DNA from: Antiquaquibacter metalliresistens
GTDB lineage: Bacteria; Actinomycetota; Actinomycetes; Actinomycetales; Microbacteriaceae
Direction of reading: 5' to 3'
Length of the DNA: 64,000 nucleotides
NCBI RefSeq assembly: GCF_029211225.1
Contig: NZ_JARGEM010000001.1
Coordinates: forward strand, 496,001 to 560,000
The notes beneath the pieces were generated by a model, which saw only the letters and a list, made by a program, of their open reading frames with translations, searched no databases and was not told the DNA's origin. Shown here piece after piece: positions 1 through 64,000 of this stretch. The position numbers and the translations under genes are program-made. How positions within the stretch are numbered: the first letter of the stretch is position 1; the number at the start of each line of letters is the position of its first letter.

Positions 1-431
1 TCATCCACCGCGTGCGCGGCTTCTCGGCGCCCGAGGTGATCGAGCAGCGCTACGGCCTGATCCGCGAGTTCGAGCGGGAGATCGTGGATGACGCCACCAC
101 CCTCATCAAGGTGATGCTGCACATCTCGCCCGAGGAGCAGAAGGCGCGTCTCGCCGAGCGCCTCGAGCGCGCCGACAAGCACTGGAAGTTCAACCCCGGC
201 GACATCGACGAGCGCGAGCGGTGGCACGACTACATGGCGGCGTACCAGATCGCCCTCGAGCGCACGTCGACCCCGGATGCCCCGTGGTACGTCATTCCCG
301 CCGACAGCAAGTGGTACGCCCGTTGGGCCGTGCAGAGGCTGCTGCTCGACGCCCTGCGGCGTCTCGACCCGCAGTGGCCGGAGGCGGACTACGACGTCGC
401 GGAGCAGCAGCGGCGGCTCGCCGCGAGTTGA
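1..431 (+). CDS. Polyphosphate kinase 2 (PPK2) family protein, 3' part
   Basis: The C-terminal ~142 residues of a PPK2-family phosphotransferase; the gene begins before the window, with codons in the frame of base 3. PPK2 enzymes move phosphate between polyphosphate and nucleotides in the cytoplasm. The visible part has the family's closing pattern: a stretch that handles a partner P-loop kinase fold (IKVMLHISPEEQKARL), then WKFNPGDIDERERWHDY, the ERTSTPDAPWYVIPADSKW segment and the terminal helix ending in LDPQWPEADYDV. The Walker motifs lie upstream and cannot be seen, so class (ADP- or AMP-forming) cannot be assigned. It ends 48 bases before a long hairpin, which may act as its terminator. 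Confidence 0.88.
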   Translation, partial: IHRVRGFSAPEVIEQRYGLIREFEREIVDDATTLIKVMLHISPEEQKARLAERLERADKHWKFNPGDIDERERWHDYMAAYQIALERTSTPDAPWYVIPADSKWYARWAVQRLLLDALRRLDPQWPEADYDVAEQQRRLAAS

Positions 432-479
432 GGGTCGAGCATCCACTGATCGAGCGGAGCCGGGATCGTGGGGCCGCGC

Positions 480-542
480 GGATGTCGATCCGGCTTCCCG
501 CCCATGGATGCCCGCCGAACCCCGGAAGCCGGATCGACATCC
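480..542. repeat. Perfect 19-bp inverted repeat
   Basis: Arms at 480-498 (GGATGTCGATCCGGCTTCC) and 524-542 are exact reverse complements across a 25-base loop. It lies between the PPK2 gene and a small lipoprotein gene. There is no T-run, so it is either a factor-independent terminator of weak type or a REP-like extragenic palindrome. Confidence 0.85.
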
Positions 543-556
543 CCGCTCCCGTTGCC

Positions 557-562
557 TAGGCT
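557..562 (+). promoter_or_regulatory. -10 element, leaderless start
   Basis: TAGGCT ends 6 bases before the ATG at 569. With the usual 6-7 base distance to the transcription start, the mRNA would begin at or next to the start codon. Confidence 0.55.
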
Positions 563-568
563 CGAGAC

Positions 569-955
569 ATGAGGGGTGCTCTCGTTGTCGCCGTTGGGCT
601 CATCGTGGCGGGGCTCGCGGGGTGCGGTGCGCAGCCCGATCCCGCGCCGACACAGCCGACGGAACCGACGCCGACCGCCTCGGCGACCGCCCGGCCCGAG
701 CCGAGTCTCGGGGTGACCGACTCCGGGCCACGCAAGGGCGCGATGGGCGAAGTCACGACCGACGCCGACGGCGTGCCGCTGACCTACACGGTGGTCGAGG
801 GAGACACGCCGGACGAGATCCGGATGCGGTTTGACATCTGGTGGGACCAGCTCGTCGGCCCGGACGGCGAGCGCCTGAACAGCCCGCTCATCTATCCCGG
901 CGACGTGCTCACGTTCACCGGCTCGCGCGAGGCTCGGGAGACCGAACACCCCTGA
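569..955 (+). CDS. Small lipoprotein with LysM-like domain
   Basis: A 128-residue predicted lipoprotein. It has a hydrophobic signal sequence ending in the lipobox LAGC (Cys at about residue 18), then a Pro/Thr/Ala-rich linker to about residue 50. The C-terminal region has the shape of a LysM peptidoglycan-binding domain: YTVVEGDTPDEIRMRF near the start and an LIYPGDVLTF end. It would be tethered outside the membrane and may bind the cell wall. The start is chosen because a TAGGCT -10 box ends six bases before this ATG and there is no Shine-Dalgarno. It stands alone between two inverted-repeat elements. The LysM call rests on pattern only. Confidence 0.72.
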   Translation: MRGALVVAVGLIVAGLAGCGAQPDPAPTQPTEPTPTASATARPEPSLGVTDSGPRKGAMGEVTTDADGVPLTYTVVEGDTPDEIRMRFDIWWDQLVGPDGERLNSPLIYPGDVLTFTGSREARETEHP

Positions 956-980
956 ACGGTCCTCGGCGCCCGCCGGGCTC

Positions 981-1041
981 GTCGAGTGTGCAGTTTCTGC
1001 GGGTGCCAGCTCGCGCGACCCGCAGAAACTACACACTCGAC
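981..1041. repeat. 24-bp inverted repeat with GAGTGTGCAG core
   Basis: Arms at 981-1004 and 1018-1041 pair across a 13-base loop with a single mismatch. The arm begins GTCGAGTGTGCAGTTTCTGC. It sits between the convergent lipoprotein and menF genes. A decayed relative with the same core lies at 7528-7584, which argues for a dispersed element rather than only a terminator. Confidence 0.85.
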
Positions 1042-1085
1042 GGCGCGGGAGCGGCAGGGAGACGGGTGATCGAACCGGGTCGAGG

Positions 1086-2288
1086 TCAGCCGAACGCGTC
1101 GACGATCGGGCGGAACTTCAGCGCCGTCTCCTCGAGCTCGGTGTCGGGGTCGGAGCCCGCGACGATGCCCGCGCCCGCGTAGGCGTGCACGGTGCCGTCC
1201 TCGGTGACCTGGGCGCAGCGCAGCGCGATCGCCCACTCCCCGTCTCCGGCGGCGTCCACCCAGCCCACGGGGCCGGCGTAGCGGCCTCGGTCGAAGGGCT
1301 CGAGCTCGCGGATGAGGGCGGTCGCCGCATCCGTCGGCGCACCGGCGACCGCGGCGGTGGGGTGCAGGGCCGCGACGAGGTCGAGCGCGCTGGAGCCGTC
1401 GGCGAGCGCGCCGGTCACGTCGCTGGCCAGGTGCCAGAGGTTGGGCAGCTTCAGCGCGAACGCGGCGGCGCTCGCCGAGAGCGCCGAGGTGTGCGGGCGC
1501 AGCGCGTCGAGCACGCTCTGCAGCGCGAAGTCGTGCTCGCCGAGGTCTTTGGCGGAGTGCACGAGGGCCTCGGCCGCAGCGGCGTCGGCATCGGCGTCCT
1601 CGCCGCGGGCGGAGCTGCCGGCGAGCACCCGCGCGTCGACGATGCCGCCCTCGGAGCGCACGAGCGTCTCCGGGCTTGAGCCGATGAGCCCCTCGACCGC
1701 GTAGGTGAAGGTCTGGCGGTAGCTTCGCGAGAGGTGGGTGATCGCGCGACGCAGGTCGGCATCCGGCGCGATGTGGCCGATGAGGTCGCGAGCGAGCACG
1801 ACCTTGCTCACGGTGCCGTCGGCAATGCGCTCGAGGGCGGTGCGCACCGCCGCGGTGAACACGCTGCGGGTCATCTGCCCGTGCAGCATGCGGGCACGGT
1901 ACTCGGGTCCGGATGCCGCGACCCTGAGCTCGTCGTCGGCGCCGTCCACCCGCGTGACGAAGCACGTGCCATCGCGCCGGCCGACGATCACGCGGGGCAC
2001 GATCAGCACGCTGGAGGCCTCGGAGTCGGGCGCGAAGGTGAAGCTGCCGAAGGCCACGAGACCGGAGCCCGGCAGGTTCACGCCATCGGCGACGTCGGCT
2101 GCCGCCGCGAGTTCCCGCCACGCGCGGGCCGCCTGCACGATGCGGTCGGGGCCGCGGAACTCCAGCCGCACCGCGTCGCCGAAACCGATGATGCCATCGC
2201 CGTCGCGCACGAAGGCGAGCGGATGATGCGGCTCGAGCAACGGGACGAGGGCCCCGACATCGGGGACCACGGAGCTCACGACCCTCAC
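1086..2288 (-). CDS. menF: Isochorismate synthase (menaquinone pathway)
   Basis: A 400-residue chorismate-binding enzyme that converts chorismate to isochorismate, the first step of menaquinone synthesis. The conserved C-terminal half is clear: KVVLARDL, SSPETLVR, a GSSARGEDADAD lid, LHPTAAVAGAP and GPVGWVDAAGDGEWAIALR, ending in YAGAGIVAGSDPDTELEET. GTG 2288 is chosen as start because a TAGGGT -10 box lies 7 bases upstream; an ATG at 2336 would add 16 poorly conserved residues. It is divergent from menG with about 140 bases between. A salicylate or siderophore synthase is possible from sequence alone, but the menaquinone neighbours favour menF. Confidence 0.88.
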   Translation of the reverse strand: MRVVSSVVPDVGALVPLLEPHHPLAFVRDGDGIIGFGDAVRLEFRGPDRIVQAARAWRELAAAADVADGVNLPGSGLVAFGSFTFAPDSEASSVLIVPRVIVGRRDGTCFVTRVDGADDELRVAASGPEYRARMLHGQMTRSVFTAAVRTALERIADGTVSKVVLARDLIGHIAPDADLRRAITHLSRSYRQTFTYAVEGLIGSSPETLVRSEGGIVDARVLAGSSARGEDADADAAAAEALVHSAKDLGEHDFALQSVLDALRPHTSALSASAAAFALKLPNLWHLASDVTGALADGSSALDLVAALHPTAAVAGAPTDAATALIRELEPFDRGRYAGPVGWVDAAGDGEWAIALRCAQVTEDGTVHAYAGAGIVAGSDPDTELEETALKFRPIVDAFG

Positions 2289-2295
2289 ATCGCCC

Positions 2296-2301
2296 ACCCT
2301 A
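2296..2301 (-). promoter_or_regulatory. -10 element for menF
   Basis: Read on the minus strand this is TAGGGT, 7 bases before the GTG start at 2288; it supports a leaderless message and this start codon. Confidence 0.5.
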
Positions 2302-2418
2302 CCCCCGCCCGCCGAACGTCGGTGCCGGGTGGTCACCGCACCGCGTCGAAGCCCGTGTGCGACGGATGCCGCACCCGAGGTCGAGGGAGGCCGCCAAGTG
2401 CCCGGCGGCGCGCGACCC

Positions 2419-2424
2419 TAGACT
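2419..2424 (+). promoter_or_regulatory. -10 element for menG operon, leaderless start
   Basis: TAGACT ends 6 bases before the GTG start of menG at 2431. No Shine-Dalgarno is present in the gap. Confidence 0.6.
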
Positions 2425-2430
2425 GGACGG

Positions 2431-3219
2431 GTGAGCAGGGCGGACATGGAGAAGGACCCGGACGAGGTCGCCGGCATGTTCGACGGCGTCGCCCGGCACT
2501 ACGACCGAACCAACACGGTGCTCTCGGCCGGCAACGCGATCCTCTGGCGTATGGCCATGGTGCGCGCGGTCGCGCCCGTCGCGGGTGAGCGCATCCTCGA
2601 CGTCGCCGCGGGCACGGGCACCTCGTCAGTCGCCTTGGCGCGCAGCGGTGCTCGCGTGGTGGCGGTCGACTTCTCGGCCGGGATGATCGAAGAGGGCCGC
2701 AGGCGGCACAAGAACATCGAGTTCATCCAGGCGGATGCCGAGAAGCTGCCGTTCGGTGACAACGAGTTCGACGCCGTCGCCATCAGCTTCGGGTTGCGCA
2801 ACATCGCCGACCCCAAGGCCGCGCTCTCCGAGATGTACCGCGTGCTCAAGCCCGGCGGTCGTCTCGTGGTGTGCGAGTTCTCGAAGCCGCCCGTCGCGAT
2901 CCTGCGCGCCGGCTACTGGACCTATCTGCGCCACGTGATGCCGGTCGTCGCCGACCGCGTGAGCTCCAACCCCGAGGCCTACAAGTACCTCGCCGAGTCG
3001 ATCCAGGAATGGCCCGACCAGGGCGAGCTCAGCCAGTGGCTGCGCGGCGCGGGCTTCATCCGCGTGGCGTACCGCAACCTCACCGCCGGGATCGTGGCGC
3101 TGCACCGCGGTCGCAAGCCGTCGGATGCGACCGTGCTGGCATCCGTCGCCAAGCGCAAGCTCGCGACCCAGCCCATCACGACCGTCCGCTCCGCGAAGAG
3201 TCCGAAGAGCACTGCATGA
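2431..3219 (+). CDS. menG: Demethylmenaquinone methyltransferase
   Basis: A 262-residue SAM-dependent methyltransferase of the UbiE/MenG family, which methylates demethylmenaquinone to menaquinone at the membrane. It shows MFDGVARHYDRTN at the N-terminus, the SAM motif LDVAAGTGTSSVAL (about residues 54-67), VDFSAGMIE, and the family signature region around FGLRNIADPKAALSEMYRVL, then EFSKP. Start GTG 2431 is supported by the leaderless -10 box; an internal ATG at 2446 is the alternative. The stop overlaps the next start (ATGA at 3216-3219), so menG is translationally coupled to the polyprenyl synthase gene. Confidence 0.95.
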   Translation: MSRADMEKDPDEVAGMFDGVARHYDRTNTVLSAGNAILWRMAMVRAVAPVAGERILDVAAGTGTSSVALARSGARVVAVDFSAGMIEEGRRRHKNIEFIQADAEKLPFGDNEFDAVAISFGLRNIADPKAALSEMYRVLKPGGRLVVCEFSKPPVAILRAGYWTYLRHVMPVVADRVSSNPEAYKYLAESIQEWPDQGELSQWLRGAGFIRVAYRNLTAGIVALHRGRKPSDATVLASVAKRKLATQPITTVRSAKSPKSTA

Positions 3220-4292
3220 AGGCCACGCCCCCGCTCGCGCGGCGCAGCAACACCCTGAGCTCGTCGCTGGGTCTCGGCGAGAAGCTCTTCGCCTCGAGCG
3301 ATGAGCGCCGGTTCGCCGAGGCGATCGAACAGGGTCTGGAACGCGTCGAGGCCGGACTGGCCGCCGAGGTGTCGTTCGCCGATGACATCGTCGACGTCAC
3401 CACCCGCTACCTGCTGGATGCCGGGGGCAAGCGCGTGCGCCCCGTGTTGACCCTGCTCACCGCCCAGCTCGGCGACGGCAACAACGACCAGGTCATCTCG
3501 GCGGCGATCGCGATCGAGATCACCCACCTCGCCTCGCTGTACCACGACGACGTGATGGACGAGGCGCAGATGCGTCGCGGCGTGCCCAGCGCGCAGACGG
3601 TGTGGGGCAACTCCGTCGCCATTCTCGCGGGCGACCTACTGTTCGCCCGCGCGAGCAAGATCGGCGTCGAGCTCGGCGGTCGTGTGCTCGCCCTGCAGGC
3701 GGCCACCTTCGAGCGCCTCGTGCTGGGGCAGCTGCACGAGACGATCGGTCCGCGCGACGATGAGGATCCGATCGAGCACTACCTGCAGGTGCTCGCCGAC
3801 AAGACCGGTTCGCTCATCGCCTCGGCCGCCCAGATGGGTGTGATCTTCTCGAACGCTCCGGAGCAGTACCGCGACCCCGTGCGGCTGTTCGGCGAGCGCA
3901 TCGGCGTCGCCTTCCAGCTCATCGACGACGTCATCGACCTGTCGTCGCGTCCGGATGACACGGGCAAGGTCCCCGGCACCGACCTGCGCAGCGGGGTGGC
4001 GACGCTGCCGCTGCTGTACCTGCGCCGCCTGGCCCGCACCGACGCGGACGCCGCCGCACTGCTGCTGCGCATCGATCGTGACGTGAGTGCGAGCGCGGCC
4101 GGTGAGGCCGATGACGAGGAACTGCAGGCGGCGATCGCGGAGTTGCGCGAGCATCCGGTCACCCAGCAGACCCTCGATGAGGCGCACCGGTGGTCCCGCG
4201 AGGCGGTCGAGGCGCTCGCCCCGCTGCCGACCGGCCCGGTGAAGAAGGCGCTGACGCGCTTCGCCGAGACCATCGTCGACCGCAGCAGTTGA
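3216..4292 (+). CDS. Long-chain polyprenyl diphosphate synthase
   Basis: A 358-residue trans-isoprenyl diphosphate synthase that extends allylic diphosphates with IPP, here most probably making the menaquinone side chain. The first aspartate-rich motif is DDVMD (about residue 111), following KRVRPVLTLL; the second is DDVID within FQLIDDVIDLSSRPDDTGK. The residues before the first motif (SLYH) lack bulky blocking side chains in the pattern of long-chain enzymes. It starts inside the menG stop codon and is followed 18 bases later by an FprA-type reductase. Product chain length cannot be read from the sequence. Confidence 0.92.
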   Translation: MKATPPLARRSNTLSSSLGLGEKLFASSDERRFAEAIEQGLERVEAGLAAEVSFADDIVDVTTRYLLDAGGKRVRPVLTLLTAQLGDGNNDQVISAAIAIEITHLASLYHDDVMDEAQMRRGVPSAQTVWGNSVAILAGDLLFARASKIGVELGGRVLALQAATFERLVLGQLHETIGPRDDEDPIEHYLQVLADKTGSLIASAAQMGVIFSNAPEQYRDPVRLFGERIGVAFQLIDDVIDLSSRPDDTGKVPGTDLRSGVATLPLLYLRRLARTDADAAALLLRIDRDVSASAAGEADDEELQAAIAELREHPVTQQTLDEAHRWSREAVEALAPLPTGPVKKALTRFAETIVDRSS

Positions 4293-4309
4293 GTATTGGA
4301 GAACACCCC

Positions 4310-5668
4310 GTGACGAAGCTTCGACTGGCGATCGTCGGCGCCGGACCCGCCGGCATCTACGCCGCCGACATCCTGCTGAAGGCGGAGAAGCAGTTCGAGG
4401 CGTCCATCGACCTCTTCGAGCAACTGCCCGCGCCGTACGGACTGGTGCGCTACGGCGTCGCCCCCGACCATCCGCGCATCAAGGGCATCATCACCGCGCT
4501 CAAGGACGTGCTCGACTCAGGTCGCATCCGCATCTTCGGCAACGTGCGCTACGGCCGCGACATCACGCTCGACGACCTCAAGCGCCACTACAACGCCGTG
4601 ATCTTCTCGACCGGAGCGATTCGGGATGCCGCGCTGAACATCCCCGGCATCGAACTGCCTGGCAGCTACGGCGCGGCGGACTTCGTCAGCTGGTACGACG
4701 GGCACCCGGACGTGCCGCGCGAGTGGCCGCTGGAGGCGTCGTCGGTCGCGGTGATCGGCAACGGCAACGTCGCCCTCGATGTCGCCCGCATGCTCGCCAA
4801 GCACGCCGACGATCTGCTGCCGACCGAGATTCCGGACAACGTCTACCGCGTGCTCAAGACCAGCCCGGTCACCGACGTGCACGTGTTCGGGCGGCGCGGT
4901 CCGGCCCAGGTGAAGTTCTCGCCGCTGGAGCTGCGCGAACTCGGCGAGCTCGACGACGTCGACATGATCCTCTACGACGAGGACTTCGACTACGACGAGG
5001 CCTCGAAGAACGCGATCGCCAGCAACAAGCAGGTGATGGTGATCGACAAGGTGCTGAACCAGTGGCGCGCGCGCGAGACCGGTTCGGCATCCCGCCGCCT
5101 GCATCTGCACTTCTACGCCAAACCGCTCGAGGTGCTCGGCGATGGCAAGGTCGAGGCGTTCCGGTGGGAGCGCACCGAGCCGGACGGTGAGGGCGGCGTG
5201 CGAGGCACCGGCGAGATCCGCGAGCTGCCGATTCAGGCGATCTACCGTGCGGTCGGGTACTTCGGGTCGCCCCTGGAGGGGATTCCGTTCGATGAGCGGC
5301 GCGGGGTCATCCCGAACCGTGAGGGCATGGTGATCGACGACGCCGACGAGCCCGTGAACGGCGTGTACGCGACCGGCTGGATCAAGCGCGGCCCGGTTGG
5401 CCTCATCGGCCACACCAAGTCCGACGCCATGGAGACGATCCGCAACGTGATCAACGACCAGGCCAACTGGTGGAACCCCGAGCGTCCCGACGAGGAGTCG
5501 ATCCAGGAGCTGCTCGCCGAGCGGGGCATCGAGTACACGAACCTCGACGGCTGGCACAACCTCGACGAGCACGAGATCGCGCTCGGTGAGGCGGTCGGCC
5601 GCGCCCGGATCAAGGTCGTGCCGCGCGAGGAGATGGTCGCGATCTCGAACGGTCGCGCCGAGCGGTAA
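4310..5668 (+). CDS. FprA-type ferredoxin/flavodoxin--NADP+ reductase
   Basis: A 452-residue flavoenzyme of the adrenodoxin-reductase-like class, moving electrons between NADPH and ferredoxin. It has an N-terminal FAD-binding motif AIVGAGPAGIYAADIL (about residues 7-22), PAPYGLVRYGVAPDHP, the NADPH-binding VIGNGNVALDVARML near residue 150, and the C-terminal GWIKRGPVGLIGHTKSDA. All match the mycobacterial FprA pattern. Start GTG 4310 has a GGAG Shine-Dalgarno about 9 bases upstream. As last gene of the menaquinone run it may share its promoter; a direct role in quinone synthesis is not shown. Confidence 0.92.
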   Translation: MTKLRLAIVGAGPAGIYAADILLKAEKQFEASIDLFEQLPAPYGLVRYGVAPDHPRIKGIITALKDVLDSGRIRIFGNVRYGRDITLDDLKRHYNAVIFSTGAIRDAALNIPGIELPGSYGAADFVSWYDGHPDVPREWPLEASSVAVIGNGNVALDVARMLAKHADDLLPTEIPDNVYRVLKTSPVTDVHVFGRRGPAQVKFSPLELRELGELDDVDMILYDEDFDYDEASKNAIASNKQVMVIDKVLNQWRARETGSASRRLHLHFYAKPLEVLGDGKVEAFRWERTEPDGEGGVRGTGEIRELPIQAIYRAVGYFGSPLEGIPFDERRGVIPNREGMVIDDADEPVNGVYATGWIKRGPVGLIGHTKSDAMETIRNVINDQANWWNPERPDEESIQELLAERGIEYTNLDGWHNLDEHEIALGEAVGRARIKVVPREEMVAISNGRAER

Positions 5669-5702
5669 CGTCGCCGACACACGAGCCGGGCATGATGACG
5701 GC

Positions 5703-7064
5703 ATGCTGCTGATCGTCAACGCCAACCTGATCACGATGGCCGACGGCGCCGCCGACGTGCTGCCGGAGGGCTGGATGCTCGTCGGCGACGACGGCGTCAT
5801 CGTCTCCACCGGGTCCGGCACACCGCCGGCCACCGACGACGAGGTGCTCGACGTCGCGGGGGCCTTCGTCGCGCCCGGGTTCGTCTCCAGCCACAGCCAC
5901 CTGTTCACGAGCGCCACACGGGGCCTGGGGGTCGACCAGACGCTCTACGGATGGTGCGACTCGATGCTCGGCTTCTTCAACCACACCACCCCCGAGCAGA
6001 TGTACTGGTCGACGGTGCACGGCTCGCTCGACTTCCTGAGCAACGGCGTGACGACGGCCTTCGACTTCACCAACCCGCGCCTGCCGTGGGAGACGATGAT
6101 CGACGGACAGCGTTCCGGCGTCGGCGAGGTGCGCTCGCTCGAGTACCTCACGCGGCAGGCCGACGCGAAGGCGGACGCAGGCATCCGCTACGTCAACGCC
6201 CTGCCGATGGATGTCACGGTCGGCACCGACGACGAGATCTTCGAGCGTCTGGCCGCCGCCGTCGCGCACGACGACGCCGCCGACCAGAGCCTGCGCCTGC
6301 GGTCGGCGATCTTCGGCGCGGTGCAGTGGTCGCCGCGCCGGGATACCGCCGAGCTCGAGGTCGAGGCCATGCGTCGGTTCGGGCTCGTCAACCAGGCCCA
6401 CTTCCTCGAGACCCGGGAGGAGGTCGAACTGCAGCGCAGCAAGTTCGCCTGGTACGACGAGGCGGGCGCGCTCGGGCCCGACCTCGTGTTCGGGCACTTC
6501 ATCCAGACCACGGCCGAGATCATCGACCGCGCCGCCGAGGCGGGTTCCGGCATGTCGTGGCAGCCGGCCTCGAACGGACGCCTCGCGAGCGGTATCGCCG
6601 ACATCCCACGGATGCGCGAGCGCGGCATGACGATCGGCGTCGGCCTCGACGACCAGGCGTGCACCGACATCTCCGACCCGTGGCAGAACATGCGCATCGG
6701 CATCTACCAGCAGCGGGCCGCGACCGGCGACCCGCGCACGATGATGCCCGCGGACATGCTGCGGATGCACACCCTCGGTTCCGCGCGCGTGCTCGGCATC
6801 GACGACCGGGTCGGCAGCCTCGAGCCCGGCAAGTACGCCGACTTCGTGGTCGTGAACCCGCGCTCGCCCGATATCGGGCCGCTGTGGCATCCCATCGACA
6901 GCTACGTGCTCGCGTGCGGGCTCCGCAACCTCAAGCAGGTCTACGTCGGCGGCCGGCTCGTCAACGACCGGGGCGAATCGACGAACCCGCTCGCCGCGGA
7001 GGCGAGCGCGAAGCTGCACGAGCAACTGCCCGCGCTCGCCGCGCGCGTGGGTTGGCCCGCCTGA
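5703..7064 (+). CDS. Amidohydrolase (Atz/Trz-like metal-dependent hydrolase)
   Basis: A 453-residue TIM-barrel amidohydrolase. The metal-binding HSH is at residues 64-66 in APGFVSSHSHLF; later likely ligands occur in NQAHFLET and GHFIQTT, and an Asp in GVGLDDQACTD takes the place of the usual catalytic Asp. The C-terminal LEPGKYADFVVV strand returns to the small beta-sandwich, as in triazine and cytosine-type deaminases. The substrate is unknown. The start is preceded at 6 bases by CATGAT, a possible imperfect -10 element. It follows fprA by 34 bases and could also be read from that operon. Confidence 0.85.
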   Translation: MLLIVNANLITMADGAADVLPEGWMLVGDDGVIVSTGSGTPPATDDEVLDVAGAFVAPGFVSSHSHLFTSATRGLGVDQTLYGWCDSMLGFFNHTTPEQMYWSTVHGSLDFLSNGVTTAFDFTNPRLPWETMIDGQRSGVGEVRSLEYLTRQADAKADAGIRYVNALPMDVTVGTDDEIFERLAAAVAHDDAADQSLRLRSAIFGAVQWSPRRDTAELEVEAMRRFGLVNQAHFLETREEVELQRSKFAWYDEAGALGPDLVFGHFIQTTAEIIDRAAEAGSGMSWQPASNGRLASGIADIPRMRERGMTIGVGLDDQACTDISDPWQNMRIGIYQQRAATGDPRTMMPADMLRMHTLGSARVLGIDDRVGSLEPGKYADFVVVNPRSPDIGPLWHPIDSYVLACGLRNLKQVYVGGRLVNDRGESTNPLAAEASAKLHEQLPALAARVGWPA

Positions 7065-7236
7065 GCGGTCGCGAGGTCTTCTAGGTGGCCCGCCCGCGTA
7101 CCCCCGCGGCCCGCTCCCGCGCGACCCGCCCGCTTACCCACTCCTCGCCCGCCCGCCCGTCCACATCGGCGCGACACCGCGTGCGCGCGGGTCGCTGAGC
7201 GCAGAGAAGCGCCGACCCGGCCCCCGCCGCAGACTC

Positions 7237-7267
7237 GCGGAACTCAGGATGAGTTCCTGAGTTCCGC
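7237..7267. repeat. Perfect 13-bp inverted repeat
   Basis: GCGGAACTCAGGA at 7237-7249 is exactly complementary to 7255-7267 across a 5-base loop. A fragment resembling the arm (TTCAGGAACCGATCCTGAGG) recurs near 7448. Confidence 0.85.
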
Positions 7268-7527
7268 ACCTGGAGAATGACCTCACTAGCGCGGGTGTGG
7301 AAGCCACGGTGTCGGAGATCCGCCTTCGCGGAGCGGTGTTCGGCCCTGGTCCGCGGCCCGCTGGTGTGCTTCAGTGGGTCGAGTCGGCCACGGAGACCAA
7401 ATGTCCGGTCTCCGGGTCCGCGGGTGGACGACCTGGACGAGCGAAATTCAGGAACCGATCCTGAGGATCGCGAATCGCCCAAACTGGACGCCCGCCGCGA
7501 GCCCACCTCAGCGGCGTGTTCGGTCGC

Positions 7528-7584
7528 CGAGTGTGCAGTTCCGGTGGGTGACGCGAGCCGATACCGGCCCGACCTGCACAGTCG
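7528..7584. repeat. Degenerate copy of the 981-1041 palindrome
   Basis: CGAGTGTGCAG (7528-7538) and CTGCACAGTCG (7574-7584) pair with one mismatch, and the core matches the arm of the repeat at 981-1041; the middle has diverged. Confidence 0.6.
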
Positions 7585-7646
7585 ATGCCGCAAGCGGGGT
7601 GTCGGCGGCGGGGCGTCGGCAGTGGGCTGGCCGCGACCGAGGCCCG

Positions 7647-9119
7647 CTACTGCACCGCGGCGGTGAGTCGCGCGAGGTTGTCGAGGGTGGCCTTCACTCG
7701 GCTGCGTTTCTGCCACTCCGCGAGCGTGAGCCGTGTGCTGTTGGCCCGGTAGGAGTCCTCGATGGCGCGCAGCGAGGAGAGGAACTTCTGCCCGCGCACC
7801 ATCACCGACACCTCCAGGTCGAGGGTGAACGAACGCATGTCCATGTTGCTCGATCCGATCACCGCCACCTCGTCGTCGAAGCTCATGTGCTTGGCGTGCA
7901 GGATCGTCGGCGCCTTGTAGAGATAGATGATCACGCCAGCCTTCAGCAGCGCCTCGTAGTAGCTGCGTTGGGCGTGGTACACCAGAAACTGGTCGCCGAT
8001 CTCGGAGACGAACAGCTCCACGTGCAGCCCGCTCTGCGCCGCCGTCGTGATCGCGTAGAGCATCGAGTCATCCGGCACGAAATACGGACTGACCAGGATG
8101 ATGCGCTCCTGCGCCGCGTAGACGAGCGAGTTGAACATCCGCAAGTTGTTCTCGCCCTCGAAGCCGGGCCCGCTCGGGACCACCTGGCAGTCGATGTCCC
8201 CGCTGCCGGTGGCGCGTGCCGGAGCTGCCTCGCGTTCGAGCAGTTCGCCGGTCTCCGAATACCAGTCGGTGACGAACAGCGCGTCGATGCCGGCGACGAC
8301 CGGTCCCTCGAAGCGCGCCATGAAGTCCTTCCAGTGCAGCCCGCGCTGGTGGTTCTTCTTGCGCTGGTAGCCGGTCTCGACGACGTTCTGCGAGCCGGTG
8401 AACGCGACCTCACCGTCGACGACCAAGAGCTTGCGATGATTGCGCAGGTCGGGGCGCTGGATCTTGCCGCGCAGGGGCTGGAACGGCAGCATGAGGTGCC
8501 AGTCCACCCCCATCTGCTTGAGTCGGCGGATCGTGGGCTTGTAGCCCGGGTACTGGAAGTTGCCCAGGTGGTCGAGCAGCACGCGCACCCGAACCCCGCG
8601 GCGGTGCGCGGACTCGAGGGCGTCGAAGAACGGGGCGGTCGTGTCATCCAGCAGCAGGATGTAGAACTCGACGTGCACCGACCTCTTCGCCGCGTCGATG
8701 GCGGCCGTCATCGCGTCGAGCGACTCCTGGTTGTCGGCGTACAGCTGCGCGGTGTTGCCGCCGACGAGCGGCATGGCGCCGAGCGTGCGGTTGAGCTCGA
8801 CGATCGGCTCGAGCCACGACGGCCAGGGCGGGTCGATCTGCACCCGGTCGAATCCCTCGGTGGTCTCGAGGATGTAGTCGTTGATCTGCTGCTGACGCTC
8901 GCGCCGCTTCTTCGGCAGCCGGGCGCTGCCGACGATGAGGAACAGCAGGATGCCGACGTAGGGGATGAAGAAGATCGCGAGCAGCCAGGCGAGGGCGGTC
9001 TGGGGTCGCCGGTTGCGCGGGATGTAGATCAGCGCCAGCACGCGCACGATGAAGTCGCCGAGGAACAGCACGACCGCCAGCGTCACCGGAAACCAGCCCT
9101 GATCAGTCGTCGCCACCAC
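7647..9119 (-). CDS. cls: Cardiolipin synthase
   Basis: A 490-residue phospholipase D-superfamily enzyme that condenses phosphatidylglycerol (or PG and CDP-diacylglycerol) to cardiolipin at the membrane. Two N-terminal membrane helices (about residues 12-30 and 42-62) are followed by two HKD motifs: HRKLLVVDGEVAFTGSQN and HAKHMSFDDEVAVIGSSN, each HxKxxxxD, plus the HVEFYILLLDDT strand. Length is typical of bacterial Cls. The GTG at 9119 is chosen because TAGACT lies exactly 6 bases upstream; the next codon is also GTG. It is a single-gene unit. Confidence 0.93.
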   Translation of the reverse strand: MVATTDQGWFPVTLAVVLFLGDFIVRVLALIYIPRNRRPQTALAWLLAIFFIPYVGILLFLIVGSARLPKKRRERQQQINDYILETTEGFDRVQIDPPWPSWLEPIVELNRTLGAMPLVGGNTAQLYADNQESLDAMTAAIDAAKRSVHVEFYILLLDDTTAPFFDALESAHRRGVRVRVLLDHLGNFQYPGYKPTIRRLKQMGVDWHLMLPFQPLRGKIQRPDLRNHRKLLVVDGEVAFTGSQNVVETGYQRKKNHQRGLHWKDFMARFEGPVVAGIDALFVTDWYSETGELLEREAAPARATGSGDIDCQVVPSGPGFEGENNLRMFNSLVYAAQERIILVSPYFVPDDSMLYAITTAAQSGLHVELFVSEIGDQFLVYHAQRSYYEALLKAGVIIYLYKAPTILHAKHMSFDDEVAVIGSSNMDMRSFTLDLEVSVMVRGQKFLSSLRAIEDSYRANSTRLTLAEWQKRSRVKATLDNLARLTAAVQ

Positions 9120-9125
9120 GGGCGC

Positions 9126-9131
9126 AGTCTA
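9126..9131 (-). promoter_or_regulatory. -10 element for cls, leaderless start
   Basis: TAGACT on the minus strand, ending 6 bases before the GTG start at 9119; identical to the hexamer before menG. Confidence 0.6.
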
Positions 9132-9155
9132 TTGGGCGCCGTCAGCGTGGGGGTG

Positions 9156-9710
9156 TCATGCCACGTCGCCGATCTGCACATCGAGCGCGCCGTCGGGGTG
9201 CCAGGTCAGCATCAGTCGCTCGACGCGCCCGAAATCCCGGGCATACACCGTCAATGCCAGGCCCTCGCGAACGAAGCGGGCCTCGTCTACGCACGTGCGC
9301 CCGGCACCGGTGGAGAGCTTGACCGCGGCCACGCAGATGCGATCGCCCGCCGTGCGATAGGCGAACAGCCTCCAGGATTCCGCGTCAGCCAGCCACCGGG
9401 CCTGCGTCGCGTCCGGGGCCGCCCAATCGGGCGCGGCGGCATCGGCGTCGATGGGCGGACGATGGAAGACCTCGAGTGCGACCGCGGGAGGCACGAAGGT
9501 GGCGCTGACCGTTGCGACCAGCCCGAGCCCGGAGACCGCGCCGAGCAGCGCGAGCAACAGCAGCCGCGGCACCGCGGGCGGTCGCAGAACTGGCGGCGGC
9601 GGGGGTGGCGGTGGGCCCGGGGCATCCCGAGCGAGCTCGGCCTGCGCCGCGGCGCGATCCTGGTCGGTGGACTCGCGGGAGAAGGCGCGACGCAGCAGCT
9701 CGTCGGTCAC
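9156..9710 (-). CDS. Single-pass membrane protein of unknown function (paralogue of upstream gene)
   Basis: 184 residues, not recognised. A charged N-terminal cytosolic segment (MTDELLRRAFSRESTDQDRAAAQAEL) is followed by a run of eight prolines, one membrane helix (about residues 47-72) and an outside domain with two cysteines (RICVAAVK and RTCVDEARF) that could pair. Order and motifs mirror the upstream gene: an N-terminal LxRRAxxRxS helix, one membrane span, a W-rich R/SWLxxxxxW segment, a cysteine pair. The GTG start overlaps the stop of that gene (GTGA), so the two are coupled. They look like products of a tandem duplication. Confidence 0.75.
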   Translation of the reverse strand: MTDELLRRAFSRESTDQDRAAAQAELARDAPGPPPPPPPPVLRPPAVPRLLLLALLGAVSGLGLVATVSATFVPPAVALEVFHRPPIDADAAAPDWAAPDATQARWLADAESWRLFAYRTAGDRICVAAVKLSTGAGRTCVDEARFVREGLALTVYARDFGRVERLMLTWHPDGALDVQIGDVA

Positions 9711-10327
9711 GGCACGCGTTCCTCGATCCCAGCCCGGTACAGCTCCTCCGGCACCCGGTCGTACACCCGGGATGCTCCGGTGGGGCCCCAGAAGATCGAG
9801 ATGTAGTCGGGGTCGGCGACCGGTCGGGTGGCGAAGCTGTACACGATCCCGTAGCGCTCGAAGGCGGCGAGGCTCGTGCAGGTGCCGCCGCCGGAGAGCC
9901 CGCTCGCCGTGCGCAGGCAGAGCCCGTCGGTCTCGGTGAGATAGACGTAGACATCCCATTCGTCGACGCTCGTGAGCCAGCGCACGCTCGACAGGTCGGG
10001 GTGGTCGCCGACCCGATTGTGGTAGCTGGTCACCGGCAGCCAGGTCGGTGCCGCCCGGTCACGTTGGTTCTGCGCGCGTTCGAAGATCAGCAGCGAACTC
10101 GGCGGATGCTGCGCGCCCGCGACGATCGCCCCGCCGAGCAGCAGGGCCACGACGATGCCGAGGATCCACAGGCGATGCGGTGGCGACCACAGCGTCGCAC
10201 GGGGAGGATCGAAGGTCGGCGGCATCCGGCCGCGCAGCGAGGCGAGCTCTGCCTGTGCACGCGCGCGCTCCTCCGCGGAGGAATCGCGCGCGTAGGCCCG
10301 CCGCTGGAGTTCGGCGAGCCGGGACAT
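9707..10327 (-). CDS. Single-pass membrane protein of unknown function (paralogue of downstream gene)
   Basis: 206 residues, not recognised. N-terminal cytosolic helix with LQRRAYARDSSAEERARAQAEL, a membrane helix at about residues 53-71, and an outside domain with SVRWLTSVDEWDVYVYL and a likely cysteine pair in GLCLRTASGLSGGGTC. The same plan is seen in the next gene, whose start overlaps this stop. It begins three bases after the yajQ stop, so yajQ and both membrane genes probably form one transcript. The N-terminal Arg/Ala/Glu helix resembles the cytosolic end of small actinobacterial membrane proteins sometimes linked to anti-sigma factors, but no sigma gene is adjacent. Confidence 0.78.
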   Translation of the reverse strand: MSRLAELQRRAYARDSSAEERARAQAELASLRGRMPPTFDPPRATLWSPPHRLWILGIVVALLLGGAIVAGAQHPPSSLLIFERAQNQRDRAAPTWLPVTSYHNRVGDHPDLSSVRWLTSVDEWDVYVYLTETDGLCLRTASGLSGGGTCTSLAAFERYGIVYSFATRPVADPDYISIFWGPTGASRVYDRVPEELYRAGIEERVP

Positions 10328-10329
10328 GG

Positions 10330-10818
10330 CTACCGGAAGTTCACGAACTGCAGCGCCACATCCAGGTCTTTGCCCTTCAGCAGCGCCATCGTCGCCTGCA
10401 GGTCGTCGCGGCTCTTGGACTGCACCCGCAGCTCATCGCCCTGGATCTGCGACTTCACGGTCTTGGGCGCCTCGTCGCGGATGATCTTGGAGATCTTCTT
10501 CGCGTTCTCGGAGTCGATGCCGTTCTTCAGGCCCACTTCGATGCGGTACTCCTTGCCGCTGGCGAACGGCGCACCCGAATCGAGGGAGCGCAGCGTGATC
10601 CCCCGCTTGATGAACTTCTGCTCCAACACCTCGAGCACCGCCTTCACGCGCTCCTCGGCGCTGGCCTTCAGCAGCAGCTTCTCGCCGCTCCACTCGATCG
10701 AGGCGCCGACGCCCTTGAAGTCGTAGCGCTGCGCGATCTCCTTCTGCGCCTGGTTGACCGCGTTCTCGGCCTCCATCTTGTCGACCTTGCTGACGATGTC
10801 GAATGAGGAATCTGCCAT
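10330..10818 (-). CDS. yajQ: YajQ family cyclic di-GMP / nucleotide-binding protein
   Basis: 162 residues, full length for the family. It begins [20 protein letters not shown] and contains [13 protein letters not shown], the RGITLRSL segment and the C-terminal [20 protein letters not shown], all conserved in YajQ (UPF0234). Members bind nucleic acid or cyclic di-GMP in the cytoplasm; the role in actinobacteria is unsettled. The ATG is set by a TAGCAT -10 box exactly 6 bases upstream on the minus strand. It is divergent from the transglycosylase gene, with only 22 bases between start codons. Confidence 0.93.
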
Positions 10819-10824
10819 GTGCCC

Positions 10825-10834
10825 ATGCTAGAAC
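10825..10834. promoter_or_regulatory. Back-to-back divergent -10 elements sharing CTAG
   Basis: The ten bases ATGCTAGAAC hold TAGCAT for yajQ on the minus strand (10830-10825) and TAGAAC for the transglycosylase on the plus strand (10829-10834). The two hexamers overlap by TA. Each is followed by exactly six bases before its start codon (10818 and 10841). Confidence 0.55.
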
Positions 10835-10840
10835 GTGACG

Positions 10841-11590
10841 GTGACCGGGCGCCCATGGATCGTCGCCGCCAGCGTGCTGGCGGTCATCGCCGCGATCGCG
10901 CTCGGTGTGCGCCTTGCGACGACTCCGGATGCCGCCGCGCCCCCGTACGCGCTGCAGGCGGCACCGCCGCCCACCGCCGAGTGGGAGGGCGGACCCCCGT
11001 ACCTCGAGGCAGTGGACCCGGGCTGGGTGGAGCGCGCGGCGGCGGCCACCGGCATCCCGCCCGTCGCCATGCTCGCCTACGCCCAGGCTGCCGTCGCGAC
11101 GGGCAACGCCTTCCCGGAGTGCGGCATCGGCTGGAACACGATCGCGGCGATCGGCCTGATCGAGAGCGATCACGGGCGGCACGGCGGTTCGCAGGTCGGC
11201 GAGGACGGCCGGGTGGACCCCCCGATCTTCGGCGTCCCGCTGGACGGCGACGGCGTGGCCCTCATCGCCGACACCGACGGCGGCGCGATTGACGGGGACG
11301 CCGAGCACGACCGCGCGGTCGGGCCGATGCAGATCATCCCGGACACCTGGCGCAGCTGGGCGGTGGACGCGAGCGGTGACGGCGCCGGCGACCCCCAGAA
11401 CATCATGGATGCCGCGTTCGCCGCGTCCAACCACCTCTGCCGCTCGAGCGGCTGGGACATGGTCAGCCGCGAGGGCTGGCGGGCGGGGATCGCCGGATAC
11501 AACGCCGGAGAGCAGTACCTGCGGGACGTGGCATCCGCGGCACAGCACTACCGCGAGGCGGTCGACTCGGCCGGTCAGCCGACCAGCTGA
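10841..11590 (+). CDS. Secreted lytic transglycosylase (MltB/SLT-like)
   Basis: 249 residues. An N-terminal membrane or signal helix (about residues 5-24) precedes a catalytic domain that cleaves peptidoglycan glycan strands. Key signs are the catalytic Glu in AAIGLIESDHGRHGG, VGPMQIIPDTW, a DGAGDPQNIMDA metal-like loop and AGIAGYNAGEQYL. A short cysteine pair (ECGI, HLCRSS) is typical of the actinobacterial group. GTG 10841 is preferred over GTG 10835 because the TAGAAC hexamer then sits 6 bases upstream. The 3' end overlaps the convergent beta-helix gene by 16 bases. Confidence 0.85.
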   Translation: MTGRPWIVAASVLAVIAAIALGVRLATTPDAAAPPYALQAAPPPTAEWEGGPPYLEAVDPGWVERAAAATGIPPVAMLAYAQAAVATGNAFPECGIGWNTIAAIGLIESDHGRHGGSQVGEDGRVDPPIFGVPLDGDGVALIADTDGGAIDGDAEHDRAVGPMQIIPDTWRSWAVDASGDGAGDPQNIMDAAFAASNHLCRSSGWDMVSREGWRAGIAGYNAGEQYLRDVASAAQHYREAVDSAGQPTS

Positions 11591-13698
11591 TACGCGAACT
11601 GCACGGTCAAGTCCTCCGCCCCGGACGCGTCGCTGACCCGCAGACGCAAGCGCCGTGGCGACGAGAGACCGTTGATGCCGAAGGGGGCCGAGAGCGTCGT
11701 CGCCCCGGTGCTCGTGCTCGCCGTGATCGCCGCCGAGCCGGCGGGATCCCCATCGACGAGCATGCGCACCTTGGCGCTCCCCGCGCCGGTGCTCCTGATG
11801 ATCTTGAGCACGAGCACGCGTCGACCGTCCAGGTAGAGCAGCTCGGAGAAGTCGTACTCCCCGTTGGCGACCGAGCCGGGGATGCGGCAGGCGAACCAGC
11901 CGTCGAGCTGCGCGATCCCCTTGTTGTCCGTCACCCGGGACGCCGGGCCGAGCGCATTGAGGGCGTAGGGTGCCTCGAGGTTGCCGTTCAGGTCGTTCGT
12001 GGCGATGAGCACGTCCTGCGCGTCGCTGACGATGCCGTAGCGCTGCCGGTTGGCGCCCTCCGGCAGGCCGCCGATCGAGTTGCCCGTGATCACGACGCGC
12101 GTCGCGTTGCCACGGATGTTGATCCCGGCGCCGTGACGATACGCGGAACCACCACCGCCGTAGCCGCCGAGCGAGGCCCCCGGCAGGTCGAAGTGCGTGT
12201 CGTCGATGACCGTGATGCGCCAGGTGCGCTCGATCGCCGCCCCTCCGGTGCCGGTCACAGAGACGTAGTCGCCTGTCTCCCAGCCGTGCGGCGTGGCCGT
12301 CTCGATGCGCACATCCGCCCCGCTCGCCGCGGCGGAGATCGGGATCGCGAAATCGGGATGCGCCGCCCGGCCGTTGTTGCCGATGACACTGCCGGTGACG
12401 ACGATGCGGGTGGAGTCGATGTCGATGCCGTTGCGACCGGCGCCGCGCACCACCACGTCCGCGAACATCGCGGTGCCGGTGAAGCCGTTGGTGATGCGGA
12501 CGCAGTCGAGCAGCCCGTCGGTGGAGATGTAGGTGTTCGAGAACTTGGCGTCTGCCCCGGCCTCGAGCAGCACCGGATAGCCGTGACTGTTCTCGAACCC
12601 GCCCGCGTTGAAGTACAGGAACTTCGGCAGACTCGCGGAACCGGTCGTGTTGCGCATCCAGATGCCGTGCCGGCCGAACAGGATCGCGGTCGAGATGAAC
12701 TTGATCGAACCCCCGAGGCCATCGAGGACCACGTTGTCGGTGCCGCGATTCTTCGTGCCGGCCGAGATCGCACATTGCACGAACTCGATCGGGTCGGCAC
12801 GGAATGCGTCACCGACACCGTTCAAGAGCACGACCTGCTCACCCCTGAAGCCGTTCCAGACGCAGTGCTGAAAACGAACCGTGTTGCAGCCGCGCAGCAC
12901 GATGCCGTTGTAGCCCTCCTTGAAGCGGCAGGCATAGAAGGAGAGGAAGTAGTTGCCCTGGTCCGGGTCATCCGGATGCTTGTCAGTGCGGATGAACGCG
13001 CCGCCGGTGAGCGTGGGGATGCCCTCGGCATCGACGTCACCGCGCATCTGCAGATCGCGGAAGCCGCCGCCCCGCACACCGCGCAGCACGAAGGCGTCCT
13101 GGTCGCCGGTCGTGATCCGCAGTTGGGTGCCGAGGTCGAACTCGGCTCCGGTCGTCGAGTCCCTGCCATCGCCGGCGCCGGTGCCGACGAAGGTGACCGG
13201 CGCGGTGGTCACGGTGATGGTGCTCGCGATGCGGAACACGCCCGTGCCGAACTGCAGGATGCCGCCGTCGGGCAGCGCGTTGACGGCGGCCTGGATCGCG
13301 GATGCCTGGTCCGTGTCCGGATCGGGCAGCACACCGAACCATGCCAGCGGCACCGCACCATCGGCGACCGGGCGACGCCACCGACCGGTCGAGACCCCAT
13401 CGACGGCGAAGACGAGGCCGCCGTCGTCCGCGCTCTCGTCCGCGTCATCCCAGCGGAGCATGCCACCGCCGACACCGGGGGCCGAGGCGTGATAGCCCAG
13501 CAGGTAGGCGACTTCGCCCTCCTCGCCCTCGGCGGCCCGAGCGGCGGCCACGCTGTCGAACACACGCATCGACTCTGGCGGGTCGGCGTGCGCGGCCGGA
13601 GCGGCCGCGAAGACCGTTGCTCCGGCCGCGAGGCCGCCGATCCCCAGCATGGTGAAGGCCCTCCGGCCGACGGCTGTCTCGGATTGCTCCTGGCTCAT
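11575..13698 (-). CDS. Tat-exported right-handed beta-helix protein
   Basis: 707 residues. The N-terminus carries a Tat signal: GRRAFTMLGIGGLAAG with the twin Arg, a weak hydrophobic core and an AHA cleavage site near residue 38. A domain reminiscent of pectate-lyase-3/tailspike proteins follows (WFGVLPDPDTDQASAIQAAV, then GGILQFGTGVFRIAST), then a long parallel beta-helix region with repeated G(N/T)xxxVVxG turns to about residue 580 and a beta-sandwich tail. Such folds usually bind or cut polysaccharide; no catalytic residues can be assigned. The ATG overlaps the tatC stop (ATGA), tying it to the Tat translocase that would export it. Confidence 0.82.
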   Translation of the reverse strand: MSQEQSETAVGRRAFTMLGIGGLAAGATVFAAAPAAHADPPESMRVFDSVAAARAAEGEEGEVAYLLGYHASAPGVGGGMLRWDDADESADDGGLVFAVDGVSTGRWRRPVADGAVPLAWFGVLPDPDTDQASAIQAAVNALPDGGILQFGTGVFRIASTITVTTAPVTFVGTGAGDGRDSTTGAEFDLGTQLRITTGDQDAFVLRGVRGGGFRDLQMRGDVDAEGIPTLTGGAFIRTDKHPDDPDQGNYFLSFYACRFKEGYNGIVLRGCNTVRFQHCVWNGFRGEQVVLLNGVGDAFRADPIEFVQCAISAGTKNRGTDNVVLDGLGGSIKFISTAILFGRHGIWMRNTTGSASLPKFLYFNAGGFENSHGYPVLLEAGADAKFSNTYISTDGLLDCVRITNGFTGTAMFADVVVRGAGRNGIDIDSTRIVVTGSVIGNNGRAAHPDFAIPISAAASGADVRIETATPHGWETGDYVSVTGTGGAAIERTWRITVIDDTHFDLPGASLGGYGGGGSAYRHGAGINIRGNATRVVITGNSIGGLPEGANRQRYGIVSDAQDVLIATNDLNGNLEAPYALNALGPASRVTDNKGIAQLDGWFACRIPGSVANGEYDFSELLYLDGRRVLVLKIIRSTGAGSAKVRMLVDGDPAGSAAITASTSTGATTLSAPFGINGLSSPRRLRLRVSDASGAEDLTVQFAYQLVG

Positions 13699-14534
13699 GC
13701 TTGTGTTCCCTTCTTCTCGCGCGGGACTCGGCCCGCGACCGTTGTGGAGTCGGCGGCCACCTCGCGGCGCGCTTCGGAGCGTCGAACGCTGCGGTCATGC
13801 AGCAGGGCCGTGCCGGCCGCGCCGAAGTACAGCGCGAGCATCGGGATCGCGAGCAGGAACATCGACAGCACGTCGGCGGCAGGCGTGGCGAGGGCCGTGA
13901 AGATGCAGATCGCGACGATGGCGTAGCGCCATCCGGCGAGGATCGTGCGTCCGGACAACACCCCCATCCAGTTGAGCACGACCAGGAAGAGCGGCAGCAC
14001 GAAGGCGATCCCGACCGCGAGCACGAGCTTGAGCGCGAAGTCGTAGTAGATGCCGGCGCTGAGCAGGGTGGCGGAGGCCTCGGGTGCGAAGCCGGTCATG
14101 AGCACCACGATGTGGGGGAGCACCACGGCCCCGGCCACGCATCCTCCGGCGAACAGCGGCACGGCGGCGCCGACGAAGGCGAAGGTGCCCTTTCGTTCCG
14201 CGCGGGTGAGGCCCGGAACGACGAAGGCGAAGGCCTGGAACAGCCACACGGGCGCCGCGAGGATCAGGCCGATCTGCAGCGACAGCCGCAGGCGGAGGTC
14301 GAACGCCGAGGTCACCGTGTCGAAGTTGAGCGCGGCCTGACGCCCGCCCTCGTCGCCGGACTGCGTGATCGGCTGGATGAGCAGCGCGAGCACCGCATCG
14401 GCGAGGAACCATCCCACCACCGTGCCGATGAGCACGGCGATGGCGGCGATGAACACTCGACGGCGCAACTCCGCGAGGTGAGCGCCGATCGACATGCGCC
14501 GCTCGGGCGTTCGTCTGGGCTTCTCAGCGCGCAT
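13695..14534 (-). CDS. tatC: Twin-arginine translocase subunit TatC
   Basis: 279 residues with six predicted membrane helices. TatC is the signal-peptide receptor of the Tat export complex. The family N-terminus is clear: MSIGAHLAELRRRVFIA (about residues 14-30), followed by a first helix and FDLRLRLSLQIGLILAAPVWLFQAFAFVVPGLTRAERK, the region that binds the twin-Arg peptide (quoted here by key part: LFQAFAFVVPGLTRAERK), then FAxxxP and LALATPAAD near the end. A charged tail follows the last helix. It overlaps tatB by 11 bases upstream and the beta-helix gene by 4 bases downstream. Confidence 0.95.
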   Translation of the reverse strand: MRAEKPRRTPERRMSIGAHLAELRRRVFIAAIAVLIGTVVGWFLADAVLALLIQPITQSGDEGGRQAALNFDTVTSAFDLRLRLSLQIGLILAAPVWLFQAFAFVVPGLTRAERKGTFAFVGAAVPLFAGGCVAGAVVLPHIVVLMTGFAPEASATLLSAGIYYDFALKLVLAVGIAFVLPLFLVVLNWMGVLSGRTILAGWRYAIVAICIFTALATPAADVLSMFLLAIPMLALYFGAAGTALLHDRSVRRSEARREVAADSTTVAGRVPREKKGTQA

Positions 14535-14814
14535 CGGACGTGCCCGCCGAGGGAGGGTGGGCGGCGTCGTCGCCCATCAAGGCGTCCCGGATGACGCGGC
14601 GCGGGTCGTAGCGGCGGGGATCGAGCGTGCGCCAGTCCGCGAGGTCGATGCCGGCGTCATCCCGCAACCGGCGGCGCGTCTCGTCGCTGAGGCCCCGCAT
14701 CCGCCGTACCGCTCGGCGCAGCGTCGCGACCGCGCCGGGCAGCCGTTCGGGTCCGATGACGAACGCCGCGATGGCCAGGATGATCAGCAGCTTCTCGAAC
14801 GTGAGCCCCGACAT
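14524..14814 (-). CDS. tatB: Twin-arginine translocase subunit TatB
   Basis: 96 residues. One N-terminal membrane helix begins MSGLTFEKLLIILAIAAFVI and ends GPERLPGA, the TatB hallmark (Glu early in the helix, GPxxLP at the hinge), followed by an amphipathic Arg-rich helix (RRAVRRMRGL) and a charged tail. TatB passes substrates from TatC to the TatA pore. The longer second half and GPERLP favour TatB over TatA. It lies between tatA (20 bases away) and tatC (11-base overlap). Confidence 0.85.
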   Translation of the reverse strand: MSGLTFEKLLIILAIAAFVIGPERLPGAVATLRRAVRRMRGLSDETRRRLRDDAGIDLADWRTLDPRRYDPRRVIRDALMGDDAAHPPSAGTSDAR

Positions 14815-14834
14815 GATCTGCGCTCCGGCAGCGA

Positions 14835-15017
14835 CTACGCCGCGGTGCGATCCTCGCCGGCGTCGTCGGGCTTCGGATCGCGCAGCTCGGTGCGCAGGAT
14901 GCGCGTCGATTGGCCGAGGCTGCGCGCCAGCTGGGGGAGCTTCGTCGCGCCGAAGAGCAGCACGATCACCGCGACCACGATCAACAGGTGCCAGCCGGAC
15001 ATGTTTGCGAACATCAT
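14835..15017 (-). CDS. tatA: Twin-arginine translocase subunit TatA
   Basis: 60 residues: a short N-terminal outside segment (MMFANMSGWH), a membrane helix (LLIVVAVIVLLFGATKLPQL) with the FGxxKLP hinge, an amphipathic helix (ARSLGQSTRIL) and an acidic tail. TatA forms the translocation pore. Two ATGs in tandem (15017 and 15014) are possible starts; upstream on the coding strand AGAGAGGAACG gives a good Shine-Dalgarno. It follows the FAD oxidoreductase gene by 40 bases in the same orientation. Confidence 0.93.
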   Translation of the reverse strand: MMFANMSGWHLLIVVAVIVLLFGATKLPQLARSLGQSTRILRTELRDPKPDDAGEDRTAA

Positions 15018-15057
15018 CGTTCCTCTCTGTTGCGGCCTCGGCCGCGTTGGTGTCGGC

Positions 15058-16647
15058 CTACCGGCCGACGTCGATCGAATCGGGGAAGTCCAGAGTGTCC
15101 GGGTAGTCCCCGGCGGCGTACACCTCGTCATCCCGCAGCCGGAGCACGCTGCCGAACTCCTCGAGGGCCACCGCCAATGCCGGGTAGTCGTAGTCCTGCA
15201 CGGCGCGACCGGTAGCGAGCGACTGGTGCGCCAGCTCACCGCAGGCCTCGCCGAGCATCCCGAACGCCGGCTCCATGCGCGCCGAGAGGTAGCCGACGTG
15301 GCTCGCCGAGAAGCAGACCGCCACGGCGAGGTTCTCGGCGTCCGCCCGACGGGGCATCAGGCTCTCCGCGGGGAGCTGGTACAGGTCCACGGGCGGGTTG
15401 CTGGTGCTGCCGGTCAAGGTCCCCTCGGCGACCAGGGTGTCGCCCTCGGCCCAGTACTGCGTGATGTGGCAGTCCATGCCGTACTTCCAGTAGGCGACCG
15501 CCGTGGACTTGGTCGCGGATGCACCGAACAGGTCGTGCTCCGTGAGCACATGCTCGCCGACCATCCGGCGGGCCTCGCGGATGTAGAGCGCGTGCGGGAA
15601 CCCGGCGCCGTGCGGGCTGTCGACGAACTCGTCGGCCGGGTAGCCGAAGGCTCGCGTGCGTGCGCGGAACGTCTCCGACAGGGAAGGGTCGTTGGCCATC
15701 CAGTGCAGGAGGCCCTGGTGCCAGCGCACCTGCTCGGCGATGATCTCATCCCGCCGTGCCCAGCTGCCGTCGGGGTAGTCCCAGTTCACCCCGGGCAGGT
15801 CGAATCCGACGACGGGACCCTGGTTGGTCTGGAACTTCTGCCGCGGCAGCGCGGCGGTCTGGGTGACGATGGCGTCGAGTCCCCCGAGCTCGCGCTGCTC
15901 GACGAGGCGCTGGAACAGTCGGTACTCGGAGGGGTCGTAGCCCTCCGGCCGAGCGAACGGCAGCCGGTCATCCGCTGTGGTCAGAACCCCGCGGAAGTTG
16001 TAGGCCTGCACGGCGGCGTCCGCGGCCCCGGGCAGGAGGTCCGGCCGCGCCCGCATGAGGTAGGCGCCCGGCTCGGCGAGGCCCGCGGCGCGGTGCGCGC
16101 GGGTCGGGAGGAACCCGGCATGCTCCTCGCCATACTCCTCGCGCGACTCGCGACCCGTGCGATACGGCACCCCGCTGGCGGCCATCAGGTCGCCCTCGTA
16201 CGAGGCATCGATGAAGAAGTCGGCGCCGATCCAGCCCGGACCCGCGTCGGCGACGCGCACGCCGCGCACACGACCGCCACGCACCTCGACGTCGGCCGGG
16301 CCGTCGATCCGACAGCGCAGGAGCACGTCGACACCGGCGGCATCCAGCAGCTCGCGGCTCACCCGCTCGGCGACCTTCGGTTCGAAACGGTACTGCGCGT
16401 GATCCAGGCCGTACTCGCGACCGATCCCCTCGAAGAACTCCGACAGGGTCAGCCCGCCGAGCGCCGGCAGCACGTTGGGGATGTCGGTCTTGACCAGGCC
16501 GCCCGCGACGATCCCGCCGACATGCTCCGTCGGCTCGAGGATGCACACGGTTCGTCCCCGTCGGCGCAAGCGCACCGCCGCCATGATCCCCGCGAGGGAT
16601 GCACCGTAGATCAGTACGTCGTAGCGCCGCCGCCGCAGGTCGTTCAT
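15058..16647 (-). CDS. FAD-dependent oxidoreductase (PF12831-like), first copy
   Basis: 529 residues. The Rossmann motif DVLIYGASLAGIMAAVRL near residue 9 and ILEPTEHVGGIVAGGL place the FAD; IDASYEGDLMAASGVPY, REARRMVGEHVL and the C-terminal SASHVGYLSARMEPAFGM are shared with the copy at 20222. No signal peptide is seen, so it should act in the cytoplasm. The family is often found beside carbohydrate importers, but its substrates are unknown. Start and upstream stop overlap (ATGA), so it is coupled to the second copy. I infer oxidation of an imported sugar or glycoside. Confidence 0.85.
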   Translation of the reverse strand: MNDLRRRRYDVLIYGASLAGIMAAVRLRRRGRTVCILEPTEHVGGIVAGGLVKTDIPNVLPALGGLTLSEFFEGIGREYGLDHAQYRFEPKVAERVSRELLDAAGVDVLLRCRIDGPADVEVRGGRVRGVRVADAGPGWIGADFFIDASYEGDLMAASGVPYRTGRESREEYGEEHAGFLPTRAHRAAGLAEPGAYLMRARPDLLPGAADAAVQAYNFRGVLTTADDRLPFARPEGYDPSEYRLFQRLVEQRELGGLDAIVTQTAALPRQKFQTNQGPVVGFDLPGVNWDYPDGSWARRDEIIAEQVRWHQGLLHWMANDPSLSETFRARTRAFGYPADEFVDSPHGAGFPHALYIREARRMVGEHVLTEHDLFGASATKSTAVAYWKYGMDCHITQYWAEGDTLVAEGTLTGSTSNPPVDLYQLPAESLMPRRADAENLAVAVCFSASHVGYLSARMEPAFGMLGEACGELAHQSLATGRAVQDYDYPALAVALEEFGSVLRLRDDEVYAAGDYPDTLDFPDSIDVGR

Positions 16648-18323
16648 CGGACCACCGCCCGCGGTCCGCGATCCTCGGGGAGCGGGTACAGCGGCGTGCG
16701 CCCGACCGCCTGCGAAGGTCGAGTGCGGCGGATCTGCTCGGGCCAGGCGACCGGTGCGCCCAGCTTCTGCTCGAGCGTGCGCTGCAGGTCTCCAACGAGT
16801 CGGGGTGACTCGGCGACCGCGTGCGGTTCGGTGCGCTCCGCGATGCACTGGGCCGCGAGCGCTCCGGCCGCCTCGCCGATCGACCATTCGACCGGGTGCA
16901 GGCGATAGCAGCCGTTGGTGAGGTGGGTCGTGCCGATGTTCTTCGCCGCCGGGATGAGGTTGCGAACACGCACGGGCACGAGCGCCCCGAGCGGGATCTG
17001 GAACGGGTAGCACTCCAGGTTGACGTAGTTCATGCCAGCGGCCGAGGGGTGCAGGTCGATGTTGTAGTGCCCGATACCGACCGAGTCGGCGAATCGAGCG
17101 GCGCCGTCGCCCTCGGGCCGGTCCACGACGGCGACGTGCTGCTCCACGACGGTGAACAGCGCCCGGATTCTGCGGGACTCGCGCACGTAGACCTGCTTGG
17201 CCAGGCCATCCTTCGTGCCCGTGATGTCGGGCCGGAGCCGGAGCTCGGGGTAGCCGACCCCACCGTCGTGGCGCGGAGCCTCGGTCTGCATCCAGTGCAG
17301 GTAGGAGAGCGAGAGCTCGCGCGCGCGTTGCAGAGCCCACTGCCGTTCGGTCTCGCCGATGCCCGGGCCGACCAGCGGCGCCTCCCAATAGTCGGTGTTG
17401 GGCCAGTTGACCAGCGAGATGTCCGTCGCGATCACGTTCGGATCGAACTGGGTGCGAGCCCGAATCCGACGGAAGTGCCAGAGGTCCGCTCCACGGGGTT
17501 CGTCCATGTCGACCTCGAAGATGCGGTTCTCCCGTCCGCGGTTGGAGTGGATGTCGATCTTGAACCAGGACAGCTGCGGTCCGGGCCAGAACGGGTCCAC
17601 GTGCGTGAGCCAGTGGTCGTAGGAGGCCGGCCGGTCCACGACGTGCGACTCACCCGGCCTGAACTCGAGTGGGAAGCACCACGTCACCGCCTGCTGATCG
17701 CGCCAGTCCGCGACGTCGGGGGCGAAGCGCTCCCCGGTCTCGAGGCTCGACTCCGAGCCGACGACGTGCTCCACCTGCGCGAGTTCGAGCAGGTCACCGA
17801 GCTCGGTCGCGTCGATGACGATGTCGGCGGTGAGGTGTGTCGGCTCGCCGGTGTCGAGGTCGAGGAAGGTGACGCCGGACACCCGGTCGCCATCGACCGA
17901 GGCCGAAAGCGGTCTCAATCGGTGGCGTACCGTCACGAGGCCCGCCGAGCGCACCCCCGCGAGCATCTCGTCGATCGCGGCGACGGCGGCCAGCGGCTCG
18001 GCGCAGAGCCGACTGACATTGCCGAGCCCGGGGTTGAGCTCGTCGATCTGCCGTGCGGCATCCGTCAGCGGGTAGTTGCGCCGATAGTAGTCACGCACCC
18101 GCGTGCGCAGGTCGGCATAGCTCGACGAGGTGACGCCCTGCTCGATCCAAGGGTGCTCGTCCGAGGGCACGGCCTGCGCCGTCAGCTGCCCGCCCAGCCA
18201 CTCGGTCTCCTCCGTGAGCACCACCGCAACGCCCAGGCGAGCCGCGGCGAGCGCCGCCGACACCCCGCCGAGGCCCCCGCCGACGATCAGGATCGGGGAA
18301 TGGGCCGGTGTTGTGATGGTCAT
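16644..18323 (-). CDS. FAD-dependent oxidoreductase (PF12831-like), second copy
   Basis: 559 residues, no signal peptide. It has ILIVGGGLGGVSAALAAARL (about residues 11-30), TEETEWLGGQLTAQAVPSDE, IDATELGDLLELAQV, VRESRRIRAL, and HLTNGCYRLHPVEWSIGEAA at the C-terminus. It is the most diverged of the three copies in this locus: the GGQLTAQ loop and HPVEWSIGEAAG end differ from the SASHVxY ends of the other two. It starts 41 bases after the solute-binding protein gene and overlaps the next gene by 4 bases. The reaction is unknown. Confidence 0.85.
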   Translation of the reverse strand: MTITTPAHSPILIVGGGLGGVSAALAAARLGVAVVLTEETEWLGGQLTAQAVPSDEHPWIEQGVTSSSYADLRTRVRDYYRRNYPLTDAARQIDELNPGLGNVSRLCAEPLAAVAAIDEMLAGVRSAGLVTVRHRLRPLSASVDGDRVSGVTFLDLDTGEPTHLTADIVIDATELGDLLELAQVEHVVGSESSLETGERFAPDVADWRDQQAVTWCFPLEFRPGESHVVDRPASYDHWLTHVDPFWPGPQLSWFKIDIHSNRGRENRIFEVDMDEPRGADLWHFRRIRARTQFDPNVIATDISLVNWPNTDYWEAPLVGPGIGETERQWALQRARELSLSYLHWMQTEAPRHDGGVGYPELRLRPDITGTKDGLAKQVYVRESRRIRALFTVVEQHVAVVDRPEGDGAARFADSVGIGHYNIDLHPSAAGMNYVNLECYPFQIPLGALVPVRVRNLIPAAKNIGTTHLTNGCYRLHPVEWSIGEAAGALAAQCIAERTEPHAVAESPRLVGDLQRTLEQKLGAPVAWPEQIRRTRPSQAVGRTPLYPLPEDRGPRAVVR

Positions 18324-18364
18324 GCTGTCTCTCCGTTGCGGGTGGTCGGTGCGTGAGGTGGTGA

Positions 18365-19996
18365 TCAGCTGTTCGCGGCGGCGAACGCCTCTTCGAGCTC
18401 GCTTGCGATCTGATCGCCGCCCGAGGTGCGCCAGGTGGCGACCGCCTCGTCCCAGTAGTCGAGCCCGCGAGTGCCCTTGAGCACCTCGGTCTGCGCGTCG
18501 ACGAGCGCCTTCTTGAGGGCGGCGCCCTCGCGGTTGTCCGTCGTGGAGAACAGGCCTGCGGAGGCATCGGGCAGCAGATGCGGACCGACGCGCAGCTGGT
18601 AGTCGTACTGGGCCTGCACCCGCGACTTCGGGCCGGGACCGAGCACCGGCGGCTCGTCGACGATGTAGTTCAGCGGCAGGCCGAGGTCGGCGGTCGCACC
18701 CTGGATCGCGACCGGGCCGCCGTTCTCCAGCGTGAAGTTGACGTCTTCGACGCCGTACTTGCGGAACATCTGCTCGGTGGTTCCGATGGGCGCGGCGAGC
18801 CAGTTCGCGATGCGCAGCAGCTCCCGCACGCGCTCCTTGCTGTCGGACTTCTTGATCGCCGTGAACGCGAACGTGGTCTGTCCGAACCAGTGGCGGGCGT
18901 CCCCTCCCCCGTCGTACTTGGGGGCGACCAGGGCGCCGAACGAGGCATCCGGGTTCCCCTTCGCCAGGATGTCCCATGCCGCGTAGCCGTCACGGGTGAA
19001 GACGATGCGACCGCCGGTGATCAGCTGCCGGAAGTCCAGCGACCCGGCGAACGAATCGGGATGGAAGTACCCCTTCTTCACCAGCTGTGCGACGTCGCTC
19101 AGCGCCTGGCGCGCGGAGTCCGTGGCCAGGCCGAAGGTGAACTTGCCGCCGGACTCGGCCCAGTTGTTGGGGGTGCCGTTCATCTCCTGCACCACCCCGA
19201 CGGTGCCCGGGCCGTTCGCCGTCGCGTAGACGTTGTTCTTGGTGTCGGTCACCTCGGCGAAGATCTCGGAGAACTCCTTGAAGTTCGCCGGTTCGAGAGT
19301 GAGACCGCGAGCCTCGAGCATGTCCTGGCGGCCGAAGTAGATCTGGCCGATCGGCGCACGCGCGGTCGGGATGGCGCGAATGCCTCCCGACTGCACCATC
19401 GTCGACCAGGCGTAGGTCGGGATGTTGGCCAGGAACGGGTACTCGGCGATCGCATCCCCGGAGAGATACTCCGTGAGGTCGGCGAACAGCGCGGGAAGAA
19501 TCTGGTCGCGCCGGGTCTGGTTGAGCCGGATCTGCACGATGTCCGGGATGTCACCGCCGGCGAACACCGTGGCGAGCTTCTGCGTGTAGGCGCTGTCGGG
19601 CACCATGTTGAGGTTCAGGGTCACGCCGAGGCGCTTGTTCAGTTCCTGCCAGAATACGTTCTGGTCGAGTGCCGGGGGCACGGACGCGAAGAGGTTCACC
19701 AGCGCGGTGACCTCGCCACCGGATCCCGGCACCGCGGAGACGCCCTTCACGAGCTTCTGCGGGAACGTGAAGAACGCCGACATCGCATTGTCCTGCGCTG
19801 CGAGGTCGGGCGCGACCTTGTCCCACGGGATGTACCGGGGCAGCTCGATTCCCCCGGGGCCGACGACCGCGGGAGCACCGCCGCCGAGCACGGAGCCCGG
19901 GGAGCAGGCCGCCAGGAGCGAGGCCATCGCTCCGGCGAGGGCCACTCCGCCTGCACCGACGAGCAGTTGGCGACGGCTGAACTGGCTGGTTGTCAT
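18365..19996 (-). CDS. ABC sugar-importer solute-binding lipoprotein with Tat signal
   Basis: 543 residues, of the large LipO/AlgQ-like class of oligosaccharide-binding proteins. The signal SRRQLLVGAGGVALAGAM has twin Arg and ends in the lipobox LLAAC (Cys near residue 31), so it is probably a Tat-exported lipoprotein. The mature part has the class features NVFWQELNKRLGVTLNL, GDIPDIVQIR, and a conserved YGVEDVNFTLENGGPV near residue 420. A strong Shine-Dalgarno (AAAGGAGGAACGAC) precedes the ATG. It is the first gene of the leftward operon; its permeases lie in the divergent rightward operon. Confidence 0.9.
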   Translation of the reverse strand: MTTSQFSRRQLLVGAGGVALAGAMASLLAACSPGSVLGGGAPAVVGPGGIELPRYIPWDKVAPDLAAQDNAMSAFFTFPQKLVKGVSAVPGSGGEVTALVNLFASVPPALDQNVFWQELNKRLGVTLNLNMVPDSAYTQKLATVFAGGDIPDIVQIRLNQTRRDQILPALFADLTEYLSGDAIAEYPFLANIPTYAWSTMVQSGGIRAIPTARAPIGQIYFGRQDMLEARGLTLEPANFKEFSEIFAEVTDTKNNVYATANGPGTVGVVQEMNGTPNNWAESGGKFTFGLATDSARQALSDVAQLVKKGYFHPDSFAGSLDFRQLITGGRIVFTRDGYAAWDILAKGNPDASFGALVAPKYDGGGDARHWFGQTTFAFTAIKKSDSKERVRELLRIANWLAAPIGTTEQMFRKYGVEDVNFTLENGGPVAIQGATADLGLPLNYIVDEPPVLGPGPKSRVQAQYDYQLRVGPHLLPDASAGLFSTTDNREGAALKKALVDAQTEVLKGTRGLDYWDEAVATWRTSGGDQIASELEEAFAAANS

Positions 19997-20221
19997 GTCG
20001 TTCCTCCTTTGGCTGCGACGCGACTTGCTATTGGCGATATCTTTTGGCGTATCGCTAGCTTTCCGCTTTCGGACGACGGTAGAGGCCGAAGAACGGCCAT
20101 GTCAAGCATTCTTTTCGGGGTTCGCTAGATGCAAGTAATTGGTCATAACTAGCTTGCGTATCGCCGAACAACTTGCTAGACAAGGTCCGTACCCGACATC
20201 GTCGTCACGAAAGGACCGCAG
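19997..20221. promoter_or_regulatory. Divergent promoter and likely LacI operator region
   Basis: This 225-bp control region is clearly AT-richer than its surroundings. It holds a recurring motif CTTGC-N5-GC(G/C)GA: ACTTGCTATTGGCGAT at 20024, ACTTGCATCTAGCGAA on the minus strand (20138-20123) and GCTTGCGTATCGCCGA at 20152, plus a partial copy ACTTGCTAGACAAG at 20171. TTGGCGATATC and TTGGCGTATC repeat at 20032 and 20045. The neighbouring LacI gene at 21796 is the obvious candidate binder. Exact -35/-10 boxes are not clear. Confidence 0.6.
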
Positions 20222-21799
20222 GTGACCAAGGACCACGGCGCGCTTCCGGGCGTGCGCTACCTGCTCGAACCCGAGGTCTCGGCCGAAGAGCGGCGCAGCG
20301 ACGTCGTCGTCTACGGCGCGACCTCCGGCGGGGTGGCGGCGGCGCGCCGTGCAGCGCTCGAGGGTCGGTCCGTCACCCTCCTCGTGTTCGACGACCACAT
20401 CGGCGGCATGACCACCGGTGGCCTCGGACTGACGGATGTCGGCGACGCGCGCACCGTCGGAGGTCTCGCCCGCGCCTTCTACGACGCGATCGCGCACGCG
20501 TACGGCTCGTCCTCGCCGCGGTGGTTCTTCGAGCCGCACGTGGCCATGGACGTCTTCGAACAGTGGTTGAGTCATCCCCTCATCACCGTACGGCGCCGCC
20601 AGCAGCTCGCCGAGCTCGAACGCAGCGGGGCCAGGATCACGGCGCTTCGCACCCGCGACGGCAGTCGCTATCTGGCCGACGTTTTCATCGATGCGAGCTA
20701 CGAAGGCGACCTGATGGCGGCGGCGGGAGTCAGCTACACCGTCGGTCGTGAGGACGCGTCGGTGTACGACGAGGCGCTGGCCGGCGCGCAGCCCGGCGAC
20801 GGTCATCAGTTCATCGCCCCGGTGGACCCCTACCGCCGCGTCGGCGACCCCGCGAGCGGCCTGCTCGAAGGCATCGATGCCGCGCCGTTCGGCACGGTCG
20901 GCGATGGCGACCGGCGTGTGCAGGCGTACAACTTCCGGCTCTGTGTCACGACCGCGGCCGACCGCGTGCCGTTCCCGCGGCCGCACGACTACCGACCCGA
21001 GCGCTACGAGCTGCTGCTGCGGTACCTCGGCACCGGCGAGTTCGACCTCACCGGCCGCACCGTGCTGGTGCACGACGACGTCTACGACATGAACAACCAC
21101 GGCGCGGTCTCCAGCGACTACATCGGCGGCTCGTGGGAGTGGCCCGAGGCCACGTTCGAGCGCCGCAGCGAGATCTTCGACGATCACGTCTCGTATCAGG
21201 CGGGGATGCTGTTCTTCCTCGCCAACGACCCTCGCGTGCCGGCCGCCGTGCGAGAGGTCGCGAACCGCTTCGGGCTCTCGCCGCGCGAGTTCGTCGGCAC
21301 GGGAGGATGGTCCCCGCAGCTCTACGTGCGCGAGGCGCGGCGGATGATCGGCGAACGTGTGGTCACCCAGCGCGACGCTTCGCAACCCGACGCCGTGCAC
21401 GATCCGATCGCTCTGGCGTCGTACACGATGGACTCGCACCACGTGCGTCGTTACGTCGCCGACGGCCGGGTGATCAACGAGGGCAATGTGCAGGTCGAGC
21501 TCGTCGGCCCGTTCGGCATCTCGTACCGCTCGATCCTGCCGGTGCGGGAGGAGTGCGAGAACCTGCTCGTGATCGCCGCGATCTCGGCCTCCCACGTGGC
21601 CTACTCGTCGGTGCGGATGGAGCCGGTCTTCATGATGATCGGCGACAGCGCCGGCACCGCGGCATCGCTGAGCATCGAGAGCGGCACCGCCCTGCACGAC
21701 ATCGACTACGCACGGCTCGCCCAGGCGCTGTCGGACCGCGGCGCACTGCTCGGGAGCCCGAGTGCCGTCCCCGCGTCGGCGGGAGAGAATGTGCCATGA
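20222..21799 (+). CDS. FAD-dependent oxidoreductase (PF12831-like), third copy
   Basis: 525 residues, cytosolic. FAD-binding DVVVYGATSGGVAAARRAAL lies near residue 26, then HIGGMTTGGLGLTDVGD; IDASYEGDLMAAAGVSYTVG, REARRMIGERVVTQRD and SASHVAYSSVRMEPVFMM match the copy at 15058 closely. The GTG start has an AAAGGA Shine-Dalgarno 8 bases upstream. It is first gene of the rightward operon and overlaps the LacI gene (ATGA at 21796). Having three homologous flavoenzymes in one locus suggests successive or alternative oxidations of one substrate class. Confidence 0.87.
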   Translation: MTKDHGALPGVRYLLEPEVSAEERRSDVVVYGATSGGVAAARRAALEGRSVTLLVFDDHIGGMTTGGLGLTDVGDARTVGGLARAFYDAIAHAYGSSSPRWFFEPHVAMDVFEQWLSHPLITVRRRQQLAELERSGARITALRTRDGSRYLADVFIDASYEGDLMAAAGVSYTVGREDASVYDEALAGAQPGDGHQFIAPVDPYRRVGDPASGLLEGIDAAPFGTVGDGDRRVQAYNFRLCVTTAADRVPFPRPHDYRPERYELLLRYLGTGEFDLTGRTVLVHDDVYDMNNHGAVSSDYIGGSWEWPEATFERRSEIFDDHVSYQAGMLFFLANDPRVPAAVREVANRFGLSPREFVGTGGWSPQLYVREARRMIGERVVTQRDASQPDAVHDPIALASYTMDSHHVRRYVADGRVINEGNVQVELVGPFGISYRSILPVREECENLLVIAAISASHVAYSSVRMEPVFMMIGDSAGTAASLSIESGTALHDIDYARLAQALSDRGALLGSPSAVPASAGENVP

Positions 21800-22857
21800 C
21801 GAGTGATCGTGCAATCCAGCCCCGACAGGCCGACATCGCCCGGGCCGCGGGCGTCTCCCAATCCACGGTGTCCCTGGTGCTCGCCGGCTCAGGCGATCTC
21901 TCCCGGGTGTCGCCGGCCACCTATGCGCGAGTGATCAAGGCGGCGACCGACCTCGGCTACGACGGCCCTGTGATGGTAACCAGGCCGCGCAGTCGGCGCC
22001 TGCAACTCGGCGTGCACACCTTCGAGCGGGTGTTCCCCACCCGGTCGAGCGACTACTACACCCAGTTCCTGACGGCGATCGAGGAGCAGGCCGCGATCGA
22101 GGGATGCAACCTCATCCTCTTCACCGCCCTGCATCAGCCCGGCGGCGATCACCGGCTGTACGCCGAGGGCCGCAACGAACTGCGGCACGCATCCGGAAGC
22201 CTGCTGCTGGGTCGCAGCACGGACGACGACGACGTGGCGAAGCTCATCGACGACAACTACCCCTTCGTCTACGTCGGGGAGCGCACGATCGAGGGACGCT
22301 CCGTCAACTTCGTCGGTGCGGACTATCGCACCACCACCGGTCAGCTCACCGCCGAGCTGCTCGGCCTCGGCCACACCCGGATCGGATACCTCGGCGAACC
22401 ATCGCGCACGCCCCTCCAGGAGCAGCGCTGGAACGGCTTCCTCGACGTGCTCACGCGCTTCGGCCTCAGTGCGCCGACACCGAGCTTTCTGAGTCCGGAC
22501 GAGCTGAGCGCCGAGTGGCTCGATGCCCAACTGCGCTCGGGCGTGACGGCGCTGCTCATCGAGGCTGCGACGCAGCTCAAGGTGATCGAGACCCTCGCGG
22601 CGATCGGCGGCATCGGCATCCCGGAACAGCTCTCGGTGGTGCTGCTCGTCGACGTGCCCGCCGACTCGCCGACGACGCGGGACTGGGCGCAGCTCAACGT
22701 GCCGCGCGCCGATATGGGCAGCAGGGCGGTGCAGCTGCTCATCGAGATCATCCGCAACCCGACCGGCTCCTACGAGCGTCAGGTGCTGCTGCCGTGCCAC
22801 TACACGCTCGGCGCCACCACCGGCGCCCCGGCACCCCCCGATTCCACGAGGACGTGA
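21796..22857 (+). CDS. LacI-family transcriptional regulator (locus-specific)
   Basis: 353 residues. The N-terminal helix-turn-helix and hinge are QADIARAAGVSQSTVSLVLA (about residues 11-30) and VIKAATDLGYDG; a periplasmic-binding-like effector domain follows (FVYVGERTIEGRSVNFVGAD, LGHTRIGYLGEPSRTP). It probably senses an imported sugar and controls the divergent promoters at 19997-20221. It is embedded in the rightward operon between the flavoenzyme and permease genes, overlapping the former by 4 bases, so it would be autoregulated. Confidence 0.92.
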   Translation: MTSDRAIQPRQADIARAAGVSQSTVSLVLAGSGDLSRVSPATYARVIKAATDLGYDGPVMVTRPRSRRLQLGVHTFERVFPTRSSDYYTQFLTAIEEQAAIEGCNLILFTALHQPGGDHRLYAEGRNELRHASGSLLLGRSTDDDDVAKLIDDNYPFVYVGERTIEGRSVNFVGADYRTTTGQLTAELLGLGHTRIGYLGEPSRTPLQEQRWNGFLDVLTRFGLSAPTPSFLSPDELSAEWLDAQLRSGVTALLIEAATQLKVIETLAAIGGIGIPEQLSVVLLVDVPADSPTTRDWAQLNVPRADMGSRAVQLLIEIIRNPTGSYERQVLLPCHYTLGATTGAPAPPDSTRT

Positions 22858-22865
22858 GAAGGAAC

Positions 22866-23840
22866 ATGACCACCACCGGGTCCACTTGGACTGGCGCCGC
22901 ACGGGCGCGAAACGACGGCAGCGTCAGGCGCGTGCCGCGATCGGCACGGCTGCGCCGCGACTGGGTGCTCCTGGCGCTCGCGGTACCGGGTATCGCTCTG
23001 CTCCTGCTGTTCCAGTACGTGCCGCTGCTGGCCAACGTCATCGCATTTCAGGACTACCAGCCCTACATCGGCATCTGGAGCTCGCCCTTCGTCGGGTTCC
23101 AGAACTTCGAGATCCTCTTCAATGGCGACCCGGCCTTCGTCAGGGCGCTGCTGAACACCCTCCTGATCTCCTTCGTGCAGATCGTCGTGATCTTTCCACT
23201 TCCGATCGCGCTCGCGCTGACGCTGAACACGCTGCTGCACGACACCGTGAAGAAGGTGGTGCAGACGGTGCTGTACCTGCCGCACTTCATGTCGTGGGTG
23301 ATCGTGGTGGCGATCTTCCAGAACGTGCTCGGCAACGGCGGGCTGCTCAACACCTGGCTGCGCTCGATCGGAGCGGAGGGATTCGACATCGTCGGCAATC
23401 CCGACATGTTCCTGGCGCTCATCACGAGCCAGGCGGCGTGGAAAGACGTCGGATGGGCCTCGATCCTGTTCCTCGCGGCGCTCTCGCGCATCGACCCGAA
23501 CCTCTACGAGGCCGCCGACATGGATGGCGCGAACCGGTGGCAGCAGACCTGGCATGTCACGCTCCCCGGCATCAAGGGCATCATCGTGCTGCTGCTGATC
23601 CTGCGGCTCGGCGATGTGCTCACCGTCGGTTTCGAGCAGATCGTGCTGCAACAGCAATCCGTGGGTCGAGAGGTGTCGGAAGTGCTCGACACCTACGTCT
23701 ACAACAACGGCATCATCAACGGCGAATGGGGCACGGCTGCCGCCGTCGGCCTGGTGAAAGGGGTGGTGAGCGTCGTGCTCGTGCTGGGTGCGAACAAGCT
23801 CGCCCACCTCTTCGGCGAGAGAGGCGTGTATCAATCATGA
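22866..23840 (+). CDS. ABC sugar-importer permease (LplB-like)
   Basis: 324 residues with about six membrane helices. The permease EAA loop is EAADMDGANRWQQTWHVTLPG near residue 217 (key residues EAA...G.....F/W..I.LP). An LplB-type N-terminus (LLALAVPGIALLLLFQYVPL) and FQDYQPYIGIWSSPFVGFQN are typical of permeases that work with LipO-like binding proteins. It starts 8 bases after the LacI gene with GAAGGAAC as Shine-Dalgarno and overlaps the next permease gene by 4 bases. No ATPase gene is present in the locus. Confidence 0.93.
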   Translation: MTTTGSTWTGAARARNDGSVRRVPRSARLRRDWVLLALAVPGIALLLLFQYVPLLANVIAFQDYQPYIGIWSSPFVGFQNFEILFNGDPAFVRALLNTLLISFVQIVVIFPLPIALALTLNTLLHDTVKKVVQTVLYLPHFMSWVIVVAIFQNVLGNGGLLNTWLRSIGAEGFDIVGNPDMFLALITSQAAWKDVGWASILFLAALSRIDPNLYEAADMDGANRWQQTWHVTLPGIKGIIVLLLILRLGDVLTVGFEQIVLQQQSVGREVSEVLDTYVYNNGIINGEWGTAAAVGLVKGVVSVVLVLGANKLAHLFGERGVYQS

Positions 23841-24745
23841 CGGCACTCACCTATCGGTCACGTCGTCGCAGGCGCACGCCGGCGGCCATCGGGTGGTCGA
23901 CGCTCAAGGGGGTGGTGCTCGCCGCGGCCTGTGCGGTGGTGCTGATCCCGTTCGTCATGGTGATCTCCACCAGCCTGGCGGACCCCCAGCAGGTGAACGC
24001 GGCGGGCGGCTTCGTGCTCTGGCCCGAGCATCCGTCGTTCGCCGCGTACGAGGCGATCCTCTCCGGCGGGACGGTCACGCGGGCCGTGCTGGTGAGCATC
24101 GGGGTCACGCTCGTCGGCACCGCCGTCTCGCTCGCCTGCACCACGACGCTCGCCTACGCGCTCGCTCGCCCCGGCTCGTTCGCACACAAGCCGCTGCTGC
24201 TCATCGTGCTCTTCACGCTGTTGTTCAGCCCGGGCATGATCCCGACCTACCTCGTGGTGGCGCAGCTGGGTCTCATCGACAGCTGGTGGTCGCTCATCCT
24301 GCCCGTCGCCGTGAACGCCTTCAACGTGATCATCATGCGGGCGTTCTTCCTCGACCTGCCTCAGGACCTGTTCGAGTCGGCACGGCTCGACGGGGCCGGT
24401 GAGGTGCGCATCTTCCTGCGCATCGTGCTGCCGCTCTCCGGCGCGGTGATCGCCGTGGTCGGACTGTTCTACGCGGTCGCGTACTGGAACAACTTCTTCA
24501 ACGCGCTGCTCTATCTCAACGACACCGCGATGTGGCCGCTGCAGTTGATCCTGCGCACCTACGTGATCAACGGCAGCCCCCTCGGCGGCGACGCCCTCGG
24601 CGCGGGCGGCGAGGCGACGCAGCTGCCCCAGCAGTCCTTGCAGATGGCGATCCTGGTGCTGAGCATCGTGCCGATCCTGCTGGTCTACCCCTTCCTTCAG
24701 CGGCACTTCGCGAAGGGCGTGCTCGTGGGCGCCGTCAAGGGATGA
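23837..24745 (+). CDS. ABC sugar-importer permease (YtcP/LplC-like)
   Basis: 302 residues, six predicted membrane helices. The EAA-type loop is ESARLDGAGEVRIFLRIVLP near residue 190, and LLFSPGMIPTYLVVAQLGLIDSWW and PFLQRHFAKGVLVGAVKG at the end are typical of this permease class. It is the partner of the preceding permease and, by inference, of the binding protein at 18365. It overlaps both neighbours by ATGA junctions, including the GH92 gene downstream. Confidence 0.93.
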   Translation: MTALTYRSRRRRRTPAAIGWSTLKGVVLAAACAVVLIPFVMVISTSLADPQQVNAAGGFVLWPEHPSFAAYEAILSGGTVTRAVLVSIGVTLVGTAVSLACTTTLAYALARPGSFAHKPLLLIVLFTLLFSPGMIPTYLVVAQLGLIDSWWSLILPVAVNAFNVIIMRAFFLDLPQDLFESARLDGAGEVRIFLRIVLPLSGAVIAVVGLFYAVAYWNNFFNALLYLNDTAMWPLQLILRTYVINGSPLGGDALGAGGEATQLPQQSLQMAILVLSIVPILLVYPFLQRHFAKGVLVGAVKG

Positions 24746-27700
24746 GGGATGACTACGCGGAGTCGTTCGAGCGAGCGAACGACCCCGAGCCTCCGCCCCT
24801 GCCCGGACTCGCCACCTGGGTGGACTCCGGTCCGGACCGCGGCAGCACGGCCGCGCTCGGGCGCGGCTTCACGGGCCTGCACGCACTCGCCTTCCGGCAT
24901 CAAGCGGAGGAGGGCCAGGTCGATGCGGTCGTGCTCGCGAGCCCCCTCGCAGTTCGCGTGCACCCCGACTCCCAGCTGCGTTATCTGGTGTTCCCCGGTT
25001 CCGAATCGCAGCGACCGTTCGCCGCGACCGGGGTGAGCCTGGACCTGCTCTTCGACGACGGGTCTCGGGCCTCCGATCATGGGCTGCGCGACCAGATCGG
25101 GGCTGCGCTGCATCCCGCCGGGCAGTTGGCCGCACGTGCGCTCACACCGGACCAATGGAATCTCGTCGTCGTCGACCTCGGGGCGATGGCGGGTCGCACG
25201 GTGATCGCCGTCGAGCTGGTGGCGGTCGGGGCCGGGGTCTCTTGGGGCTGGATCGACGACGTCTCGATCGCTCGGGTGAACGAACCCGTCGGCCTGTCGC
25301 CCGCCGAGCTCGTGGATACTCGGCGGGGCACGAACTCGAGCCGCTCGGCCTCGCGCGGCAACACGATTCCGGCCACCGCCCTGCCGAACGGCTTCAACCT
25401 GCTCGTGCCGATGACCGACGCGACGTCGCAGAAGTGGCTGTACCAGTACTCGAGTGGGAACGGACCGGACAACCGGCCCCGCCTGGAGGCGCTGGGCATC
25501 TCCCACCAGCCGAGCCCATGGATGGGCGATCGCGACCAGTTGGCGATCATGCCGGCTCGCGCCGGAGACGAGGTGCTCGCACTCCCGAGCGCACGCGCCC
25601 TCGCCTTCGGGCACGCCGCCGAACAGGCGCGCCCCCACGAGTATCGGGTCGTCTTCGACTGCGGTCTGGAGGCGGCGATGGTTCCGACCATGCGAGGCGC
25701 CTGCCTCCGGTTCAGCGCATCGTTCGATCTCGCCGTGATCGTCGACAGGGTCGCCGGCGAATCGCGATTCGACATCGACGCCGACGGTCGGCTGTCCGGT
25801 TGGGTCGACGGCGGCACGGACCTCTCGGTCGGGCGCAGCAGGATGTTCGTCGCGGGGCGGTTCGACCGGCGCCCCGTGCACGTCGACGTCGCCCCCGATC
25901 GGGAGTCCGCGCTCGTCGCGCAGTTCGACGGGGATGTGGAGCTGCGCATCGCCACCTCGTACCTCTCGATCGAGCAGGCGGAGTTCAACCTGCGTGAGAC
26001 CGAGGAGGGCTACGACGCCGTCAGGAGGGCGGCGAAGGACGCGTGGGATCGCGTGCTCGGCGTGATCGAGGTGGAGGGCGCCCGGCACGACGACCGCGTC
26101 ACGCTCTACTCGAACCTCTACCGGCTCAATCTCTACCCGAACTGGTACGACGAATGCACCCCGACCGGTGAGCACCGCTACGCCAGTCCGGTGCTGCCGC
26201 AGCGCCCGTCGACGGACTCGACCACCGGGGCGCAGGTGCGCGACGGGCGCATGGCGGTGAACCACGGCTTCTGGGACACCTATCGCACGGTGTGGCCCGC
26301 CTACGCGCTGCTCTACCCCTCGCGAACCTCGGCGCTGATCGACGCGTTCATGCAGCAGTACCGAGACAGCGGCTGGATCGCGCGGTGGTCCTCGCCGGGT
26401 CACGCCGACCTGATGACCGGCACGAGCGCCGACGTGGCCTTCGCCGACGCGATCATCAAGTCGGTGTCGATCGCCGACGCCGACGAAGTGCTCGAGGCCC
26501 TGCTCAAGAGCGCGACCGTCGTGCCCCCGGCCGCGAATCTCGGGCGCAAAGGTCAGGCAGTGAGCCCGTTCCTCGGGTACGTGCCGAGCGGTGTCACCGA
26601 GAGCGCCTCCTGGACCACCGAGAACGCGATCAACGATGCCGGCATCGCGGCGTTGGCCGAGCACCTGGCCCGGGACGAGCGCACGAGCGGGGCGCGCCGC
26701 CGCGAACTCGAAGACCTCGCCCGGTATCTGCGCCACCGCTCGTCGGCCTACCGGCGCCTGTTCGACGCCGAGACCGGATTCCTGCGCGCCCGACGCGAGG
26801 ACGGAGCCTGGGACCCGCCGGGCTTCGACCCGGAGGAGTGGGGCGGCCCGTACACGGAGACCAACGCCTGGACCTTCGCGTTCCACGCCCCACACGACGG
26901 CGGAGGACTCGTGGAGGTCTTCGGCGGCCAGCGCGAACTCGCGGCGCGCCTCGACGCCTACTTCGGCACCGTGGAGACCGGAACGAAAGCGGGAACGTAC
27001 GGCGGCGTCATCCACGAGATGACCGAGGCACGCGACGTCAGGCTCGGGCAGTTCGGATTCAGCAACCAGCCTGCGCACGCCATGCCGTTCCTCTACCTCT
27101 TCGCGGGGCGTCCGTGGCGCACTCAGGAGCTGCTTCGCGATGTGCTCACGAGGCTGTTCCGCGGCAATGAGATCGGGCAGGGGTATCCCGGCGACGAGGA
27201 CAACGGCGAGATGTCGGCCTGGCACCTGTTCGGATGCCTCGGCCTCTACCCGTTGCACCTCGGCGCCGCGCGCTACGCCGTGACCGCGCCGTTGTTCCCC
27301 GCCGCGCGCGTGCGGCTCGAGTCCGGACGCGTCCTCTCGGTCATCGCGGACCGGCACGGCGCCGATCGACCGTACGTCTCCGAGGTGAGCTTCGACGGCG
27401 TTCCCCTGACATCCCCGTGGATCGACCACGAGCGGATCGCCGCGGGCGGCGTGCTCCGCTTCGTCATGAGCGATCGGCCCTCGGCCTGGGGGATCGTGCC
27501 GCCGCCCGCACCGCTGCCGTCGCCGTTGCGCGATCTCACGCGCGGCGCGACGGTGCGCACGGACGGTGGCGCCGACGCCTCAGCCCTCATCGACGACGAC
27601 GCACGCACCGACCTGGTGTTCCAGAGCGACCGCGTCACGGTCGAGCTCGAGCTCGCCGAGGGTCCGTCGAGCATCCTGCTCTACACCCTGACCTGCGCCG

Positions 27701-27921
27701 AAGCGTCGATGGCGCCGACGGGCTGGGAACTGCACGGGTGCACCGCCGATGGCTGGATCGCGATCGATGTCCGCCGAGACGAGCGGTTCCGCTGGCCTCG
27801 GCAGACCCGACCGTTCTCGGTGGCACCGCACCCGGCCTGCTCCGGCTATCGTCTGGTGCTGGAGGGCGGTGAGCGGGGGCTGGCGCTCGCCGAGTTCGAG
27901 CTGCTCGCCGAAGAGGACTAG
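24742..27921 (+). CDS. GH92 family exo-alpha-mannosidase, cytosolic
   Basis: 1059 residues. GH92 enzymes are calcium-dependent inverting alpha-mannosidases acting on N-glycan or mannan branches. Signs are DTRRGTNSSRSASRGNTIPA, GFWDTYRTVWPAYALLYP near residue 508, TETNAWTFAFHAPHDGGGL, and the hallmark GYPGDEDNGEMSAWHLFGCL near residue 817, which holds the catalytic acids. The last ~130 residues look like a discoidin (F5/8)-type domain. There is no signal peptide: the protein begins MRDDYAESFERANDPEPPP, so it should act on imported oligosaccharide. It is last in the operon, and its stop overlaps the stop of the convergent LacI gene. Confidence 0.93.
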   Translation: MRDDYAESFERANDPEPPPLPGLATWVDSGPDRGSTAALGRGFTGLHALAFRHQAEEGQVDAVVLASPLAVRVHPDSQLRYLVFPGSESQRPFAATGVSLDLLFDDGSRASDHGLRDQIGAALHPAGQLAARALTPDQWNLVVVDLGAMAGRTVIAVELVAVGAGVSWGWIDDVSIARVNEPVGLSPAELVDTRRGTNSSRSASRGNTIPATALPNGFNLLVPMTDATSQKWLYQYSSGNGPDNRPRLEALGISHQPSPWMGDRDQLAIMPARAGDEVLALPSARALAFGHAAEQARPHEYRVVFDCGLEAAMVPTMRGACLRFSASFDLAVIVDRVAGESRFDIDADGRLSGWVDGGTDLSVGRSRMFVAGRFDRRPVHVDVAPDRESALVAQFDGDVELRIATSYLSIEQAEFNLRETEEGYDAVRRAAKDAWDRVLGVIEVEGARHDDRVTLYSNLYRLNLYPNWYDECTPTGEHRYASPVLPQRPSTDSTTGAQVRDGRMAVNHGFWDTYRTVWPAYALLYPSRTSALIDAFMQQYRDSGWIARWSSPGHADLMTGTSADVAFADAIIKSVSIADADEVLEALLKSATVVPPAANLGRKGQAVSPFLGYVPSGVTESASWTTENAINDAGIAALAEHLARDERTSGARRRELEDLARYLRHRSSAYRRLFDAETGFLRARREDGAWDPPGFDPEEWGGPYTETNAWTFAFHAPHDGGGLVEVFGGQRELAARLDAYFGTVETGTKAGTYGGVIHEMTEARDVRLGQFGFSNQPAHAMPFLYLFAGRPWRTQELLRDVLTRLFRGNEIGQGYPGDEDNGEMSAWHLFGCLGLYPLHLGAARYAVTAPLFPAARVRLESGRVLSVIADRHGADRPYVSEVSFDGVPLTSPWIDHERIAAGGVLRFVMSDRPSAWGIVPPPAPLPSPLRDLTRGATVRTDGGADASALIDDDARTDLVFQSDRVTVELELAEGPSSILLYTLTCAEASMAPTGWELHGCTADGWIAIDVRRDERFRWPRQTRPFSVAPHPACSGYRLVLEGGERGLALAEFELLAEED

Positions 27922-28931
27922 GCCGGCCGCGCCGTGCTGGAGCGCACGATGAGCTCGTACGGCAGCGGGGTGTTGCTGAGCACCGCGTCGCGATGACCGG
28001 GGTTCAGCTGGTCCATCACCAGATCGACCGCCATGCGGCCCTGCAGCGCCGGGAACTGCGCGATCGTGGAGAGACCGAAGAACTCGCTCAACTCGTGGTC
28101 GTCGACGCCGATCACCGAGACATCCCCCGGAACCGACAGCCCCAGATCCCGCGCGGCGAGAATGGTACCCATCGCCATCTCGTCAGATGCCGCGAACACC
28201 GCCGTCGGGCGGGAGTGCGGGTTGCCCAGCAGCTGCTTGGCCGCCGCGTACCCGCCGGGCAGTGTGAAGTCCGCCGACTCGAACAGCTGCGGGTCGGGGG
28301 TGATGCCCGACTCGCGCAGCGCCTCCTCGAAACCGACGCGGCGCTTGCTGGGCACGTGGAAGTCCATCTCCGATTCGACGTTGCCGCCGATGTGGCCGAT
28401 CGTGCGGTGCCCTAGCGCGAGCAGGTGCTCGGTGGCGAGCTTCGCGACGGAGATGTCGTCGATGCTGAGCGTGCGCACGCCCTCGATGGAGCCGCCGATG
28501 CCCACGATGGGCTTGTCGAGGTCGTGCAGGCGGCCCACCTCGGACTCGGTGAGTTCCAGGGCGATGGCGACCACGGCATCCACGCGCTTGCGCAGCAGAA
28601 AATGCTCGAACACCGTGCGCCGCTCCTCGCCACCGCCGCCCAGGTTGTAGAGGGTGAGGTCGTAGCCGTGGCTGAGCAGCGCGCTCTCCGCGCCTTCGAG
28701 CACGGCGCCGTAGAACCAGCGATTGAGGAACGGGATGACGACGCCGACGTTCTTCGTGCGGCCCGTCGCGAGCCCCGAAGCGCTGGATGACACGACGTAT
28801 TGCAACTCGAGTGCCGCGGCGATCACCCGCTGCCGAGTGGCCTCGGAGACGTGCCCGTTGCCGCTGAGTGCGCGGGAAACCGTGGCCGTGGAGACGCCCG
28901 CGAGTTGCGCGACTGCGTTGATGCCGGTCAT
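27918..28931 (-). CDS. LacI-family transcriptional regulator
   Basis: 337 residues, a complete LacI/GalR repressor. The N-terminal domain INAVAQLAGVSTATVSRALS and hinge YVVSSSASGLATGRTKNVGV are standard; the effector domain has VDAVVAIALELTESE, LGHRTIGHIGGN and FAASDEMAMGTILAARDLGL. A strong GAGGAGGTGG Shine-Dalgarno lies 7 bases before the ATG. It is convergent with the GH92 gene and has no co-transcribed partner. It could be the repressor for the GCAAGCGCTTGC sites at 33075 and 58317, but nothing in the sequence proves that. Confidence 0.92.
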   Translation of the reverse strand: MTGINAVAQLAGVSTATVSRALSGNGHVSEATRQRVIAAALELQYVVSSSASGLATGRTKNVGVVIPFLNRWFYGAVLEGAESALLSHGYDLTLYNLGGGGEERRTVFEHFLLRKRVDAVVAIALELTESEVGRLHDLDKPIVGIGGSIEGVRTLSIDDISVAKLATEHLLALGHRTIGHIGGNVESEMDFHVPSKRRVGFEEALRESGITPDPQLFESADFTLPGGYAAAKQLLGNPHSRPTAVFAASDEMAMGTILAARDLGLSVPGDVSVIGVDDHELSEFFGLSTIAQFPALQGRMAVDLVMDQLNPGHRDAVLSNTPLPYELIVRSSTARPA

Positions 28932-29046
28932 GCGGGTCCACCTCCTCGCGAACAGGGTGATCCTACTGGTCACACCACGGCGCCGGAGCTTGTATCCTTG
29001 TTCAGCGCGTTCGGTCAGGTGCGATCCACGTGGTCGGAAGCGCCCC

Positions 29047-29128
29047 GGCAAGTTACCCAAGCGGCCAAAGGGAGCTGACTGTAAATCAGCCGTTTTCAAC
29101 TTCGGGGGTTCGAATCCCTCACTTGCCA
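29047..29128 (+). tRNA. tRNA-Tyr (GUA)
   Basis: An 82-base tRNA with acceptor GGCAAGT/ACTTGCC, anticodon GTA in stem CTGACT...ATCAGC, a long variable arm as expected for tRNA-Tyr, and T-arm GGGGTTCGAATCCC. CCA is not encoded (ACA follows). A strong hairpin terminator begins immediately after. Confidence 0.95.
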
Positions 29129-29168
29129 CACGAAGAAGGGCCCCGCTCAGGCGGGGCCCTTCTTCGTG
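29129..29168. terminator. Terminator after tRNA-Tyr
   Basis: Arms of 18 bases at 29129-29146 and 29151-29168 pair perfectly around the loop TCAG; the first arm is CACGAAGAAGGGCCCCGC and the closing arm gives a TTCTTCG run. Confidence 0.85.
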
Positions 29169-29193
29169 TGACGGGTGATCGGAGCACCTCAGT

Positions 29194-29208
29194 GGGAGTC
29201 GAATCCCT
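29194..29208 (+). repeat. tRNA T-arm-like fragment
   Basis: GGGAGTCGAATCCCT resembles the T-arm of the tRNA-Tyr about 85 bases upstream; ten bases (TCGAATCCCT) are identical. A similar and longer fragment follows tRNA-Met. Confidence 0.4.
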
Positions 29209-29272
29209 TCTTCGCTTCGCGTGGCGGGTGGTCGGTCGGGCCCCCTGACCCCGCCGGTCACGCCAACCCGCC

Positions 29273-29278
29273 TACGCT
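29273..29278 (+). promoter_or_regulatory. -10 element, leaderless start
   Basis: TACGCT ends 6 bases before the GTG at 29285. Confidence 0.5.
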
Positions 29279-29284
29279 GAACCC

Positions 29285-30082
29285 GTGAACACCGACCTGC
29301 TGTCCATCGCCCGCGACATCGCCCTGAGGGCTGGGGAGCTCGCCGCGCGGCGGCGTTCCGAGGGGGTGGAGGTCGCGGCATCCAAGTCGTCGTCGGTCGA
29401 CATCGTCACCGAGGCCGACCGTGAGACCGAGCGCCTGATCCGGGATGCCCTCGCCGAGGCCCGGCCGAACGACGGCTTCTTCGGCGAGGAGTCCGGGGCC
29501 GAGGCGGGCTCGAGCGGGCTGACCTGGCTCGTGGATCCGATCGACGGAACGGTGAACTTCCTCTACGGCATCCCGCACTACGCCGTGAGCATCGCCGTGG
29601 TCGAGGGTGAGCCCGACCCGCTGACCTGGACCGCGCTCGCCGGCTGCGTCGTCAACCCCGCCAGCGGCGAGCTGTTCACGGCGACCGCGGGCGGCGGGGC
29701 GTTCCTGGGCGAGCGGCGTCTGGCGGTGGCCCCGCCGGTGCCGCTGTCGCAGGCGCTGATCGGCACCGGCTTCGCCTACGCCTCCGAGGTGCGCGGCGAG
29801 CAGGGTGGGCTCATCGCCGCGCTGCTGCCGCACGTGCGCGACATCCGGCGGCTCGGCACGGCGTCGCTCGACCTGTGCTTCACCGCGGCGGGCCGGCTCG
29901 ACGCCTATTTCGAGCGCACGCTGAGCCCCTGGGACCATGCCGCCGGAGCGCTCGTCGCCCGGGAGGCCGGCGCGACGGTGAAGGGTCTGGGCGATGCCGC
30001 GCCGAGCCGGGAGTTCATCCTGGCGGGGCACCCGGAGGTCGCCCGCGCGCTCGAGGACATGCTGGCAGCCCTCTCCGAGTGA
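29285..30082 (+). CDS. suhB: Inositol monophosphatase family protein
   Basis: 265 residues, full length for the Mg2+-dependent inositol/histidinol phosphatase family. Metal-binding motifs are FFGEESG (about residues 63-69), WLVDPIDGTVNFLYGIPHYA, and the C-terminal LSPWDHAAGALVAREAGA. These fit hydrolysis of myo-inositol-1-phosphate; a histidinol-phosphate phosphatase cannot be excluded because actinobacterial HisN belongs to this family. GTG start is set by the -10 box 6 bases upstream. It is a single gene, 203 bases before an M23 peptidase. Confidence 0.88.
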   Translation: MNTDLLSIARDIALRAGELAARRRSEGVEVAASKSSSVDIVTEADRETERLIRDALAEARPNDGFFGEESGAEAGSSGLTWLVDPIDGTVNFLYGIPHYAVSIAVVEGEPDPLTWTALAGCVVNPASGELFTATAGGGAFLGERRLAVAPPVPLSQALIGTGFAYASEVRGEQGGLIAALLPHVRDIRRLGTASLDLCFTAAGRLDAYFERTLSPWDHAAGALVAREAGATVKGLGDAAPSREFILAGHPEVARALEDMLAALSE

Positions 30083-30132
30083 GACGCCACCGCTTGGCGT
30101 TCGTGAACGATGCGGGTACCCTGGGTGAATCC

Positions 30133-30151
30133 GTTATCGACGCGTTATAAA
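30133..30151 (+). promoter_or_regulatory. Direct repeat GTTAT-N6-GTTAT with -10-like TATAAA
   Basis: GTTAT at 30133 and 30144 are 11 bases apart, one helical turn, the spacing used by OmpR-type response regulators; TATAAA at 30146-30151 could be the -10 box. In actinobacteria MtrA controls cell-wall peptidases from GTTA-type direct repeats, so an MtrA site is a plausible reading. Confidence 0.4.
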
Positions 30152-30229
30152 TGTGCGCGTCATGCAACCCGAACACCGCGGCACCGCGTCGTCCGTGCGA
30201 CGATCGCCGCTTGAGGAGTTCCGCCCGTC

Positions 30230-30289
30230 ATGTCACTGAGCCCGAGTCCGACGCCGGTGACCTCGCATACCCGCGGCGGGCGCCTGTGA
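30230..30289 (+). CDS. Possible 19-residue leader peptide of M23 peptidase gene
   Basis: ATG 30230 opens 19 codons (MSLSPSPTPVTSHTRGGRL) after a GAGGAG Shine-Dalgarno at 30213-30218. Its TGA overlaps the likely GTG start of the peptidase (GTGA at 30286-30289). It may couple translation of the peptidase. Alternatively the peptidase reads from further upstream in its own frame and this is chance. Confidence 0.4.
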   Translation: MSLSPSPTPVTSHTRGGRL

Positions 30290-31332
30290 CGTTCGATTCG
30301 GACTCGCCGTTCGCGCGCCTCGGGCTCGACCCCGCGCCGGCGGCGCAGAACAGCCAGGTGCAGGGCGACCAGCCGTTGACGCGGCGCCAGGCCCGTGAGC
30401 GGGATGCCGCGGCATCCGCACCCCTGCAGGCGCCGGAGTACGTGGCGATCCGCACCGAGGCGCCAGCGCCGACGGCGGCCCAGGACTTCCCGACCCGCAG
30501 CGCCAACCGCGCCCCTGCGCCGAGCCGCTCCGCCAAGCCCGCGGCCGCGCCGACGTTCGCGGCGGCCCCGAAGCGGGCCGGTAAGGCGAGCACCGCCCCG
30601 CGCGGTCGCAAGGTGAAGGTCAAGTTCACCAAGGCCAAGCGGCCCAAGTCGAGCTTCGGATCGAAGTTCCTCTCGCTCGGTGCGCTGCTCGGTGCCGCTG
30701 CGCTGCTGGTCGGCATGTCCGTGCCGGCGAACGCGTTCATCGACACCTTCCACACCGGGGCCGGCGCCGGAGCCACGGCCGAGCCGGTCGACGGACAGTC
30801 GATGAAGGTCTCCGCGGATGTCGCGGGCGCCACCACGGCCCGCGACGGCTTCGAGGTGATCTCCTACGCCGAACTGCTGCGGCTGAAGTACTCCGGGCTC
30901 AGCTACGCCTACACCGCGACGACCGGCGCGGTGCGTTGGCCGTTCCCGTATCCCGTGCCGATCACCGACGGTTTCGGCTACCGCGAGTACAACGAGTTCC
31001 ACAACGGCGTCGACTTCGTCCCGGGCGCAGGCACCCCGATCTACGCGATCGCCGACGGCATCGTCACGACCGCCACCGAGCTCCAGTGGTCGTTCGGCAA
31101 CCACGTGATCATCCGGCACAATCTGGGCGGCGTGAACGTGGAGAGCCTCTACGCGCACATGCAGACCGGCTCGAGCCCGCTCACCGTCGGCCAGGAGGTC
31201 AAGGTCGGCGACTTCATCGGTCTCGTCGGCGACACGGGTCGCGCCTACGGCGCGCACCTGCACTTCGAGGTGCACATCGACGGCGTGCCCGTCGACCCCT
31301 ACGCCTGGCTGCAGGCGAACGCGGTCAACTGA
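30286..31332 (+). CDS. M23 family metallopeptidase (cell-wall endopeptidase)
   Basis: 348 residues. A long Pro/Ala-rich cytosolic N-terminus with Lys-rich KVKVKFTKAKRPKSSFGSKF leads to a membrane helix (about residues 128-150, ending VPANAF). The C-terminal M23/LytM domain has the zinc ligands in HNGVDFVPG and HLHFEVHIDG, with GFGYREYNEFHNG before and GDTGRAYGAHLHF. It would cut peptidoglycan stems at the cell surface. In-frame ATG 30151 and TTG 30211 exist upstream; GTG 30286 is favoured by the overlapping leader frame, but this start is uncertain. Its stop lies 3 bases from that of the convergent glucosidase. Confidence 0.87.
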   Translation: MTFDSDSPFARLGLDPAPAAQNSQVQGDQPLTRRQARERDAAASAPLQAPEYVAIRTEAPAPTAAQDFPTRSANRAPAPSRSAKPAAAPTFAAAPKRAGKASTAPRGRKVKVKFTKAKRPKSSFGSKFLSLGALLGAAALLVGMSVPANAFIDTFHTGAGAGATAEPVDGQSMKVSADVAGATTARDGFEVISYAELLRLKYSGLSYAYTATTGAVRWPFPYPVPITDGFGYREYNEFHNGVDFVPGAGTPIYAIADGIVTTATELQWSFGNHVIIRHNLGGVNVESLYAHMQTGSSPLTVGQEVKVGDFIGLVGDTGRAYGAHLHFEVHIDGVPVDPYAWLQANAVN

Positions 31333-31335
31333 GCG

Positions 31336-33060
31336 TCAGTTCGCGATCCAGACCGTGGTGTCGGTCGGCAGCACGCCACCGGTGATCTCCTCGCTCGCGA
31401 GCAGCACCTCGCCGATCGGCAGTTCGACCGGCACCTTGCCGAGGTTCGCCAGCACCGTGACCGGTCCGTTGCGGAATGCGACGACCGACGATCCGAAGCC
31501 CTTCAGCCACTCGATGCGCCCGGCACCGAGTTCGAGCTCGCGGCGCAGTCGCAGTGCGGTGCGGTAGAGCTCGAGGGTGCTGCCGGGAATGCCCACCTGG
31601 GTGTCGCGGGCGAACGGGTCCCAGTCGGCCGGCTGCGGCAGCCAGCTCTTGCCCGAGGTGTTGAAGCCGTAGGCGGGCTTGTCGGCCTCCCAGGGGATCG
31701 GCACGCGGCATCCGTCGCGACCGTACTTCTCGCCGTTGGTGCGGAACCAGGTCGGGTCCTGCCGGGCCTCGTCGGGCAGCTCCATGTCTTCGGGCAGCCC
31801 GAGCTCCTCGCCCTGGTAGAGATACGCGCTGCCGGGCAGGGCGAGCATCAGGGATGTCGCGGCCCGCGCCCGACGCAGCCCGAGCACCGGGTCGGGCTTG
31901 CCGGGTGAGAGCGGCCCGATGCCTGCGCCCTGGGGGCTGTCGGCGGTCAACGCCAGGCGCGAGGCGTGACGCACGACGTCGTGGTTGGAGAGCACCCAGG
32001 TGGACGGCGCACCCACGCCTTCGAAGGCCGCGAGCGACTCCTTGATCACGCGTCGCAACGCCGGCGCCTTCCAGTCGGTGAACATGTAGGCGAAGTTGAA
32101 GGCCTGACTCATCTCGTCGGGCCGCACCCAGAGGGCGACCTTCTCGAGCGGGTCCACCCAGGCCTCGGCGCACAGCACACGGTCACCCTCGTACTCGGCG
32201 AGCACCGAGTGCCATTCGCGCCAGATCTCGTGCACGCCCGCCTGACCCCAGTAGGGCGGGTCCGGGGGCTCGGTCGGGTCTTCGATGGCGGGCGCGAGCA
32301 CGGAGTCGTCGTGCTGCCCGCCGCCCATCGAGGCGCCCTCGGCGGGCGGGGTGTAGTCGGGCAGGCCGGCCTGCTTGATCATGCCGTGCGCGACATCCAC
32401 CCGGAATCCGTCGACACCGCGGTCGAGCCAGAACCGCAGGATGTCTTTGAACTGCTCGCGAACCCACGGGTTCTCCCAGTTGAGGTCGGGCTGGGTCTTG
32501 TCGAAGATGTGCAGGAACCACTGCCCGGGCGTGCCGTCGGGGCGCGTCACGCGCTCCCACATCGATCCGCCGAAGACGGACTCCCAGTTGTTGGGCGGCA
32601 GGTCACCGTTCGGCCCCTTGCCCTCGCGGAACATGTAGCGGTCGCGCTCGGGCGAACCCTCGGGGGCGGCCAGTGCCTCCTGGAACCAGCGGTGCTGGTC
32701 GGAGGTGTGGTTGGGCACCATGTCGGCGATCACCTTGAGGCCGAGCCCGTGGGCGGTGGCGAGCAGGCGATCGAAGTCCGCGAGGGTGCCGAACAGCGGG
32801 TCGACGTCGCAGTAGTCGGAGACGTCGTATCCGGCATCCTTCTGCGGGGAGCGGAAGAACGGCGAGAGCCAGATCGCGTCGACCCCGAGCTCGGCGAGCG
32901 CCCCGAGACGGCTCGTGATGCCGGCGAGGTCGCCCACTCCATCGCCCGTGGAGTCCGCGAAGGATCGCGGATACACCTGGTAGATCACCGCGGTGCGCCA
33001 CCACTCGCTTCCGGTGGTCACGAGGGTGCGCTTGGCGTCGGCCGGGTCGGTGGTCGTCAT
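31336..33060 (-). CDS. GH13 alpha-glucosidase (oligo-1,6-glucosidase type)
   Basis: 574 residues, cytosolic. It hydrolyses terminal alpha-glucose units. Conserved regions: VIADMVPNHTSDQH, DGFRVDVAHG (nucleophile Asp near residue 218), LCAEAWVDP (acid Glu near 297) and WVLSNHDVVRH (Asp near 360). The start YQVYPRSFADSTGDGVGDL is typical of GH13_30/31 glucosidases. The ATG at 33060 is chosen because TATCGT lies 6 bases upstream; a GCAAGCGCTTAC operator sits just before that. The same operator precedes the importer at 58452, so they may share a regulon. Confidence 0.93.
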   Translation of the reverse strand: MTTTDPADAKRTLVTTGSEWWRTAVIYQVYPRSFADSTGDGVGDLAGITSRLGALAELGVDAIWLSPFFRSPQKDAGYDVSDYCDVDPLFGTLADFDRLLATAHGLGLKVIADMVPNHTSDQHRWFQEALAAPEGSPERDRYMFREGKGPNGDLPPNNWESVFGGSMWERVTRPDGTPGQWFLHIFDKTQPDLNWENPWVREQFKDILRFWLDRGVDGFRVDVAHGMIKQAGLPDYTPPAEGASMGGGQHDDSVLAPAIEDPTEPPDPPYWGQAGVHEIWREWHSVLAEYEGDRVLCAEAWVDPLEKVALWVRPDEMSQAFNFAYMFTDWKAPALRRVIKESLAAFEGVGAPSTWVLSNHDVVRHASRLALTADSPQGAGIGPLSPGKPDPVLGLRRARAATSLMLALPGSAYLYQGEELGLPEDMELPDEARQDPTWFRTNGEKYGRDGCRVPIPWEADKPAYGFNTSGKSWLPQPADWDPFARDTQVGIPGSTLELYRTALRLRRELELGAGRIEWLKGFGSSVVAFRNGPVTVLANLGKVPVELPIGEVLLASEEITGGVLPTDTTVWIAN

Positions 33061-33066
33061 TGGGCC

Positions 33067-33086
33067 ACGATATCGCAAGCGCTTAC
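33067..33086 (-). promoter_or_regulatory. -10 element and LacI-type operator for GH13 gene
   Basis: On the minus strand TATCGT (33072-33067) ends 6 bases before the ATG. Two bases upstream lies GTAAGCGCTTGC (33086-33075), a near-perfect palindrome with central CG as bound by LacI/GalR regulators. Its position between -35 and -10 fits repression. Confidence 0.65.
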
Positions 33087-33173
33087 ACGCCTTCTGCGCA
33101 CTCGACCGCCGAGCGGGCCCCCGCGGGGTGCTAATCTCTTACGGTGCCATCGGGCGTTCTGCCCGGATTGTGC

Positions 33174-33245
<72 letters not shown>

Positions 33246-33278
33246 CGGTGGTCCGTTTTTCTTCTGCGGATGCCGCGT

Positions 33279-33352
33279 GGCTGGGTAGCTCAGTTGGTGA
33301 GAGCGCACGACTCATAATCGTGAGGTCGCGGGTTCGAATCCCGCCCCAGCTA
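33279..33352 (+). tRNA. tRNA-Met (CAU), elongator type
   Basis: 74 bases: acceptor GGCTGGG paired with CCCAGCT (first pair G-T), anticodon CAT in stem CACGA...TCGTG, T-arm GCGGGTTCGAATCCCGC. The paired first base and absence of the initiator GGG/CCC anticodon stem argue for an elongator. It lies 33 bases after tRNA-Thr, probably in the same transcript. Confidence 0.93.
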
Positions 33353-33354
33353 CA

Positions 33355-33394
33355 GACGAAGAATGGCCCCGCTCCTGCGGGGCCATTCTTCGTC
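33355..33394. terminator. Terminator after tRNA-Met
   Basis: 18-base arms at 33355-33372 (GACGAAGAATGGCCCCGC) and 33377-33394 pair perfectly around TCCT. It closely resembles the hairpin after tRNA-Tyr. Confidence 0.85.
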
Positions 33395-33493
33395 TTCGGG
33401 TGGGGCGGATTGAGACCCCGCTCTGGCGTGGGGCCCCGGCCGCCGGTTCCGGCGCACCGCGCAGCGGTGTGACGGCCGTGCGCCGCCGGGGAG

Positions 33494-33510
33494 TCGAATC
33501 CCGCCCCAGC
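33494..33510 (+). repeat. Partial duplication of tRNA-Met 3' end
   Basis: TCGAATCCCGCCCCAGC is identical to 33334-33350 in the tRNA-Met gene, 160 bases upstream. It resembles an att-site scar; no integrase is seen. Confidence 0.6.
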
Positions 33511-33592
33511 CGTTCCGGCGCCCGCGAGTGGGCTGCGAAACTCGGGGCATGCGATGTGTCACATCCCCTCCCGCCCCGGACATGTCCTTGAT

Positions 33593-34135
33593 GTGAGCGA
33601 ACCAACGTCCAGCGAAGCGGATTACCGCGCGTTCTTCCGCGAGGTGTATCCGGACCTCCTGCGCTTTGCACAGCGACGGGTCGAGCCGTCCGAGGCGGAG
33701 GAGGTGGCCGCCGAGGCGATGCTGATCGTCTGGCGGCGCTTCGACCGTGCGCCACGGGAGCCGAGCGATCGGCGCGCGTGGACGTTCGGAGTGGCGCGCA
33801 ACGTGCTCTTCAACACCCGTCGCTCGCGGACGCGCTGGAACGCCTTGGGCGTGCGGCTCGCCGCGCACGCGGTGCCGTCGACCGACGACCACGCGGAGCG
33901 GGTGAACGCGAGCGTCGACGTGCGGCGCGCGTGGGAGCAGCTCACGCCATCCCAGCAGGAGACGCTCGCGCTCACGATCCTCGACGGGCTGCGCGCGAAC
34001 GAGGCGGCCGTGGTGCTCGGCATCAGCGCCGTCAGCTACCGTGCGCGGCTCACCCGGGCCCGTCGCGCGTTGCGAGTGCTGCTTCGGGATGATGCGGCCG
34101 CTCACACCACCCTGATCGAAAGGCAAGCGCAATGA
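33593..34135 (+). CDS. ECF-type RNA polymerase sigma factor
   Basis: 180 residues with the two-domain plan of ECF sigma factors. Region 2 spans YPDLLRFAQRRVEPSEAEEVAAEAMLIVWRRF (key parts AEEVAAEAMLIVWRRF) and AWTFGVARNVLFNTRR; region 4 is LTPSQQETLALTILDGLRAN then VLGISAVSYRARLTRARRAL, the -35-binding helix-turn-helix. GTG 33593 is preferred as start; an ATG at 33554 would add 13 unlikely residues. The stop overlaps the start of a membrane protein gene (ATGA), which is the usual place of an anti-sigma factor. Confidence 0.9.
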   Translation: MSEPTSSEADYRAFFREVYPDLLRFAQRRVEPSEAEEVAAEAMLIVWRRFDRAPREPSDRRAWTFGVARNVLFNTRRSRTRWNALGVRLAAHAVPSTDDHAERVNASVDVRRAWEQLTPSQQETLALTILDGLRANEAAVVLGISAVSYRARLTRARRALRVLLRDDAAAHTTLIERQAQ

Positions 34136-34935
34136 AGTTCACCGACTCCGCCATCCGGGCACTCGATCCGGCCGACACCGGCCTGAGCGAGGCACAGCGA
34201 GCCAGGGCGGATGCCCTGCTCGAACGCATCGTCGCCGGCGAGGCCGCGGCGCCCGTCCGCCGCCGAGCCGCCATCGGCTGGCGCATCGCAGGAGCCCTGG
34301 TCGCGACCGCCGCGGTGACGGCGGCGATCGTCGTGGTGCCGGGCCTGGGGCGCGGTTCGGCCGCGGTGGCGTCCTGGACCGCCGAGCCGAGCGTCGCGAC
34401 CGCGGCCGACCTGCGCGTCGCCGAGGCGGCCTGCCGGTCGACGTTGCGGTTCGTCGATGACATCGATCAGATCCCGCTCGCGCTCGCCGAACGCCGAGGC
34501 GACGTGCTCGGACTCTTGTTCTGGCGCGAGAACCCCGAGCTCGCCGTCTCGTGCCTCGCGGTGCTGCCCCTGGGCGCCGAGGCCGTCTCGGAGGTGCACG
34601 GCGGATCGGGAGGGTCGTCCGGCCCCGCGATCGTGCCGCCCGCCGGCACGGTCATCGAGGGCGCGATCTCGCAGGACACCATCGGCGGCTCCCCGCTCTC
34701 CATGGTCAACGGCGGCGTCGGCGAGAACGTCGTCGGGGTCACGATCCACTCGGGCGACCTCACGGCCGAGGCGACGGTCGCGGACGGTCGATACACGGCA
34801 TGGTTGCCCGGTGCCGTCTTCTCCGGCATCGGCCAGCCGAGCGGGCGTGGCGGACCGGAGGTGACGCTCAGCTACGACCTGGAACTCAGCGACGGCACCG
34901 TGCTCACGAACGTCGAGCCGTACATCCCGCGCTGA
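34132..34935 (+). CDS. Membrane protein coupled to ECF sigma factor
   Basis: 267 residues, not recognised. A cytosolic N-terminus (DSAIRALDPADTGLSEAQRARADALLERIVAG by key part LSEAQRARADALLERIV) precedes one membrane helix (about residues 48-68) and a large outside region with two cysteines (AACRST and AVSCLAV). There is no HxxxCxxC zinc anti-sigma motif. The N-terminal LDPAD...LSExQRARADxLLxRI pattern is common in actinobacterial proteins encoded after ECF factors (CU044_5270-like). I infer a sensor or anti-sigma role from the 4-base overlap. Confidence 0.78.
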   Translation: MKFTDSAIRALDPADTGLSEAQRARADALLERIVAGEAAAPVRRRAAIGWRIAGALVATAAVTAAIVVVPGLGRGSAAVASWTAEPSVATAADLRVAEAACRSTLRFVDDIDQIPLALAERRGDVLGLLFWRENPELAVSCLAVLPLGAEAVSEVHGGSGGSSGPAIVPPAGTVIEGAISQDTIGGSPLSMVNGGVGENVVGVTIHSGDLTAEATVADGRYTAWLPGAVFSGIGQPSGRGGPEVTLSYDLELSDGTVLTNVEPYIPR

Positions 34936-34943
34936 TCGCTGGG

Positions 34944-34977
34944 GATGAGGCGCCGGGTGCGTGCCCGGCGCCTCATC
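34944..34977. terminator. Bidirectional hairpin terminator
   Basis: GATGAGGCGCCGGG (34944-34957) pairs perfectly with 34964-34977 around TGCGTG, between the convergent sigma operon and the next gene. Confidence 0.8.
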
Positions 34978-34978
34978 G

Positions 34979-35644
34979 CTACAGCCAGAGCGCGGGGATC
35001 GTCAGCGTCAGCACGAGCGCGACGAGGAAGATCGCACCGGCGACCGAGCTGAGCACGACCTTGACGAGGTAGTTGCGCACGATCGCGGCGATACCGAGCA
35101 GGAACAGCGACAGGGCCATGAGCACGGTGTTCAACGTCTGGCGGTCGCTGAGGCCGTTCGCCTCGTCGCCCTCGGCGATCGTGGCATCCGCGAGGTCGCT
35201 CTTCTCGGCGTAGCCGCCGAACAGTGCGGCCTGGTAGTCCTCGCTGTTGAGCGGGCTGTAGTAGAAGTCGGGGTCGGAGGCGTTCTGCTCGTCGGCCCAG
35301 GCGATGGCCGCCTCGAGCTCGGGGGAGACCGACTCGAAGAAGATGGTGTCGTACTTCTCCTGAGCGAGGGGGTCGCCGGCCGCGGCATCCAGCTGCAACT
35401 CGCGCAGTCGCACGATCAACTGCCCGTCCTGCGTGTACTGCTGGTTGCCTTCGAGGTACATCGACTCGGCCTCGGTGGCGAGGTTCGAGCCGACCGTGTA
35501 CTTCTGCGTCATCTGACCGTCGTAGAGCGCGCTCTGGAACGAGGCGTACGCCGTCACGACGGCGATCAGGCCCAGCATGATCGCGATGATCAGCTCGATG
35601 TGGCGCTTGAGGAAGGACTCAGTGACGGGGGTTTCGGATGACAA
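34979..35644 (-). CDS. Membrane protein of unknown function
   Basis: 221 residues. One membrane helix near the N-terminus (about residues 16-36, HIELIIAIMLGLIAVVTAYA), a long acidic outside or inside domain rich in Asp/Glu/Tyr (residues 40-160), and two C-terminal helices (about 168-190 and 195-219). The start appears to be TTG 35644, with GGAG 8 bases upstream on the coding strand. The plan resembles DUF4337-like bacterial membrane proteins, but I am not certain. It is a single gene. Confidence 0.75.
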   Translation of the reverse strand: MSSETPVTESFLKRHIELIIAIMLGLIAVVTAYASFQSALYDGQMTQKYTVGSNLATEAESMYLEGNQQYTQDGQLIVRLRELQLDAAAGDPLAQEKYDTIFFESVSPELEAAIAWADEQNASDPDFYYSPLNSEDYQAALFGGYAEKSDLADATIAEGDEANGLSDRQTLNTVLMALSLFLLGIAAIVRNYLVKVVLSSVAGAIFLVALVLTLTIPALWL

Positions 35645-35719
35645 CGGGGCAACTCCGGTTCGACGATGGCGGGTGGGGCTGCGTCAGTATATTGCCGCGC
35701 AGCCGCCGCCCTTCGCCGG

Positions 35720-35935
35720 TCAGTCCCGCTGGAACGCCGCCTTCGCCTCCGCGACCGTCGGGAAGGTGCCGATGGTGCGCGCCAGGTGCGTGGAGGCGAC
35801 GAATCCGAGAGTGTCGGCTTCGATCATCCCGGCGAACTCGCCGTCGCGGTGCCCCACCCAGAGTCCGGGTTGCACGACGGTCCACACGATGCCGGCGGGT
35901 CGCTGGCGCGCGGGTCGCGGCTGGGTCAACGTCAT
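35720..35935 (-). CDS. Small conserved-looking protein, unknown function
   Basis: 71 residues with no membrane helix. It starts at ATG 35935 behind a textbook Shine-Dalgarno (GCAAGGAGCAACC). The sequence has an IVWTVVQPGLWVGHRDGEFAG beta-strand region (key part GLWVGHRDGEFAG), then MIEADTLGFVAST and a closing helix FPTVAEAKAAF. This resembles small actinobacterial proteins that read as a compact alpha/beta unit. A longer in-frame reading to 36232 is unlikely because of the strong internal ribosome site. It is divergent from the 27-codon gene at 36213. Confidence 0.7.
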   Translation of the reverse strand: MTLTQPRPARQRPAGIVWTVVQPGLWVGHRDGEFAGMIEADTLGFVASTHLARTIGTFPTVAEAKAAFQRD

Positions 35936-36127
35936 GGTTGCTCCTTGCGTTCTTCGTCGAATGCAGGGCGATGCTCTTGGTGGAGCGGGTGCTGTGTGTC
36001 GATCCAAACACTCGGCCCGGCGCGTGTCGAGGGGTTGCGGATGAACTCTCGGCGTGCGATCAGGATGTCGGCGGCCCGCGCTAGCCTGGACCGAGATTCG
36101 CGACACGCCGAAACACAACATGTAGGG

Positions 36128-36165
36128 GAATGACATTCGTGTGATTCCGGTTATATAGTGATAAT
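36128..36165 (+). promoter_or_regulatory. AT-rich promoter and GAATGACATTC palindrome
   Basis: GAATGACATTC (36128-36138) is an 11-base perfect palindrome. It is followed by an unusually AT-rich stretch with TATAGT (36154-36159) and GATAAT (36160-36165) as -10 candidates. The stretch lies about 48 bases upstream of the 27-codon gene. Confidence 0.5.
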
Positions 36166-36212
36166 CCACCGCAAACAGCGGGTGAACACGAGAAGACTTA
36201 GGGGAGGTTCCG

Positions 36213-36296
36213 ATGGACAACGAGACTGACACCGTGGGTGGCTACGCCGTTCCCATGGACCCGATGGATCTCCTGCAGTGCGACAGCTGCCAGTAG
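36213..36296 (+). CDS. 27-residue acidic peptide with C-terminal CxxC
   Basis: ATG 36213 opens 27 codons after a GGGGAGG Shine-Dalgarno at 36201-36207. The peptide begins MDNETDTVGGYAVP and ends DPMDLLQCDSCQ. It is strongly acidic (six Asp/Glu), has no Lys or Arg, and carries a CxxC next to the C-terminus. An AT-rich promoter lies upstream and a strong hairpin terminator 22 bases downstream, so it is a complete unit of its own. It could be a metal- or thiol-active mini-protein, a peptide precursor or a signal peptide. No modifying enzyme or transporter gene is adjacent. I do not recognise the family. Confidence 0.65.
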   Translation: MDNETDTVGGYAVPMDPMDLLQCDSCQ

Positions 36297-36317
36297 GCAG
36301 CAGCACCTCAGATCCCG

Positions 36318-36346
36318 GCCCCGGTCGACCTCACGGTCACCGGGGC
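36318..36346 (+). terminator. Terminator of the 27-codon gene
   Basis: GCCCCGGT (36318-36325) pairs with ACCGGGGC (36339-36346); inside, GACC/GGTC extends the stem around TCAC with one bulged C. TTTCGGTTTC follows. Confidence 0.75.
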
Positions 36347-36388
36347 TTTCGGTTTCACGGGGCAGGATCGCGTGCCGCGGCCGGTCGC

Positions 36389-36394
36389 TAGGCT
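36389..36394 (+). promoter_or_regulatory. -10 element for MaoC-MaoC-murB operon, leaderless start
   Basis: TAGGCT ends 6 bases before GTG 36401; the hexamer is identical to that at 557. Confidence 0.6.
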
Positions 36395-36400
36395 GGCTGC

Positions 36401-36847
36401 GTGTCAGTCAACCCCGATCTCGTGGGCCGAGCCTTCGCGCCCGTCGCGCCCTACCTCGTGGGCCGCGAGAAGGTGCGCGAGTTCGCTCGAGCCGTGTTCG
36501 CCACCAGCCCGCTGAACCACGACCCCGCCGCCGCGGTCGCCGCTGGGTACGCGGATGTCGTCGCTCCTCCCACGTTCCCCGTCGTGATTCAGGAGGCGAC
36601 GCTGCAGCAGTTGCTCGCGGAGCCGGATGCCGGCATCGACTTCAGCCGCGTCGTGCACGGCGATCAGCGCTTCAGCTACACCCGCCCGGTGGTGGCCGGC
36701 GACGAGCTCACCGCCACGCTCGCGGTGACGAGTGTGAAGACGCTCGGCGGCAACGCAATGGTCACGGCGGAGTCGACGATGGTCGACGCCGCAGGCGAGC
36801 ACGTCGTGACCGCGATTTCGACCTTGGTGGTGCGGGCGGATGACTGA
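36401..36847 (+). CDS. MaoC-like N-terminal dehydratase domain protein (HadA-like)
   Basis: 148 residues, hot-dog fold, of the FAS1-like dehydratase type. In mycobacteria the HadA partner pairs with HadB or HadC to dehydrate 3-hydroxyacyl-ACP. Features are YLVGREKVREFARAV, VVAPPTFPVVI, VHGDQRFSYTRPVVAGDEL, and TLVVR at the end. It lacks the catalytic His of MaoC domains, as expected for the structural partner. It overlaps the next MaoC gene by 8 bases, so a heterodimer is likely. It is the first gene of the operon with murB. Confidence 0.87.
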   Translation: MSVNPDLVGRAFAPVAPYLVGREKVREFARAVFATSPLNHDPAAAVAAGYADVVAPPTFPVVIQEATLQQLLAEPDAGIDFSRVVHGDQRFSYTRPVVAGDELTATLAVTSVKTLGGNAMVTAESTMVDAAGEHVVTAISTLVVRADD

Positions 36848-37244
36848 GCTCACCGTCGGCGACGTGGTGGCCGAGCGCACCACCCACCTCACGCGCGACT
36901 CCCTCGTGCGGTACGCCGGGGCATCCGGCGACTTCAACCCGATCCACTACCGTGACGACATCGCGCGCTCCGTCGGGCTGCCGGGTGTGCTCGCCCACGG
37001 CATGCTCACCATGGGGCTCGCGGTGCAGCCAGTCGTCGATTGGCTCGGCGACCGTGGCTGGGTGCGGGACTATCAGGTGCGCTTCACCCGTCCCGTGCTC
37101 GTGGACCCAATCGACGGCGCGACGGTGACGGTCGTCGCGAAGGTCGGCGCGGTGGAGGACGGCGGCGCGCGCATCGACCTCACGGTGACGTTCGCCGACC
37201 AGACCGTGCTCGGCAAGGCGCAGGTGCTGGTCGCCTTCGCGTGA
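36840..37244 (+). CDS. MaoC-like dehydratase, catalytic subunit (HadB-like)
   Basis: 134 residues. The (R)-specific hydratase signature is present: YAGASGDFNPIHYRDDIARS, with the catalytic Asp and His in GDFNPIH, then GVLAHGML and FTRPVLVDPIDG. It would dehydrate 3-hydroxyacyl thioesters together with the preceding subunit. Its stop overlaps the murB start (TGATG). In mycobacteria such pairs belong to mycolic acid synthesis; here, in an organism probably without mycolates, ordinary fatty-acid metabolism is more likely. Confidence 0.88.
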   Translation: MTELTVGDVVAERTTHLTRDSLVRYAGASGDFNPIHYRDDIARSVGLPGVLAHGMLTMGLAVQPVVDWLGDRGWVRDYQVRFTRPVLVDPIDGATVTVVAKVGAVEDGGARIDLTVTFADQTVLGKAQVLVAFA

Positions 37245-38317
37245 TGCTGCTCTCCGAACTCACCACCATGCGGGTCGGCGGGCCGGCGCGCGAACTCGTG
37301 ACCGCGACGACGCGGGACGAGATCGTGGAGGCCGCCCGCCGCGTGTGGTCCGCCGGCGACGAGTGGCTCGTGCTGGGCGGCGGCAGCAACGTGGTGGTCT
37401 CGGATGAGGGCTTCGACGGCACGGTCATCCACGTCGCCTCGCGGGGCATCGACCGCGCGACCGACGGGGTGCCGCGACTGCTCGTGCAGGCGGGGGAGCC
37501 GTGGGATGCGGTGGTGCACTATGCGGTCGAGCACGGGCTCGCCGGCATCGAGGCGCTCGGCGGCATCCCGGGTTCGGCGGGTGCGGCTCCCATGCAGAAC
37601 ATCGGGGCCTACGGGCAGGAGGTGGGCGGGTCGCTGGTCGCGATCGAGTTCCTCGACTACCTGACCGGGGAGATCGAGCACGTGCCGGCCTCTGAACTCG
37701 AGCTGGGATACCGCACGTCGGCGCTGAAGCGCGGCAGACAGGGCGTCGTGCTCGCCATCGAGCTCGAACTCACGCCCTCGACGCACGGCGCGGTCGGCTA
37801 CGCCCAGCTCGCCGCGGCACTCGGTCTGCCGATGGGCGGGAGCGCGCCGCTGCGTGACATCCGCGCGCGGGTGCTCGAGCTGCGGGCGTCGAAGGGCATG
37901 GTGCTCGACCCGGGCGACCCGGACTCGGTCAGCTGCGGCTCGTTCTTCACCAATCCGATCGTGCCCGAGAACGTCGCGCGACGGCTGCCGGTGGATGCTC
38001 CGCGCTGGCCGGTCGAGCCCGAGCCGTCACCGGTCGCCGTGCCTCTCGGCGCCGAGCCCATCGCGCCGAGGCCGGAGTCCGACCTGGTCAAGCTCAGCGC
38101 CGCGTGGTTGATCGAGCGCTCCGGGATCGCGCGCGGCTTCCGGCTGCCGGGCTCGCGCGTGGCGATCTCGAGCAAGCACACCCTCGCGATCACCAATCGA
38201 GGGGATGCCACGGCCGAGGAGGTCGCGCAGCTCGCGCGCTACATCCGCACCCGCGTCGCCGCCCAGTTCGGCATCGAGCTGCAACCGGAGCCCGTCGCCG
38301 TCGGCGTGGAACTCTAG
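37244..38317 (+). CDS. murB: UDP-N-acetylmuramate dehydrogenase
   Basis: 357 residues. MurB reduces UDP-GlcNAc-enolpyruvate to UDP-MurNAc in peptidoglycan synthesis. It opens LSELTTMRVGGPARELV, has the FAD-binding LVLGGGSNVVVSDEGF, GIEALGGIPGSAGAAPMQNI, GYRTSALK, the catalytic Ser in DSVSCGSFFTNP and the C-terminal AAWLIERSGIARGF. ATG 37244 shares a base with the MaoC stop; GTG 37241 is possible too. It is of the type I, longer actinobacterial form. Confidence 0.95.
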   Translation: MLLSELTTMRVGGPARELVTATTRDEIVEAARRVWSAGDEWLVLGGGSNVVVSDEGFDGTVIHVASRGIDRATDGVPRLLVQAGEPWDAVVHYAVEHGLAGIEALGGIPGSAGAAPMQNIGAYGQEVGGSLVAIEFLDYLTGEIEHVPASELELGYRTSALKRGRQGVVLAIELELTPSTHGAVGYAQLAAALGLPMGGSAPLRDIRARVLELRASKGMVLDPGDPDSVSCGSFFTNPIVPENVARRLPVDAPRWPVEPEPSPVAVPLGAEPIAPRPESDLVKLSAAWLIERSGIARGFRLPGSRVAISSKHTLAITNRGDATAEEVAQLARYIRTRVAAQFGIELQPEPVAVGVEL

Positions 38318-38343
38318 CCAGCACCTGCCCGCCGGACATGCGC

Positions 38344-38453
38344 GTGGCGGGAGTTGTTGACCCGTGGCGGGAGTAACACCTCTCGCCGCGCGTGAACTGC
38401 TCCCGCCGGATGCGGAATAACTCCCGCCACACAACCACAACTCTCGCCGCGCG
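38344..38453. repeat. Nested GTGGCGGGAGTT repeats
   Basis: GTGGCGGGAGTT (38344-38355) is matched exactly in reverse at 38419-38430, with another GTGGCGGGAGT at 38364 and CTCCCGCC at 38400. TCTCGCCGCGCG is repeated directly at 38381 and 38442. The cluster fills the space between murB and lysE. Confidence 0.75.
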
Positions 38454-38469
38454 CCGCCGCCCCCCCGGC

Positions 38470-39078
38470 TCAGTGCGGCACGACGAGGCTCACCGCGATC
38501 GCCACCATCACCACGGCGATCACGCCGTCGAGCACGCGCCAGGCGGTCGGCCTCGCGAAGGCGGGCGCGAGCAGGCGTGCACCGAACCCGAGCGCGCTAA
38601 ACCACAGCACGCTGCCGAGCATCGCGCCCGCGCCGAACGCCCAGCGCCATTGCCCGTGCGTGCTCGCGACCGAGCCGAGCAGCACCACGGTGTCCAGGTA
38701 GACGTGCGGGTTGAGCCAGGTCAGGGCGAGCGTCGTGCCCGCGACGGCGAGCAGGCTTGCGCCCGTGGCATCCCCGGATGCCACGGCGAGCCCCGTGGGT
38801 CGCAGCGCTCGCCGCGCAGCCAGCGCGCCGTACACCGCCAGGAACACCGCACCGGCCCACCGCACGACGTCGACGAGCCACGGCACGCGGTCGAACACCC
38901 ACCCCGCACCCGCCACGCCGAGCGCGATGAGCGCGGCGTCGGAGAGCGCGCAGATCAGGATCACGACCACGATGTGCTCCCGCCGCAGGCCCTGGCGCAG
39001 TACGAAGGCGTTCTGCGCGCCGATGGCGACGATGAGGGAGAGGCCGAGGCCGAGGCCGGCGAGCGCTGCGGGGATCAC
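38470..39078 (-). CDS. lysE: LysE/ArgO family amino-acid exporter
   Basis: 202 residues with five to six membrane helices. LysE-type proteins export lysine and arginine. The N-terminal GLSLIVAIGAQNAFVLRQGL and the central TWLNPHVYLDTVVLLGS are hallmark segments. The GTG start at 39078 has TAGCGT exactly 6 bases upstream on the minus strand. The gene is divergent from a LysR-type regulator, the lysE/lysG arrangement known from corynebacteria, where LysG activates lysE when basic amino acids accumulate. Confidence 0.92.
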   Translation of the reverse strand: MIPAALAGLGLGLSLIVAIGAQNAFVLRQGLRREHIVVVILICALSDAALIALGVAGAGWVFDRVPWLVDVVRWAGAVFLAVYGALAARRALRPTGLAVASGDATGASLLAVAGTTLALTWLNPHVYLDTVVLLGSVASTHGQWRWAFGAGAMLGSVLWFSALGFGARLLAPAFARPTAWRVLDGVIAVVMVAIAVSLVVPH

Positions 39079-39084
39079 GGCACG

Positions 39085-39150
39085 ACGCTACGGCGCCGAG
39101 CGTCGGTCAGTCCAACTCAAGATTATGATGCCTCATTAGGAGAGCTACAG
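39085..39150. promoter_or_regulatory. Divergent lysE/lysG control region
   Basis: TAGCGT (39090-39085, minus strand) is the lysE -10 element with a leaderless start. ATGA-TGCC-TCAT (39125-39136), inside the near-palindrome TTATGATGCCTCATTA, is a candidate LysG site. AGGAGA at 39139 is the lysG Shine-Dalgarno. Confidence 0.55.
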
Positions 39151-40044
39151 ATGCGGATCCAGCGCGAACAACTCGAGACCCTCGCGGCGGTCGTCGACGC
39201 GGGCACGTTCGACGCGGCCGCGAGACGGCTCGGCGTGACCCCTTCGGCCATCAGCCAGCGGATGAAGGCGTTCGAGCAGCAACTCGGGAGAGTGCTGGTC
39301 GTGCGCTCGAAGCCGGTGCGCGCAACCGAGTCGGCGGCACCGCTGCTGCGGTTGGCGCGTCAGCTCGCGCTGCTCGAGCACGACGCCGGCACCGCACTCG
39401 GTGTCGACGGCGACGGGGAGCTGAGCATCCCCCTCGCGGTCAACGCCGATTCCATGGCCTCCTGGTTCCTCCCGCCGCTGGCACGCGTCGCCGCCGAGCA
39501 CCGGGTGACGTTCGACCTCCACCGAGAAGACCAGGAGCACACCGCCGCACTCCTCGCCGCCGGCACGGTGATGGCCGCGGTCACCTCGCAATCGCGAGCG
39601 GTGCCGGGATGCACGGTCACGGCCCTCGGCGCCATGGAGTACCGCGCCGTCGCGACCCCCGAGTTCGCCGCCCGCTGGTTTCCCCGGGGGATCACCGCGG
39701 ACGCGGTCGCCGATGCCCCGATGCTCGACTTCGATCGGGACGACGAACTGCAGTCGCGCTACCTGCGCCTCGTCGCGCGGGGAGACGTGCATCCGCCCCG
39801 GCACTTCGTGCCGGCCTCCGCCGACTTCGCCCTGGCGGTGACCCTCGGCCTCGGCTGGGCGATGCTGCCGGATGCCCAGGCCGACGCCCCGCGTCGCTCC
39901 GGCGCACTGGTCGACCTCGACCCCGCTCGTCCGATTCGGGTGCCGCTCTACTGGCAGCAGTGGGATCTGCGCTCGCCCGTGCTCGACGCCGTCGCCGGCG
40001 AGGTGCTCGCCGCGGCTCGCGCGAGCCTGGTGAGCGGGCGCTAG
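39151..40044 (+). CDS. lysG: LysR-type regulator of the LysG/ArgP group
   Basis: 297 residues. The N-terminal winged helix-turn-helix is [20 protein letters not shown] followed by [20 protein letters not shown], typical of the ArgP/LysG/IciA group. The effector domain includes [20 protein letters not shown], conserved in regulators sensing Lys/Arg. It has a good Shine-Dalgarno 6 bases before the ATG. It stands opposite lysE and should activate it. The stop overlaps that of the convergent aminotransferase by 3 bases. Confidence 0.93.
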
Positions 40045-41249
40045 CCGAAGAGCTTCTGCAGGCGCTGCACGCCCTCGAGCAGCGCGTCGTCGCCGAGCGC
40101 GTAGGCCAGGCGCAGGTATCCGCTCGGCCCGAACGCCTCGCCGGGCACGACGGCCACCTCGGCCTCGTTCAGAATGAGGTCCGCGAGTTCCAGCGACGTC
40201 GTCGGCGTGACGCCGCCCCACTCGCGATGCAGCAGGCCCGAGACATCCGGATACACGTAGAAGGCGCCGGCCGGGGTCGGGCACACGACGCCCGGGATGC
40301 GGGAGAGCTCCGCGACGATCGTGTCGCGTCGTCGCTCGAACGCGGCGCGCATGGCCTCCACGGCCTCCTGCGGTCCGGTGAGCGCTTCGATGGCGGCGCG
40401 CTGCGAGATGTTGGAGACGTTGCTCGTCAGGTGCGACTGGAGGTTGCTGGCCGCCTTCGCGACGTCCGCGGGGCCAACCATCCAGCCGAGTCGCCAGCCC
40501 GTCATCGAGTAGCTCTTCGCGACGCCGTTGACGAGGATGGCGCGGTCGGCGAGCGCCGGCACGGCGTCCACGATCGACGTGGCCGCCTTCGGGTTCGCAC
40601 CCTGACCGTAGATGAGGTTCTGGTAGATCTCGTCGGCGATGACCCAGAGGTCGTGACGCTCGACCCACTCGCCGATCTCGCGCGTCTGCTCGGCCGAATA
40701 GACCGCGCCGGTGGGGTTCGACGGCGAGACGAAGAGCAGCACCTTGGTCTTCTCGGTGCGCGCGGCCTCGAGCTGCTCGACGGTCACCAGGTAGTCCTGG
40801 TCGGCCCCCGCGAAGACCTCGACCGGCACGCCGCCGGCGAGCTTGATGGCCTCCGGGTAGGTGGTCCAGAACGGGGTCGGCACGAGCACCTCGTCGCCCG
40901 GATCGAGGATGGTGGCGAACGCCTGGTAGACCCCCTGCTTGCCGCCGTTGGTCACCACCACCTGGCTCGGGGACACCTCGAGTCCGCTGTCGCGAAGGGT
41001 CTTCGCGGCGATCGCCTCGCGCAACTCGGGCAGCCCGGCCGCGGGCGTGTAGCGGTGGTTCTTCGGGTCGAGCACCGCGCGCGCGGCGGCCTCGACGATG
41101 TTCTGCGGGGTGGGGAAGTCCGGCTCGCCCGCGGCGAAGCTGATCACCGGGCGACCTTCGGCCTGCAGGGCCTTGGCGCGGGCATCCACCTTCAACGTGG
41201 CGGACTCGGCGATGGCGGCGATGCGGGCGGAGATGCGGTGGTGGCTCAC
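40041..41249 (-). CDS. Class I/II pyridoxal-phosphate aminotransferase (aspartate type)
   Basis: 402 residues of the type I-gamma aspartate aminotransferase group. Features are [17 protein letters not shown], the PLP contact [23 protein letters not shown], the Schiff-base Lys in [16 protein letters not shown] and the substrate Arg near [10 protein letters not shown]. It would interconvert aspartate/oxaloacetate or act as a glutamate-prephenate or alanine aminotransferase; these cannot be separated by eye. The GTG start is set by TAAGCT 6 bases upstream. Confidence 0.92.
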
Positions 41250-41255
41250 CAGACC

Positions 41256-41261
41256 AGCTTA
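41256..41261 (-). promoter_or_regulatory. -10 element for the aminotransferase gene
   Basis: TAAGCT on the minus strand, ending 6 bases before GTG 41249. Confidence 0.5.
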
Positions 41262-41270
41262 AAGCAAGGA

Positions 41271-41316
41271 GAGGGGCCGGAGCCGGGCCCTGGGGGACTT
41301 CCGACTCCGGCCCCTC
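41271..41316 (-). terminator. Terminator of the surface-protein gene
   Basis: GAGGGGCCGGAG (41271-41282) pairs perfectly with 41305-41316 around a 22-base loop; on the minus strand it follows the stop of the surface-protein gene and is trailed by TCTCCTTGCTTT. Confidence 0.7.
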
Positions 41317-41334
41317 ATTGGGGTACCGGTGGCC

Positions 41335-43269
41335 CTAGGTCAAGGACCGGGGGTGGTTCTTCCGGTAGCCCTCCCTCGCCAGGTAGGCACCCGCTGCCAA
41401 CAGGGCGAGGATGACCGCGATCAGGGTGGCGATGCCGACACCCGTGTACGCGAGCTGGTTGTTCGCGGCCGGCGTGCCGGGGTTGCCGGGGTTGCCGGGC
41501 GTGCCGGGGTCCCCGGGGTCACCCGGGTCTCCGGGATCGATCACCTGCGTGATGTTCGGACCGACCGTGGCGGCCGCGACGTTCACGGTCGCGACCGATC
41601 CCGCACCGGGGAGCACCGAGACGCGCACGGCGGTCTGCGTGAACATGCTGCCGGTGGCGACCGCGGTGCCCATCGGGCTGGCCATGGTCGTCTCCTGGAG
41701 GTTCACTCGCACGGAGAGCAGGTCGGTGAGCACCCGATCGACGCTCGTCGCCCCGAGAAGGCCCTCGACCGCGGGGTCGACGAGGTTGAGGTCGAGCGCG
41801 TCGACCACCTGGCTCACGACGCCGTCCTGATCGAACAGTCCATCGAGCAGGCCGCCGGCCAGGCCGTCGAGCACGCCGTCGATGTCGATCGCGGTGTTGA
41901 CGGTGCCGCCGAGCAGCGAGATCGAGGCGCTGGACTTCGCGGCCACGCCGTTCAGGATCTGGTCGACCGAGCCCTCGATGTCGAGCACGACGGACGACTC
42001 GAGGGTCGGAAGCACCGTGTCGACCAGGGTGCAGACCGTCTCGGTCGTGTAGCCGATGATGCCCTGCGTGGCCCCACCGGTGAGGCCGCCCAACAGGCCG
42101 CCCACGCCCGACAGGATGTCGCCGATGATCGGCACCTGCTGCAGCACGCACTGCTCGGTCTGAGTGACACCGCCCCCCGAGAGCAGGCTGAGGTCGGCGT
42201 TCACCGTGACCTTCGCGTTGTGCAGGGTCGCCTCCACCCGATCGACGATCTGGCTCGCGAGCAGCTGCACGGTGTCGGTGATGCTCGTGAGCACCTTGCC
42301 GATGACCGCATCGGAGAGCAGTTCGGTGTTCACGGGCAGGTTGTTCAGATCGCCGCCGGCGAGAGCCTCGAGATCGACCGTCACCTCGCCGGTCTGCAGG
42401 TTGAAGCTCACTGCACCATCGCCGTAGGTGCCGGTGAGCAACGACTGCACGGCCGCCTGCACGTCCGCGTCGATCGACACGTTGACGTTGGCCGAGGAGC
42501 CGATCACGCCAAGCACGGGGTCGAGGATCCGGTCCACCGCATCGCCCAGCAGGCCGTCATCCGTGCCGATCGCGAGCAACTGCTGGTCCACGCCGGCGAG
42601 CGAGGTGTTCACTCGATCGGTGAGACCGCTGATGGCGGGGCTCGAGAAGATGAGCTTTGCGCCGGCGAGGGTGTAGTCGCCGCTCGCGGAGTTCTTGTTG
42701 GCGCTGGCCTGGGCCGCGACGGCCTCGAGGGAGAGCCGCAGGTCGCTGATCACCGAGTCGAACTCGCTCGACAGCAGCGGGTCGATGTCGAAGGCGAGGT
42801 CGCCGGCGGAACCGGTGCCGACGGCTCCCGCACCGATCGCGCCGTCGCTGCCGATCGCGCCGCTCGATCCCATCGAGACGCCGTTGCGGTCGGCTTCCGC
42901 GTACTGGCCGACCGCGCCCGCGTCGACGAAGTCGCCGAGGTCGAGCTGCACGCCTTGCGGCTGCTCGATGTCGATGGTCTGCAGCACGCTCGCGCTGAGC
43001 GGGTCCTTCGAGGTCTGCTTGTTCTGGGTGCCGTCGTTGCGGGCCTCGGCCGCCGCGAGCGCGACGATGTTCGCGAGGTCGGAACCGAGCAGGGTGCCGG
43101 AGAGGAACTGACCCTCGGCGTACGAGGCGGTGGCCTCCTCCGCGTTGGCGGAGATCGGGACGAGCGTGATGCCCGCCGTGAGAGCGACGACGCCCACGGT
43201 CGCGCTGGCGCGACGGAGCAGTGTGGATGACCCGTGGTGAACTCCAGCGCGCGGGATGTGTGTGAACAC
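41335..43269 (-). CDS. Choice-of-anchor G family surface protein with LAYTG sorting signal
   Basis: 644 residues. A signal peptide (to about residue 43, cleavage after SANA) is followed by a long Gly/Ala/Val/Leu-rich region with many aliphatic beta repeats and two CxxQ-type cysteines (TEQCVLQQVP, ETVCTLVD). A collagen-like linker (GDPGDPGDPGTPGNPGNPGTP, key part GDPGDPGDPGTP) precedes the anchor NQLAYTGVG, a membrane helix and a basic tail. LAxTG is the target of class E sortases of actinobacteria. The GTG start has AGGAAGG upstream. Role unknown; it is probably fixed to the cell wall. Confidence 0.85.
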   Translation of the reverse strand: MFTHIPRAGVHHGSSTLLRRASATVGVVALTAGITLVPISANAEEATASYAEGQFLSGTLLGSDLANIVALAAAEARNDGTQNKQTSKDPLSASVLQTIDIEQPQGVQLDLGDFVDAGAVGQYAEADRNGVSMGSSGAIGSDGAIGAGAVGTGSAGDLAFDIDPLLSSEFDSVISDLRLSLEAVAAQASANKNSASGDYTLAGAKLIFSSPAISGLTDRVNTSLAGVDQQLLAIGTDDGLLGDAVDRILDPVLGVIGSSANVNVSIDADVQAAVQSLLTGTYGDGAVSFNLQTGEVTVDLEALAGGDLNNLPVNTELLSDAVIGKVLTSITDTVQLLASQIVDRVEATLHNAKVTVNADLSLLSGGGVTQTEQCVLQQVPIIGDILSGVGGLLGGLTGGATQGIIGYTTETVCTLVDTVLPTLESSVVLDIEGSVDQILNGVAAKSSASISLLGGTVNTAIDIDGVLDGLAGGLLDGLFDQDGVVSQVVDALDLNLVDPAVEGLLGATSVDRVLTDLLSVRVNLQETTMASPMGTAVATGSMFTQTAVRVSVLPGAGSVATVNVAAATVGPNITQVIDPGDPGDPGDPGTPGNPGNPGTPAANNQLAYTGVGIATLIAVILALLAAGAYLAREGYRKNHPRSLT

Positions 43270-43525
43270 GACTGGTACCTTCCTGACGATTGGTGCTGCA
43301 TCGGTGCGGAGTGTTTGCGCCCCGCTTCACCCGAAGAGACCGGGTACCCCCTCGGCTATGACGCCGCTTCGCCGATATTTCCCCTCCGTCCGCGATGACG
43401 TACACTGATGGAGGTAGTTGAAATCTGCCAAGCTTTCGCGCGCCCTCCGGCGGCACACCACCCCCGACACCCGCTCGTGGAAGCCTGCATTTCGATTCCC
43501 GGGGAACCGTTCAGACGGTTCTCGA

Positions 43526-43598
43526 AGGGCGGTGGCTCAATTGGTAGAGCAGCGGTCTCCAAAACCGCAGGTTGCAGGTTCGAGTCCTGTCCGCCCTG
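43526..43598 (+). tRNA. tRNA-Trp (CCA)
   Basis: 73 bases: acceptor AGGGCGG/CCGCCCT, anticodon CCA in stem GCGGT...ACCGC, T-arm GCAGGTTCGAGTCCTGT. Its place just before secE is the normal actinobacterial order. A TACACT -10-like hexamer lies at 43401. Confidence 0.95.
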
Positions 43599-43656
43599 CA
43601 GCTCCTCCTGGCGTCAGCCGGGAGGGCGAGTAAGCCGAATCATCGGAAGGTAGACC

Positions 43657-43938
43657 GTGGCCAGGAAAGTGATCGACGAGCCCAGTGAGGACGTCGTAGC
43701 CAACGCCAAGAAGGACCGCGCCGCACGGCGCAGCCCCTTTGCGCGCATGGCCCTGTTCGTGCGCCAGGTGATCGGCGAGCTCAGGAAGGTCGTCACACCG
43801 ACCCGTCGGGAGCTGCTGAGCTACACCGGCGTCGTGCTCGTGTTCGTCGTCATCATGATGGCGATCGTCTCGGGACTCGACTTCGGGTTCAGCGCGCTCG
43901 TGAACTTCCTGTTCGGCGATCCGACGATCGCCGGCTGA
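43657..43938 (+). CDS. secE: Preprotein translocase subunit SecE
   Basis: 93 residues: a charged N-terminal extension, the amphipathic FVRQVIGELRKVVTPTRREL region (RQVxxELRKVxxPTRxE is the SecE hallmark) and a single membrane helix (about residues 56-78). SecE stabilises the SecY channel. GTG 43657 has a GGAAGG Shine-Dalgarno. It stands between tRNA-Trp and nusG, the conserved order. Confidence 0.95.
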   Translation: MARKVIDEPSEDVVANAKKDRAARRSPFARMALFVRQVIGELRKVVTPTRRELLSYTGVVLVFVVIMMAIVSGLDFGFSALVNFLFGDPTIAG

Positions 43939-43977
43939 CCCGACCCATCACGGCGCCGCCGCGTCGAGGTATTCCCC

Positions 43978-45006
43978 ATGGAAAGAGATCCAGTGTCCGA
44001 GAACCACCGCGAAGACTACGAGCTCGCGACGGCCGCCGAGCAGTCCGCTGAGGACGACGAGGCCCAGACCGGCAACGAGCTCGCCCGCGAGGACCGCTCG
44101 GAGAACGCGGCGGAGTCGGAGGCGATTCACGTCGTCGACGATGAAGGCGACGACCAGGACCCCGATCTCGAGGGCCTGCTCGCAGCCCTCGACGCCGCGG
44201 TGGACCCCGAGGCGGACGCCATCATCGATGACGCGCTCGAGATCGACTCCCTCGACGAGGCCAACGCCTCGGTCGCCGCGACCGAGGACGAACTCGCGAT
44301 CGAGGCCGAGGAAGAGGCGCTCGAGGAGCCCGAGGTCACTCCCTACGACGGGCCGGAGCTCGGCGACGATGACGAGGACGCCGCTGAGGTCGACCCCTAC
44401 GACGAGTTCAAGGCCGAGCTGCGCGCAAAGCCGGGCAAGTGGTACGTCATCCACTCCTACGCGGGCTTCGAGAAGCGCGTGAAGCAGAACATCGAGAACC
44501 GCAAGGTCTCGATGGCCATGGAGGACTACGTCTTCCAGGTCGAGGTTCCGATGGAAGACGTCGTGGAGATCAAGAACGGCCAGCGCAAGCTCGTCAACCG
44601 CGTGCGCATCCCCGGCTACGTGCTCGTGCGCATGGACCTCAACGAAGACAGCTGGTCGGTCGTGCGGCACACCCCCGGTGTGACCGGATTCGTCGGCAAC
44701 TCCCACAACCCGGTTCCGCTGCGGTTCGAAGAGGCCTTCAACATGCTCAAGAGCCTCGTGCAGGTCGTCGAGGCTCCGGCCACGAAGGGCGGCGGAGCCA
44801 AGGGCAAGGCCGCGACCCGCGTCATCCCGGCCGAGATCGACTTCGAGGTCGGCGAGACCATCACGATCAAGGAGGGTTCGTTCGCGGGCCTGCCCGGCAC
44901 CATCAGCGAGATCAAGGCGGAGAGCGGCAAGCTCATCGTGCTCGTCTCGCTGTTCGAGCGCGAGACGCCGGTCGAGCTGTCGTTCGACCAGGTCACCAAG
45001 CTGTAG
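43978..45006 (+). CDS. nusG: Transcription termination/antitermination factor NusG
   Basis: 342 residues, longer than the ~180 of E. coli NusG because of a ~145-residue acidic N-terminal extension rich in Glu, Asp and Ala. Then come the NGN domain ([54 protein letters not shown]) and the C-terminal KOW domain ([20 protein letters not shown]). It binds RNA polymerase and couples transcription to Rho and the ribosome. ATG 43978 is taken as start; GTG 43993 is possible. Confidence 0.95.
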
Positions 45007-45083
45007 TTCCCAGACCACCGCATCCAACCGGATGACGGGAGAGCCGGCCAACACGGGTCGGTTCGAAGAGAAAAGAGAAGGTA

Positions 45084-45515
45084 ATGGCACCCAAGAAGAA
45101 GGTGACGGGGCTCATCAAGCTCCAGATCCAGGCTGGCGCCGCCAACCCCGCACCGCCCATCGGGCCGGCGCTGGGTCAGCACGGCGTCAACATCATGGAG
45201 TTCTGCAAGGCGTACAACGCGGCGACCGAGTCGCAGCGCGGCAACGTCATCCCGGTGGAGATCACCGTCTACGAGGACCGTTCGTTCACGTTCATCCTCA
45301 AGACCCCGCCGGCCGCCGAGCTCATCAAGAAGGCCGCGGGCGTGCAGAAGGGGTCGTCGACCCCGCACACCGTGAAGGTTGCAAAGCTCACCAAGGACCA
45401 GGTCCGCGCGATCGCCGAGCAGAAGATGGTCGACCTCAACGCCAACGACATCGAGGGCGCGGAGAAGATCATCGCGGGCACCGCCCGTTCCATGGGAATC
45501 ACGGTGGAGGCGTAA
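45084..45515 (+). CDS. rplK: 50S ribosomal protein L11
   Basis: 143 residues, standard length. It shows [33 protein letters not shown], the conserved [13 protein letters not shown] and the C-terminal [21 protein letters not shown]11 binds 23S rRNA at the GTPase-associated centre. It has an AAGAGAAGG Shine-Dalgarno and precedes rplA by 2 bases. Confidence 0.98.
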
Positions 45516-45517
45516 TC

Positions 45518-46207
45518 ATGGCTACGAAGTCCAAGGCATACCGCGCCGCCGCGGAGAAGATCGAAGAGGGCAAGTTCTACACGCCCAGCGAGGCCGTGGC
45601 CGTCGCGAAGGAGACCGGGTCGAAGAAGTTCGACTCCACGGTCGAGGTCGCGCTCAAGCTCGGCGTCGACCCCCGTAAGGCGGACCAGATGGTGCGCGGC
45701 ACCGTCATCCTGCCGCACGGCACGGGCAAGACCGCCCGCGTCATCGTGTTCGCGACCGGCCCCGCGGCCGAGGCGGCCATCGCCGCCGGTGCCGATGAGG
45801 TCGGCGGCGCCGAGCTCATCGACAAGGTGGCCGCGGGCTACACCGCGTTCGACGCCGCGGTCTCCACCCCGGAGCTCATGGGTCAGGTCGGTCGTCTCGG
45901 AAAGGTGCTGGGCCCCCGTGGTCTCATGCCGAACCCGAAGACGGGCACCGTGACGCAGGACACCGGCAAGGCCGTCTCCGACATCAAGGGCGGCAAGATC
46001 GAGTTCCGCGTCGACAAGCACGCCAACGTCCACTTCGTGGTCGGCAAGGCGGGCTTCTCGCAGGAGCAGCTCAGCGAGAACATCAAGGCCGCGATCGACG
46101 AGGTCGTTCGCTCCAAGCCGAGCTCGTCGAAGGGCCGCTACATCACCAAGGGCACCGTCTCCACGACGTTCGGTCCGGGCATCCCGCTCGACGTCAACGC
46201 GCTCTAG
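45518..46207 (+). CDS. rplA: 50S ribosomal protein L1
   Basis: 229 residues, standard length. It has [32 protein letters not shown], the L1 signature around [20 protein letters not shown] and [16 protein letters not shown]1 forms the stalk at the E-site and usually represses its own operon through the mRNA. It ends 6 bases before a strong terminator. Confidence 0.98.
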
Positions 46208-46213
46208 GCACCT

Positions 46214-46252
46214 ACGAGAAGGGGGTCGGCTTCGGTCGGCCCCCTTTCTCGT
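46214..46252 (+). terminator. Terminator of the secE-nusG-rplKA unit
   Basis: ACGAGAAGGGGG (46214-46225) pairs with CCCCCTTTCTCGT (46240-46252), with one extra T, around a GTCGG-CTTC-GGTCGG inner stem. Confidence 0.8.
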
Positions 46253-46257
46253 ACCCT
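46252..46257 (+). promoter_or_regulatory. -10 element for the acetyltransferase gene
   Basis: TACCCT ends 6 bases before ATG 46264; it abuts the terminator hairpin. Confidence 0.5.
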
Positions 46258-46263
46258 GAAGTC

Positions 46264-46788
46264 ATGCTGATCCGCCCCGCGACGACGGATGACGCGGCCC
46301 TGCTGCACCGCGTCGCCGCCGAGACCTTCCCGCTCGCCTGCCCGCCGCACACCACGGCGGAGTCCATCGCCGCCTTCATCGCCGAGCACCTCTCGCAGGC
46401 CGCGTTCGCGCACTACCTCGCCGACGACGAGCGGGTGCTGTTTGTCGCCGAGGCCGACGGCGAGCCGGCCGGGTACACCATGGTCGTGTTCGGCGAGCCG
46501 GGCGATGCGGATGTCGCGGCATCCGTCACCACACGGCCGACCGCCGAGCTCAGCAAGGTCTACGTGCGCGAGGGCTTTCACGGTGCCGGCGTCGCCGCCG
46601 CCCTCGTGGACGCGTCGGTCGCCGCCGCGCGCGACCGTGGTGCTCGCACCCTGTGGCTCGGCGTCAACCAGGAGAACGAGCGCGCCAATCGCTTCTACGC
46701 CAAGCAGGGCTTCGAGCTGGTGGGCACCAAGCGGTTTCTCGTCGGGGAGCGGTTCGAGGACGACTACGTGCGGGAGCGCTCGCTCTAG
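46264..46788 (+). CDS. GNAT family N-acetyltransferase
   Basis: 174 residues, a single GNAT domain using acetyl-CoA. The start MLIRPATTDDAALLHRVA, the central LSKVYVREGFHGAGVAAALV (pyrophosphate-binding V-x-x-x-x-GxGxA form) and TLWLGVNQENERANRFYAKQ with GFELVG are the usual motifs. The substrate is unknown; the QENERANRFY pattern occurs in amine and ribosomal-protein acetyltransferases. It is a single leaderless gene, convergent with the ROK regulator (6 bases between stops). Confidence 0.9.
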   Translation: MLIRPATTDDAALLHRVAAETFPLACPPHTTAESIAAFIAEHLSQAAFAHYLADDERVLFVAEADGEPAGYTMVVFGEPGDADVAASVTTRPTAELSKVYVREGFHGAGVAAALVDASVAAARDRGARTLWLGVNQENERANRFYAKQGFELVGTKRFLVGERFEDDYVRERSL

Positions 46789-46794
46789 GCGCCC

Positions 46795-47988
46795 TCAGCT
46801 GCTGAGGGCGTAGAGGTTCTCGGGCGAGAGCGCGTGGTGGATGGCGAGCATGCTCGCGCCGATCACCGCGGCGGCCGCGCCGGCGCTCGATTGCACCAGG
46901 GAGAGGTGCTCGGTGCCCAGCGGCATCGAACGGGTGTAGACCACCTCGCGCACCCCGGCGATCAGGTGCTCGCCGGCCTGGGCCATCGAACCGCCGATGA
47001 CGATCACGGAGGGGTTGATGATCGACACGCACGCGGTGAGCACCTCGCCGATGTCCCGTCCCGCCTGTCGCACCGCCTGGATCGCCTCCAGATTGCCGCG
47101 CTTGACGAGGTCGACGACCTGCTGGCCGCTCTCCACGTCCAGGCCCTCGGCCCGCAGCGCGGTCGCGATCGCCGGTCCGGATGCGACGGCCTCGAGGCAT
47201 CCGCGATTGCCGCAGTGGCACGGCACCCCCGCCCCCCGCTGGATCTGCACGTGCCCGATGTCGCCGGCGATGCCCTGGGCGCCGCGCTGCAGCAGACCGC
47301 CGGAGATGATGCCCGAACCGATGCCGGTCGCGACCTTGACGAAGACGAGATGCTCCGTCGTCGGCCACGCGACCGAGCGCTCGCCGAGGGCCATGATGTT
47401 CACGTCGTTGTCGACGAGCACCGGAACCTCGAGGTGCTGCTGCACCCAGCCCGGCACGTCGAACCGATCCCAGCCCGGCATGATCGGCGGGTTGATGGGC
47501 TTGCCCGTGCTGTGCTGCACCGGCCCGGGCAGGCCGATGCCGATCGCGATGAGATCCCGCTGGTCACGGCCGACCGCCGCGAGCAGCTCGCGACCGGCCT
47601 CCACCATCCAGCCGAGCACCCGCTCCGGCCCGTCCGCGATGTCGATCGCGCCGTGGCGCTCGGCCAGCATTGTGCCCACGAGGTCGGTGACCGCGAGCGT
47701 GGCGTGCGAGGCGCCCAGGTCGGCGGCGAGCACGAGCCGCGCCCCGGGGTTGAGGGCGAACTGCGACGAGGGCCTGCCGCCCGTCGACACGGCATCGCCG
47801 ACCGGACCGACGAGGCCGAGGGCCATGAGCTCGTCGACGCGCAGACCGATGGTCGAGCGCGCGAGGCCGGTGATGTTGGACAGCTCGGCGCGCGTGCGCG
47901 GTTGCCCGTCCCGCAACAGCTGGAACAGCTCGCTCGCGCTCGACGGGCCGAGCGCGGAGGCGCGGGCCACATCGGTCATGGCGTTCAT
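46795..47988 (-). CDS. ROK family transcriptional regulator
   Basis: 397 residues. An N-terminal winged helix-turn-helix (RAELSNITGLARSTIGLRVD) is joined to a sugar-kinase-like ROK domain with LAADLGASHATLAVTDL, GIGLPGPVQ, DNDVNIMALGE and the zinc-binding CHCGNRGCLE. All ligand positions of the ROK zinc site (H..CxCGxxGCxE) are visible. It should sense a sugar or sugar phosphate and repress uptake genes; the targets are unknown. It has no obvious partner gene nearby. Confidence 0.92.
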   Translation of the reverse strand: MNAMTDVARASALGPSSASELFQLLRDGQPRTRAELSNITGLARSTIGLRVDELMALGLVGPVGDAVSTGGRPSSQFALNPGARLVLAADLGASHATLAVTDLVGTMLAERHGAIDIADGPERVLGWMVEAGRELLAAVGRDQRDLIAIGIGLPGPVQHSTGKPINPPIMPGWDRFDVPGWVQQHLEVPVLVDNDVNIMALGERSVAWPTTEHLVFVKVATGIGSGIISGGLLQRGAQGIAGDIGHVQIQRGAGVPCHCGNRGCLEAVASGPAIATALRAEGLDVESGQQVVDLVKRGNLEAIQAVRQAGRDIGEVLTACVSIINPSVIVIGGSMAQAGEHLIAGVREVVYTRSMPLGTEHLSLVQSSAGAAAAVIGASMLAIHHALSPENLYALSS

Positions 47989-48037
47989 TCAATCACAACC
48001 GCCGTGCCGCAGACGGGGGCGCAGTGCCGCCGCCGGT

Positions 48038-49003
48038 TCAGCCGTCGGAGACCTTGAGCACGATCTTGCCTCGGGTGTGGCCGCCCTCGACGGCCGAGTG
48101 GGCGGCCGCGGCATCCCCGAGTTCGAAGACCTGGTCGACGAAGACGCGCACGTCGCCGGACTCGAGCAGGCGGGCGATCACGGCGAGCGTCGCACCGTCC
48201 GCGGGCACGCGGTAGTCGGTCGCGCGCACCCCCGCGGCCGCCGCCTCGTCGAACATCGTCGGCCAGCTGCCGGTCGGCACGTTCACGATCAGACCGCCGG
48301 GCCGCAGCACCGACAGCGAGCGGGTGCCGGTGTCGTCCTTCACGTTGCCGATCAGGTCGATCACGACGTCGACATCGTGCACGACCTCCTCAAAGCGCGT
48401 GCCGGTGTAGTCGATGACCTCCCTCGCGCCCAGCTCGCGCAGCCAGCCGGCGTTGCGGGGCGAGCCCGTCGCGATCACGTGCGCGCCGAAGAACGCCGCG
48501 AACTGCACCGCGAAGTGCCCGACGCCGCCGGCACCGGCGTGCACGAGGATGCGCTGCCCCTCGTGAGCCTTCGCCACATCCACCACGGCCCCCCACGCGG
48601 TGAGCGCCGCGACCGGCACTCCCGCCGCCTCGACGTGCGAGAGGGCGCGGGGCTTGCGTGTCAGGCACGTCGCCGGCACCGTGAGGTACTCGGCGTAGGC
48701 GCCACCGAGGCGAGGCACCATGGTCATGCCGAACACCTCGTCGCCCGTCTTGATGGGATGCGCCGCATACGGAGTCTCGACGACGATGCCGCTGAAGTCG
48801 TTGCCGAGCACCACCGGGAACGAGCCGAACGCGGCCGACACCCCCTTGCCGGAGCGCGACTTCGCGTCGATCGGATTGACCCCGGCGGCGACCACCTTCA
48901 CCAGGAACTCGGCGTTGACGCGCGTGGGTGCCGGCACGTCCGCGAGGTGCAACACCTCCGGCCCGCCCGTCGCGTCGATGACGACAGCACGCATCGTGCT
49001 CAT
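48038..49003 (-). CDS. Quinone oxidoreductase-like MDR family protein
   Basis: 321 residues of the zinc-free medium-chain dehydrogenase group. It begins MRAVVIDATGGPEVL, has VKVVAAGVNPIDAKSRSG, GNDFSGIVVE, the NADPH-binding VHAGAGGVGHFAVQFAAFFG and the C-terminal HTRGKIVLKV. It probably reduces quinones or enones with NADPH. ATG 49003 or ATG 48994 may be the start. It is divergent from a DUF998 membrane protein gene. Confidence 0.9.
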   Translation of the reverse strand: MSTMRAVVIDATGGPEVLHLADVPAPTRVNAEFLVKVVAAGVNPIDAKSRSGKGVSAAFGSFPVVLGNDFSGIVVETPYAAHPIKTGDEVFGMTMVPRLGGAYAEYLTVPATCLTRKPRALSHVEAAGVPVAALTAWGAVVDVAKAHEGQRILVHAGAGGVGHFAVQFAAFFGAHVIATGSPRNAGWLRELGAREVIDYTGTRFEEVVHDVDVVIDLIGNVKDDTGTRSLSVLRPGGLIVNVPTGSWPTMFDEAAAAGVRATDYRVPADGATLAVIARLLESGDVRVFVDQVFELGDAAAAHSAVEGGHTRGKIVLKVSDG

Positions 49004-49101
49004 CCTGGGCCTCCCCGACCTGCATCCATCACCAGTTAAGGGGTCGAATGAGTCGTCCCTGTTACGACGATGTCACTTCGCTGCAAACTCTGCCGTCCAG
49101 C

Positions 49102-49107
49102 TATCCT
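49102..49107 (+). promoter_or_regulatory. -10 element, leaderless start
   Basis: TATCCT ends 6 bases before ATG 49114, which fixes that start over an earlier in-frame codon at 49048. Confidence 0.5.
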
Positions 49108-49113
49108 GCGAGG

Positions 49114-49785
49114 ATGCACCGTCGTCTCGACCTCGTGGCCGCGATCGGCGGAAGTCTGTTCGTGATCGTCGCGCTCGCCATCATCTGGGGGGCGCGACTG
49201 ACGATACCGCGCGAGCTTTACGTCAGCGAACTCGGTGCGCAGGGCATGCCGACCGCCGAGTGGTTCCGTGCGGCGCTGCTGCTGATCGTCGTGGGAGGCA
49301 GCCTCGTCGCCTGGGCCGGCCGGGGCATCCGTTCGCGCGTGCGGGTGCTGAGCGCGTGGACTCCCGCGGTGTCGTTATGGGTGGGATGCAGCCTGTTCCT
49401 GTTCGCCTCGCAGGTGACCTGCACATCCGGCTGCCCGCTGCCCTACGGCGACACGTTCACCTGGCAGGACTTCTCGCACACGCTCGCGGCGGTGCTCGCC
49501 TTCGCGGCGGCGTGCTGGGCGATGCTGCAGAGCGCATTCGCCCGCGGGCACCGTGTGCTCGCGGTGCTGTCGGCGGTGACGGGCATCCTCGTCGCCGTGA
49601 TCGCGGCCACCGGCGGGCTGTTCTCGCTCTTTCGGTTTCAGCAGGAGTTCGGGAGTCGGCTGGAGTTCGTGGCGACGACGTTGGCGATCGCGTGGCTCGT
49701 GCTGTTCGGTGCGACGCTGGCGGCCCGCATCCTGAAACCATCAGAGATGGTTACTGAGAAAGAGCTGGTCAGCGCGACCGCATGA
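49114..49785 (+). CDS. DUF998-like membrane protein
   Basis: 223 residues with six predicted membrane helices. Features common to DUF998 proteins are a start near the first helix, YVSELGAQGMPTAEWFRAAL after it, WVGCSLFLFASQVTCTSGCP and a FTWQDFSHTLAAVLAFAA segment. Two cysteines in CTSGC may pair outside the membrane. Function unknown. Its last 17 bases overlap the convergent YqaJ-type gene. Confidence 0.75.
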   Translation: MHRRLDLVAAIGGSLFVIVALAIIWGARLTIPRELYVSELGAQGMPTAEWFRAALLLIVVGGSLVAWAGRGIRSRVRVLSAWTPAVSLWVGCSLFLFASQVTCTSGCPLPYGDTFTWQDFSHTLAAVLAFAAACWAMLQSAFARGHRVLAVLSAVTGILVAVIAATGGLFSLFRFQQEFGSRLEFVATTLAIAWLVLFGATLAARILKPSEMVTEKELVSATA

Positions 49786-50377
49786 GGTCGAGCAGTCGGT
49801 CGGCCAGCGACACGAGCACGTGGATCTCGTTGTCGTCGCGCTCGACCCAGCGGCACTGCGGTTCGCGATCGATGGGCACGAAGTCGCGGTGCTGCTCCCA
49901 CACCACAAGCGTGCGTTCCGCCCCGAGCACGTACTGCTGCCACCACACCTGACGCAGGTACGATCGCGGGATACTGCGCCACGCGTGCTGCGTGGTCTTG
50001 ATCTCCGCGAGCACCACCGTGCCCGCCAGCACCGCCACCCCGTCGGGCGTGGCGAGGTGATCGGGCTGCCCGTGCGCGTGGAAGAGGGTCGAGCTCGGCA
50101 GGATGCCGTGGCGCGCGCGCACCCACTTCGCGATCTCCGGTTCTCGCGCCCGGCCGTGGTCGGTGAAGGCGTTGCCGGAGAAACCGGAGCCCAGCAGCTT
50201 GTCGCGCAAGACGGACTGCAGCGCTCGCTCGCTGGAGAGCCTGGCGACATCGGTGGCGGTCACGCCGCGGCTGCGTGCCCGCACCCACGCGACCCGGTCC
50301 TCCTGCCTGGCGACGATGCGCCGGCGGTGGTCCGGAAGCCAGAGGTCGAGCTCGGGCTGAATGGTCACGCCAACCAT
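49769..50377 (-). CDS. YqaJ-like exonuclease domain protein
   Basis: 202 residues. It resembles the YqaJ/lambda-exonuclease fold of the PD-(D/E)XK superfamily: SRGVTATDVARLSSERAL, AREPEIAKWVRARHG, HATPDGVAVLAGTVVLAEIK (here HLATPDGV...LAEIKTT, with the E-x-K catalytic pair) and RQVWWQQYVLGAERTLVVWE. YqaJ proteins are mostly phage recombination nucleases, yet no phage or recombinase gene is nearby. The ATG at 50377 is the first reasonable start. Orphan copies of this type occur in actinobacterial chromosomes; their role is unknown. Confidence 0.8.
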   Translation of the reverse strand: MVGVTIQPELDLWLPDHRRRIVARQEDRVAWVRARSRGVTATDVARLSSERALQSVLRDKLLGSGFSGNAFTDHGRAREPEIAKWVRARHGILPSSTLFHAHGQPDHLATPDGVAVLAGTVVLAEIKTTQHAWRSIPRSYLRQVWWQQYVLGAERTLVVWEQHRDFVPIDREPQCRWVERDDNEIHVLVSLADRLLDLMRSR

Positions 50378-50418
50378 TGTCGCCCGGCGCCCCGACAGCG
50401 GGGCGCCGGGCGCGCGCA

Positions 50419-51090
50419 CTACTTCTTCTCGGTGACCTTGCCCTGCTTGATGTGCAGTCGCCGCTGGGCGCGTTTGGCGACGGCGGAGTCGTGCGTCACG
50501 ACGATGAGGGTGAGGCCCTGATCGCGCCACAGCCCCTCGAGCAGGGCCATGATCTCGTCGCGGGTCTCCTCGTCGAGGTTGCCCGTTGGCTCGTCGGCCA
50601 GCAGTACGACGGGGTTCTTCACGAGTGCCCTGGCGATCGCGACGCGCTGCTGCTGCCCGCCGGACAGCTCTGCCGGACGATGGCTGCCGCGGTCACCGAG
50701 TCCGACATCGGCCAAGGCCTTCGCCGCACGCTCCCGGCGCTCCCGGTGCGGGACACCGAGCGGTGCGAGCGCCGTCTCGACGTTCTCCTGCGCGGTGAGG
50801 GTGGGGATCAGGTTGAAGCCCTGGAAGACGAACCCGATCTCCTTGGCGCGAATGCCCGAGAGCCGGGAATCCGCGAGGGTGGAGAGGTCGTCGTCCGCGA
50901 GGACGACCGAGCCCTTGCTCGGCCGCTCGAGCGCGCCGAGCATCTGCAGCAGCGTCGACTTGCCGCCGCCCGTCGGCCCCTGGATGGCGACCATCTGACC
51001 GTCCGGGATGCTGAGGGTCACGGAATCGAGCGCCGTGACCTTCCGCGAGCCCTGCGTGTAGGTCTTCGTGACATGAGTGAGTTCGAACAT
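50419..51090 (-). CDS. ABC transporter ATP-binding protein (MacB/LolD-like)
   Basis: 223 residues. Walker A is GPTGGGKST (about residues 38-46), the Q-loop lies in GFVFQGFNLIPTLTAQENVE, the signature is LSGGQQQRVAIARAL and Walker B is VVLLADEPTGNLD. This is the type that powers FtsX-like permeases of the MacB class. It follows the permease gene by 27 bases in the same operon, divergent from a two-component system, an arrangement common for antimicrobial-peptide or envelope-stress exporters. Confidence 0.95.
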   Translation of the reverse strand: MFELTHVTKTYTQGSRKVTALDSVTLSIPDGQMVAIQGPTGGGKSTLLQMLGALERPSKGSVVLADDDLSTLADSRLSGIRAKEIGFVFQGFNLIPTLTAQENVETALAPLGVPHRERRERAAKALADVGLGDRGSHRPAELSGGQQQRVAIARALVKNPVVLLADEPTGNLDEETRDEIMALLEGLWRDQGLTLIVVTHDSAVAKRAQRRLHIKQGKVTEKK

Positions 51091-51117
51091 GGTGTGATCT
51101 CGTTTCGTCGTGATCGG

Positions 51118-52569
51118 TCAGGCGACGCTTCGAAGAGCCTCGGCGGGGCGCAGTCGCGCGGCGCGCCAGCCGCCGATCGCCCCGGCGAGGACGCCTCCGA
51201 GGATGGCCAGTCCCACCGCGATCAGGATGATCGTGCCGGTGACGGGAGCCTGGAGCACGATGTCGGTCGTGGTCGCCGTGGTCTGCTGGCCGAAGGGGCC
51301 GCCGCCGGGCATCCCCGCAGGAAGCCCCGCCGGACCCGCCTGTGCCGTTGATCCCGCGGTGAGCGTCGGCGCGATCAGGTTGATGACGAGCACGCCCACG
51401 AGGCCCACGGCGACCCCGAGTACGCCGCCGATGGCACCCTGCACGAGGGACTCGCCGGCGACCTGTCCGACGATGCGGCGGTTGGTCCAGCCGATCGCCT
51501 TGAGCGTGCCGAACTCCCGCGTGCGCCGCGAGACCCCGGAGATGGTGAACAGGATGGCGATCAGGAACGCTGCGGCCAGCACGATAATCGAGAGCCAGGT
51601 GCCGAGGTTCGTTACCAGCGACGACGCGCTCGCGAGCGAGCCGGAGACGCTGGACGCGAGGTCTTCCTGGGTGCTGACCGTGGCATCCGGCAGCGCCGTT
51701 TCGAGTTCGGTCTTCACGGCGCTGATCGCGTCGGAGGAGGCGGCCCGCACGGAGATGGTCGACACCTGGCCTTCGAGGTCGGCGATGCGCTGCGCTACGT
51801 CGAGCGGGATGAAGGTGTTGGCCGCGGTCTGCGCGTCCGACGAGGTGGACGAGACGATCCCGATGATCTCGAAGTCCTCGCCGCCGATCTGCATCGTGTC
51901 GCCGACCGCGAGCGACTCGGTCGTCGCGTAGGTCGAATCGAGCACGACGACGTTATCGCCGGCATCGGAGGCCGTGAACGTGCGACCGTCTTCGAGTGCT
52001 ACGGAGGTGAGCGGGCCGACCGCCTCGCCGTTCACATCGAGTCCGAGCACGCTGAAGGCTTCGATGTCGAACGAACTGCCACCCCCACCACCCGGTGCGC
52101 CCTGCGGCTGTTCGCCCTCCGTCGGAGTGGACTGCGTCATGTCGGGCATCTCGCCGCTGAACGTGGAGTTCTCCAACGCCAGTGTGCCGGTCGCGGCCGA
52201 GACGCCGTCCACGGCGAGCACGGTCTGCAGCTGACTCGCATCGAACGTGGTCGTGCCGCGGCTCGTTGAGAGCCTGGACTGGCTCAGGCTCGTCGTGCCG
52301 TCCGAGGTCTGACCGGCACCGGCGTCGAAGTCGAAGCTCGGCCTTCCGCCCGCCTCGCCCTCCGTGGGCGGCTCGGGCGTCTGGGTGACGGTGATGTCGG
52401 TGCCGACCCCGTAGACAGATGCCAGCACGGCGGCCTGGGCATCCTTGACTCCCACGGAGACGGCGTTGACGACGATGACGAGCGCGATGGCCAGCGCCAT
52501 CCCGATCGCGATGATGGCGGTCTGCTTTCGGCGGTTGCCGAGCTCCCGCAAGAGGTAGGTAGCGAACAT
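51118..52569 (-). CDS. ABC transporter permease (FtsX/MacB-like)
   Basis: 483 residues. An N-terminal helix (about residues 17-38) precedes a large outside MacB-like domain with a Gly/Gln-rich segment, then three helices near the C-terminus with the FtsX domain (FTISGVSRRTREFGTLKAIG, then WRAARLRPAEALRSV). It would work with the adjoining ATPase as a mechanotransmission-type exporter. TACCGT lies 7 bases before ATG 52569 and may be the -10 box. The Gly-rich loops (GAPGGGGGSS and GLPAGMPGGGPFG) are unusual for the class. Confidence 0.92.
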   Translation of the reverse strand: MFATYLLRELGNRRKQTAIIAIGMALAIALVIVVNAVSVGVKDAQAAVLASVYGVGTDITVTQTPEPPTEGEAGGRPSFDFDAGAGQTSDGTTSLSQSRLSTSRGTTTFDASQLQTVLAVDGVSAATGTLALENSTFSGEMPDMTQSTPTEGEQPQGAPGGGGGSSFDIEAFSVLGLDVNGEAVGPLTSVALEDGRTFTASDAGDNVVVLDSTYATTESLAVGDTMQIGGEDFEIIGIVSSTSSDAQTAANTFIPLDVAQRIADLEGQVSTISVRAASSDAISAVKTELETALPDATVSTQEDLASSVSGSLASASSLVTNLGTWLSIIVLAAAFLIAILFTISGVSRRTREFGTLKAIGWTNRRIVGQVAGESLVQGAIGGVLGVAVGLVGVLVINLIAPTLTAGSTAQAGPAGLPAGMPGGGPFGQQTTATTTDIVLQAPVTGTIILIAVGLAILGGVLAGAIGGWRAARLRPAEALRSVA

Positions 52570-52576
52570 GACCGTC

Positions 52577-52582
52577 ACGGTA
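52577..52582 (-). promoter_or_regulatory. -10 element for the exporter operon
   Basis: TACCGT on the minus strand, 7 bases before the ATG at 52569. Confidence 0.4.
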
Positions 52583-52678
52583 TGGACGGCGGCTATGCGG
52601 TGCTTAGGGCGAGCCTGTGAGTTCGATAAGAGGCATCCCGTCACAGCTGGCTCATAGGAAACTCCCAATACTGGAGGT

Positions 52679-53404
52679 ATGACCGAGTCCACGAGAATCA
52701 CCCGAGGTGACGGCAGCCCGATCCGCGCCGTCGTCGTCGACGACGAGGACTCGCTCACCGACCTGCTCTCTATGGCGCTGCGCTACGAGGGATGGGACGT
52801 ACGGCTCGCTTCGGACGGGCAGCAGGCCCTCAGTGTGATCCGCGAGTTTAGGCCGGACGTGGTGGTGCTCGATGTGATGCTCCCGGACATCGATGGGCTG
52901 TCGGTGCTGACCCGATTGCGTGCCGACGGCATCCAGACCCCCATCCTCTTCCTGACCGCGAAGGACTCGGTGGATGACCGGGTCGCCGGCCTCACCGTCG
53001 GCGGCGACGACTACGTGACCAAGCCGTTCAGCCTCGAGGAGCTCGTGGCGCGCCTGCGCGCGCTGATCCGGAGGTCGGCGATCACCCTCGCCGAGAGCGG
53101 CGACGGCGTGCTCACGGTTGGCGATCTCACCCTCGACGAAGACAGCTACGAGGTGCGCCGGGGAGACGTTCCCGTCGAGCTCACCGCAACCGAATTCGAA
53201 CTGCTGCGCTTTCTGATGCGCAACCCGCGTCGGGTGCTCAGCAAGGCGCAGATTCTCGACCGGGTGTGGAGCTACGACTTCGGCGGGCGTTCGAGCGTCG
53301 TCGAGATCTACATCTCTTACCTGCGCAAGAAGGTCGACTCCCTCGGCCCCCCGATGATCCACACCGTGCGAGGCATCGGCTACGTTCTGAAGCCGGCGCC
53401 ATGA
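52679..53404 (+). CDS. Response regulator, OmpR/PhoB type
   Basis: 241 residues. The receiver has the acidic pair VVDDEDSL, phospho-Asp in VVLDVMLPDIDG and Lys in YVTKPFSLEE. The winged-helix output domain includes ELTATEFELLRFLMRNPRRV, LDRVWSYDFGGRSSVVEIYI and HTVRGIGYVLKP. It is coupled to the kinase by an ATGA overlap. Its divergent neighbours are the ABC exporter genes, the likely targets. Confidence 0.95.
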   Translation: MTESTRITRGDGSPIRAVVVDDEDSLTDLLSMALRYEGWDVRLASDGQQALSVIREFRPDVVVLDVMLPDIDGLSVLTRLRADGIQTPILFLTAKDSVDDRVAGLTVGGDDYVTKPFSLEELVARLRALIRRSAITLAESGDGVLTVGDLTLDEDSYEVRRGDVPVELTATEFELLRFLMRNPRRVLSKAQILDRVWSYDFGGRSSVVEIYISYLRKKVDSLGPPMIHTVRGIGYVLKPAP

Positions 53405-54867
53405 GGCCCCTCACCCTGCGTCGCCGCCTCGTGCTCGGCATCGTGGCGCTGCTCGCGGCGTTGACCGTCGTGATCGGGGTCGTGAGTGTCTTCGCGCTGC
53501 AGGGCTTCCTGCTCAATCGCCTCGACGCGCAGCTGGATGCAGCGACCAACCGCTCGCAGGGCAGCTTCGACGACGACGACTGGCCGACCCTCCCCGACCC
53601 AGGGGACAGGCCGGAGCCCTCACCGGAGACCTTCCTCGCACTCTCCGGGCAACCGACGGGAACGCTCGGTGCGATCGTGCGCTCCGGCGAGATCGTGACC
53701 GTCGCGGTGCTCGACGACGATGGCCACCCGGTTCAGCTGGATGCCGACGAGTACCAGTGGCTCACGACGGTGCCCGCCGGCGCGGCACCGAGCACGATCG
53801 ACCTGGGTGGCGGGCTCGGCGAGTACCGCGTCGTCGCGCAAGAGGACGTGCGCCTCGGCGGGGCGCTCGTGATCGGCCTCCCGCTGAGCGAGGTGCGCGC
53901 CACCGTCGTGCAGCTCGCGGTGCTCATCGCCGTGATCGGTGCGATCGCCGTCGCGCTCGCGGCCGCCGTGGGCGCCCTCGTGGTGCGCCTCGCGCTGCGC
54001 CCGCTCGAGCGGGTCGCGGCGACCGCGACGCGGGTCTCCGAGCTTCCCCTCGACCGCAGCGTCGACCTCGCCGTTCGGGTGGATGAAGCGGATGCCGACC
54101 CGGCGACCGAGGTCGGTCGCGTCGGAGCGGCGCTCAACCGCATGCTCGAGCACGTGGCATCCGCGCTCGCCGCACGCCAGGCGAGCGAGAGCAAGGTGCG
54201 CACCTTCGTCGCGGATGCGAGCCACGAGCTGCGCACGCCCCTCGCGTCGATCCGCGGGTACTCGGAGCTCACGCGCCGAACCTCGCAGGACCTGCCGCCC
54301 GATGTCGCCCACGCCGTCGGGCGGATCGAGTCGGAATCCGTGCGCATGACCGGCCTCGTCGAAGACCTGTTGCTGCTGGCCCGACTCGACGAGGGCCGCC
54401 TGCCGGACACGAGCGAGGTGGACCTCGGCCGGCTGCTCGTCGATGCGGTGAGCGACGCCAGGGTCGCCGGTGGCGAACACGAGTGGGAGCTCGACCTCCC
54501 CGATGCGCCCGTCGTCGTGCTCGGCGAGGCCGCTCGATTGCATCAGGTGGTCGCGAACCTGCTGAGCAATGCCAGAACCCACACGCCGGCGGGCACGCGG
54601 ATCGTGACCTCGCTCGAGCTGCGGGGCGGATCGGCGACGATCTCGGTCGCCGACAACGGCCCCGGCATCGACGAGGCGCTCGTGCCCACGGTCTTCGAGC
54701 GGTTCGTGCGCGGAGACGGCTCACGGTCCCGCGCGGCCGGAAGCACCGGGCTGGGATTGGCGATCGTGCACGCGGTCGTGGAGGCGCACGGCGGGCGGGC
54801 CGAGGTGGAGAGCGCGCCCGGTCGAACCGTCTTCCGTGTCATCCTGCCCGCCGCGCCGCACGCCTGA
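53401..54867 (+). CDS. Sensor histidine kinase
   Basis: 488 residues. Two membrane helices (about residues 10-34 and 165-193) flank an outside sensor domain of about 130 residues. Then come HAMP, the phospho-acceptor VADASHELRTPLASIRGYSE, the N-box VVANLLSNARTHTP, VADNGPGIDE and GSTGLGLAIVHAVVEAHGG. It is of the common actinobacterial type that partners OmpR regulators. The outside domain is acidic at its start (SFDDDDWPTLPDPGD), which could bind cations or cationic peptides. Confidence 0.95.
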   Translation: MRPLTLRRRLVLGIVALLAALTVVIGVVSVFALQGFLLNRLDAQLDAATNRSQGSFDDDDWPTLPDPGDRPEPSPETFLALSGQPTGTLGAIVRSGEIVTVAVLDDDGHPVQLDADEYQWLTTVPAGAAPSTIDLGGGLGEYRVVAQEDVRLGGALVIGLPLSEVRATVVQLAVLIAVIGAIAVALAAAVGALVVRLALRPLERVAATATRVSELPLDRSVDLAVRVDEADADPATEVGRVGAALNRMLEHVASALAARQASESKVRTFVADASHELRTPLASIRGYSELTRRTSQDLPPDVAHAVGRIESESVRMTGLVEDLLLLARLDEGRLPDTSEVDLGRLLVDAVSDARVAGGEHEWELDLPDAPVVVLGEAARLHQVVANLLSNARTHTPAGTRIVTSLELRGGSATISVADNGPGIDEALVPTVFERFVRGDGSRSRAAGSTGLGLAIVHAVVEAHGGRAEVESAPGRTVFRVILPAAPHA

Positions 54868-54895
54868 GTGCGAGGTCAGGTGTAAGACTGGTGCG

Positions 54896-54949
54896 GTGAT
54901 GACCACCCGACGTCGCGACGTTCGCGCATGCCCCGGGGCTGCGCGATGA
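54896..54949 (+). CDS. Possible 17-codon upstream reading frame, Arg-rich
   Basis: GTG 54896 (ATG at 54899) opens a frame MMTTRRRDVRACPGAAR whose TGA overlaps the epimerase start (ATGA at 54946-54949). TAAGAC lies 7 bases upstream, so it could be a leaderless leader peptide coupled to the next gene. It holds five Arg and one Cys. Confidence 0.35.
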   Translation: MMTTRRRDVRACPGAAR

Positions 54950-55791
54950 GGATCGCCGTCACCGGCGGCAACGGCAAGCTGGGGCGCGCCACCGTCGCCC
55001 ACCTGCGCTCCACCGGGCATGACGTGACGGTGCTCGACGTCACCGGTCCGGACCGTCGGGCCTACACCCGAGTGGATCTCACCGACTTCGGACAGGTGAT
55101 CGACGCGCTCGCGGGCATCGACGATCGGCACCACGGCATCGACGCGGTCGCGCACCTCGCCGCCGTGCCGGCTCCGGGTCTCTGGTCGGATGTCGCGACC
55201 TTCCACAACAACATGGCCGCGACGTTCAACGTCTTCCAGGCCTGCCGTCGGCTGGGCATCCGCACGATCGCCTATGCCTCGAGCGAGACCGTGCTCGGCC
55301 TGCCCTTCGAGACCCCGCCGCCCTATCTGCCCCTCGATGAGGAGTACGCGACGCGCCCCGAGTCCACCTACTCGCTGGTCAAGCACCTCGAGGAGGAGCT
55401 CGCGCGCAAGCTCGTGCGCTGGGATCCGCGACTGAGCATCACCGCGCTGCGGTTCTCGAACGTGATGGAGGTCGAGGACTACGCGTCGTTCCCCGGCTTC
55501 GACGCCGACGCGCGGCAGCGCTCCTGGAACCTGTGGGGCTACATCGATGCCCGCGACGGCGCGGAGGCGATCCGCCTCGCGATCGATGCCGCCCGACCGG
55601 GCTTCGACGTCTTCAACATCTTCGCCGCGGACACCGTGATGTCGCGGCCGAACGCCGAACTGATCTCCGAGTTCTTCCCCGAGGTCGAGGTGCGCGCCGA
55701 TCTCGGCGTGAACGACTCGCTCACCTCGACGGCCAAGGCGGCGCGCCTGCTCGGCTGGCATCCCGCTCACAGTTGGAGGAACCATGTCTAG
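54946..55791 (+). CDS. NAD(P)-dependent epimerase/dehydratase (extended SDR)
   Basis: 281 residues. The Rossmann motif is IAVTGGNGKLGRATVAHL, followed by AVAHLAAVPAPG, YASSETVLGLPF and the catalytic YSLVK in RPESTYSLVKHLEEELA. It is of the sugar-nucleotide epimerase or uronate dehydrogenase type; the substrate cannot be told. ATG 54946 is used as start, coupled to the short upstream frame. It overlaps the next gene by 8 bases. Confidence 0.85.
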   Translation: MRIAVTGGNGKLGRATVAHLRSTGHDVTVLDVTGPDRRAYTRVDLTDFGQVIDALAGIDDRHHGIDAVAHLAAVPAPGLWSDVATFHNNMAATFNVFQACRRLGIRTIAYASSETVLGLPFETPPPYLPLDEEYATRPESTYSLVKHLEEELARKLVRWDPRLSITALRFSNVMEVEDYASFPGFDADARQRSWNLWGYIDARDGAEAIRLAIDAARPGFDVFNIFAADTVMSRPNAELISEFFPEVEVRADLGVNDSLTSTAKAARLLGWHPAHSWRNHV

Positions 55792-56938
55792 GCGCATCGC
55801 CCTCGCCGTGCTCGTGGCGACCATCGCGACTCTCGCCGGCGCCCAGGCGGCCAGCGCGTCGCAGGGTTCGGTGCCCGCCGAGGTGGCCGCGTACGCCGCC
55901 GACCCAGACGGGCTGCTCGCCGCGGTCGACGACGTCGCCGGCGTGGGTGCCGATGGCAAGGGCATCGCCTTCGACGACACTGCGAAGGTCGGTCAGCTCA
56001 ACCGGGTGTTCGTGTTCACGCCGGCGTTCCTCGCGGGTGACGAGACCGAGACGCCCGTCGAGCGGACCAACGAGTGGACGGCGCCGATCGAACTCGGCGG
56101 CAAGCCGCTCGGCCTGGCGACGATCTGGATCAACCCGGCGAGCGTCGCGCCCGAGCTCGGCTCGTTCGCGGTCGGTGCGACGATCGGAGCGGCGCTGCGG
56201 GATGTGCCTGCCGACGCCTATCTCGTTCGCGACGAGTCCCACGGCGCCTGGTTCACCCTCGTCGGGGAGGACCTCACGCCGCTCGTCGCGGGGACCACCG
56301 GTCTCGACGCTGCGACCTCACTCGCCGACTACCAGCGGTCGCTGCTGGCCGAGGCCGCGGCGGTCGAACCCGCCCCCCAGTCGATCGCGCCCGTGCTCTC
56401 GCTCGTGGTGATCATCGTCTCGATTCTGATCATCACGGCGGTGCTGATCGTGCCCGTGCTCCGCCAGCGACGCCGGTCGCGGCCCGCGGATGCGGCCACC
56501 GCCGCCATCGCGGCCACCGCCGCGGCGCCGGAGCCGGAGCCGGAGTCGAAGCCGGTTGCGGCGACCCCGCCTGCGAAGGGGACCGCGAGGACGCCCGCGC
56601 CCGCGACGGCGCCGTCGAAGGCGCTGGTGAAGCCGACGGCGACCGCGACCGGGAAGGCCGTCGCGACGCGGTCCCAGCCCGCCCCGGCGGCGAAGACCGG
56701 CGCGGCGAAGGCGGGCGCTGCGAAGACCGGCAGTGCGGCACCCAAGTCCGCGCCCGCCAAGGCCGGCACGGTCACGCCGAAGTCCGCCGCCTCGCAGACC
56801 AAGAGCACGCCGGCCAAGGGCACGTCGGCCAAGGGTGCGCCCGCGAACGGCACCCCCGCGAAGGCGACCCCCGCGAAGCCGTCCACCGCGCGGCCGGCCG
56901 CACCTCGCAAGCCCAAGCCCGCATCCCCGGCAGAGTGA
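55784..56938 (+). CDS. Membrane protein with long Lys/Ala/Pro-rich cytosolic tail
   Basis: 384 residues, function unknown. A signal peptide (to about residue 26, ASAS) leads to an outside domain of ~175 residues, one membrane helix (about 205-226, LSLVVIIVSILIITAVLIV) and a cytosolic tail of ~155 residues made almost only of Ala, Pro, Lys, Thr and Ser (for example KTGAAKAGAAKTGSAAPKSA). The tail has the composition of histone H1-like or DNA-binding C-termini. The outside domain (VGQLNRVFVFTPAFLAGDE) is not recognised. It overlaps the epimerase gene by 8 bases. Confidence 0.7.
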   Translation: MSRRIALAVLVATIATLAGAQAASASQGSVPAEVAAYAADPDGLLAAVDDVAGVGADGKGIAFDDTAKVGQLNRVFVFTPAFLAGDETETPVERTNEWTAPIELGGKPLGLATIWINPASVAPELGSFAVGATIGAALRDVPADAYLVRDESHGAWFTLVGEDLTPLVAGTTGLDAATSLADYQRSLLAEAAAVEPAPQSIAPVLSLVVIIVSILIITAVLIVPVLRQRRRSRPADAATAAIAATAAAPEPEPESKPVAATPPAKGTARTPAPATAPSKALVKPTATATGKAVATRSQPAPAAKTGAAKAGAAKTGSAAPKSAPAKAGTVTPKSAASQTKSTPAKGTSAKGAPANGTPAKATPAKPSTARPAAPRKPKPASPAE

Positions 56939-56939
56939 G

Positions 56940-56968
56940 TTGCGGCTGGCGGGCATTTCGCCTAGCCT
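56940..56968 (+). promoter_or_regulatory. Promoter of rplJ-rplL
   Basis: TTGCGG (56940-56945) and TAGCCT (56963-56968) are separated by 17 bases, a canonical spacing for the housekeeping sigma factor. Confidence 0.65.
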
Positions 56969-56974
56969 GGCCTG

Positions 56975-57183
56975 AGCCAAAGACCGCAGGTCATCGGCGT
57001 GCGCACACAGCCTCCGGGCACCGTCGCATGACGATCTGAGTGTTACTTCTGTAACGGCCAGCGCAGGTGTGTGAAGTCGATGTTCGCGGGTCATCCCGCA
57101 TTCCGAAGCTCCGTGCGCTTGCGCCGGGGCTTTTCTCATTGCCCCGGTGGTCCACGGCATCCAACCACGATGTAGGGAGCACC
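56975..57183 (+). promoter_or_regulatory. Ribosomal protein L10 leader (likely)
   Basis: About 210 bases of untranslated leader lie between the promoter and rplJ. It begins with GCCAAAGACCGCAGGTCATC, a segment characteristic of the actinobacterial L10 leader, and contains further stems such as CCGGGGC...GCCCCGG near 57126-57147. In this class L10 (with L12) binds its own mRNA leader to control translation. Confidence 0.6.
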
Positions 57184-57699
57184 ATGGCGAACAAGGAAGC
57201 ATCGGTCGCCGAGCTGACGGAGAAGTTCCGCAGCTCGAACGCGATCCTGCTCACCGAGTATCGCGGTCTCACCGTCTCGCAGCTCAAGCAGCTGCGCAAG
57301 TCGATGAGTGCCGACGCGACGTACGCCGTGGTGAAGAACACGCTCACGAAGATCGCGGCCAACGCGGCAGGGATCACGTCTTTCGACGCTGACCTGGTCG
57401 GGCCGTCCGCGATCGCCTTCGTACACGGTGACACCGTCGCCGTTGCGAAGACGCTGCGTGACTTCGCCAAGGCGAACCCTCTGCTGGTCGTCAAGAACGG
57501 GTACTTCGACGGTAACCCGCTCTCGGCCGCAGAGGTCAGTAAGCTCGCCGACCTCGAGTCCCGGGAGGTGCTCCTCGCGAAGTTCGCGGGAGCAGCCAAG
57601 GCCTCGCTGTTCGGTGCCGCTTATCTGTTCAACGCTCCGCTCGCTCAGGCCGCTCGCGCGGTCGACGCGTTGCGGCAGAAGCAGGATGCCGCGCAGTAG
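57184..57699 (+). CDS. rplJ: 50S ribosomal protein L10
   Basis: 171 residues, standard length. It starts [15 protein letters not shown] and has [30 protein letters not shown] and [18 protein letters not shown]10 anchors L7/L12 dimers on the ribosome. Its GTAGGGAGC Shine-Dalgarno precedes the ATG. It lies 39 bases before rplL. Confidence 0.98.
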
Positions 57700-57738
57700 G
57701 CGCGGATCGACAACCTCAGTACAACAAGGAGAAACATC

Positions 57739-58128
57739 ATGGCAAAGCTGACTGCTGACCAGCTCATCGAGGCGTTCAAGGAGCTGACGCTCATCGAGCT
57801 CAGCGACTTCGTCAAGAAGTTCGAGGAGACCTTCGAGGTCACCGCCGCCGCCCCCGTCGCCGTTGCTGCCGCTCCGGCCGCCGGTGGCGCTGGCGCTGCC
57901 GAAGAGGTCGAGGAGAAGGACTCGTTCGACGTCGTGCTCGAGTCCGCCGGCGACAAGAAGATCCAGGTCATCAAGGAGGTGCGCACCCTCACGAACCTCG
58001 GTCTCGGCGAGGCGAAGGCCCTCGTTGACGGCGCCCCCTCCACCGTGCTCGAGGGCGCGAACAAGGAGACCGCCGAGAAGGCCAAGGCGCTGCTCGAAGA
58101 GGCCGGCGCGACCATCACCCTCAAGTAG
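57739..58128 (+). CDS. rplL: 50S ribosomal protein L7/L12
   Basis: 129 residues. The N-terminal dimerisation part ([20 protein letters not shown]) leads to an Ala/Pro/Gly hinge and the C-terminal factor-binding domain ([32 protein letters not shown]). It forms the stalk that recruits translation factors. AAGGAGAAAC gives a strong ribosome site. A hairpin terminator follows. Confidence 0.98.
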
Positions 58129-58138
58129 TTCCCGCTTC

Positions 58139-58184
58139 ACGACGAAGGGCGTCGCTCCCCGCTGGGGGCGGCGCCCTTCGTCGT
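58139..58184 (+). terminator. Terminator of rplJ-rplL
   Basis: ACGACGAAGGGCG (58139-58151) pairs perfectly with 58172-58184 around a 20-base loop. Confidence 0.8.
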
Positions 58185-58186
58185 TG

Positions 58187-58268
58187 TGCCGCGACCCTCA
58201 ACCGAGGGGTCGCAACATGCCGCAGCAGTCGGCAGCTGCGCGGCGTGCCGCGACCCCTCGGCGGAGGG
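58187..58268. repeat. Inverted and direct repeat cluster
   Basis: CCGAGGGGTCGC (58202-58213) is matched in reverse by GCGACCCCTCGG (58250-58261); GTGCCGCGACCC also occurs twice in direct orientation (58187 and 58246). This is a compact REP-like mosaic in the 323-base gap before the importer operon. Confidence 0.7.
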
Positions 58269-58316
58269 TAGGCCACCTCGGGTGCGTTGGCACATCGCCG
58301 TTCGATCACGGTCTCC

Positions 58317-58354
58317 GCAAGCGCTTGCAATGGCCCCCCGCCGTGGCATAGCTT
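58317..58354 (+). promoter_or_regulatory. Importer promoter with GCAAGCGCTTGC operator
   Basis: The perfect palindrome GCAAGCGCTTGC (58317-58328) overlaps a -35-like TTGCAA (58325-58330); TAGCTT (58349-58354) is 18 bases on. A CCGGTTCG/CGAACCGG hairpin follows at 58366-58386. It is near-identical to the site before the GH13 gene. Confidence 0.7.
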
Positions 58355-58451
58355 GTCAGTTGACACCGGTTCGACGTCCGAACCGGAGTCGACCCTGCAC
58401 CACAGGAGCCGCCCGCTCCGGCGGAAACCGGCCTCAACGTAGAGGAGAAGC

Positions 58452-59792
58452 ATGAGTATCACCCTGCATCGCCGCTTGCTCGTACCCGCAGCGGCGGCCG
58501 GCGTCATCGCACTGGCCCTTACCGGCTGCGTTGGCGATCAGACCGGCGACACGTCGGACATCGACTGCGCACCGTACGAGGCGTACGGCACCTTCGAGGG
58601 CGAGGAGGTGACGATCGGCGGCACCATTCAGGACACCGAGGCCGATCGTCTCGTCGAGTCCTGGAGCGACTTCGAGACCTGCACCGGCATCACCATCGAC
58701 TACCAGGGCACCAAGGAGTTCGAGGCGCAGATCTCGGTGCTCGCCGAGGGTGGCAACGCGCCCGACCTCGGCATCTTCCCGCAGCCGGGCCTCTTGCAGA
58801 AGCTCGCGCTCGGCGGATTCCTCCAGCCCGCGCCCGCTGAGGTCGAGGCCAACGTCGACGAGTTCTGGTCCGAGGACTGGAAGGGTTACGGCACGGTCGA
58901 CGGCACCTTCTACGCCGCGCCGCTGATGGCGAGCGTCAAGGGCTTCGTGTGGTACTCGCCGAGCGAGTTCGCCGACAACGGATACGAGATCCCCACGACG
59001 CTCGATGAGCTCACCGCCCTCGCGGAGACCATCGCCGCGGACTCCGGTCACCAGCCCTGGTGCGTCGGTCTCGGCTCTGGAGACGCGACCGGCTGGCCCG
59101 GAACCGACTGGGTCGAGGACTACGTGCTGCGACAGTCCGGCCCTGAGGTCTACGACCAGTGGGTCAGCCACGAGATCCCGTTCAACGACGCGGCGATCGC
59201 CGAGGCGTTCGACGGCGTCGGCGACATCCTCAAGAACCCGGCCATGGTCAACGGTGGGTTCGGCGACGTCTCGACCGTGATCTCGACCGAGTTCGGTGAC
59301 GCGGGTCTGCCGATCCTCGACGGGCAGTGCTCGCTGCACCACCAGGCCTCGTTCTACGAGGGCTTCTGGCCCGAGGGCACAACCGTGGCCGAAGACGGCG
59401 ACGTCTACGCCTTCCTGCTCCCGCCCGTCGCGACCGACGACCCGCAGGCGGTCACCGGTGGTGGCGAGTTCGTGGGTGCGTTCAGCTCGGGTGACGCCGT
59501 CACCGCGGTGCTGGCCTACCTCTCGAGCGACACCTGGGCCAACAACCGGGTCTCCCTCGGCGGCGTGATCAGCGCCAACAAGGGGCTCGACCCGAACAAC
59601 GCGTCCAGCGCCATCCTCAAGCAGGCCGTCGAGATCCTCCAGGGTGACACGACGTTCCGCTTCGACGCGTCCGACCTCATGCCGGCCGCGGTCGGTGCTG
59701 ACTCGTTCTGGAAGGGCATCGTCGCCTGGGTATCGGGTAACAGCACCCAGCAGACCCTCGACACCATCGAGGCGAGTTGGCCGCAGGATTGA
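58452..59792 (+). CDS. ABC sugar-importer solute-binding lipoprotein (alpha-glucoside type)
   Basis: 446 residues. Signal peptide with lipobox LTGC (Cys near residue 25). The mature part has the features of AglE-like alpha-glucoside-binding proteins: IDYQGTKEFEAQISVLAEGG, APDLGIFPQPGL, SGDATGWPGTDWVEDYVLRQ (key part GWPGTDWVEDYVLR) and FEGFWPEGT-like FYEGFWPEGTTVAEDGD. It delivers sugars to the two permeases encoded next. GAGGAGAAGC precedes the ATG. The LacI-type operator upstream suggests induction by the sugar. Confidence 0.92.
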   Translation: MSITLHRRLLVPAAAAGVIALALTGCVGDQTGDTSDIDCAPYEAYGTFEGEEVTIGGTIQDTEADRLVESWSDFETCTGITIDYQGTKEFEAQISVLAEGGNAPDLGIFPQPGLLQKLALGGFLQPAPAEVEANVDEFWSEDWKGYGTVDGTFYAAPLMASVKGFVWYSPSEFADNGYEIPTTLDELTALAETIAADSGHQPWCVGLGSGDATGWPGTDWVEDYVLRQSGPEVYDQWVSHEIPFNDAAIAEAFDGVGDILKNPAMVNGGFGDVSTVISTEFGDAGLPILDGQCSLHHQASFYEGFWPEGTTVAEDGDVYAFLLPPVATDDPQAVTGGGEFVGAFSSGDAVTAVLAYLSSDTWANNRVSLGGVISANKGLDPNNASSAILKQAVEILQGDTTFRFDASDLMPAAVGADSFWKGIVAWVSGNSTQQTLDTIEASWPQD

Positions 59793-59809
59793 TCGCGACC
59801 GATTGATCT

Positions 59810-59841
59810 GAGGGGCGGGGTTCTGCGGGACCCCGCCCCTC
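59810..59841 (+). terminator. Intra-operon hairpin after binding-protein gene
   Basis: GAGGGGCGGGGT (59810-59821) pairs perfectly with 59830-59841 around TCTGCGGG. Such a hairpin between binding protein and permease genes usually raises expression of the former. Confidence 0.75.
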
Positions 59842-59893
59842 TCCAACCCTTACACTTGCCCCACCCTGGTTCGACGCTGACGAAAGGGCGACA

Positions 59894-60862
59894 ATGACCA
59901 CTGCCGATCTCCTGGGCAAGATCCTCCAGGTGTTCATGGGTCTCGCGGTGTTCGCCGCGATCATCGGTCTGCTGATCTTCTTCATCGACAAGGCGCCCAA
60001 GCGCGGCCGGGACTACTGGCAGCTGACCGGCTTCCTCGCGCCCGCGCTGGTGCTGCTCGTGATCGGGCTGATCTATCCGGCCGCTCGCACCACGAGCCTC
60101 GCGTTCCTCAGCAAGCAGGGCGATTTCACCTGGGCGAACTTCCAGTGGATGTTCACCCAACCGGCAGCGCTCGTCACCCTCGGCAACACCATCATCTGGG
60201 TGGTGCTCGTGCCCACCCTGTCCACGGCGATCGGCCTCGCCTACGCGGTCTTCATCGACAAGTCGCGGGGCGAGCGCTACTTCAAGGCGATCGTGTTCAT
60301 GCCGATGGCGATCTCCTTCGTCGGTGCGGGCATCATCTGGAAATTCGTCTACGACTACAAGTCCTCCGGGCGCGACCAGATCGGTCTGCTCAACGCGTTC
60401 GTCACCCTCTTCGGAGGACAGCCCGTGCAATGGCTGCAGACCCCGCCGATCAACACCCTGCTGCTCATCGTGGTGATGATCTGGATTCAGACCGGATTCG
60501 CGATGGTCGTGCTCTCCGCTGCGATCAAGGGCGTCCCGCTCGATCAGATCGAGGCCGCCCAGCTCGACGGTACGAACGCATGGCAGCGCTTCACCAATGT
60601 CACGCTGCCGGGCATCCGCAGTTCGCTCGTGGTCGTCGTCACGACCATCTCGATCGCGACTCTCAAGGTCTTCGACATCGTGCGCACCATGACGGCCGGC
60701 AACTTCGACACCTCGGTGATCGCCAACGAGATGTACACCCAGGCGTTCCGGGCGGGCGAGCAAGGGCGCGGTGCGGCGCTCGCGGTCGTGCTCTTCCTGC
60801 TCGTGCTGCCGATCGTCATCTACAACGTCAACGTGCTGCGCAAGCAGAGGGAGATCCGATGA
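59894..60862 (+). CDS. ABC sugar-importer permease (AglF-like)
   Basis: 322 residues. An extra N-terminal helix (about residues 12-30) precedes the usual six; the EAA loop is EAAQLDGTNAWQRFTNVTLP near residue 221. KSRGERYFKAIVFMPMAISF and FVYDYKSSGRDQIGLLNAF are typical of the alpha-glucoside AglF group. It follows the binding-protein gene by 101 bases and overlaps the next permease by 4. Confidence 0.93.
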   Translation: MTTADLLGKILQVFMGLAVFAAIIGLLIFFIDKAPKRGRDYWQLTGFLAPALVLLVIGLIYPAARTTSLAFLSKQGDFTWANFQWMFTQPAALVTLGNTIIWVVLVPTLSTAIGLAYAVFIDKSRGERYFKAIVFMPMAISFVGAGIIWKFVYDYKSSGRDQIGLLNAFVTLFGGQPVQWLQTPPINTLLLIVVMIWIQTGFAMVVLSAAIKGVPLDQIEAAQLDGTNAWQRFTNVTLPGIRSSLVVVVTTISIATLKVFDIVRTMTAGNFDTSVIANEMYTQAFRAGEQGRGAALAVVLFLLVLPIVIYNVNVLRKQREIR

Positions 60863-61839
60863 GCACGACACCTGCCGACCTGCCCATCGCGGGCACCAAG
60901 ATCGGAGCGATCGAGTTCGCCGACCAGGGCACGAAGACCAAGCGGGTCAAGCGGCGCCTCACCTCGCGCGGTGCCACGATCGCCGCCCTCATCATCGCCG
61001 TGCTGTGGACGATCCCGACCTTCGGGTTGCTGGTCTCATCCTTCCGTCCCGAGGAGCTGATTCTCAATACCGGCTGGTGGACGATCTTCCAGAACCCCGG
61101 CTTCACCCTCGACAACTACCGCGACGTCCTCTTCTCCGGATCGCAGTCGTCGCCCCAACTGGGGGCGTACTTCATCAACTCGCTGGCGATCGCGATCCCG
61201 GCGACGGTGTTCCCCCTGGTGTTCGCCTCGATGGCCGCCTACGCGTTCGCGTGGATCAAGTTCAAGGGCTCGAATGCGCTCTTCATCTTCGTGTTCGCGC
61301 TGCAGATCGTGCCGTTGCAGATGGCGCTCATTCCGTTGCTGCAGTTGTTCACGGCGTGGCTGCGACCGGGGCAGGCGTGGTTGCACGACGTGGTGCCGAT
61401 CATCCCGGAACAGAACTACCTGCCCGTCTGGATCGCGCACACGATCTTCGCGCTTCCGCTGGCGATCTTCTTGCTGCACAACTTCATCTCAGAGATCCCG
61501 AACGAAGTCATCGAGGCGGCTCGCGTCGACGGCGCCACGCACGGTCAGGTGTTCTTCCGGATCGTGCTGCCGCTGGCGCTGCCGGCGATCGCCTCGTTCG
61601 GCATCTTCCAGTTCCTCTGGGTCTGGAACGACCTGCTCGTGGCGCTCATCTTCTCGGGCGGCACCCAGGATGTCGCTCCGCTCACCCAGCGATTGGCAGA
61701 GCTCACCGGAACGCGAGGTCAGGACTGGCAGCGACTGACGGCGGCGGCGTTCGTCTCGCTGGTCGTTCCCCTGATCGTGTTCTTCAGCCTTCAGCGCTAC
61801 TTCGTGCGCGGACTGCTGGCCGGTTCCACGAAGGGGTAG
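60859..61839 (+). CDS. ABC sugar-importer permease (AglG-like)
   Basis: 326 residues, six membrane helices. The EAA loop is EAARVDGATHGQVFFRIVLP near residue 218; FGLLVSSFRPEELILNTGWW and FWVWNDLLVALIFSGGT-like FLWVWNDLLVALIFSGG follow the AglG pattern. It is the last gene of the importer operon; no ATPase gene follows, only a strong terminator. Confidence 0.93.
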   Translation: MSTTPADLPIAGTKIGAIEFADQGTKTKRVKRRLTSRGATIAALIIAVLWTIPTFGLLVSSFRPEELILNTGWWTIFQNPGFTLDNYRDVLFSGSQSSPQLGAYFINSLAIAIPATVFPLVFASMAAYAFAWIKFKGSNALFIFVFALQIVPLQMALIPLLQLFTAWLRPGQAWLHDVVPIIPEQNYLPVWIAHTIFALPLAIFLLHNFISEIPNEVIEAARVDGATHGQVFFRIVLPLALPAIASFGIFQFLWVWNDLLVALIFSGGTQDVAPLTQRLAELTGTRGQDWQRLTAAAFVSLVVPLIVFFSLQRYFVRGLLAGSTKG

Positions 61840-61846
61840 CGCGCTG

Positions 61847-61882
61847 CTCCCGCGCCCGCTGTGACGTCGGCGGGCGCGGGAG
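61847..61882. terminator. Bidirectional terminator after importer operon
   Basis: CTCCCGCGCCCGC (61847-61859) pairs perfectly with 61870-61882 around a 10-base loop, between convergent genes. Confidence 0.8.
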
Positions 61883-61891
61883 TCCCGCGGA

Positions 61892-63265
61892 CTAGATCGT
61901 CGAGGGACGACCCGCGGTGCGCTTGGGAGTCTTGCGGGGCCGGCGCGCGTAGACGAGCGCGCGTTCGCTCGACAGGGCGAGCAGCAGCAGCACGTCGGTC
62001 GCGATACCGGGCAGGCCCGATTGCAGGGCCAGTGGCGAGTCCGCCGCCTCGACCGTCGTGACCTGCGCGAGCAGCGCGAGGGTGCTCAGCGCCATTGCGA
62101 AGACGCGGGCACCGTTGTGTCCGAGGAACACGAACCAGGCCAACACGAGATCGAAGACCCCGAAGACCGCGATCACGAGCGCGATCACCACCACCGCCAC
62201 GCTGAGTCCGACGGTCTCGGGCGTCTCGAAGGCGGCGGCGACATCGTCTGGGTTCAGCGCGAGCAGCAGCGCCACCGCGAGGGCGAGGATGGCGCGGGCG
62301 ACGAGGAACAGCGAGCCGACGACAGTGGGGGCAGGCCTGCGGTCTCGGCTGTCGCTCGGGGCCGTCGCATCCGCCCGGTCGCCCGGCTCGACATCGCGAA
62401 CGTCGATGACCGGCAGGTTGCCGTCGGTCTCGATCGAGTCGCCCCCGCCGTTGCGGGCGTGGTAGCCGGTGGCGAAATCGAGCAGCACGTCGACCCGCGC
62501 GGCCGGCTCGGCAGCGCGGACCGTGGCGACGATGTGGTCGCGCTCGACGTCGGTGTCGGCCTCGATCTTGTGCGTGATCTGCAGCGTGAACAGCGACAGC
62601 CCGACGGCGCGGTCGTAGGTGCCGGCGGCGAGCCAGTCGACGCGGCGGCCGCCCGGCAGCGGCCAGCCGTCGGGGCAGCGCCAGAAGCGCACGTGGTGCC
62701 GCTTGCCCGGCGTGCCGTTGACCTCCTGCTGGTACGCGAAATCCTGCTTGCGACCGAAGAGCAGTAGCGGGCTCACCGGCGCCTCGAGATAGCTGCGACG
62801 CAGCAGGGTCGAGGTGACGATGCGCCAGCCGGTCGCGAGCGAGAGATCGTCCGCCCGGGTCCAGCCGGCGGCGAGCATGGCAGCGTGCACCTGGGCCTCC
62901 GAGCCGAGCAGGGCGAGGTTGATGGGATCGCCGAGGAGTCCGTCGCTGGTACGCGCACGACCGATGAAGTAGTCGGGAACGTAGATGCGCGTCAGGATGC
63001 GGTGCAGCCTCGGCAGCACCAGGTACGCGATCAGCACCCAGAACACGACCACGAAGAGGATCTGCCACCACCCGAAGCGGAAGCTCTCCTGGAAGACCAC
63101 CACCGCGAACCAGATGGCCGCGGCCCCGCCGAGCACGAAGAACACCCAGTCGAGCGCCGAGTCGACCGCCGGACGCGGGGCGGCGTCGGGGAAGGGCGAG
63201 GGCAGTTGCTTCATCCGTGCCACGCCACGACGCAGCACCTCGCCTGCGTCGTGTCGCGTTGCCAC
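61892..63265 (-). CDS. LssY C-terminal domain membrane protein
   Basis: 457 residues. Two N-terminal membrane helices (about residues 40-60 and 66-86) precede an LssY_C-like domain: DPINLALLGSEAQVHAAMLA, GWTRADDLSLATGWRIVTST, YQQEVNGTPGKRHHVRFWRC and GTYDRAVGLSLFTLQITHKI, ending in VERDHIV. Three to four more helices follow from about residue 315. LssY was linked to a secretion locus in Legionella; the biochemical function is unknown. GTG 63265 is set as start by TAGATT 6 bases upstream. Confidence 0.85.
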   Translation of the reverse strand: MATRHDAGEVLRRGVARMKQLPSPFPDAAPRPAVDSALDWVFFVLGGAAAIWFAVVVFQESFRFGWWQILFVVVFWVLIAYLVLPRLHRILTRIYVPDYFIGRARTSDGLLGDPINLALLGSEAQVHAAMLAAGWTRADDLSLATGWRIVTSTLLRRSYLEAPVSPLLLFGRKQDFAYQQEVNGTPGKRHHVRFWRCPDGWPLPGGRRVDWLAAGTYDRAVGLSLFTLQITHKIEADTDVERDHIVATVRAAEPAARVDVLLDFATGYHARNGGGDSIETDGNLPVIDVRDVEPGDRADATAPSDSRDRRPAPTVVGSLFLVARAILALAVALLLALNPDDVAAAFETPETVGLSVAVVVIALVIAVFGVFDLVLAWFVFLGHNGARVFAMALSTLALLAQVTTVEAADSPLALQSGLPGIATDVLLLLALSSERALVYARRPRKTPKRTAGRPSTI

Positions 63266-63271
63266 GTGCGC

Positions 63272-63277
63272 AATCTA
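63272..63277 (-). promoter_or_regulatory. -10 element, leaderless start
   Basis: TAGATT on the minus strand, ending 6 bases before GTG 63265. Confidence 0.55.
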
Positions 63278-63338
63278 CCCGTGGGGAGTCGGCCGCGCTG
63301 CTACTCTGGCGCGGTTCACCGCAGAAGGGGGTCGGGCA

Positions 63339-64000
63339 ATGGGGTTCGAGAACGTGGGCGAAGGCGTCTACCTGGCACTGTGGCTGTTCTTCATCTACAG
63401 CTTCGCCGGCGTGATCGTCGAGATGATCTACTGCTGGACGATCGAGTACCGGGGTGTGATCGAATCGCGGCTGGGCCTGCTCTACCTGCCCTTCAATCTG
63501 CTCTACGGCGCCGGTGGCACGATCATCACGCTGGTGCTGATCGACTACTTCGACGATCCGCTGATCGTGTTCGCGCTCGGTCTGGTCGTCGGCACCGCGC
63601 TCGAGTACGTCACCAGCCTGGTCATGGAGAAGGCCTTCCACGCCGTGTACTGGGACTACAGCAAGGAGTTCCTGAACATCCAGGGCCGGGTCTGCCTGAA
63701 GTACGCCATCTTCTGGGGACTGCTCTCGCTCTTCCTGCTCTACGTGCTCGACGTCATCAACTACCGCATCATCCTCGCGATCCCGCAACCGGCCGGGTTG
63801 GTCGTGCTCGCCGTCTTGGTCGTGCTGACCCTCGCGTCGATCACCCTCACCTTGGCTGCGTATCGGCGCACCGAGCAGAAGAACACCTACCTGAAGGCGA
63901 TCAAGGCGGGGCAGAGTGCGGTGCTCCCCGACTCCTGGTGGACCCGCCTGGTCGACCGGCTCGTGCCCGACTCGGTGCTCATCAACACGTTCCCGCGCAT
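63339..64000 (+). CDS. CmpB-like (putative ABC transporter) membrane protein, 5' part
   Basis: The first 220 codons of a membrane protein that runs past the window end. It begins MGFENVGEGVYLALWLFFIY and has at least four helices. Features are YSFAGVIVEMIYCW, SRLGLLYLPFNLLYGAGG, and VYWDYSKEFLNIQGRVCLKY, which match the ABC_trans_CmpB-type integral membrane family (function unproven). The cytosolic tail begins near residue 180. AGAAGGGGG about 6 bases upstream serves as ribosome site. It is divergent from the LssY_C gene. Confidence 0.75.
   Translation, partial: MGFENVGEGVYLALWLFFIYSFAGVIVEMIYCWTIEYRGVIESRLGLLYLPFNLLYGAGGTIITLVLIDYFDDPLIVFALGLVVGTALEYVTSLVMEKAFHAVYWDYSKEFLNIQGRVCLKYAIFWGLLSLFLLYVLDVINYRIILAIPQPAGLVVLAVLVVLTLASITLTLAAYRRTEQKNTYLKAIKAGQSAVLPDSWWTRLVDRLVPDSVLINTFPR

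Follow-up and report, generated by a model that had tools for sequence, protein, structure and literature searches.

A conserved actinobacterial flavoenzyme and sugar-importer locus that carries tatABC in Antiquaquibacter metalliresistens

Positions 11575-27921 of the window (the whole 64,000-nt stretch of Antiquaquibacter metalliresistens DNA analysed) hold twelve genes, seven leftward and five rightward, on either side of a 225-bp control region:

11575 to 13698, minus strand: beta-helix protein with a Tat-like signal; tail-spike/depolymerase-like by weak similarity, with sub-cut-off hits (E 1e-4) to Beta_helix and RHGA-type models
13695 to 14534, minus strand: TatC (PF00902, E 5e-53)
14524 to 14814, minus strand: TatB-like protein; matched by NCBIfam TatB models (E 1e-10 to 1e-13), each time below the cut-off, and by no Pfam model
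14835 to 15017, minus strand: TatA (PF02416, E 8e-14)
15058 to 16647, minus strand: FAD2, PF12831 flavoenzyme (Pfam) without visible signal peptide; 65-67% in 5 of 12 Jiangella genomes
16644 to 18323, minus strand: FAD1, PF12831 flavoenzyme (Pfam); relatives at 69-71%; AlphaFold2 mean pLDDT 92.2
18365 to 19996, minus strand: SBP, sugar-type solute-binding protein (SBP_bac_1) with a Tat-like lipoprotein signal
19997 to 20221, no strand: control region shared by the divergent arms, 225 bp, 53% G+C
20222 to 21799, plus strand: FAD3, PF12831 flavoenzyme (Pfam); 58-63% in 7 core loci
21796 to 22857, plus strand: LacI-family regulator (profile match); 46-51% in 7 core loci
22866 to 23840, plus strand: ABC permease A, BPD_transp_1 (Pfam); relatives at 67-74%
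23837 to 24745, plus strand: ABC permease B, BPD_transp_1 (Pfam); relatives at 67-73%
24742 to 27921, plus strand: GH92, predicted cytosolic, with the alpha-1,2-mannosidase residue set (PF07971, E 5e-123; PF17678, E 8e-21)

A preliminary description had listed these twelve genes; all are present where it placed them and on the same strands, and family matches back them, more weakly for TatB and the beta-helix protein. The 225-bp size that it gave for the region between the arms is confirmed (19997-20221). Its statement that most gene borders overlap at ATGA holds for half of them: five of the ten same-strand borders have an ATGA overlap, and a sixth overlap, between tatC and tatB, is 11 bp long. 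Profile searches found no ABC ATPase among the block's twelve genes. Reading the sequence by eye, we found N-terminal signals on the beta-helix protein (GRRAFT...) and SBP (SRRQLL...LLAAC), and none on GH92 or the three flavoenzymes.

The flanking genes, SLT and LacI2, adjoin each other in 11 of 26 congeners, giving a near-empty site, and none of the 26 shows any block gene in the stretch examined. By this comparison the twelve genes form a single insert and behave as one unit. Insertion at a tRNA-Tyr gene was ruled out, as the block sits between SLT and LacI2, away from the tRNA.

Eight of the twelve genes (SBP, FAD1-FAD3, LacI, the two permeases and the beta-helix gene) recur in five of the 12 Jiangella genomes examined. 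Two Streptomyces loci keep the block's seven-gene divergent order without the beta-helix gene, and these two and the five from Jiangella are the seven core loci referred to here. FAD3-LacI is divergent from FAD1 or SBP-FAD1 in all seven. Jiangella has the permeases on one arm, Streptomyces and the A. metalliresistens block have them on the opposite arm, and in this block the importer genes are divided between both arms. FAD1 is found at 70-71% in five of 394 class genomes, and a full-length beta-helix protein (53-56%) in exactly those five, all of them Jiangella. The beta-helix gene is at the core locus in the four Jiangella genomes whose sequence is unbroken there, and was not seen in the examined flanks of the two Streptomyces loci. 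The relatives' loci also hold a secreted GDSL esterase (Jiangella) or a GxGYxYP protein (S. radicis). As judged from sequence, the eight-gene core is a conserved locus across distant actinobacteria.

The GH92 protein has the general acid, the two bases and the Trp/His/Glu triad (E706, D818, D820, W260, H758 and E759), and it matches solved structure 7nsn at E 7e-240. Acid, bases and +1-subsite triad are listed for alpha-1,2-mannosidases in the available portion of PMC10167667. A GH38-type protein lies after FAD2 in all seven core loci of relatives, and the A. metalliresistens block has GH92 instead. The relatives' proteins are divergent for GH38, with E 1e-5 as their best match in the PDB, so that mannosidase activity there is only assumed. 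Two unrelated families of predicted alpha-mannosidase type are found beside the same core, GH92 here and GH38 in relatives, and the presence of an alpha-mannoside in the predicted substrate is supported.

All three flavoenzymes have full-length PF12831 matches (E 3e-81, 1e-95 and 3e-97). Against solved structures, FAD1 gave seven weak matches and FAD3 none. Used as a Foldseek query, the well-predicted FAD1 model brought up a mixture of flavoenzymes (TMq of at most 0.35 among the 50 matches listed) and yielded no usable function. Relatives on plasmids were found in 29 records for FAD3 (best 44%) and 54 for FAD1; the neighbours of four plasmid FAD3 matches (TonB receptors, a mannonate dehydratase with ABC genes, vir genes) likewise gave no function.

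The beta-helix protein matches the PHROG 'EPS depolymerase' at E 7e-9, has weak tail-spike matches, and matches PDB 6c72 at E 2e-5. It has no NCBIfam match, and its similarity to known lyases or hydrolases is limited to the sub-cut-off Pfam, PHROG and single PDB matches. A single-sequence structure model was unusable (mean pLDDT 37.8). Among 398 family genomes the search found only the protein itself, with no relatives in plasmids and none confirmed in viral contigs; homologues appear first at class level, and all four that have an N-terminus carry a Tat-like signal. The Pfam TAT_signal model does not detect the beta-helix protein and matches SBP below cut-off (E 0.004 and E 0.008). SBP also matches solved sugar-type SBPs (E 6e-6), and RR and a lipobox are present in 6 of 6 of its homologues. 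As a control, 34 further SBP-like proteins of high GC were examined: the RR pattern fits 7 of them, versus 6 of 6 core SBPs (Fisher 4e-4), a value that is only indicative because several of the control proteins are cut or mis-started. Both predicted exported proteins carry Tat-like signals, in the block and in relatives.

In the control region, a modest cluster of CTAG remains after allowing for base composition: 4 of the window's 21 copies fall there, which 174 of 20000 shuffles reach. Two copies of TTGCTA/TAGCAA lie in this region, a number reached by 73 of 20000 shuffles; each Streptomyces region likewise has two, and the five Jiangella regions hold one in total. No palindrome stands out as a LacI operator: the best one here is reached in every one of 200 base shuffles, and among the seven relatives' regions no value is better than 34 of 200.

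The tat genes form an apparently complete A-B-C set with FAD2 on one side and a putative Tat cargo, the beta-helix protein, on the other; their borders are tight or overlapping, and they stand on the same-strand run from SBP to the beta-helix gene, both ends of which are cargo candidates with RR signals by our by-eye reading. TatA is a separate protein clear by Pfam, and TatB has only NCBIfam matches below cut-offs. TatC retains 31 of 32 near-invariant residues, judged against 27 other TatC rows, despite a long branch. A second tatA-tatC is present elsewhere in the host genome, and two TatC matches are listed for 11 of 296 class genomes, including the host's own. Species with two tatC loci include Microbacterium testaceum, according to the accessible part of a survey (PMC3827258). 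TatC matches of up to 40% were also found in 13 phage-collection records. No tat genes were found near the seven core loci or near 80 FAD1 loci. The operon TatABC is apparently an intact second translocase, predicted from these features, and TatABC in this setting was seen only in the A. metalliresistens block. As every examined relative's locus lacks tatABC, the core does not need it.

We see about an even chance that the block is one Tat-dependent glycan-utilisation module, which would depolymerise, import and digest an alpha-mannosylated polymer or oligosaccharide and would have acquired its own translocase. LacI would repress both arms from the 225-bp region. Upon induction, the operon TatABC would export the beta-helix protein in its folded state, together with SBP as a lipoprotein, either meeting an export load or being tuned to these two proteins. 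The beta-helix protein would cut the polymer, and SBP and the two permeases, powered by an ATPase encoded elsewhere, would import the oligosaccharides; cytosolic GH92 would take off alpha-1,2-mannose, and FAD1-FAD3 would perform redox chemistry on the sugar that is left or has been modified. More tentatively, and less likely than not, this is an undescribed actinobacterial glycan route in which the PF12831 trio catalyses redox reactions that are essential to the use of an alpha-mannosylated substrate, either GH38 or GH92 takes the mannosidase position, a depolymerase, already folded, and a binding protein always leave by Tat, and one lineage has a private TatABC in the operon.

The preliminary description had likewise proposed a single system with an alpha-mannoside substrate, a cytosolic GH92 and an exported beta-helix protein, and those parts are supported. 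The block's arrival as a unit and the retention of the core in two other lineages favour a single system; the GH92 residue set, with a GH38-type protein in its place in all seven relatives, points to a mannoside; GH92 has no signal by eye; and Tat-like signals, read by eye here and found in relatives, suggest export of the beta-helix protein. Conservation of the gene order, which it had asked to be checked, holds in part: a locus with eight of the twelve genes recurs elsewhere, and all twelve in exactly this order were seen in A. metalliresistens only.

An unlikely alternative is that the glycan module is real but that tatABC, as a passenger, came to lie in the operon and does nothing specific, the housekeeping Tat being able to export both cargoes. 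This fits the other tatA-tatC in the host, the second tatC copies elsewhere (the 11 class genomes listed and M. testaceum), and the absence of nearby tat genes from the seven core and 80 FAD1 loci, though SBP and beta-helix proteins there have Tat-like signals. Against it stand the apparently complete A-B-C set inside the operon, with tight or overlapping borders and with FAD2 and a putative Tat cargo on its two sides, and a TatC so intact on a long branch.

Still less probable is a small mannosylated compound in place of a polymer, demannosylated by GH92 in the cytosol and attacked by the flavoenzymes at its aglycone or modified sugar, the beta-helix protein having a binding or surface role. 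For a polymer, three flavoenzymes and a single exo-glycosidase are a scant toolkit, the beta-helix protein is not confidently any known enzyme, and the two Streptomyces loci lack it in their examined flanks. Against this, the importer layout is SusCD-like or CUT1-like, of oligosaccharide type, the secreted GDSL esterase and GxGYxYP protein of relatives suggest extracellular glycan work, and the beta-helix protein does weakly match EPS-depolymerase and tail-spike proteins. Divergent neighbours can lack any relation, but two unrelated operons brought together by chance are very improbable here, given the FAD3-LacI divergence in seven of seven core loci, the switching of the permeases between arms, an importer split over both arms, and the arrival of both arms in one insert.

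What was an isolated gene list becomes a conserved module that can be tested, with three flavoenzymes and a likely class of substrate. The block is also a natural place to ask if a Tat translocase dedicated to its cargo is kept within a catabolic operon by a bacterium that does not belong to the Bacilli.

CUT1-type oligosaccharide ABC importers of the LplB/YtcP/LipO kind resemble the block in having a large binding protein, two permeases and a LacI regulator, with no ATPase gene in the block; the sugar-type SBP and two permeases that mark the CUT1 type are both found here. The block differs in that its SBP and six of six homologues have a Tat-like lipoprotein signal. In Bacillus, the Tat pair TatAd-TatCd is reportedly linked to a cargo, PhoD, and the two cases are alike in a second Tat set encoded beside a likely cargo, whereas here the set is TatABC, the setting is an actinobacterial catabolic operon and cargo dedication is putative. 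Multiple tatC genes in Bacilli are described in the accessible part of the same survey (PMC3827258). The alpha-1,2-mannosidases NnGH92 (7nsn) and Bt3990, as presented in the portion of PMC10167667 available, share acid, bases and +1-subsite triad with the block's GH92, which differs in having no visible signal peptide, in its operon linkage to flavoenzymes and in an activity that is predicted. The xanthan utilisation region of Paenarthrobacter ilicis 6C (PMC12772297, available in part) is similar in its ABC permeases, binding protein, FAD-dependent oxidoreductase and adjoining LacI; it has PL8, GH9 and GH3 genes, and no PL8 xanthan lyase, GH9 endoxanthanase or GH3 is among the block's twelve genes. 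Its listed genes include one flavoenzyme, which is likened to FAD1-FAD3 by description only. That region has a GH38 alpha-mannosidase and the core relatives a GH38-type protein, whereas the A. metalliresistens block has GH92; and in the part examined the xanthan region has no tat gene, whereas the block has tatABC.

All twelve genes of the divergent glycan locus (the block) were found where the preliminary description placed them, in two arms around a 225-bp control region:

Leftward arm, (-) strand, from the control region out: SBP (solute-binding protein), FAD1, FAD2, tatA, tatB, tatC, beta-helix
Control region, 19997-20221
Rightward arm, (+) strand, from the control region out: FAD3, LacI, permease A, permease B, GH92
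10835-11590: SLT, transglycosylase-like, its end overlapped by the left end of the block
27918-28931: LacI2, a second LacI gene, its end overlapped by the right end of the block

The block is arranged like a glycan-utilisation locus, and its set of enzymes is unusual. ATGA overlaps, previously ascribed to most borders, are present at 5 of the 10 same-strand borders and not at the remainder; tatC and tatB overlap by 11 bp. The tatB product matches NCBIfam models alone, each below cut-off, and none of the twelve genes encodes an ATPase.

Searching FAD1 against 394 genomes of the class gave 45 with matches at E up to 1e-30, host included; besides the host, five of them match at 70-71%. These five were taken as Jiangella on the basis of one genome in their group, which shows complete identity with Jiangella ureilytica over 4638 bp. 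The search of genome contigs gave 246 relatives, of which the best 80 were kept, with two Streptomyces at 69-71%. In the latter, Streptomyces radicis and Streptomyces sp. SBT349, permease B, permease A, LacI and FAD3 diverge from SBP, FAD1 and FAD2, which is the seven-gene order of the window (identity 48-74%). FAD2 is found at 65-67% in 5 of 12 Jiangella genomes. In four of these, LacI-FAD3 runs in one direction and FAD1-FAD2-GH38-GDSL esterase-SBP-permease A-permease B-beta-helix diverges from it; the fifth (G472) has its GH38 gene cut off by the end of the contig, and beta-helix lies on a separate contig. Full-length beta-helix matches (53-56%) are confined, among the 394 genomes, to exactly those five Jiangella and the host, with partial matches (33-38%) in six more. 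Given this recurrence in Jiangella and Streptomyces, the repeating set comprises eight of the twelve genes, with tatA, tatB, tatC and GH92 outside it. Conservation of gene order, proposed earlier as a check, thus holds in part: the twelve-gene order is private to the host among the genomes searched, but the eight genes recur as a locus, and the system itself is not private. A beta-helix/RHGA-type protein is also encoded near the flavoenzyme at further loci of the FAD1 family, in Jiangella and Actinophytocola (L080:11586-13442, with relatives in L072, L073 and L087); that of L080, scanned against Pfam, carries an RR signal.

GH38 and GH92 are unrelated families, both known for alpha-mannosidases, and since one or the other accompanies the same importer and flavoenzymes, they are the best clue to the putative substrate. 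A GH38-type protein follows FAD2 in all seven core loci (five Jiangella, two Streptomyces), called by Pfam GH38N in L126 (E 6e-22), L045 (S. radicis; E 3e-20) and L046 (SBT349; E 4e-21), by clustering in L127-L129, and by 89% similarity in L125, where the gene is cut by the contig end. These proteins are divergent, so their mannosidase activity is assumed. Seven more distant FAD3 relatives were found and three examined with flanks: GH38 proteins lie near the FAD3 relative in L172 and L174, and the single scanned protein of L173 is GH2-like. GH92 is the sole glycosidase of the window; among solved structures its top match is NnGH92, an alpha-1,2-mannosidase (7nsn, E 7e-240). W260, E706, H758, E759, D818 and D820 align with Trp88, Glu533, His584, Glu585, Asp642 and Asp644 of Bt3990, a residue list taken from PMC10167667.

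No tat genes were found in the flanks of the best 80 of the 246 genome-contig FAD1 relatives (E up to 1e-3) or within the flanks fetched for the Jiangella core loci (best E 0.01), and by these searches no relative examined has a translocase in this place. The host genome has another tatA-tatC pair elsewhere, beside what are presumably pafBC and a helicase, plus a third TatA-like gene (L175, host C1:436308-436436, about 74 kb from the block). In the TatC tree the operon copy has a long branch (0.72) and clusters with rows from its own family (13 rows, support 100/99). A group of seven that holds the housekeeping copy (93/84) excludes it, so it is not a recent copy of the latter. It keeps 31 of 32 near-invariant residues. 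Among the matches listed, 11 of 296 class genomes, host included, have two TatC matches; PMC3827258 gives more than one tatC locus for about 5% of species surveyed, Microbacterium testaceum among them. Another genome of the family (G078) has, besides its helicase-linked tatC, a second tatA-tatC pair at a separate site (L170), around which no flavoenzyme genes were called.

SBP homologues carry an RR signal and lipobox in all six core loci holding the gene, and all four beta-helix homologues that include an N-terminus begin MSTG(D/E)RTISRRGLS; RR signals are also present on the GDSL protein of Jiangella and the GxGYxYP protein of S. radicis. Against Tat export, Pfam TAT_signal scored the window SBP below cut-off and gave no match for the window beta-helix. 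FAD2 of both Streptomyces (L045:11601-13199, L046:11599-13194) starts with its own Tat-like signal, MERRRFLTAAATA..., which the window FAD2 lacks; this flavoenzyme may therefore act extracellularly in these two Streptomyces and intracellularly in the host.

The control region has a G+C of 53% and holds 4 of the window's 21 CTAG sites (P about 0.009, base shuffles). TTGCTA/TAGCAA occurs twice there and twice in each Streptomyces region; of the five Jiangella regions, one has a single occurrence of it, and four contain GCTGATATCAGC. No operator is proved.

The neighbouring gene yajQ was searched in 27 genomes of the genus, host included, and window genes were compared with stretches of about 1.5 kb on either side. 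LacI2 comes next after SLT in 11 of 26 congeners, and the two lie close together in all of these but L204, where roughly 400 bp separate them; two congeners have SLT with LacI2 absent from the stretch, and 13 have neither. Block genes are absent from all 26 stretches, and in a whole-genome search of 398 family genomes the nine congeners listed all lack beta-helix. GH92 matches occur in four of the 26 (two at 45-46%, two weak). Of the two loci examined with flanks, one is on a 4-kb contig and the other (L208:5248-17753, congener G1031) places a 46% relative beside a GH78 rhamnosidase, a GH2 protein and another importer, with its own binding protein and permeases. The block therefore looks to have been acquired as one unit; that every congener lost it is possible but less simple. 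G+C is equal in block and surroundings (0.690 versus 0.692). A tRNA-Tyr gene (29047-29129) lies upstream of LacI2, and tRNA-Tyr adjoins yajQ in 12 of the 27 genus stretches (1.5 kb flanks). At 9156-10327, next to yajQ, lie two genes of unknown family that are related to each other (about 30% alike); some congeners have relatives in that position.

In the proposed course, Tat would export beta-helix and SBP, the substrate would be cut outside the cell and the products imported, GH92 would remove mannose in the cytosol, FAD1-3 would carry out redox steps, and LacI would control the system. From the cutting step onward we infer this throughout; as a whole we consider it likely. To our knowledge no reaction is known for the FAD1 family, and none was named in the open-licence PMC literature found. 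The FAD1 structure prediction is of high confidence (mean pLDDT 92.2, 48-row alignment) and its matches to solved structures are weak; sequence searches of solved structures gave no functional relative of FAD1 or FAD3. FAD1 relatives often lie beside sugar-type importers, with permease A homologues at 43 of 88 clustered loci. The closest described neighbourhood is a xanthan locus in which a flavoenzyme lies beside LacI, an importer and GH38 (PMC12772297).
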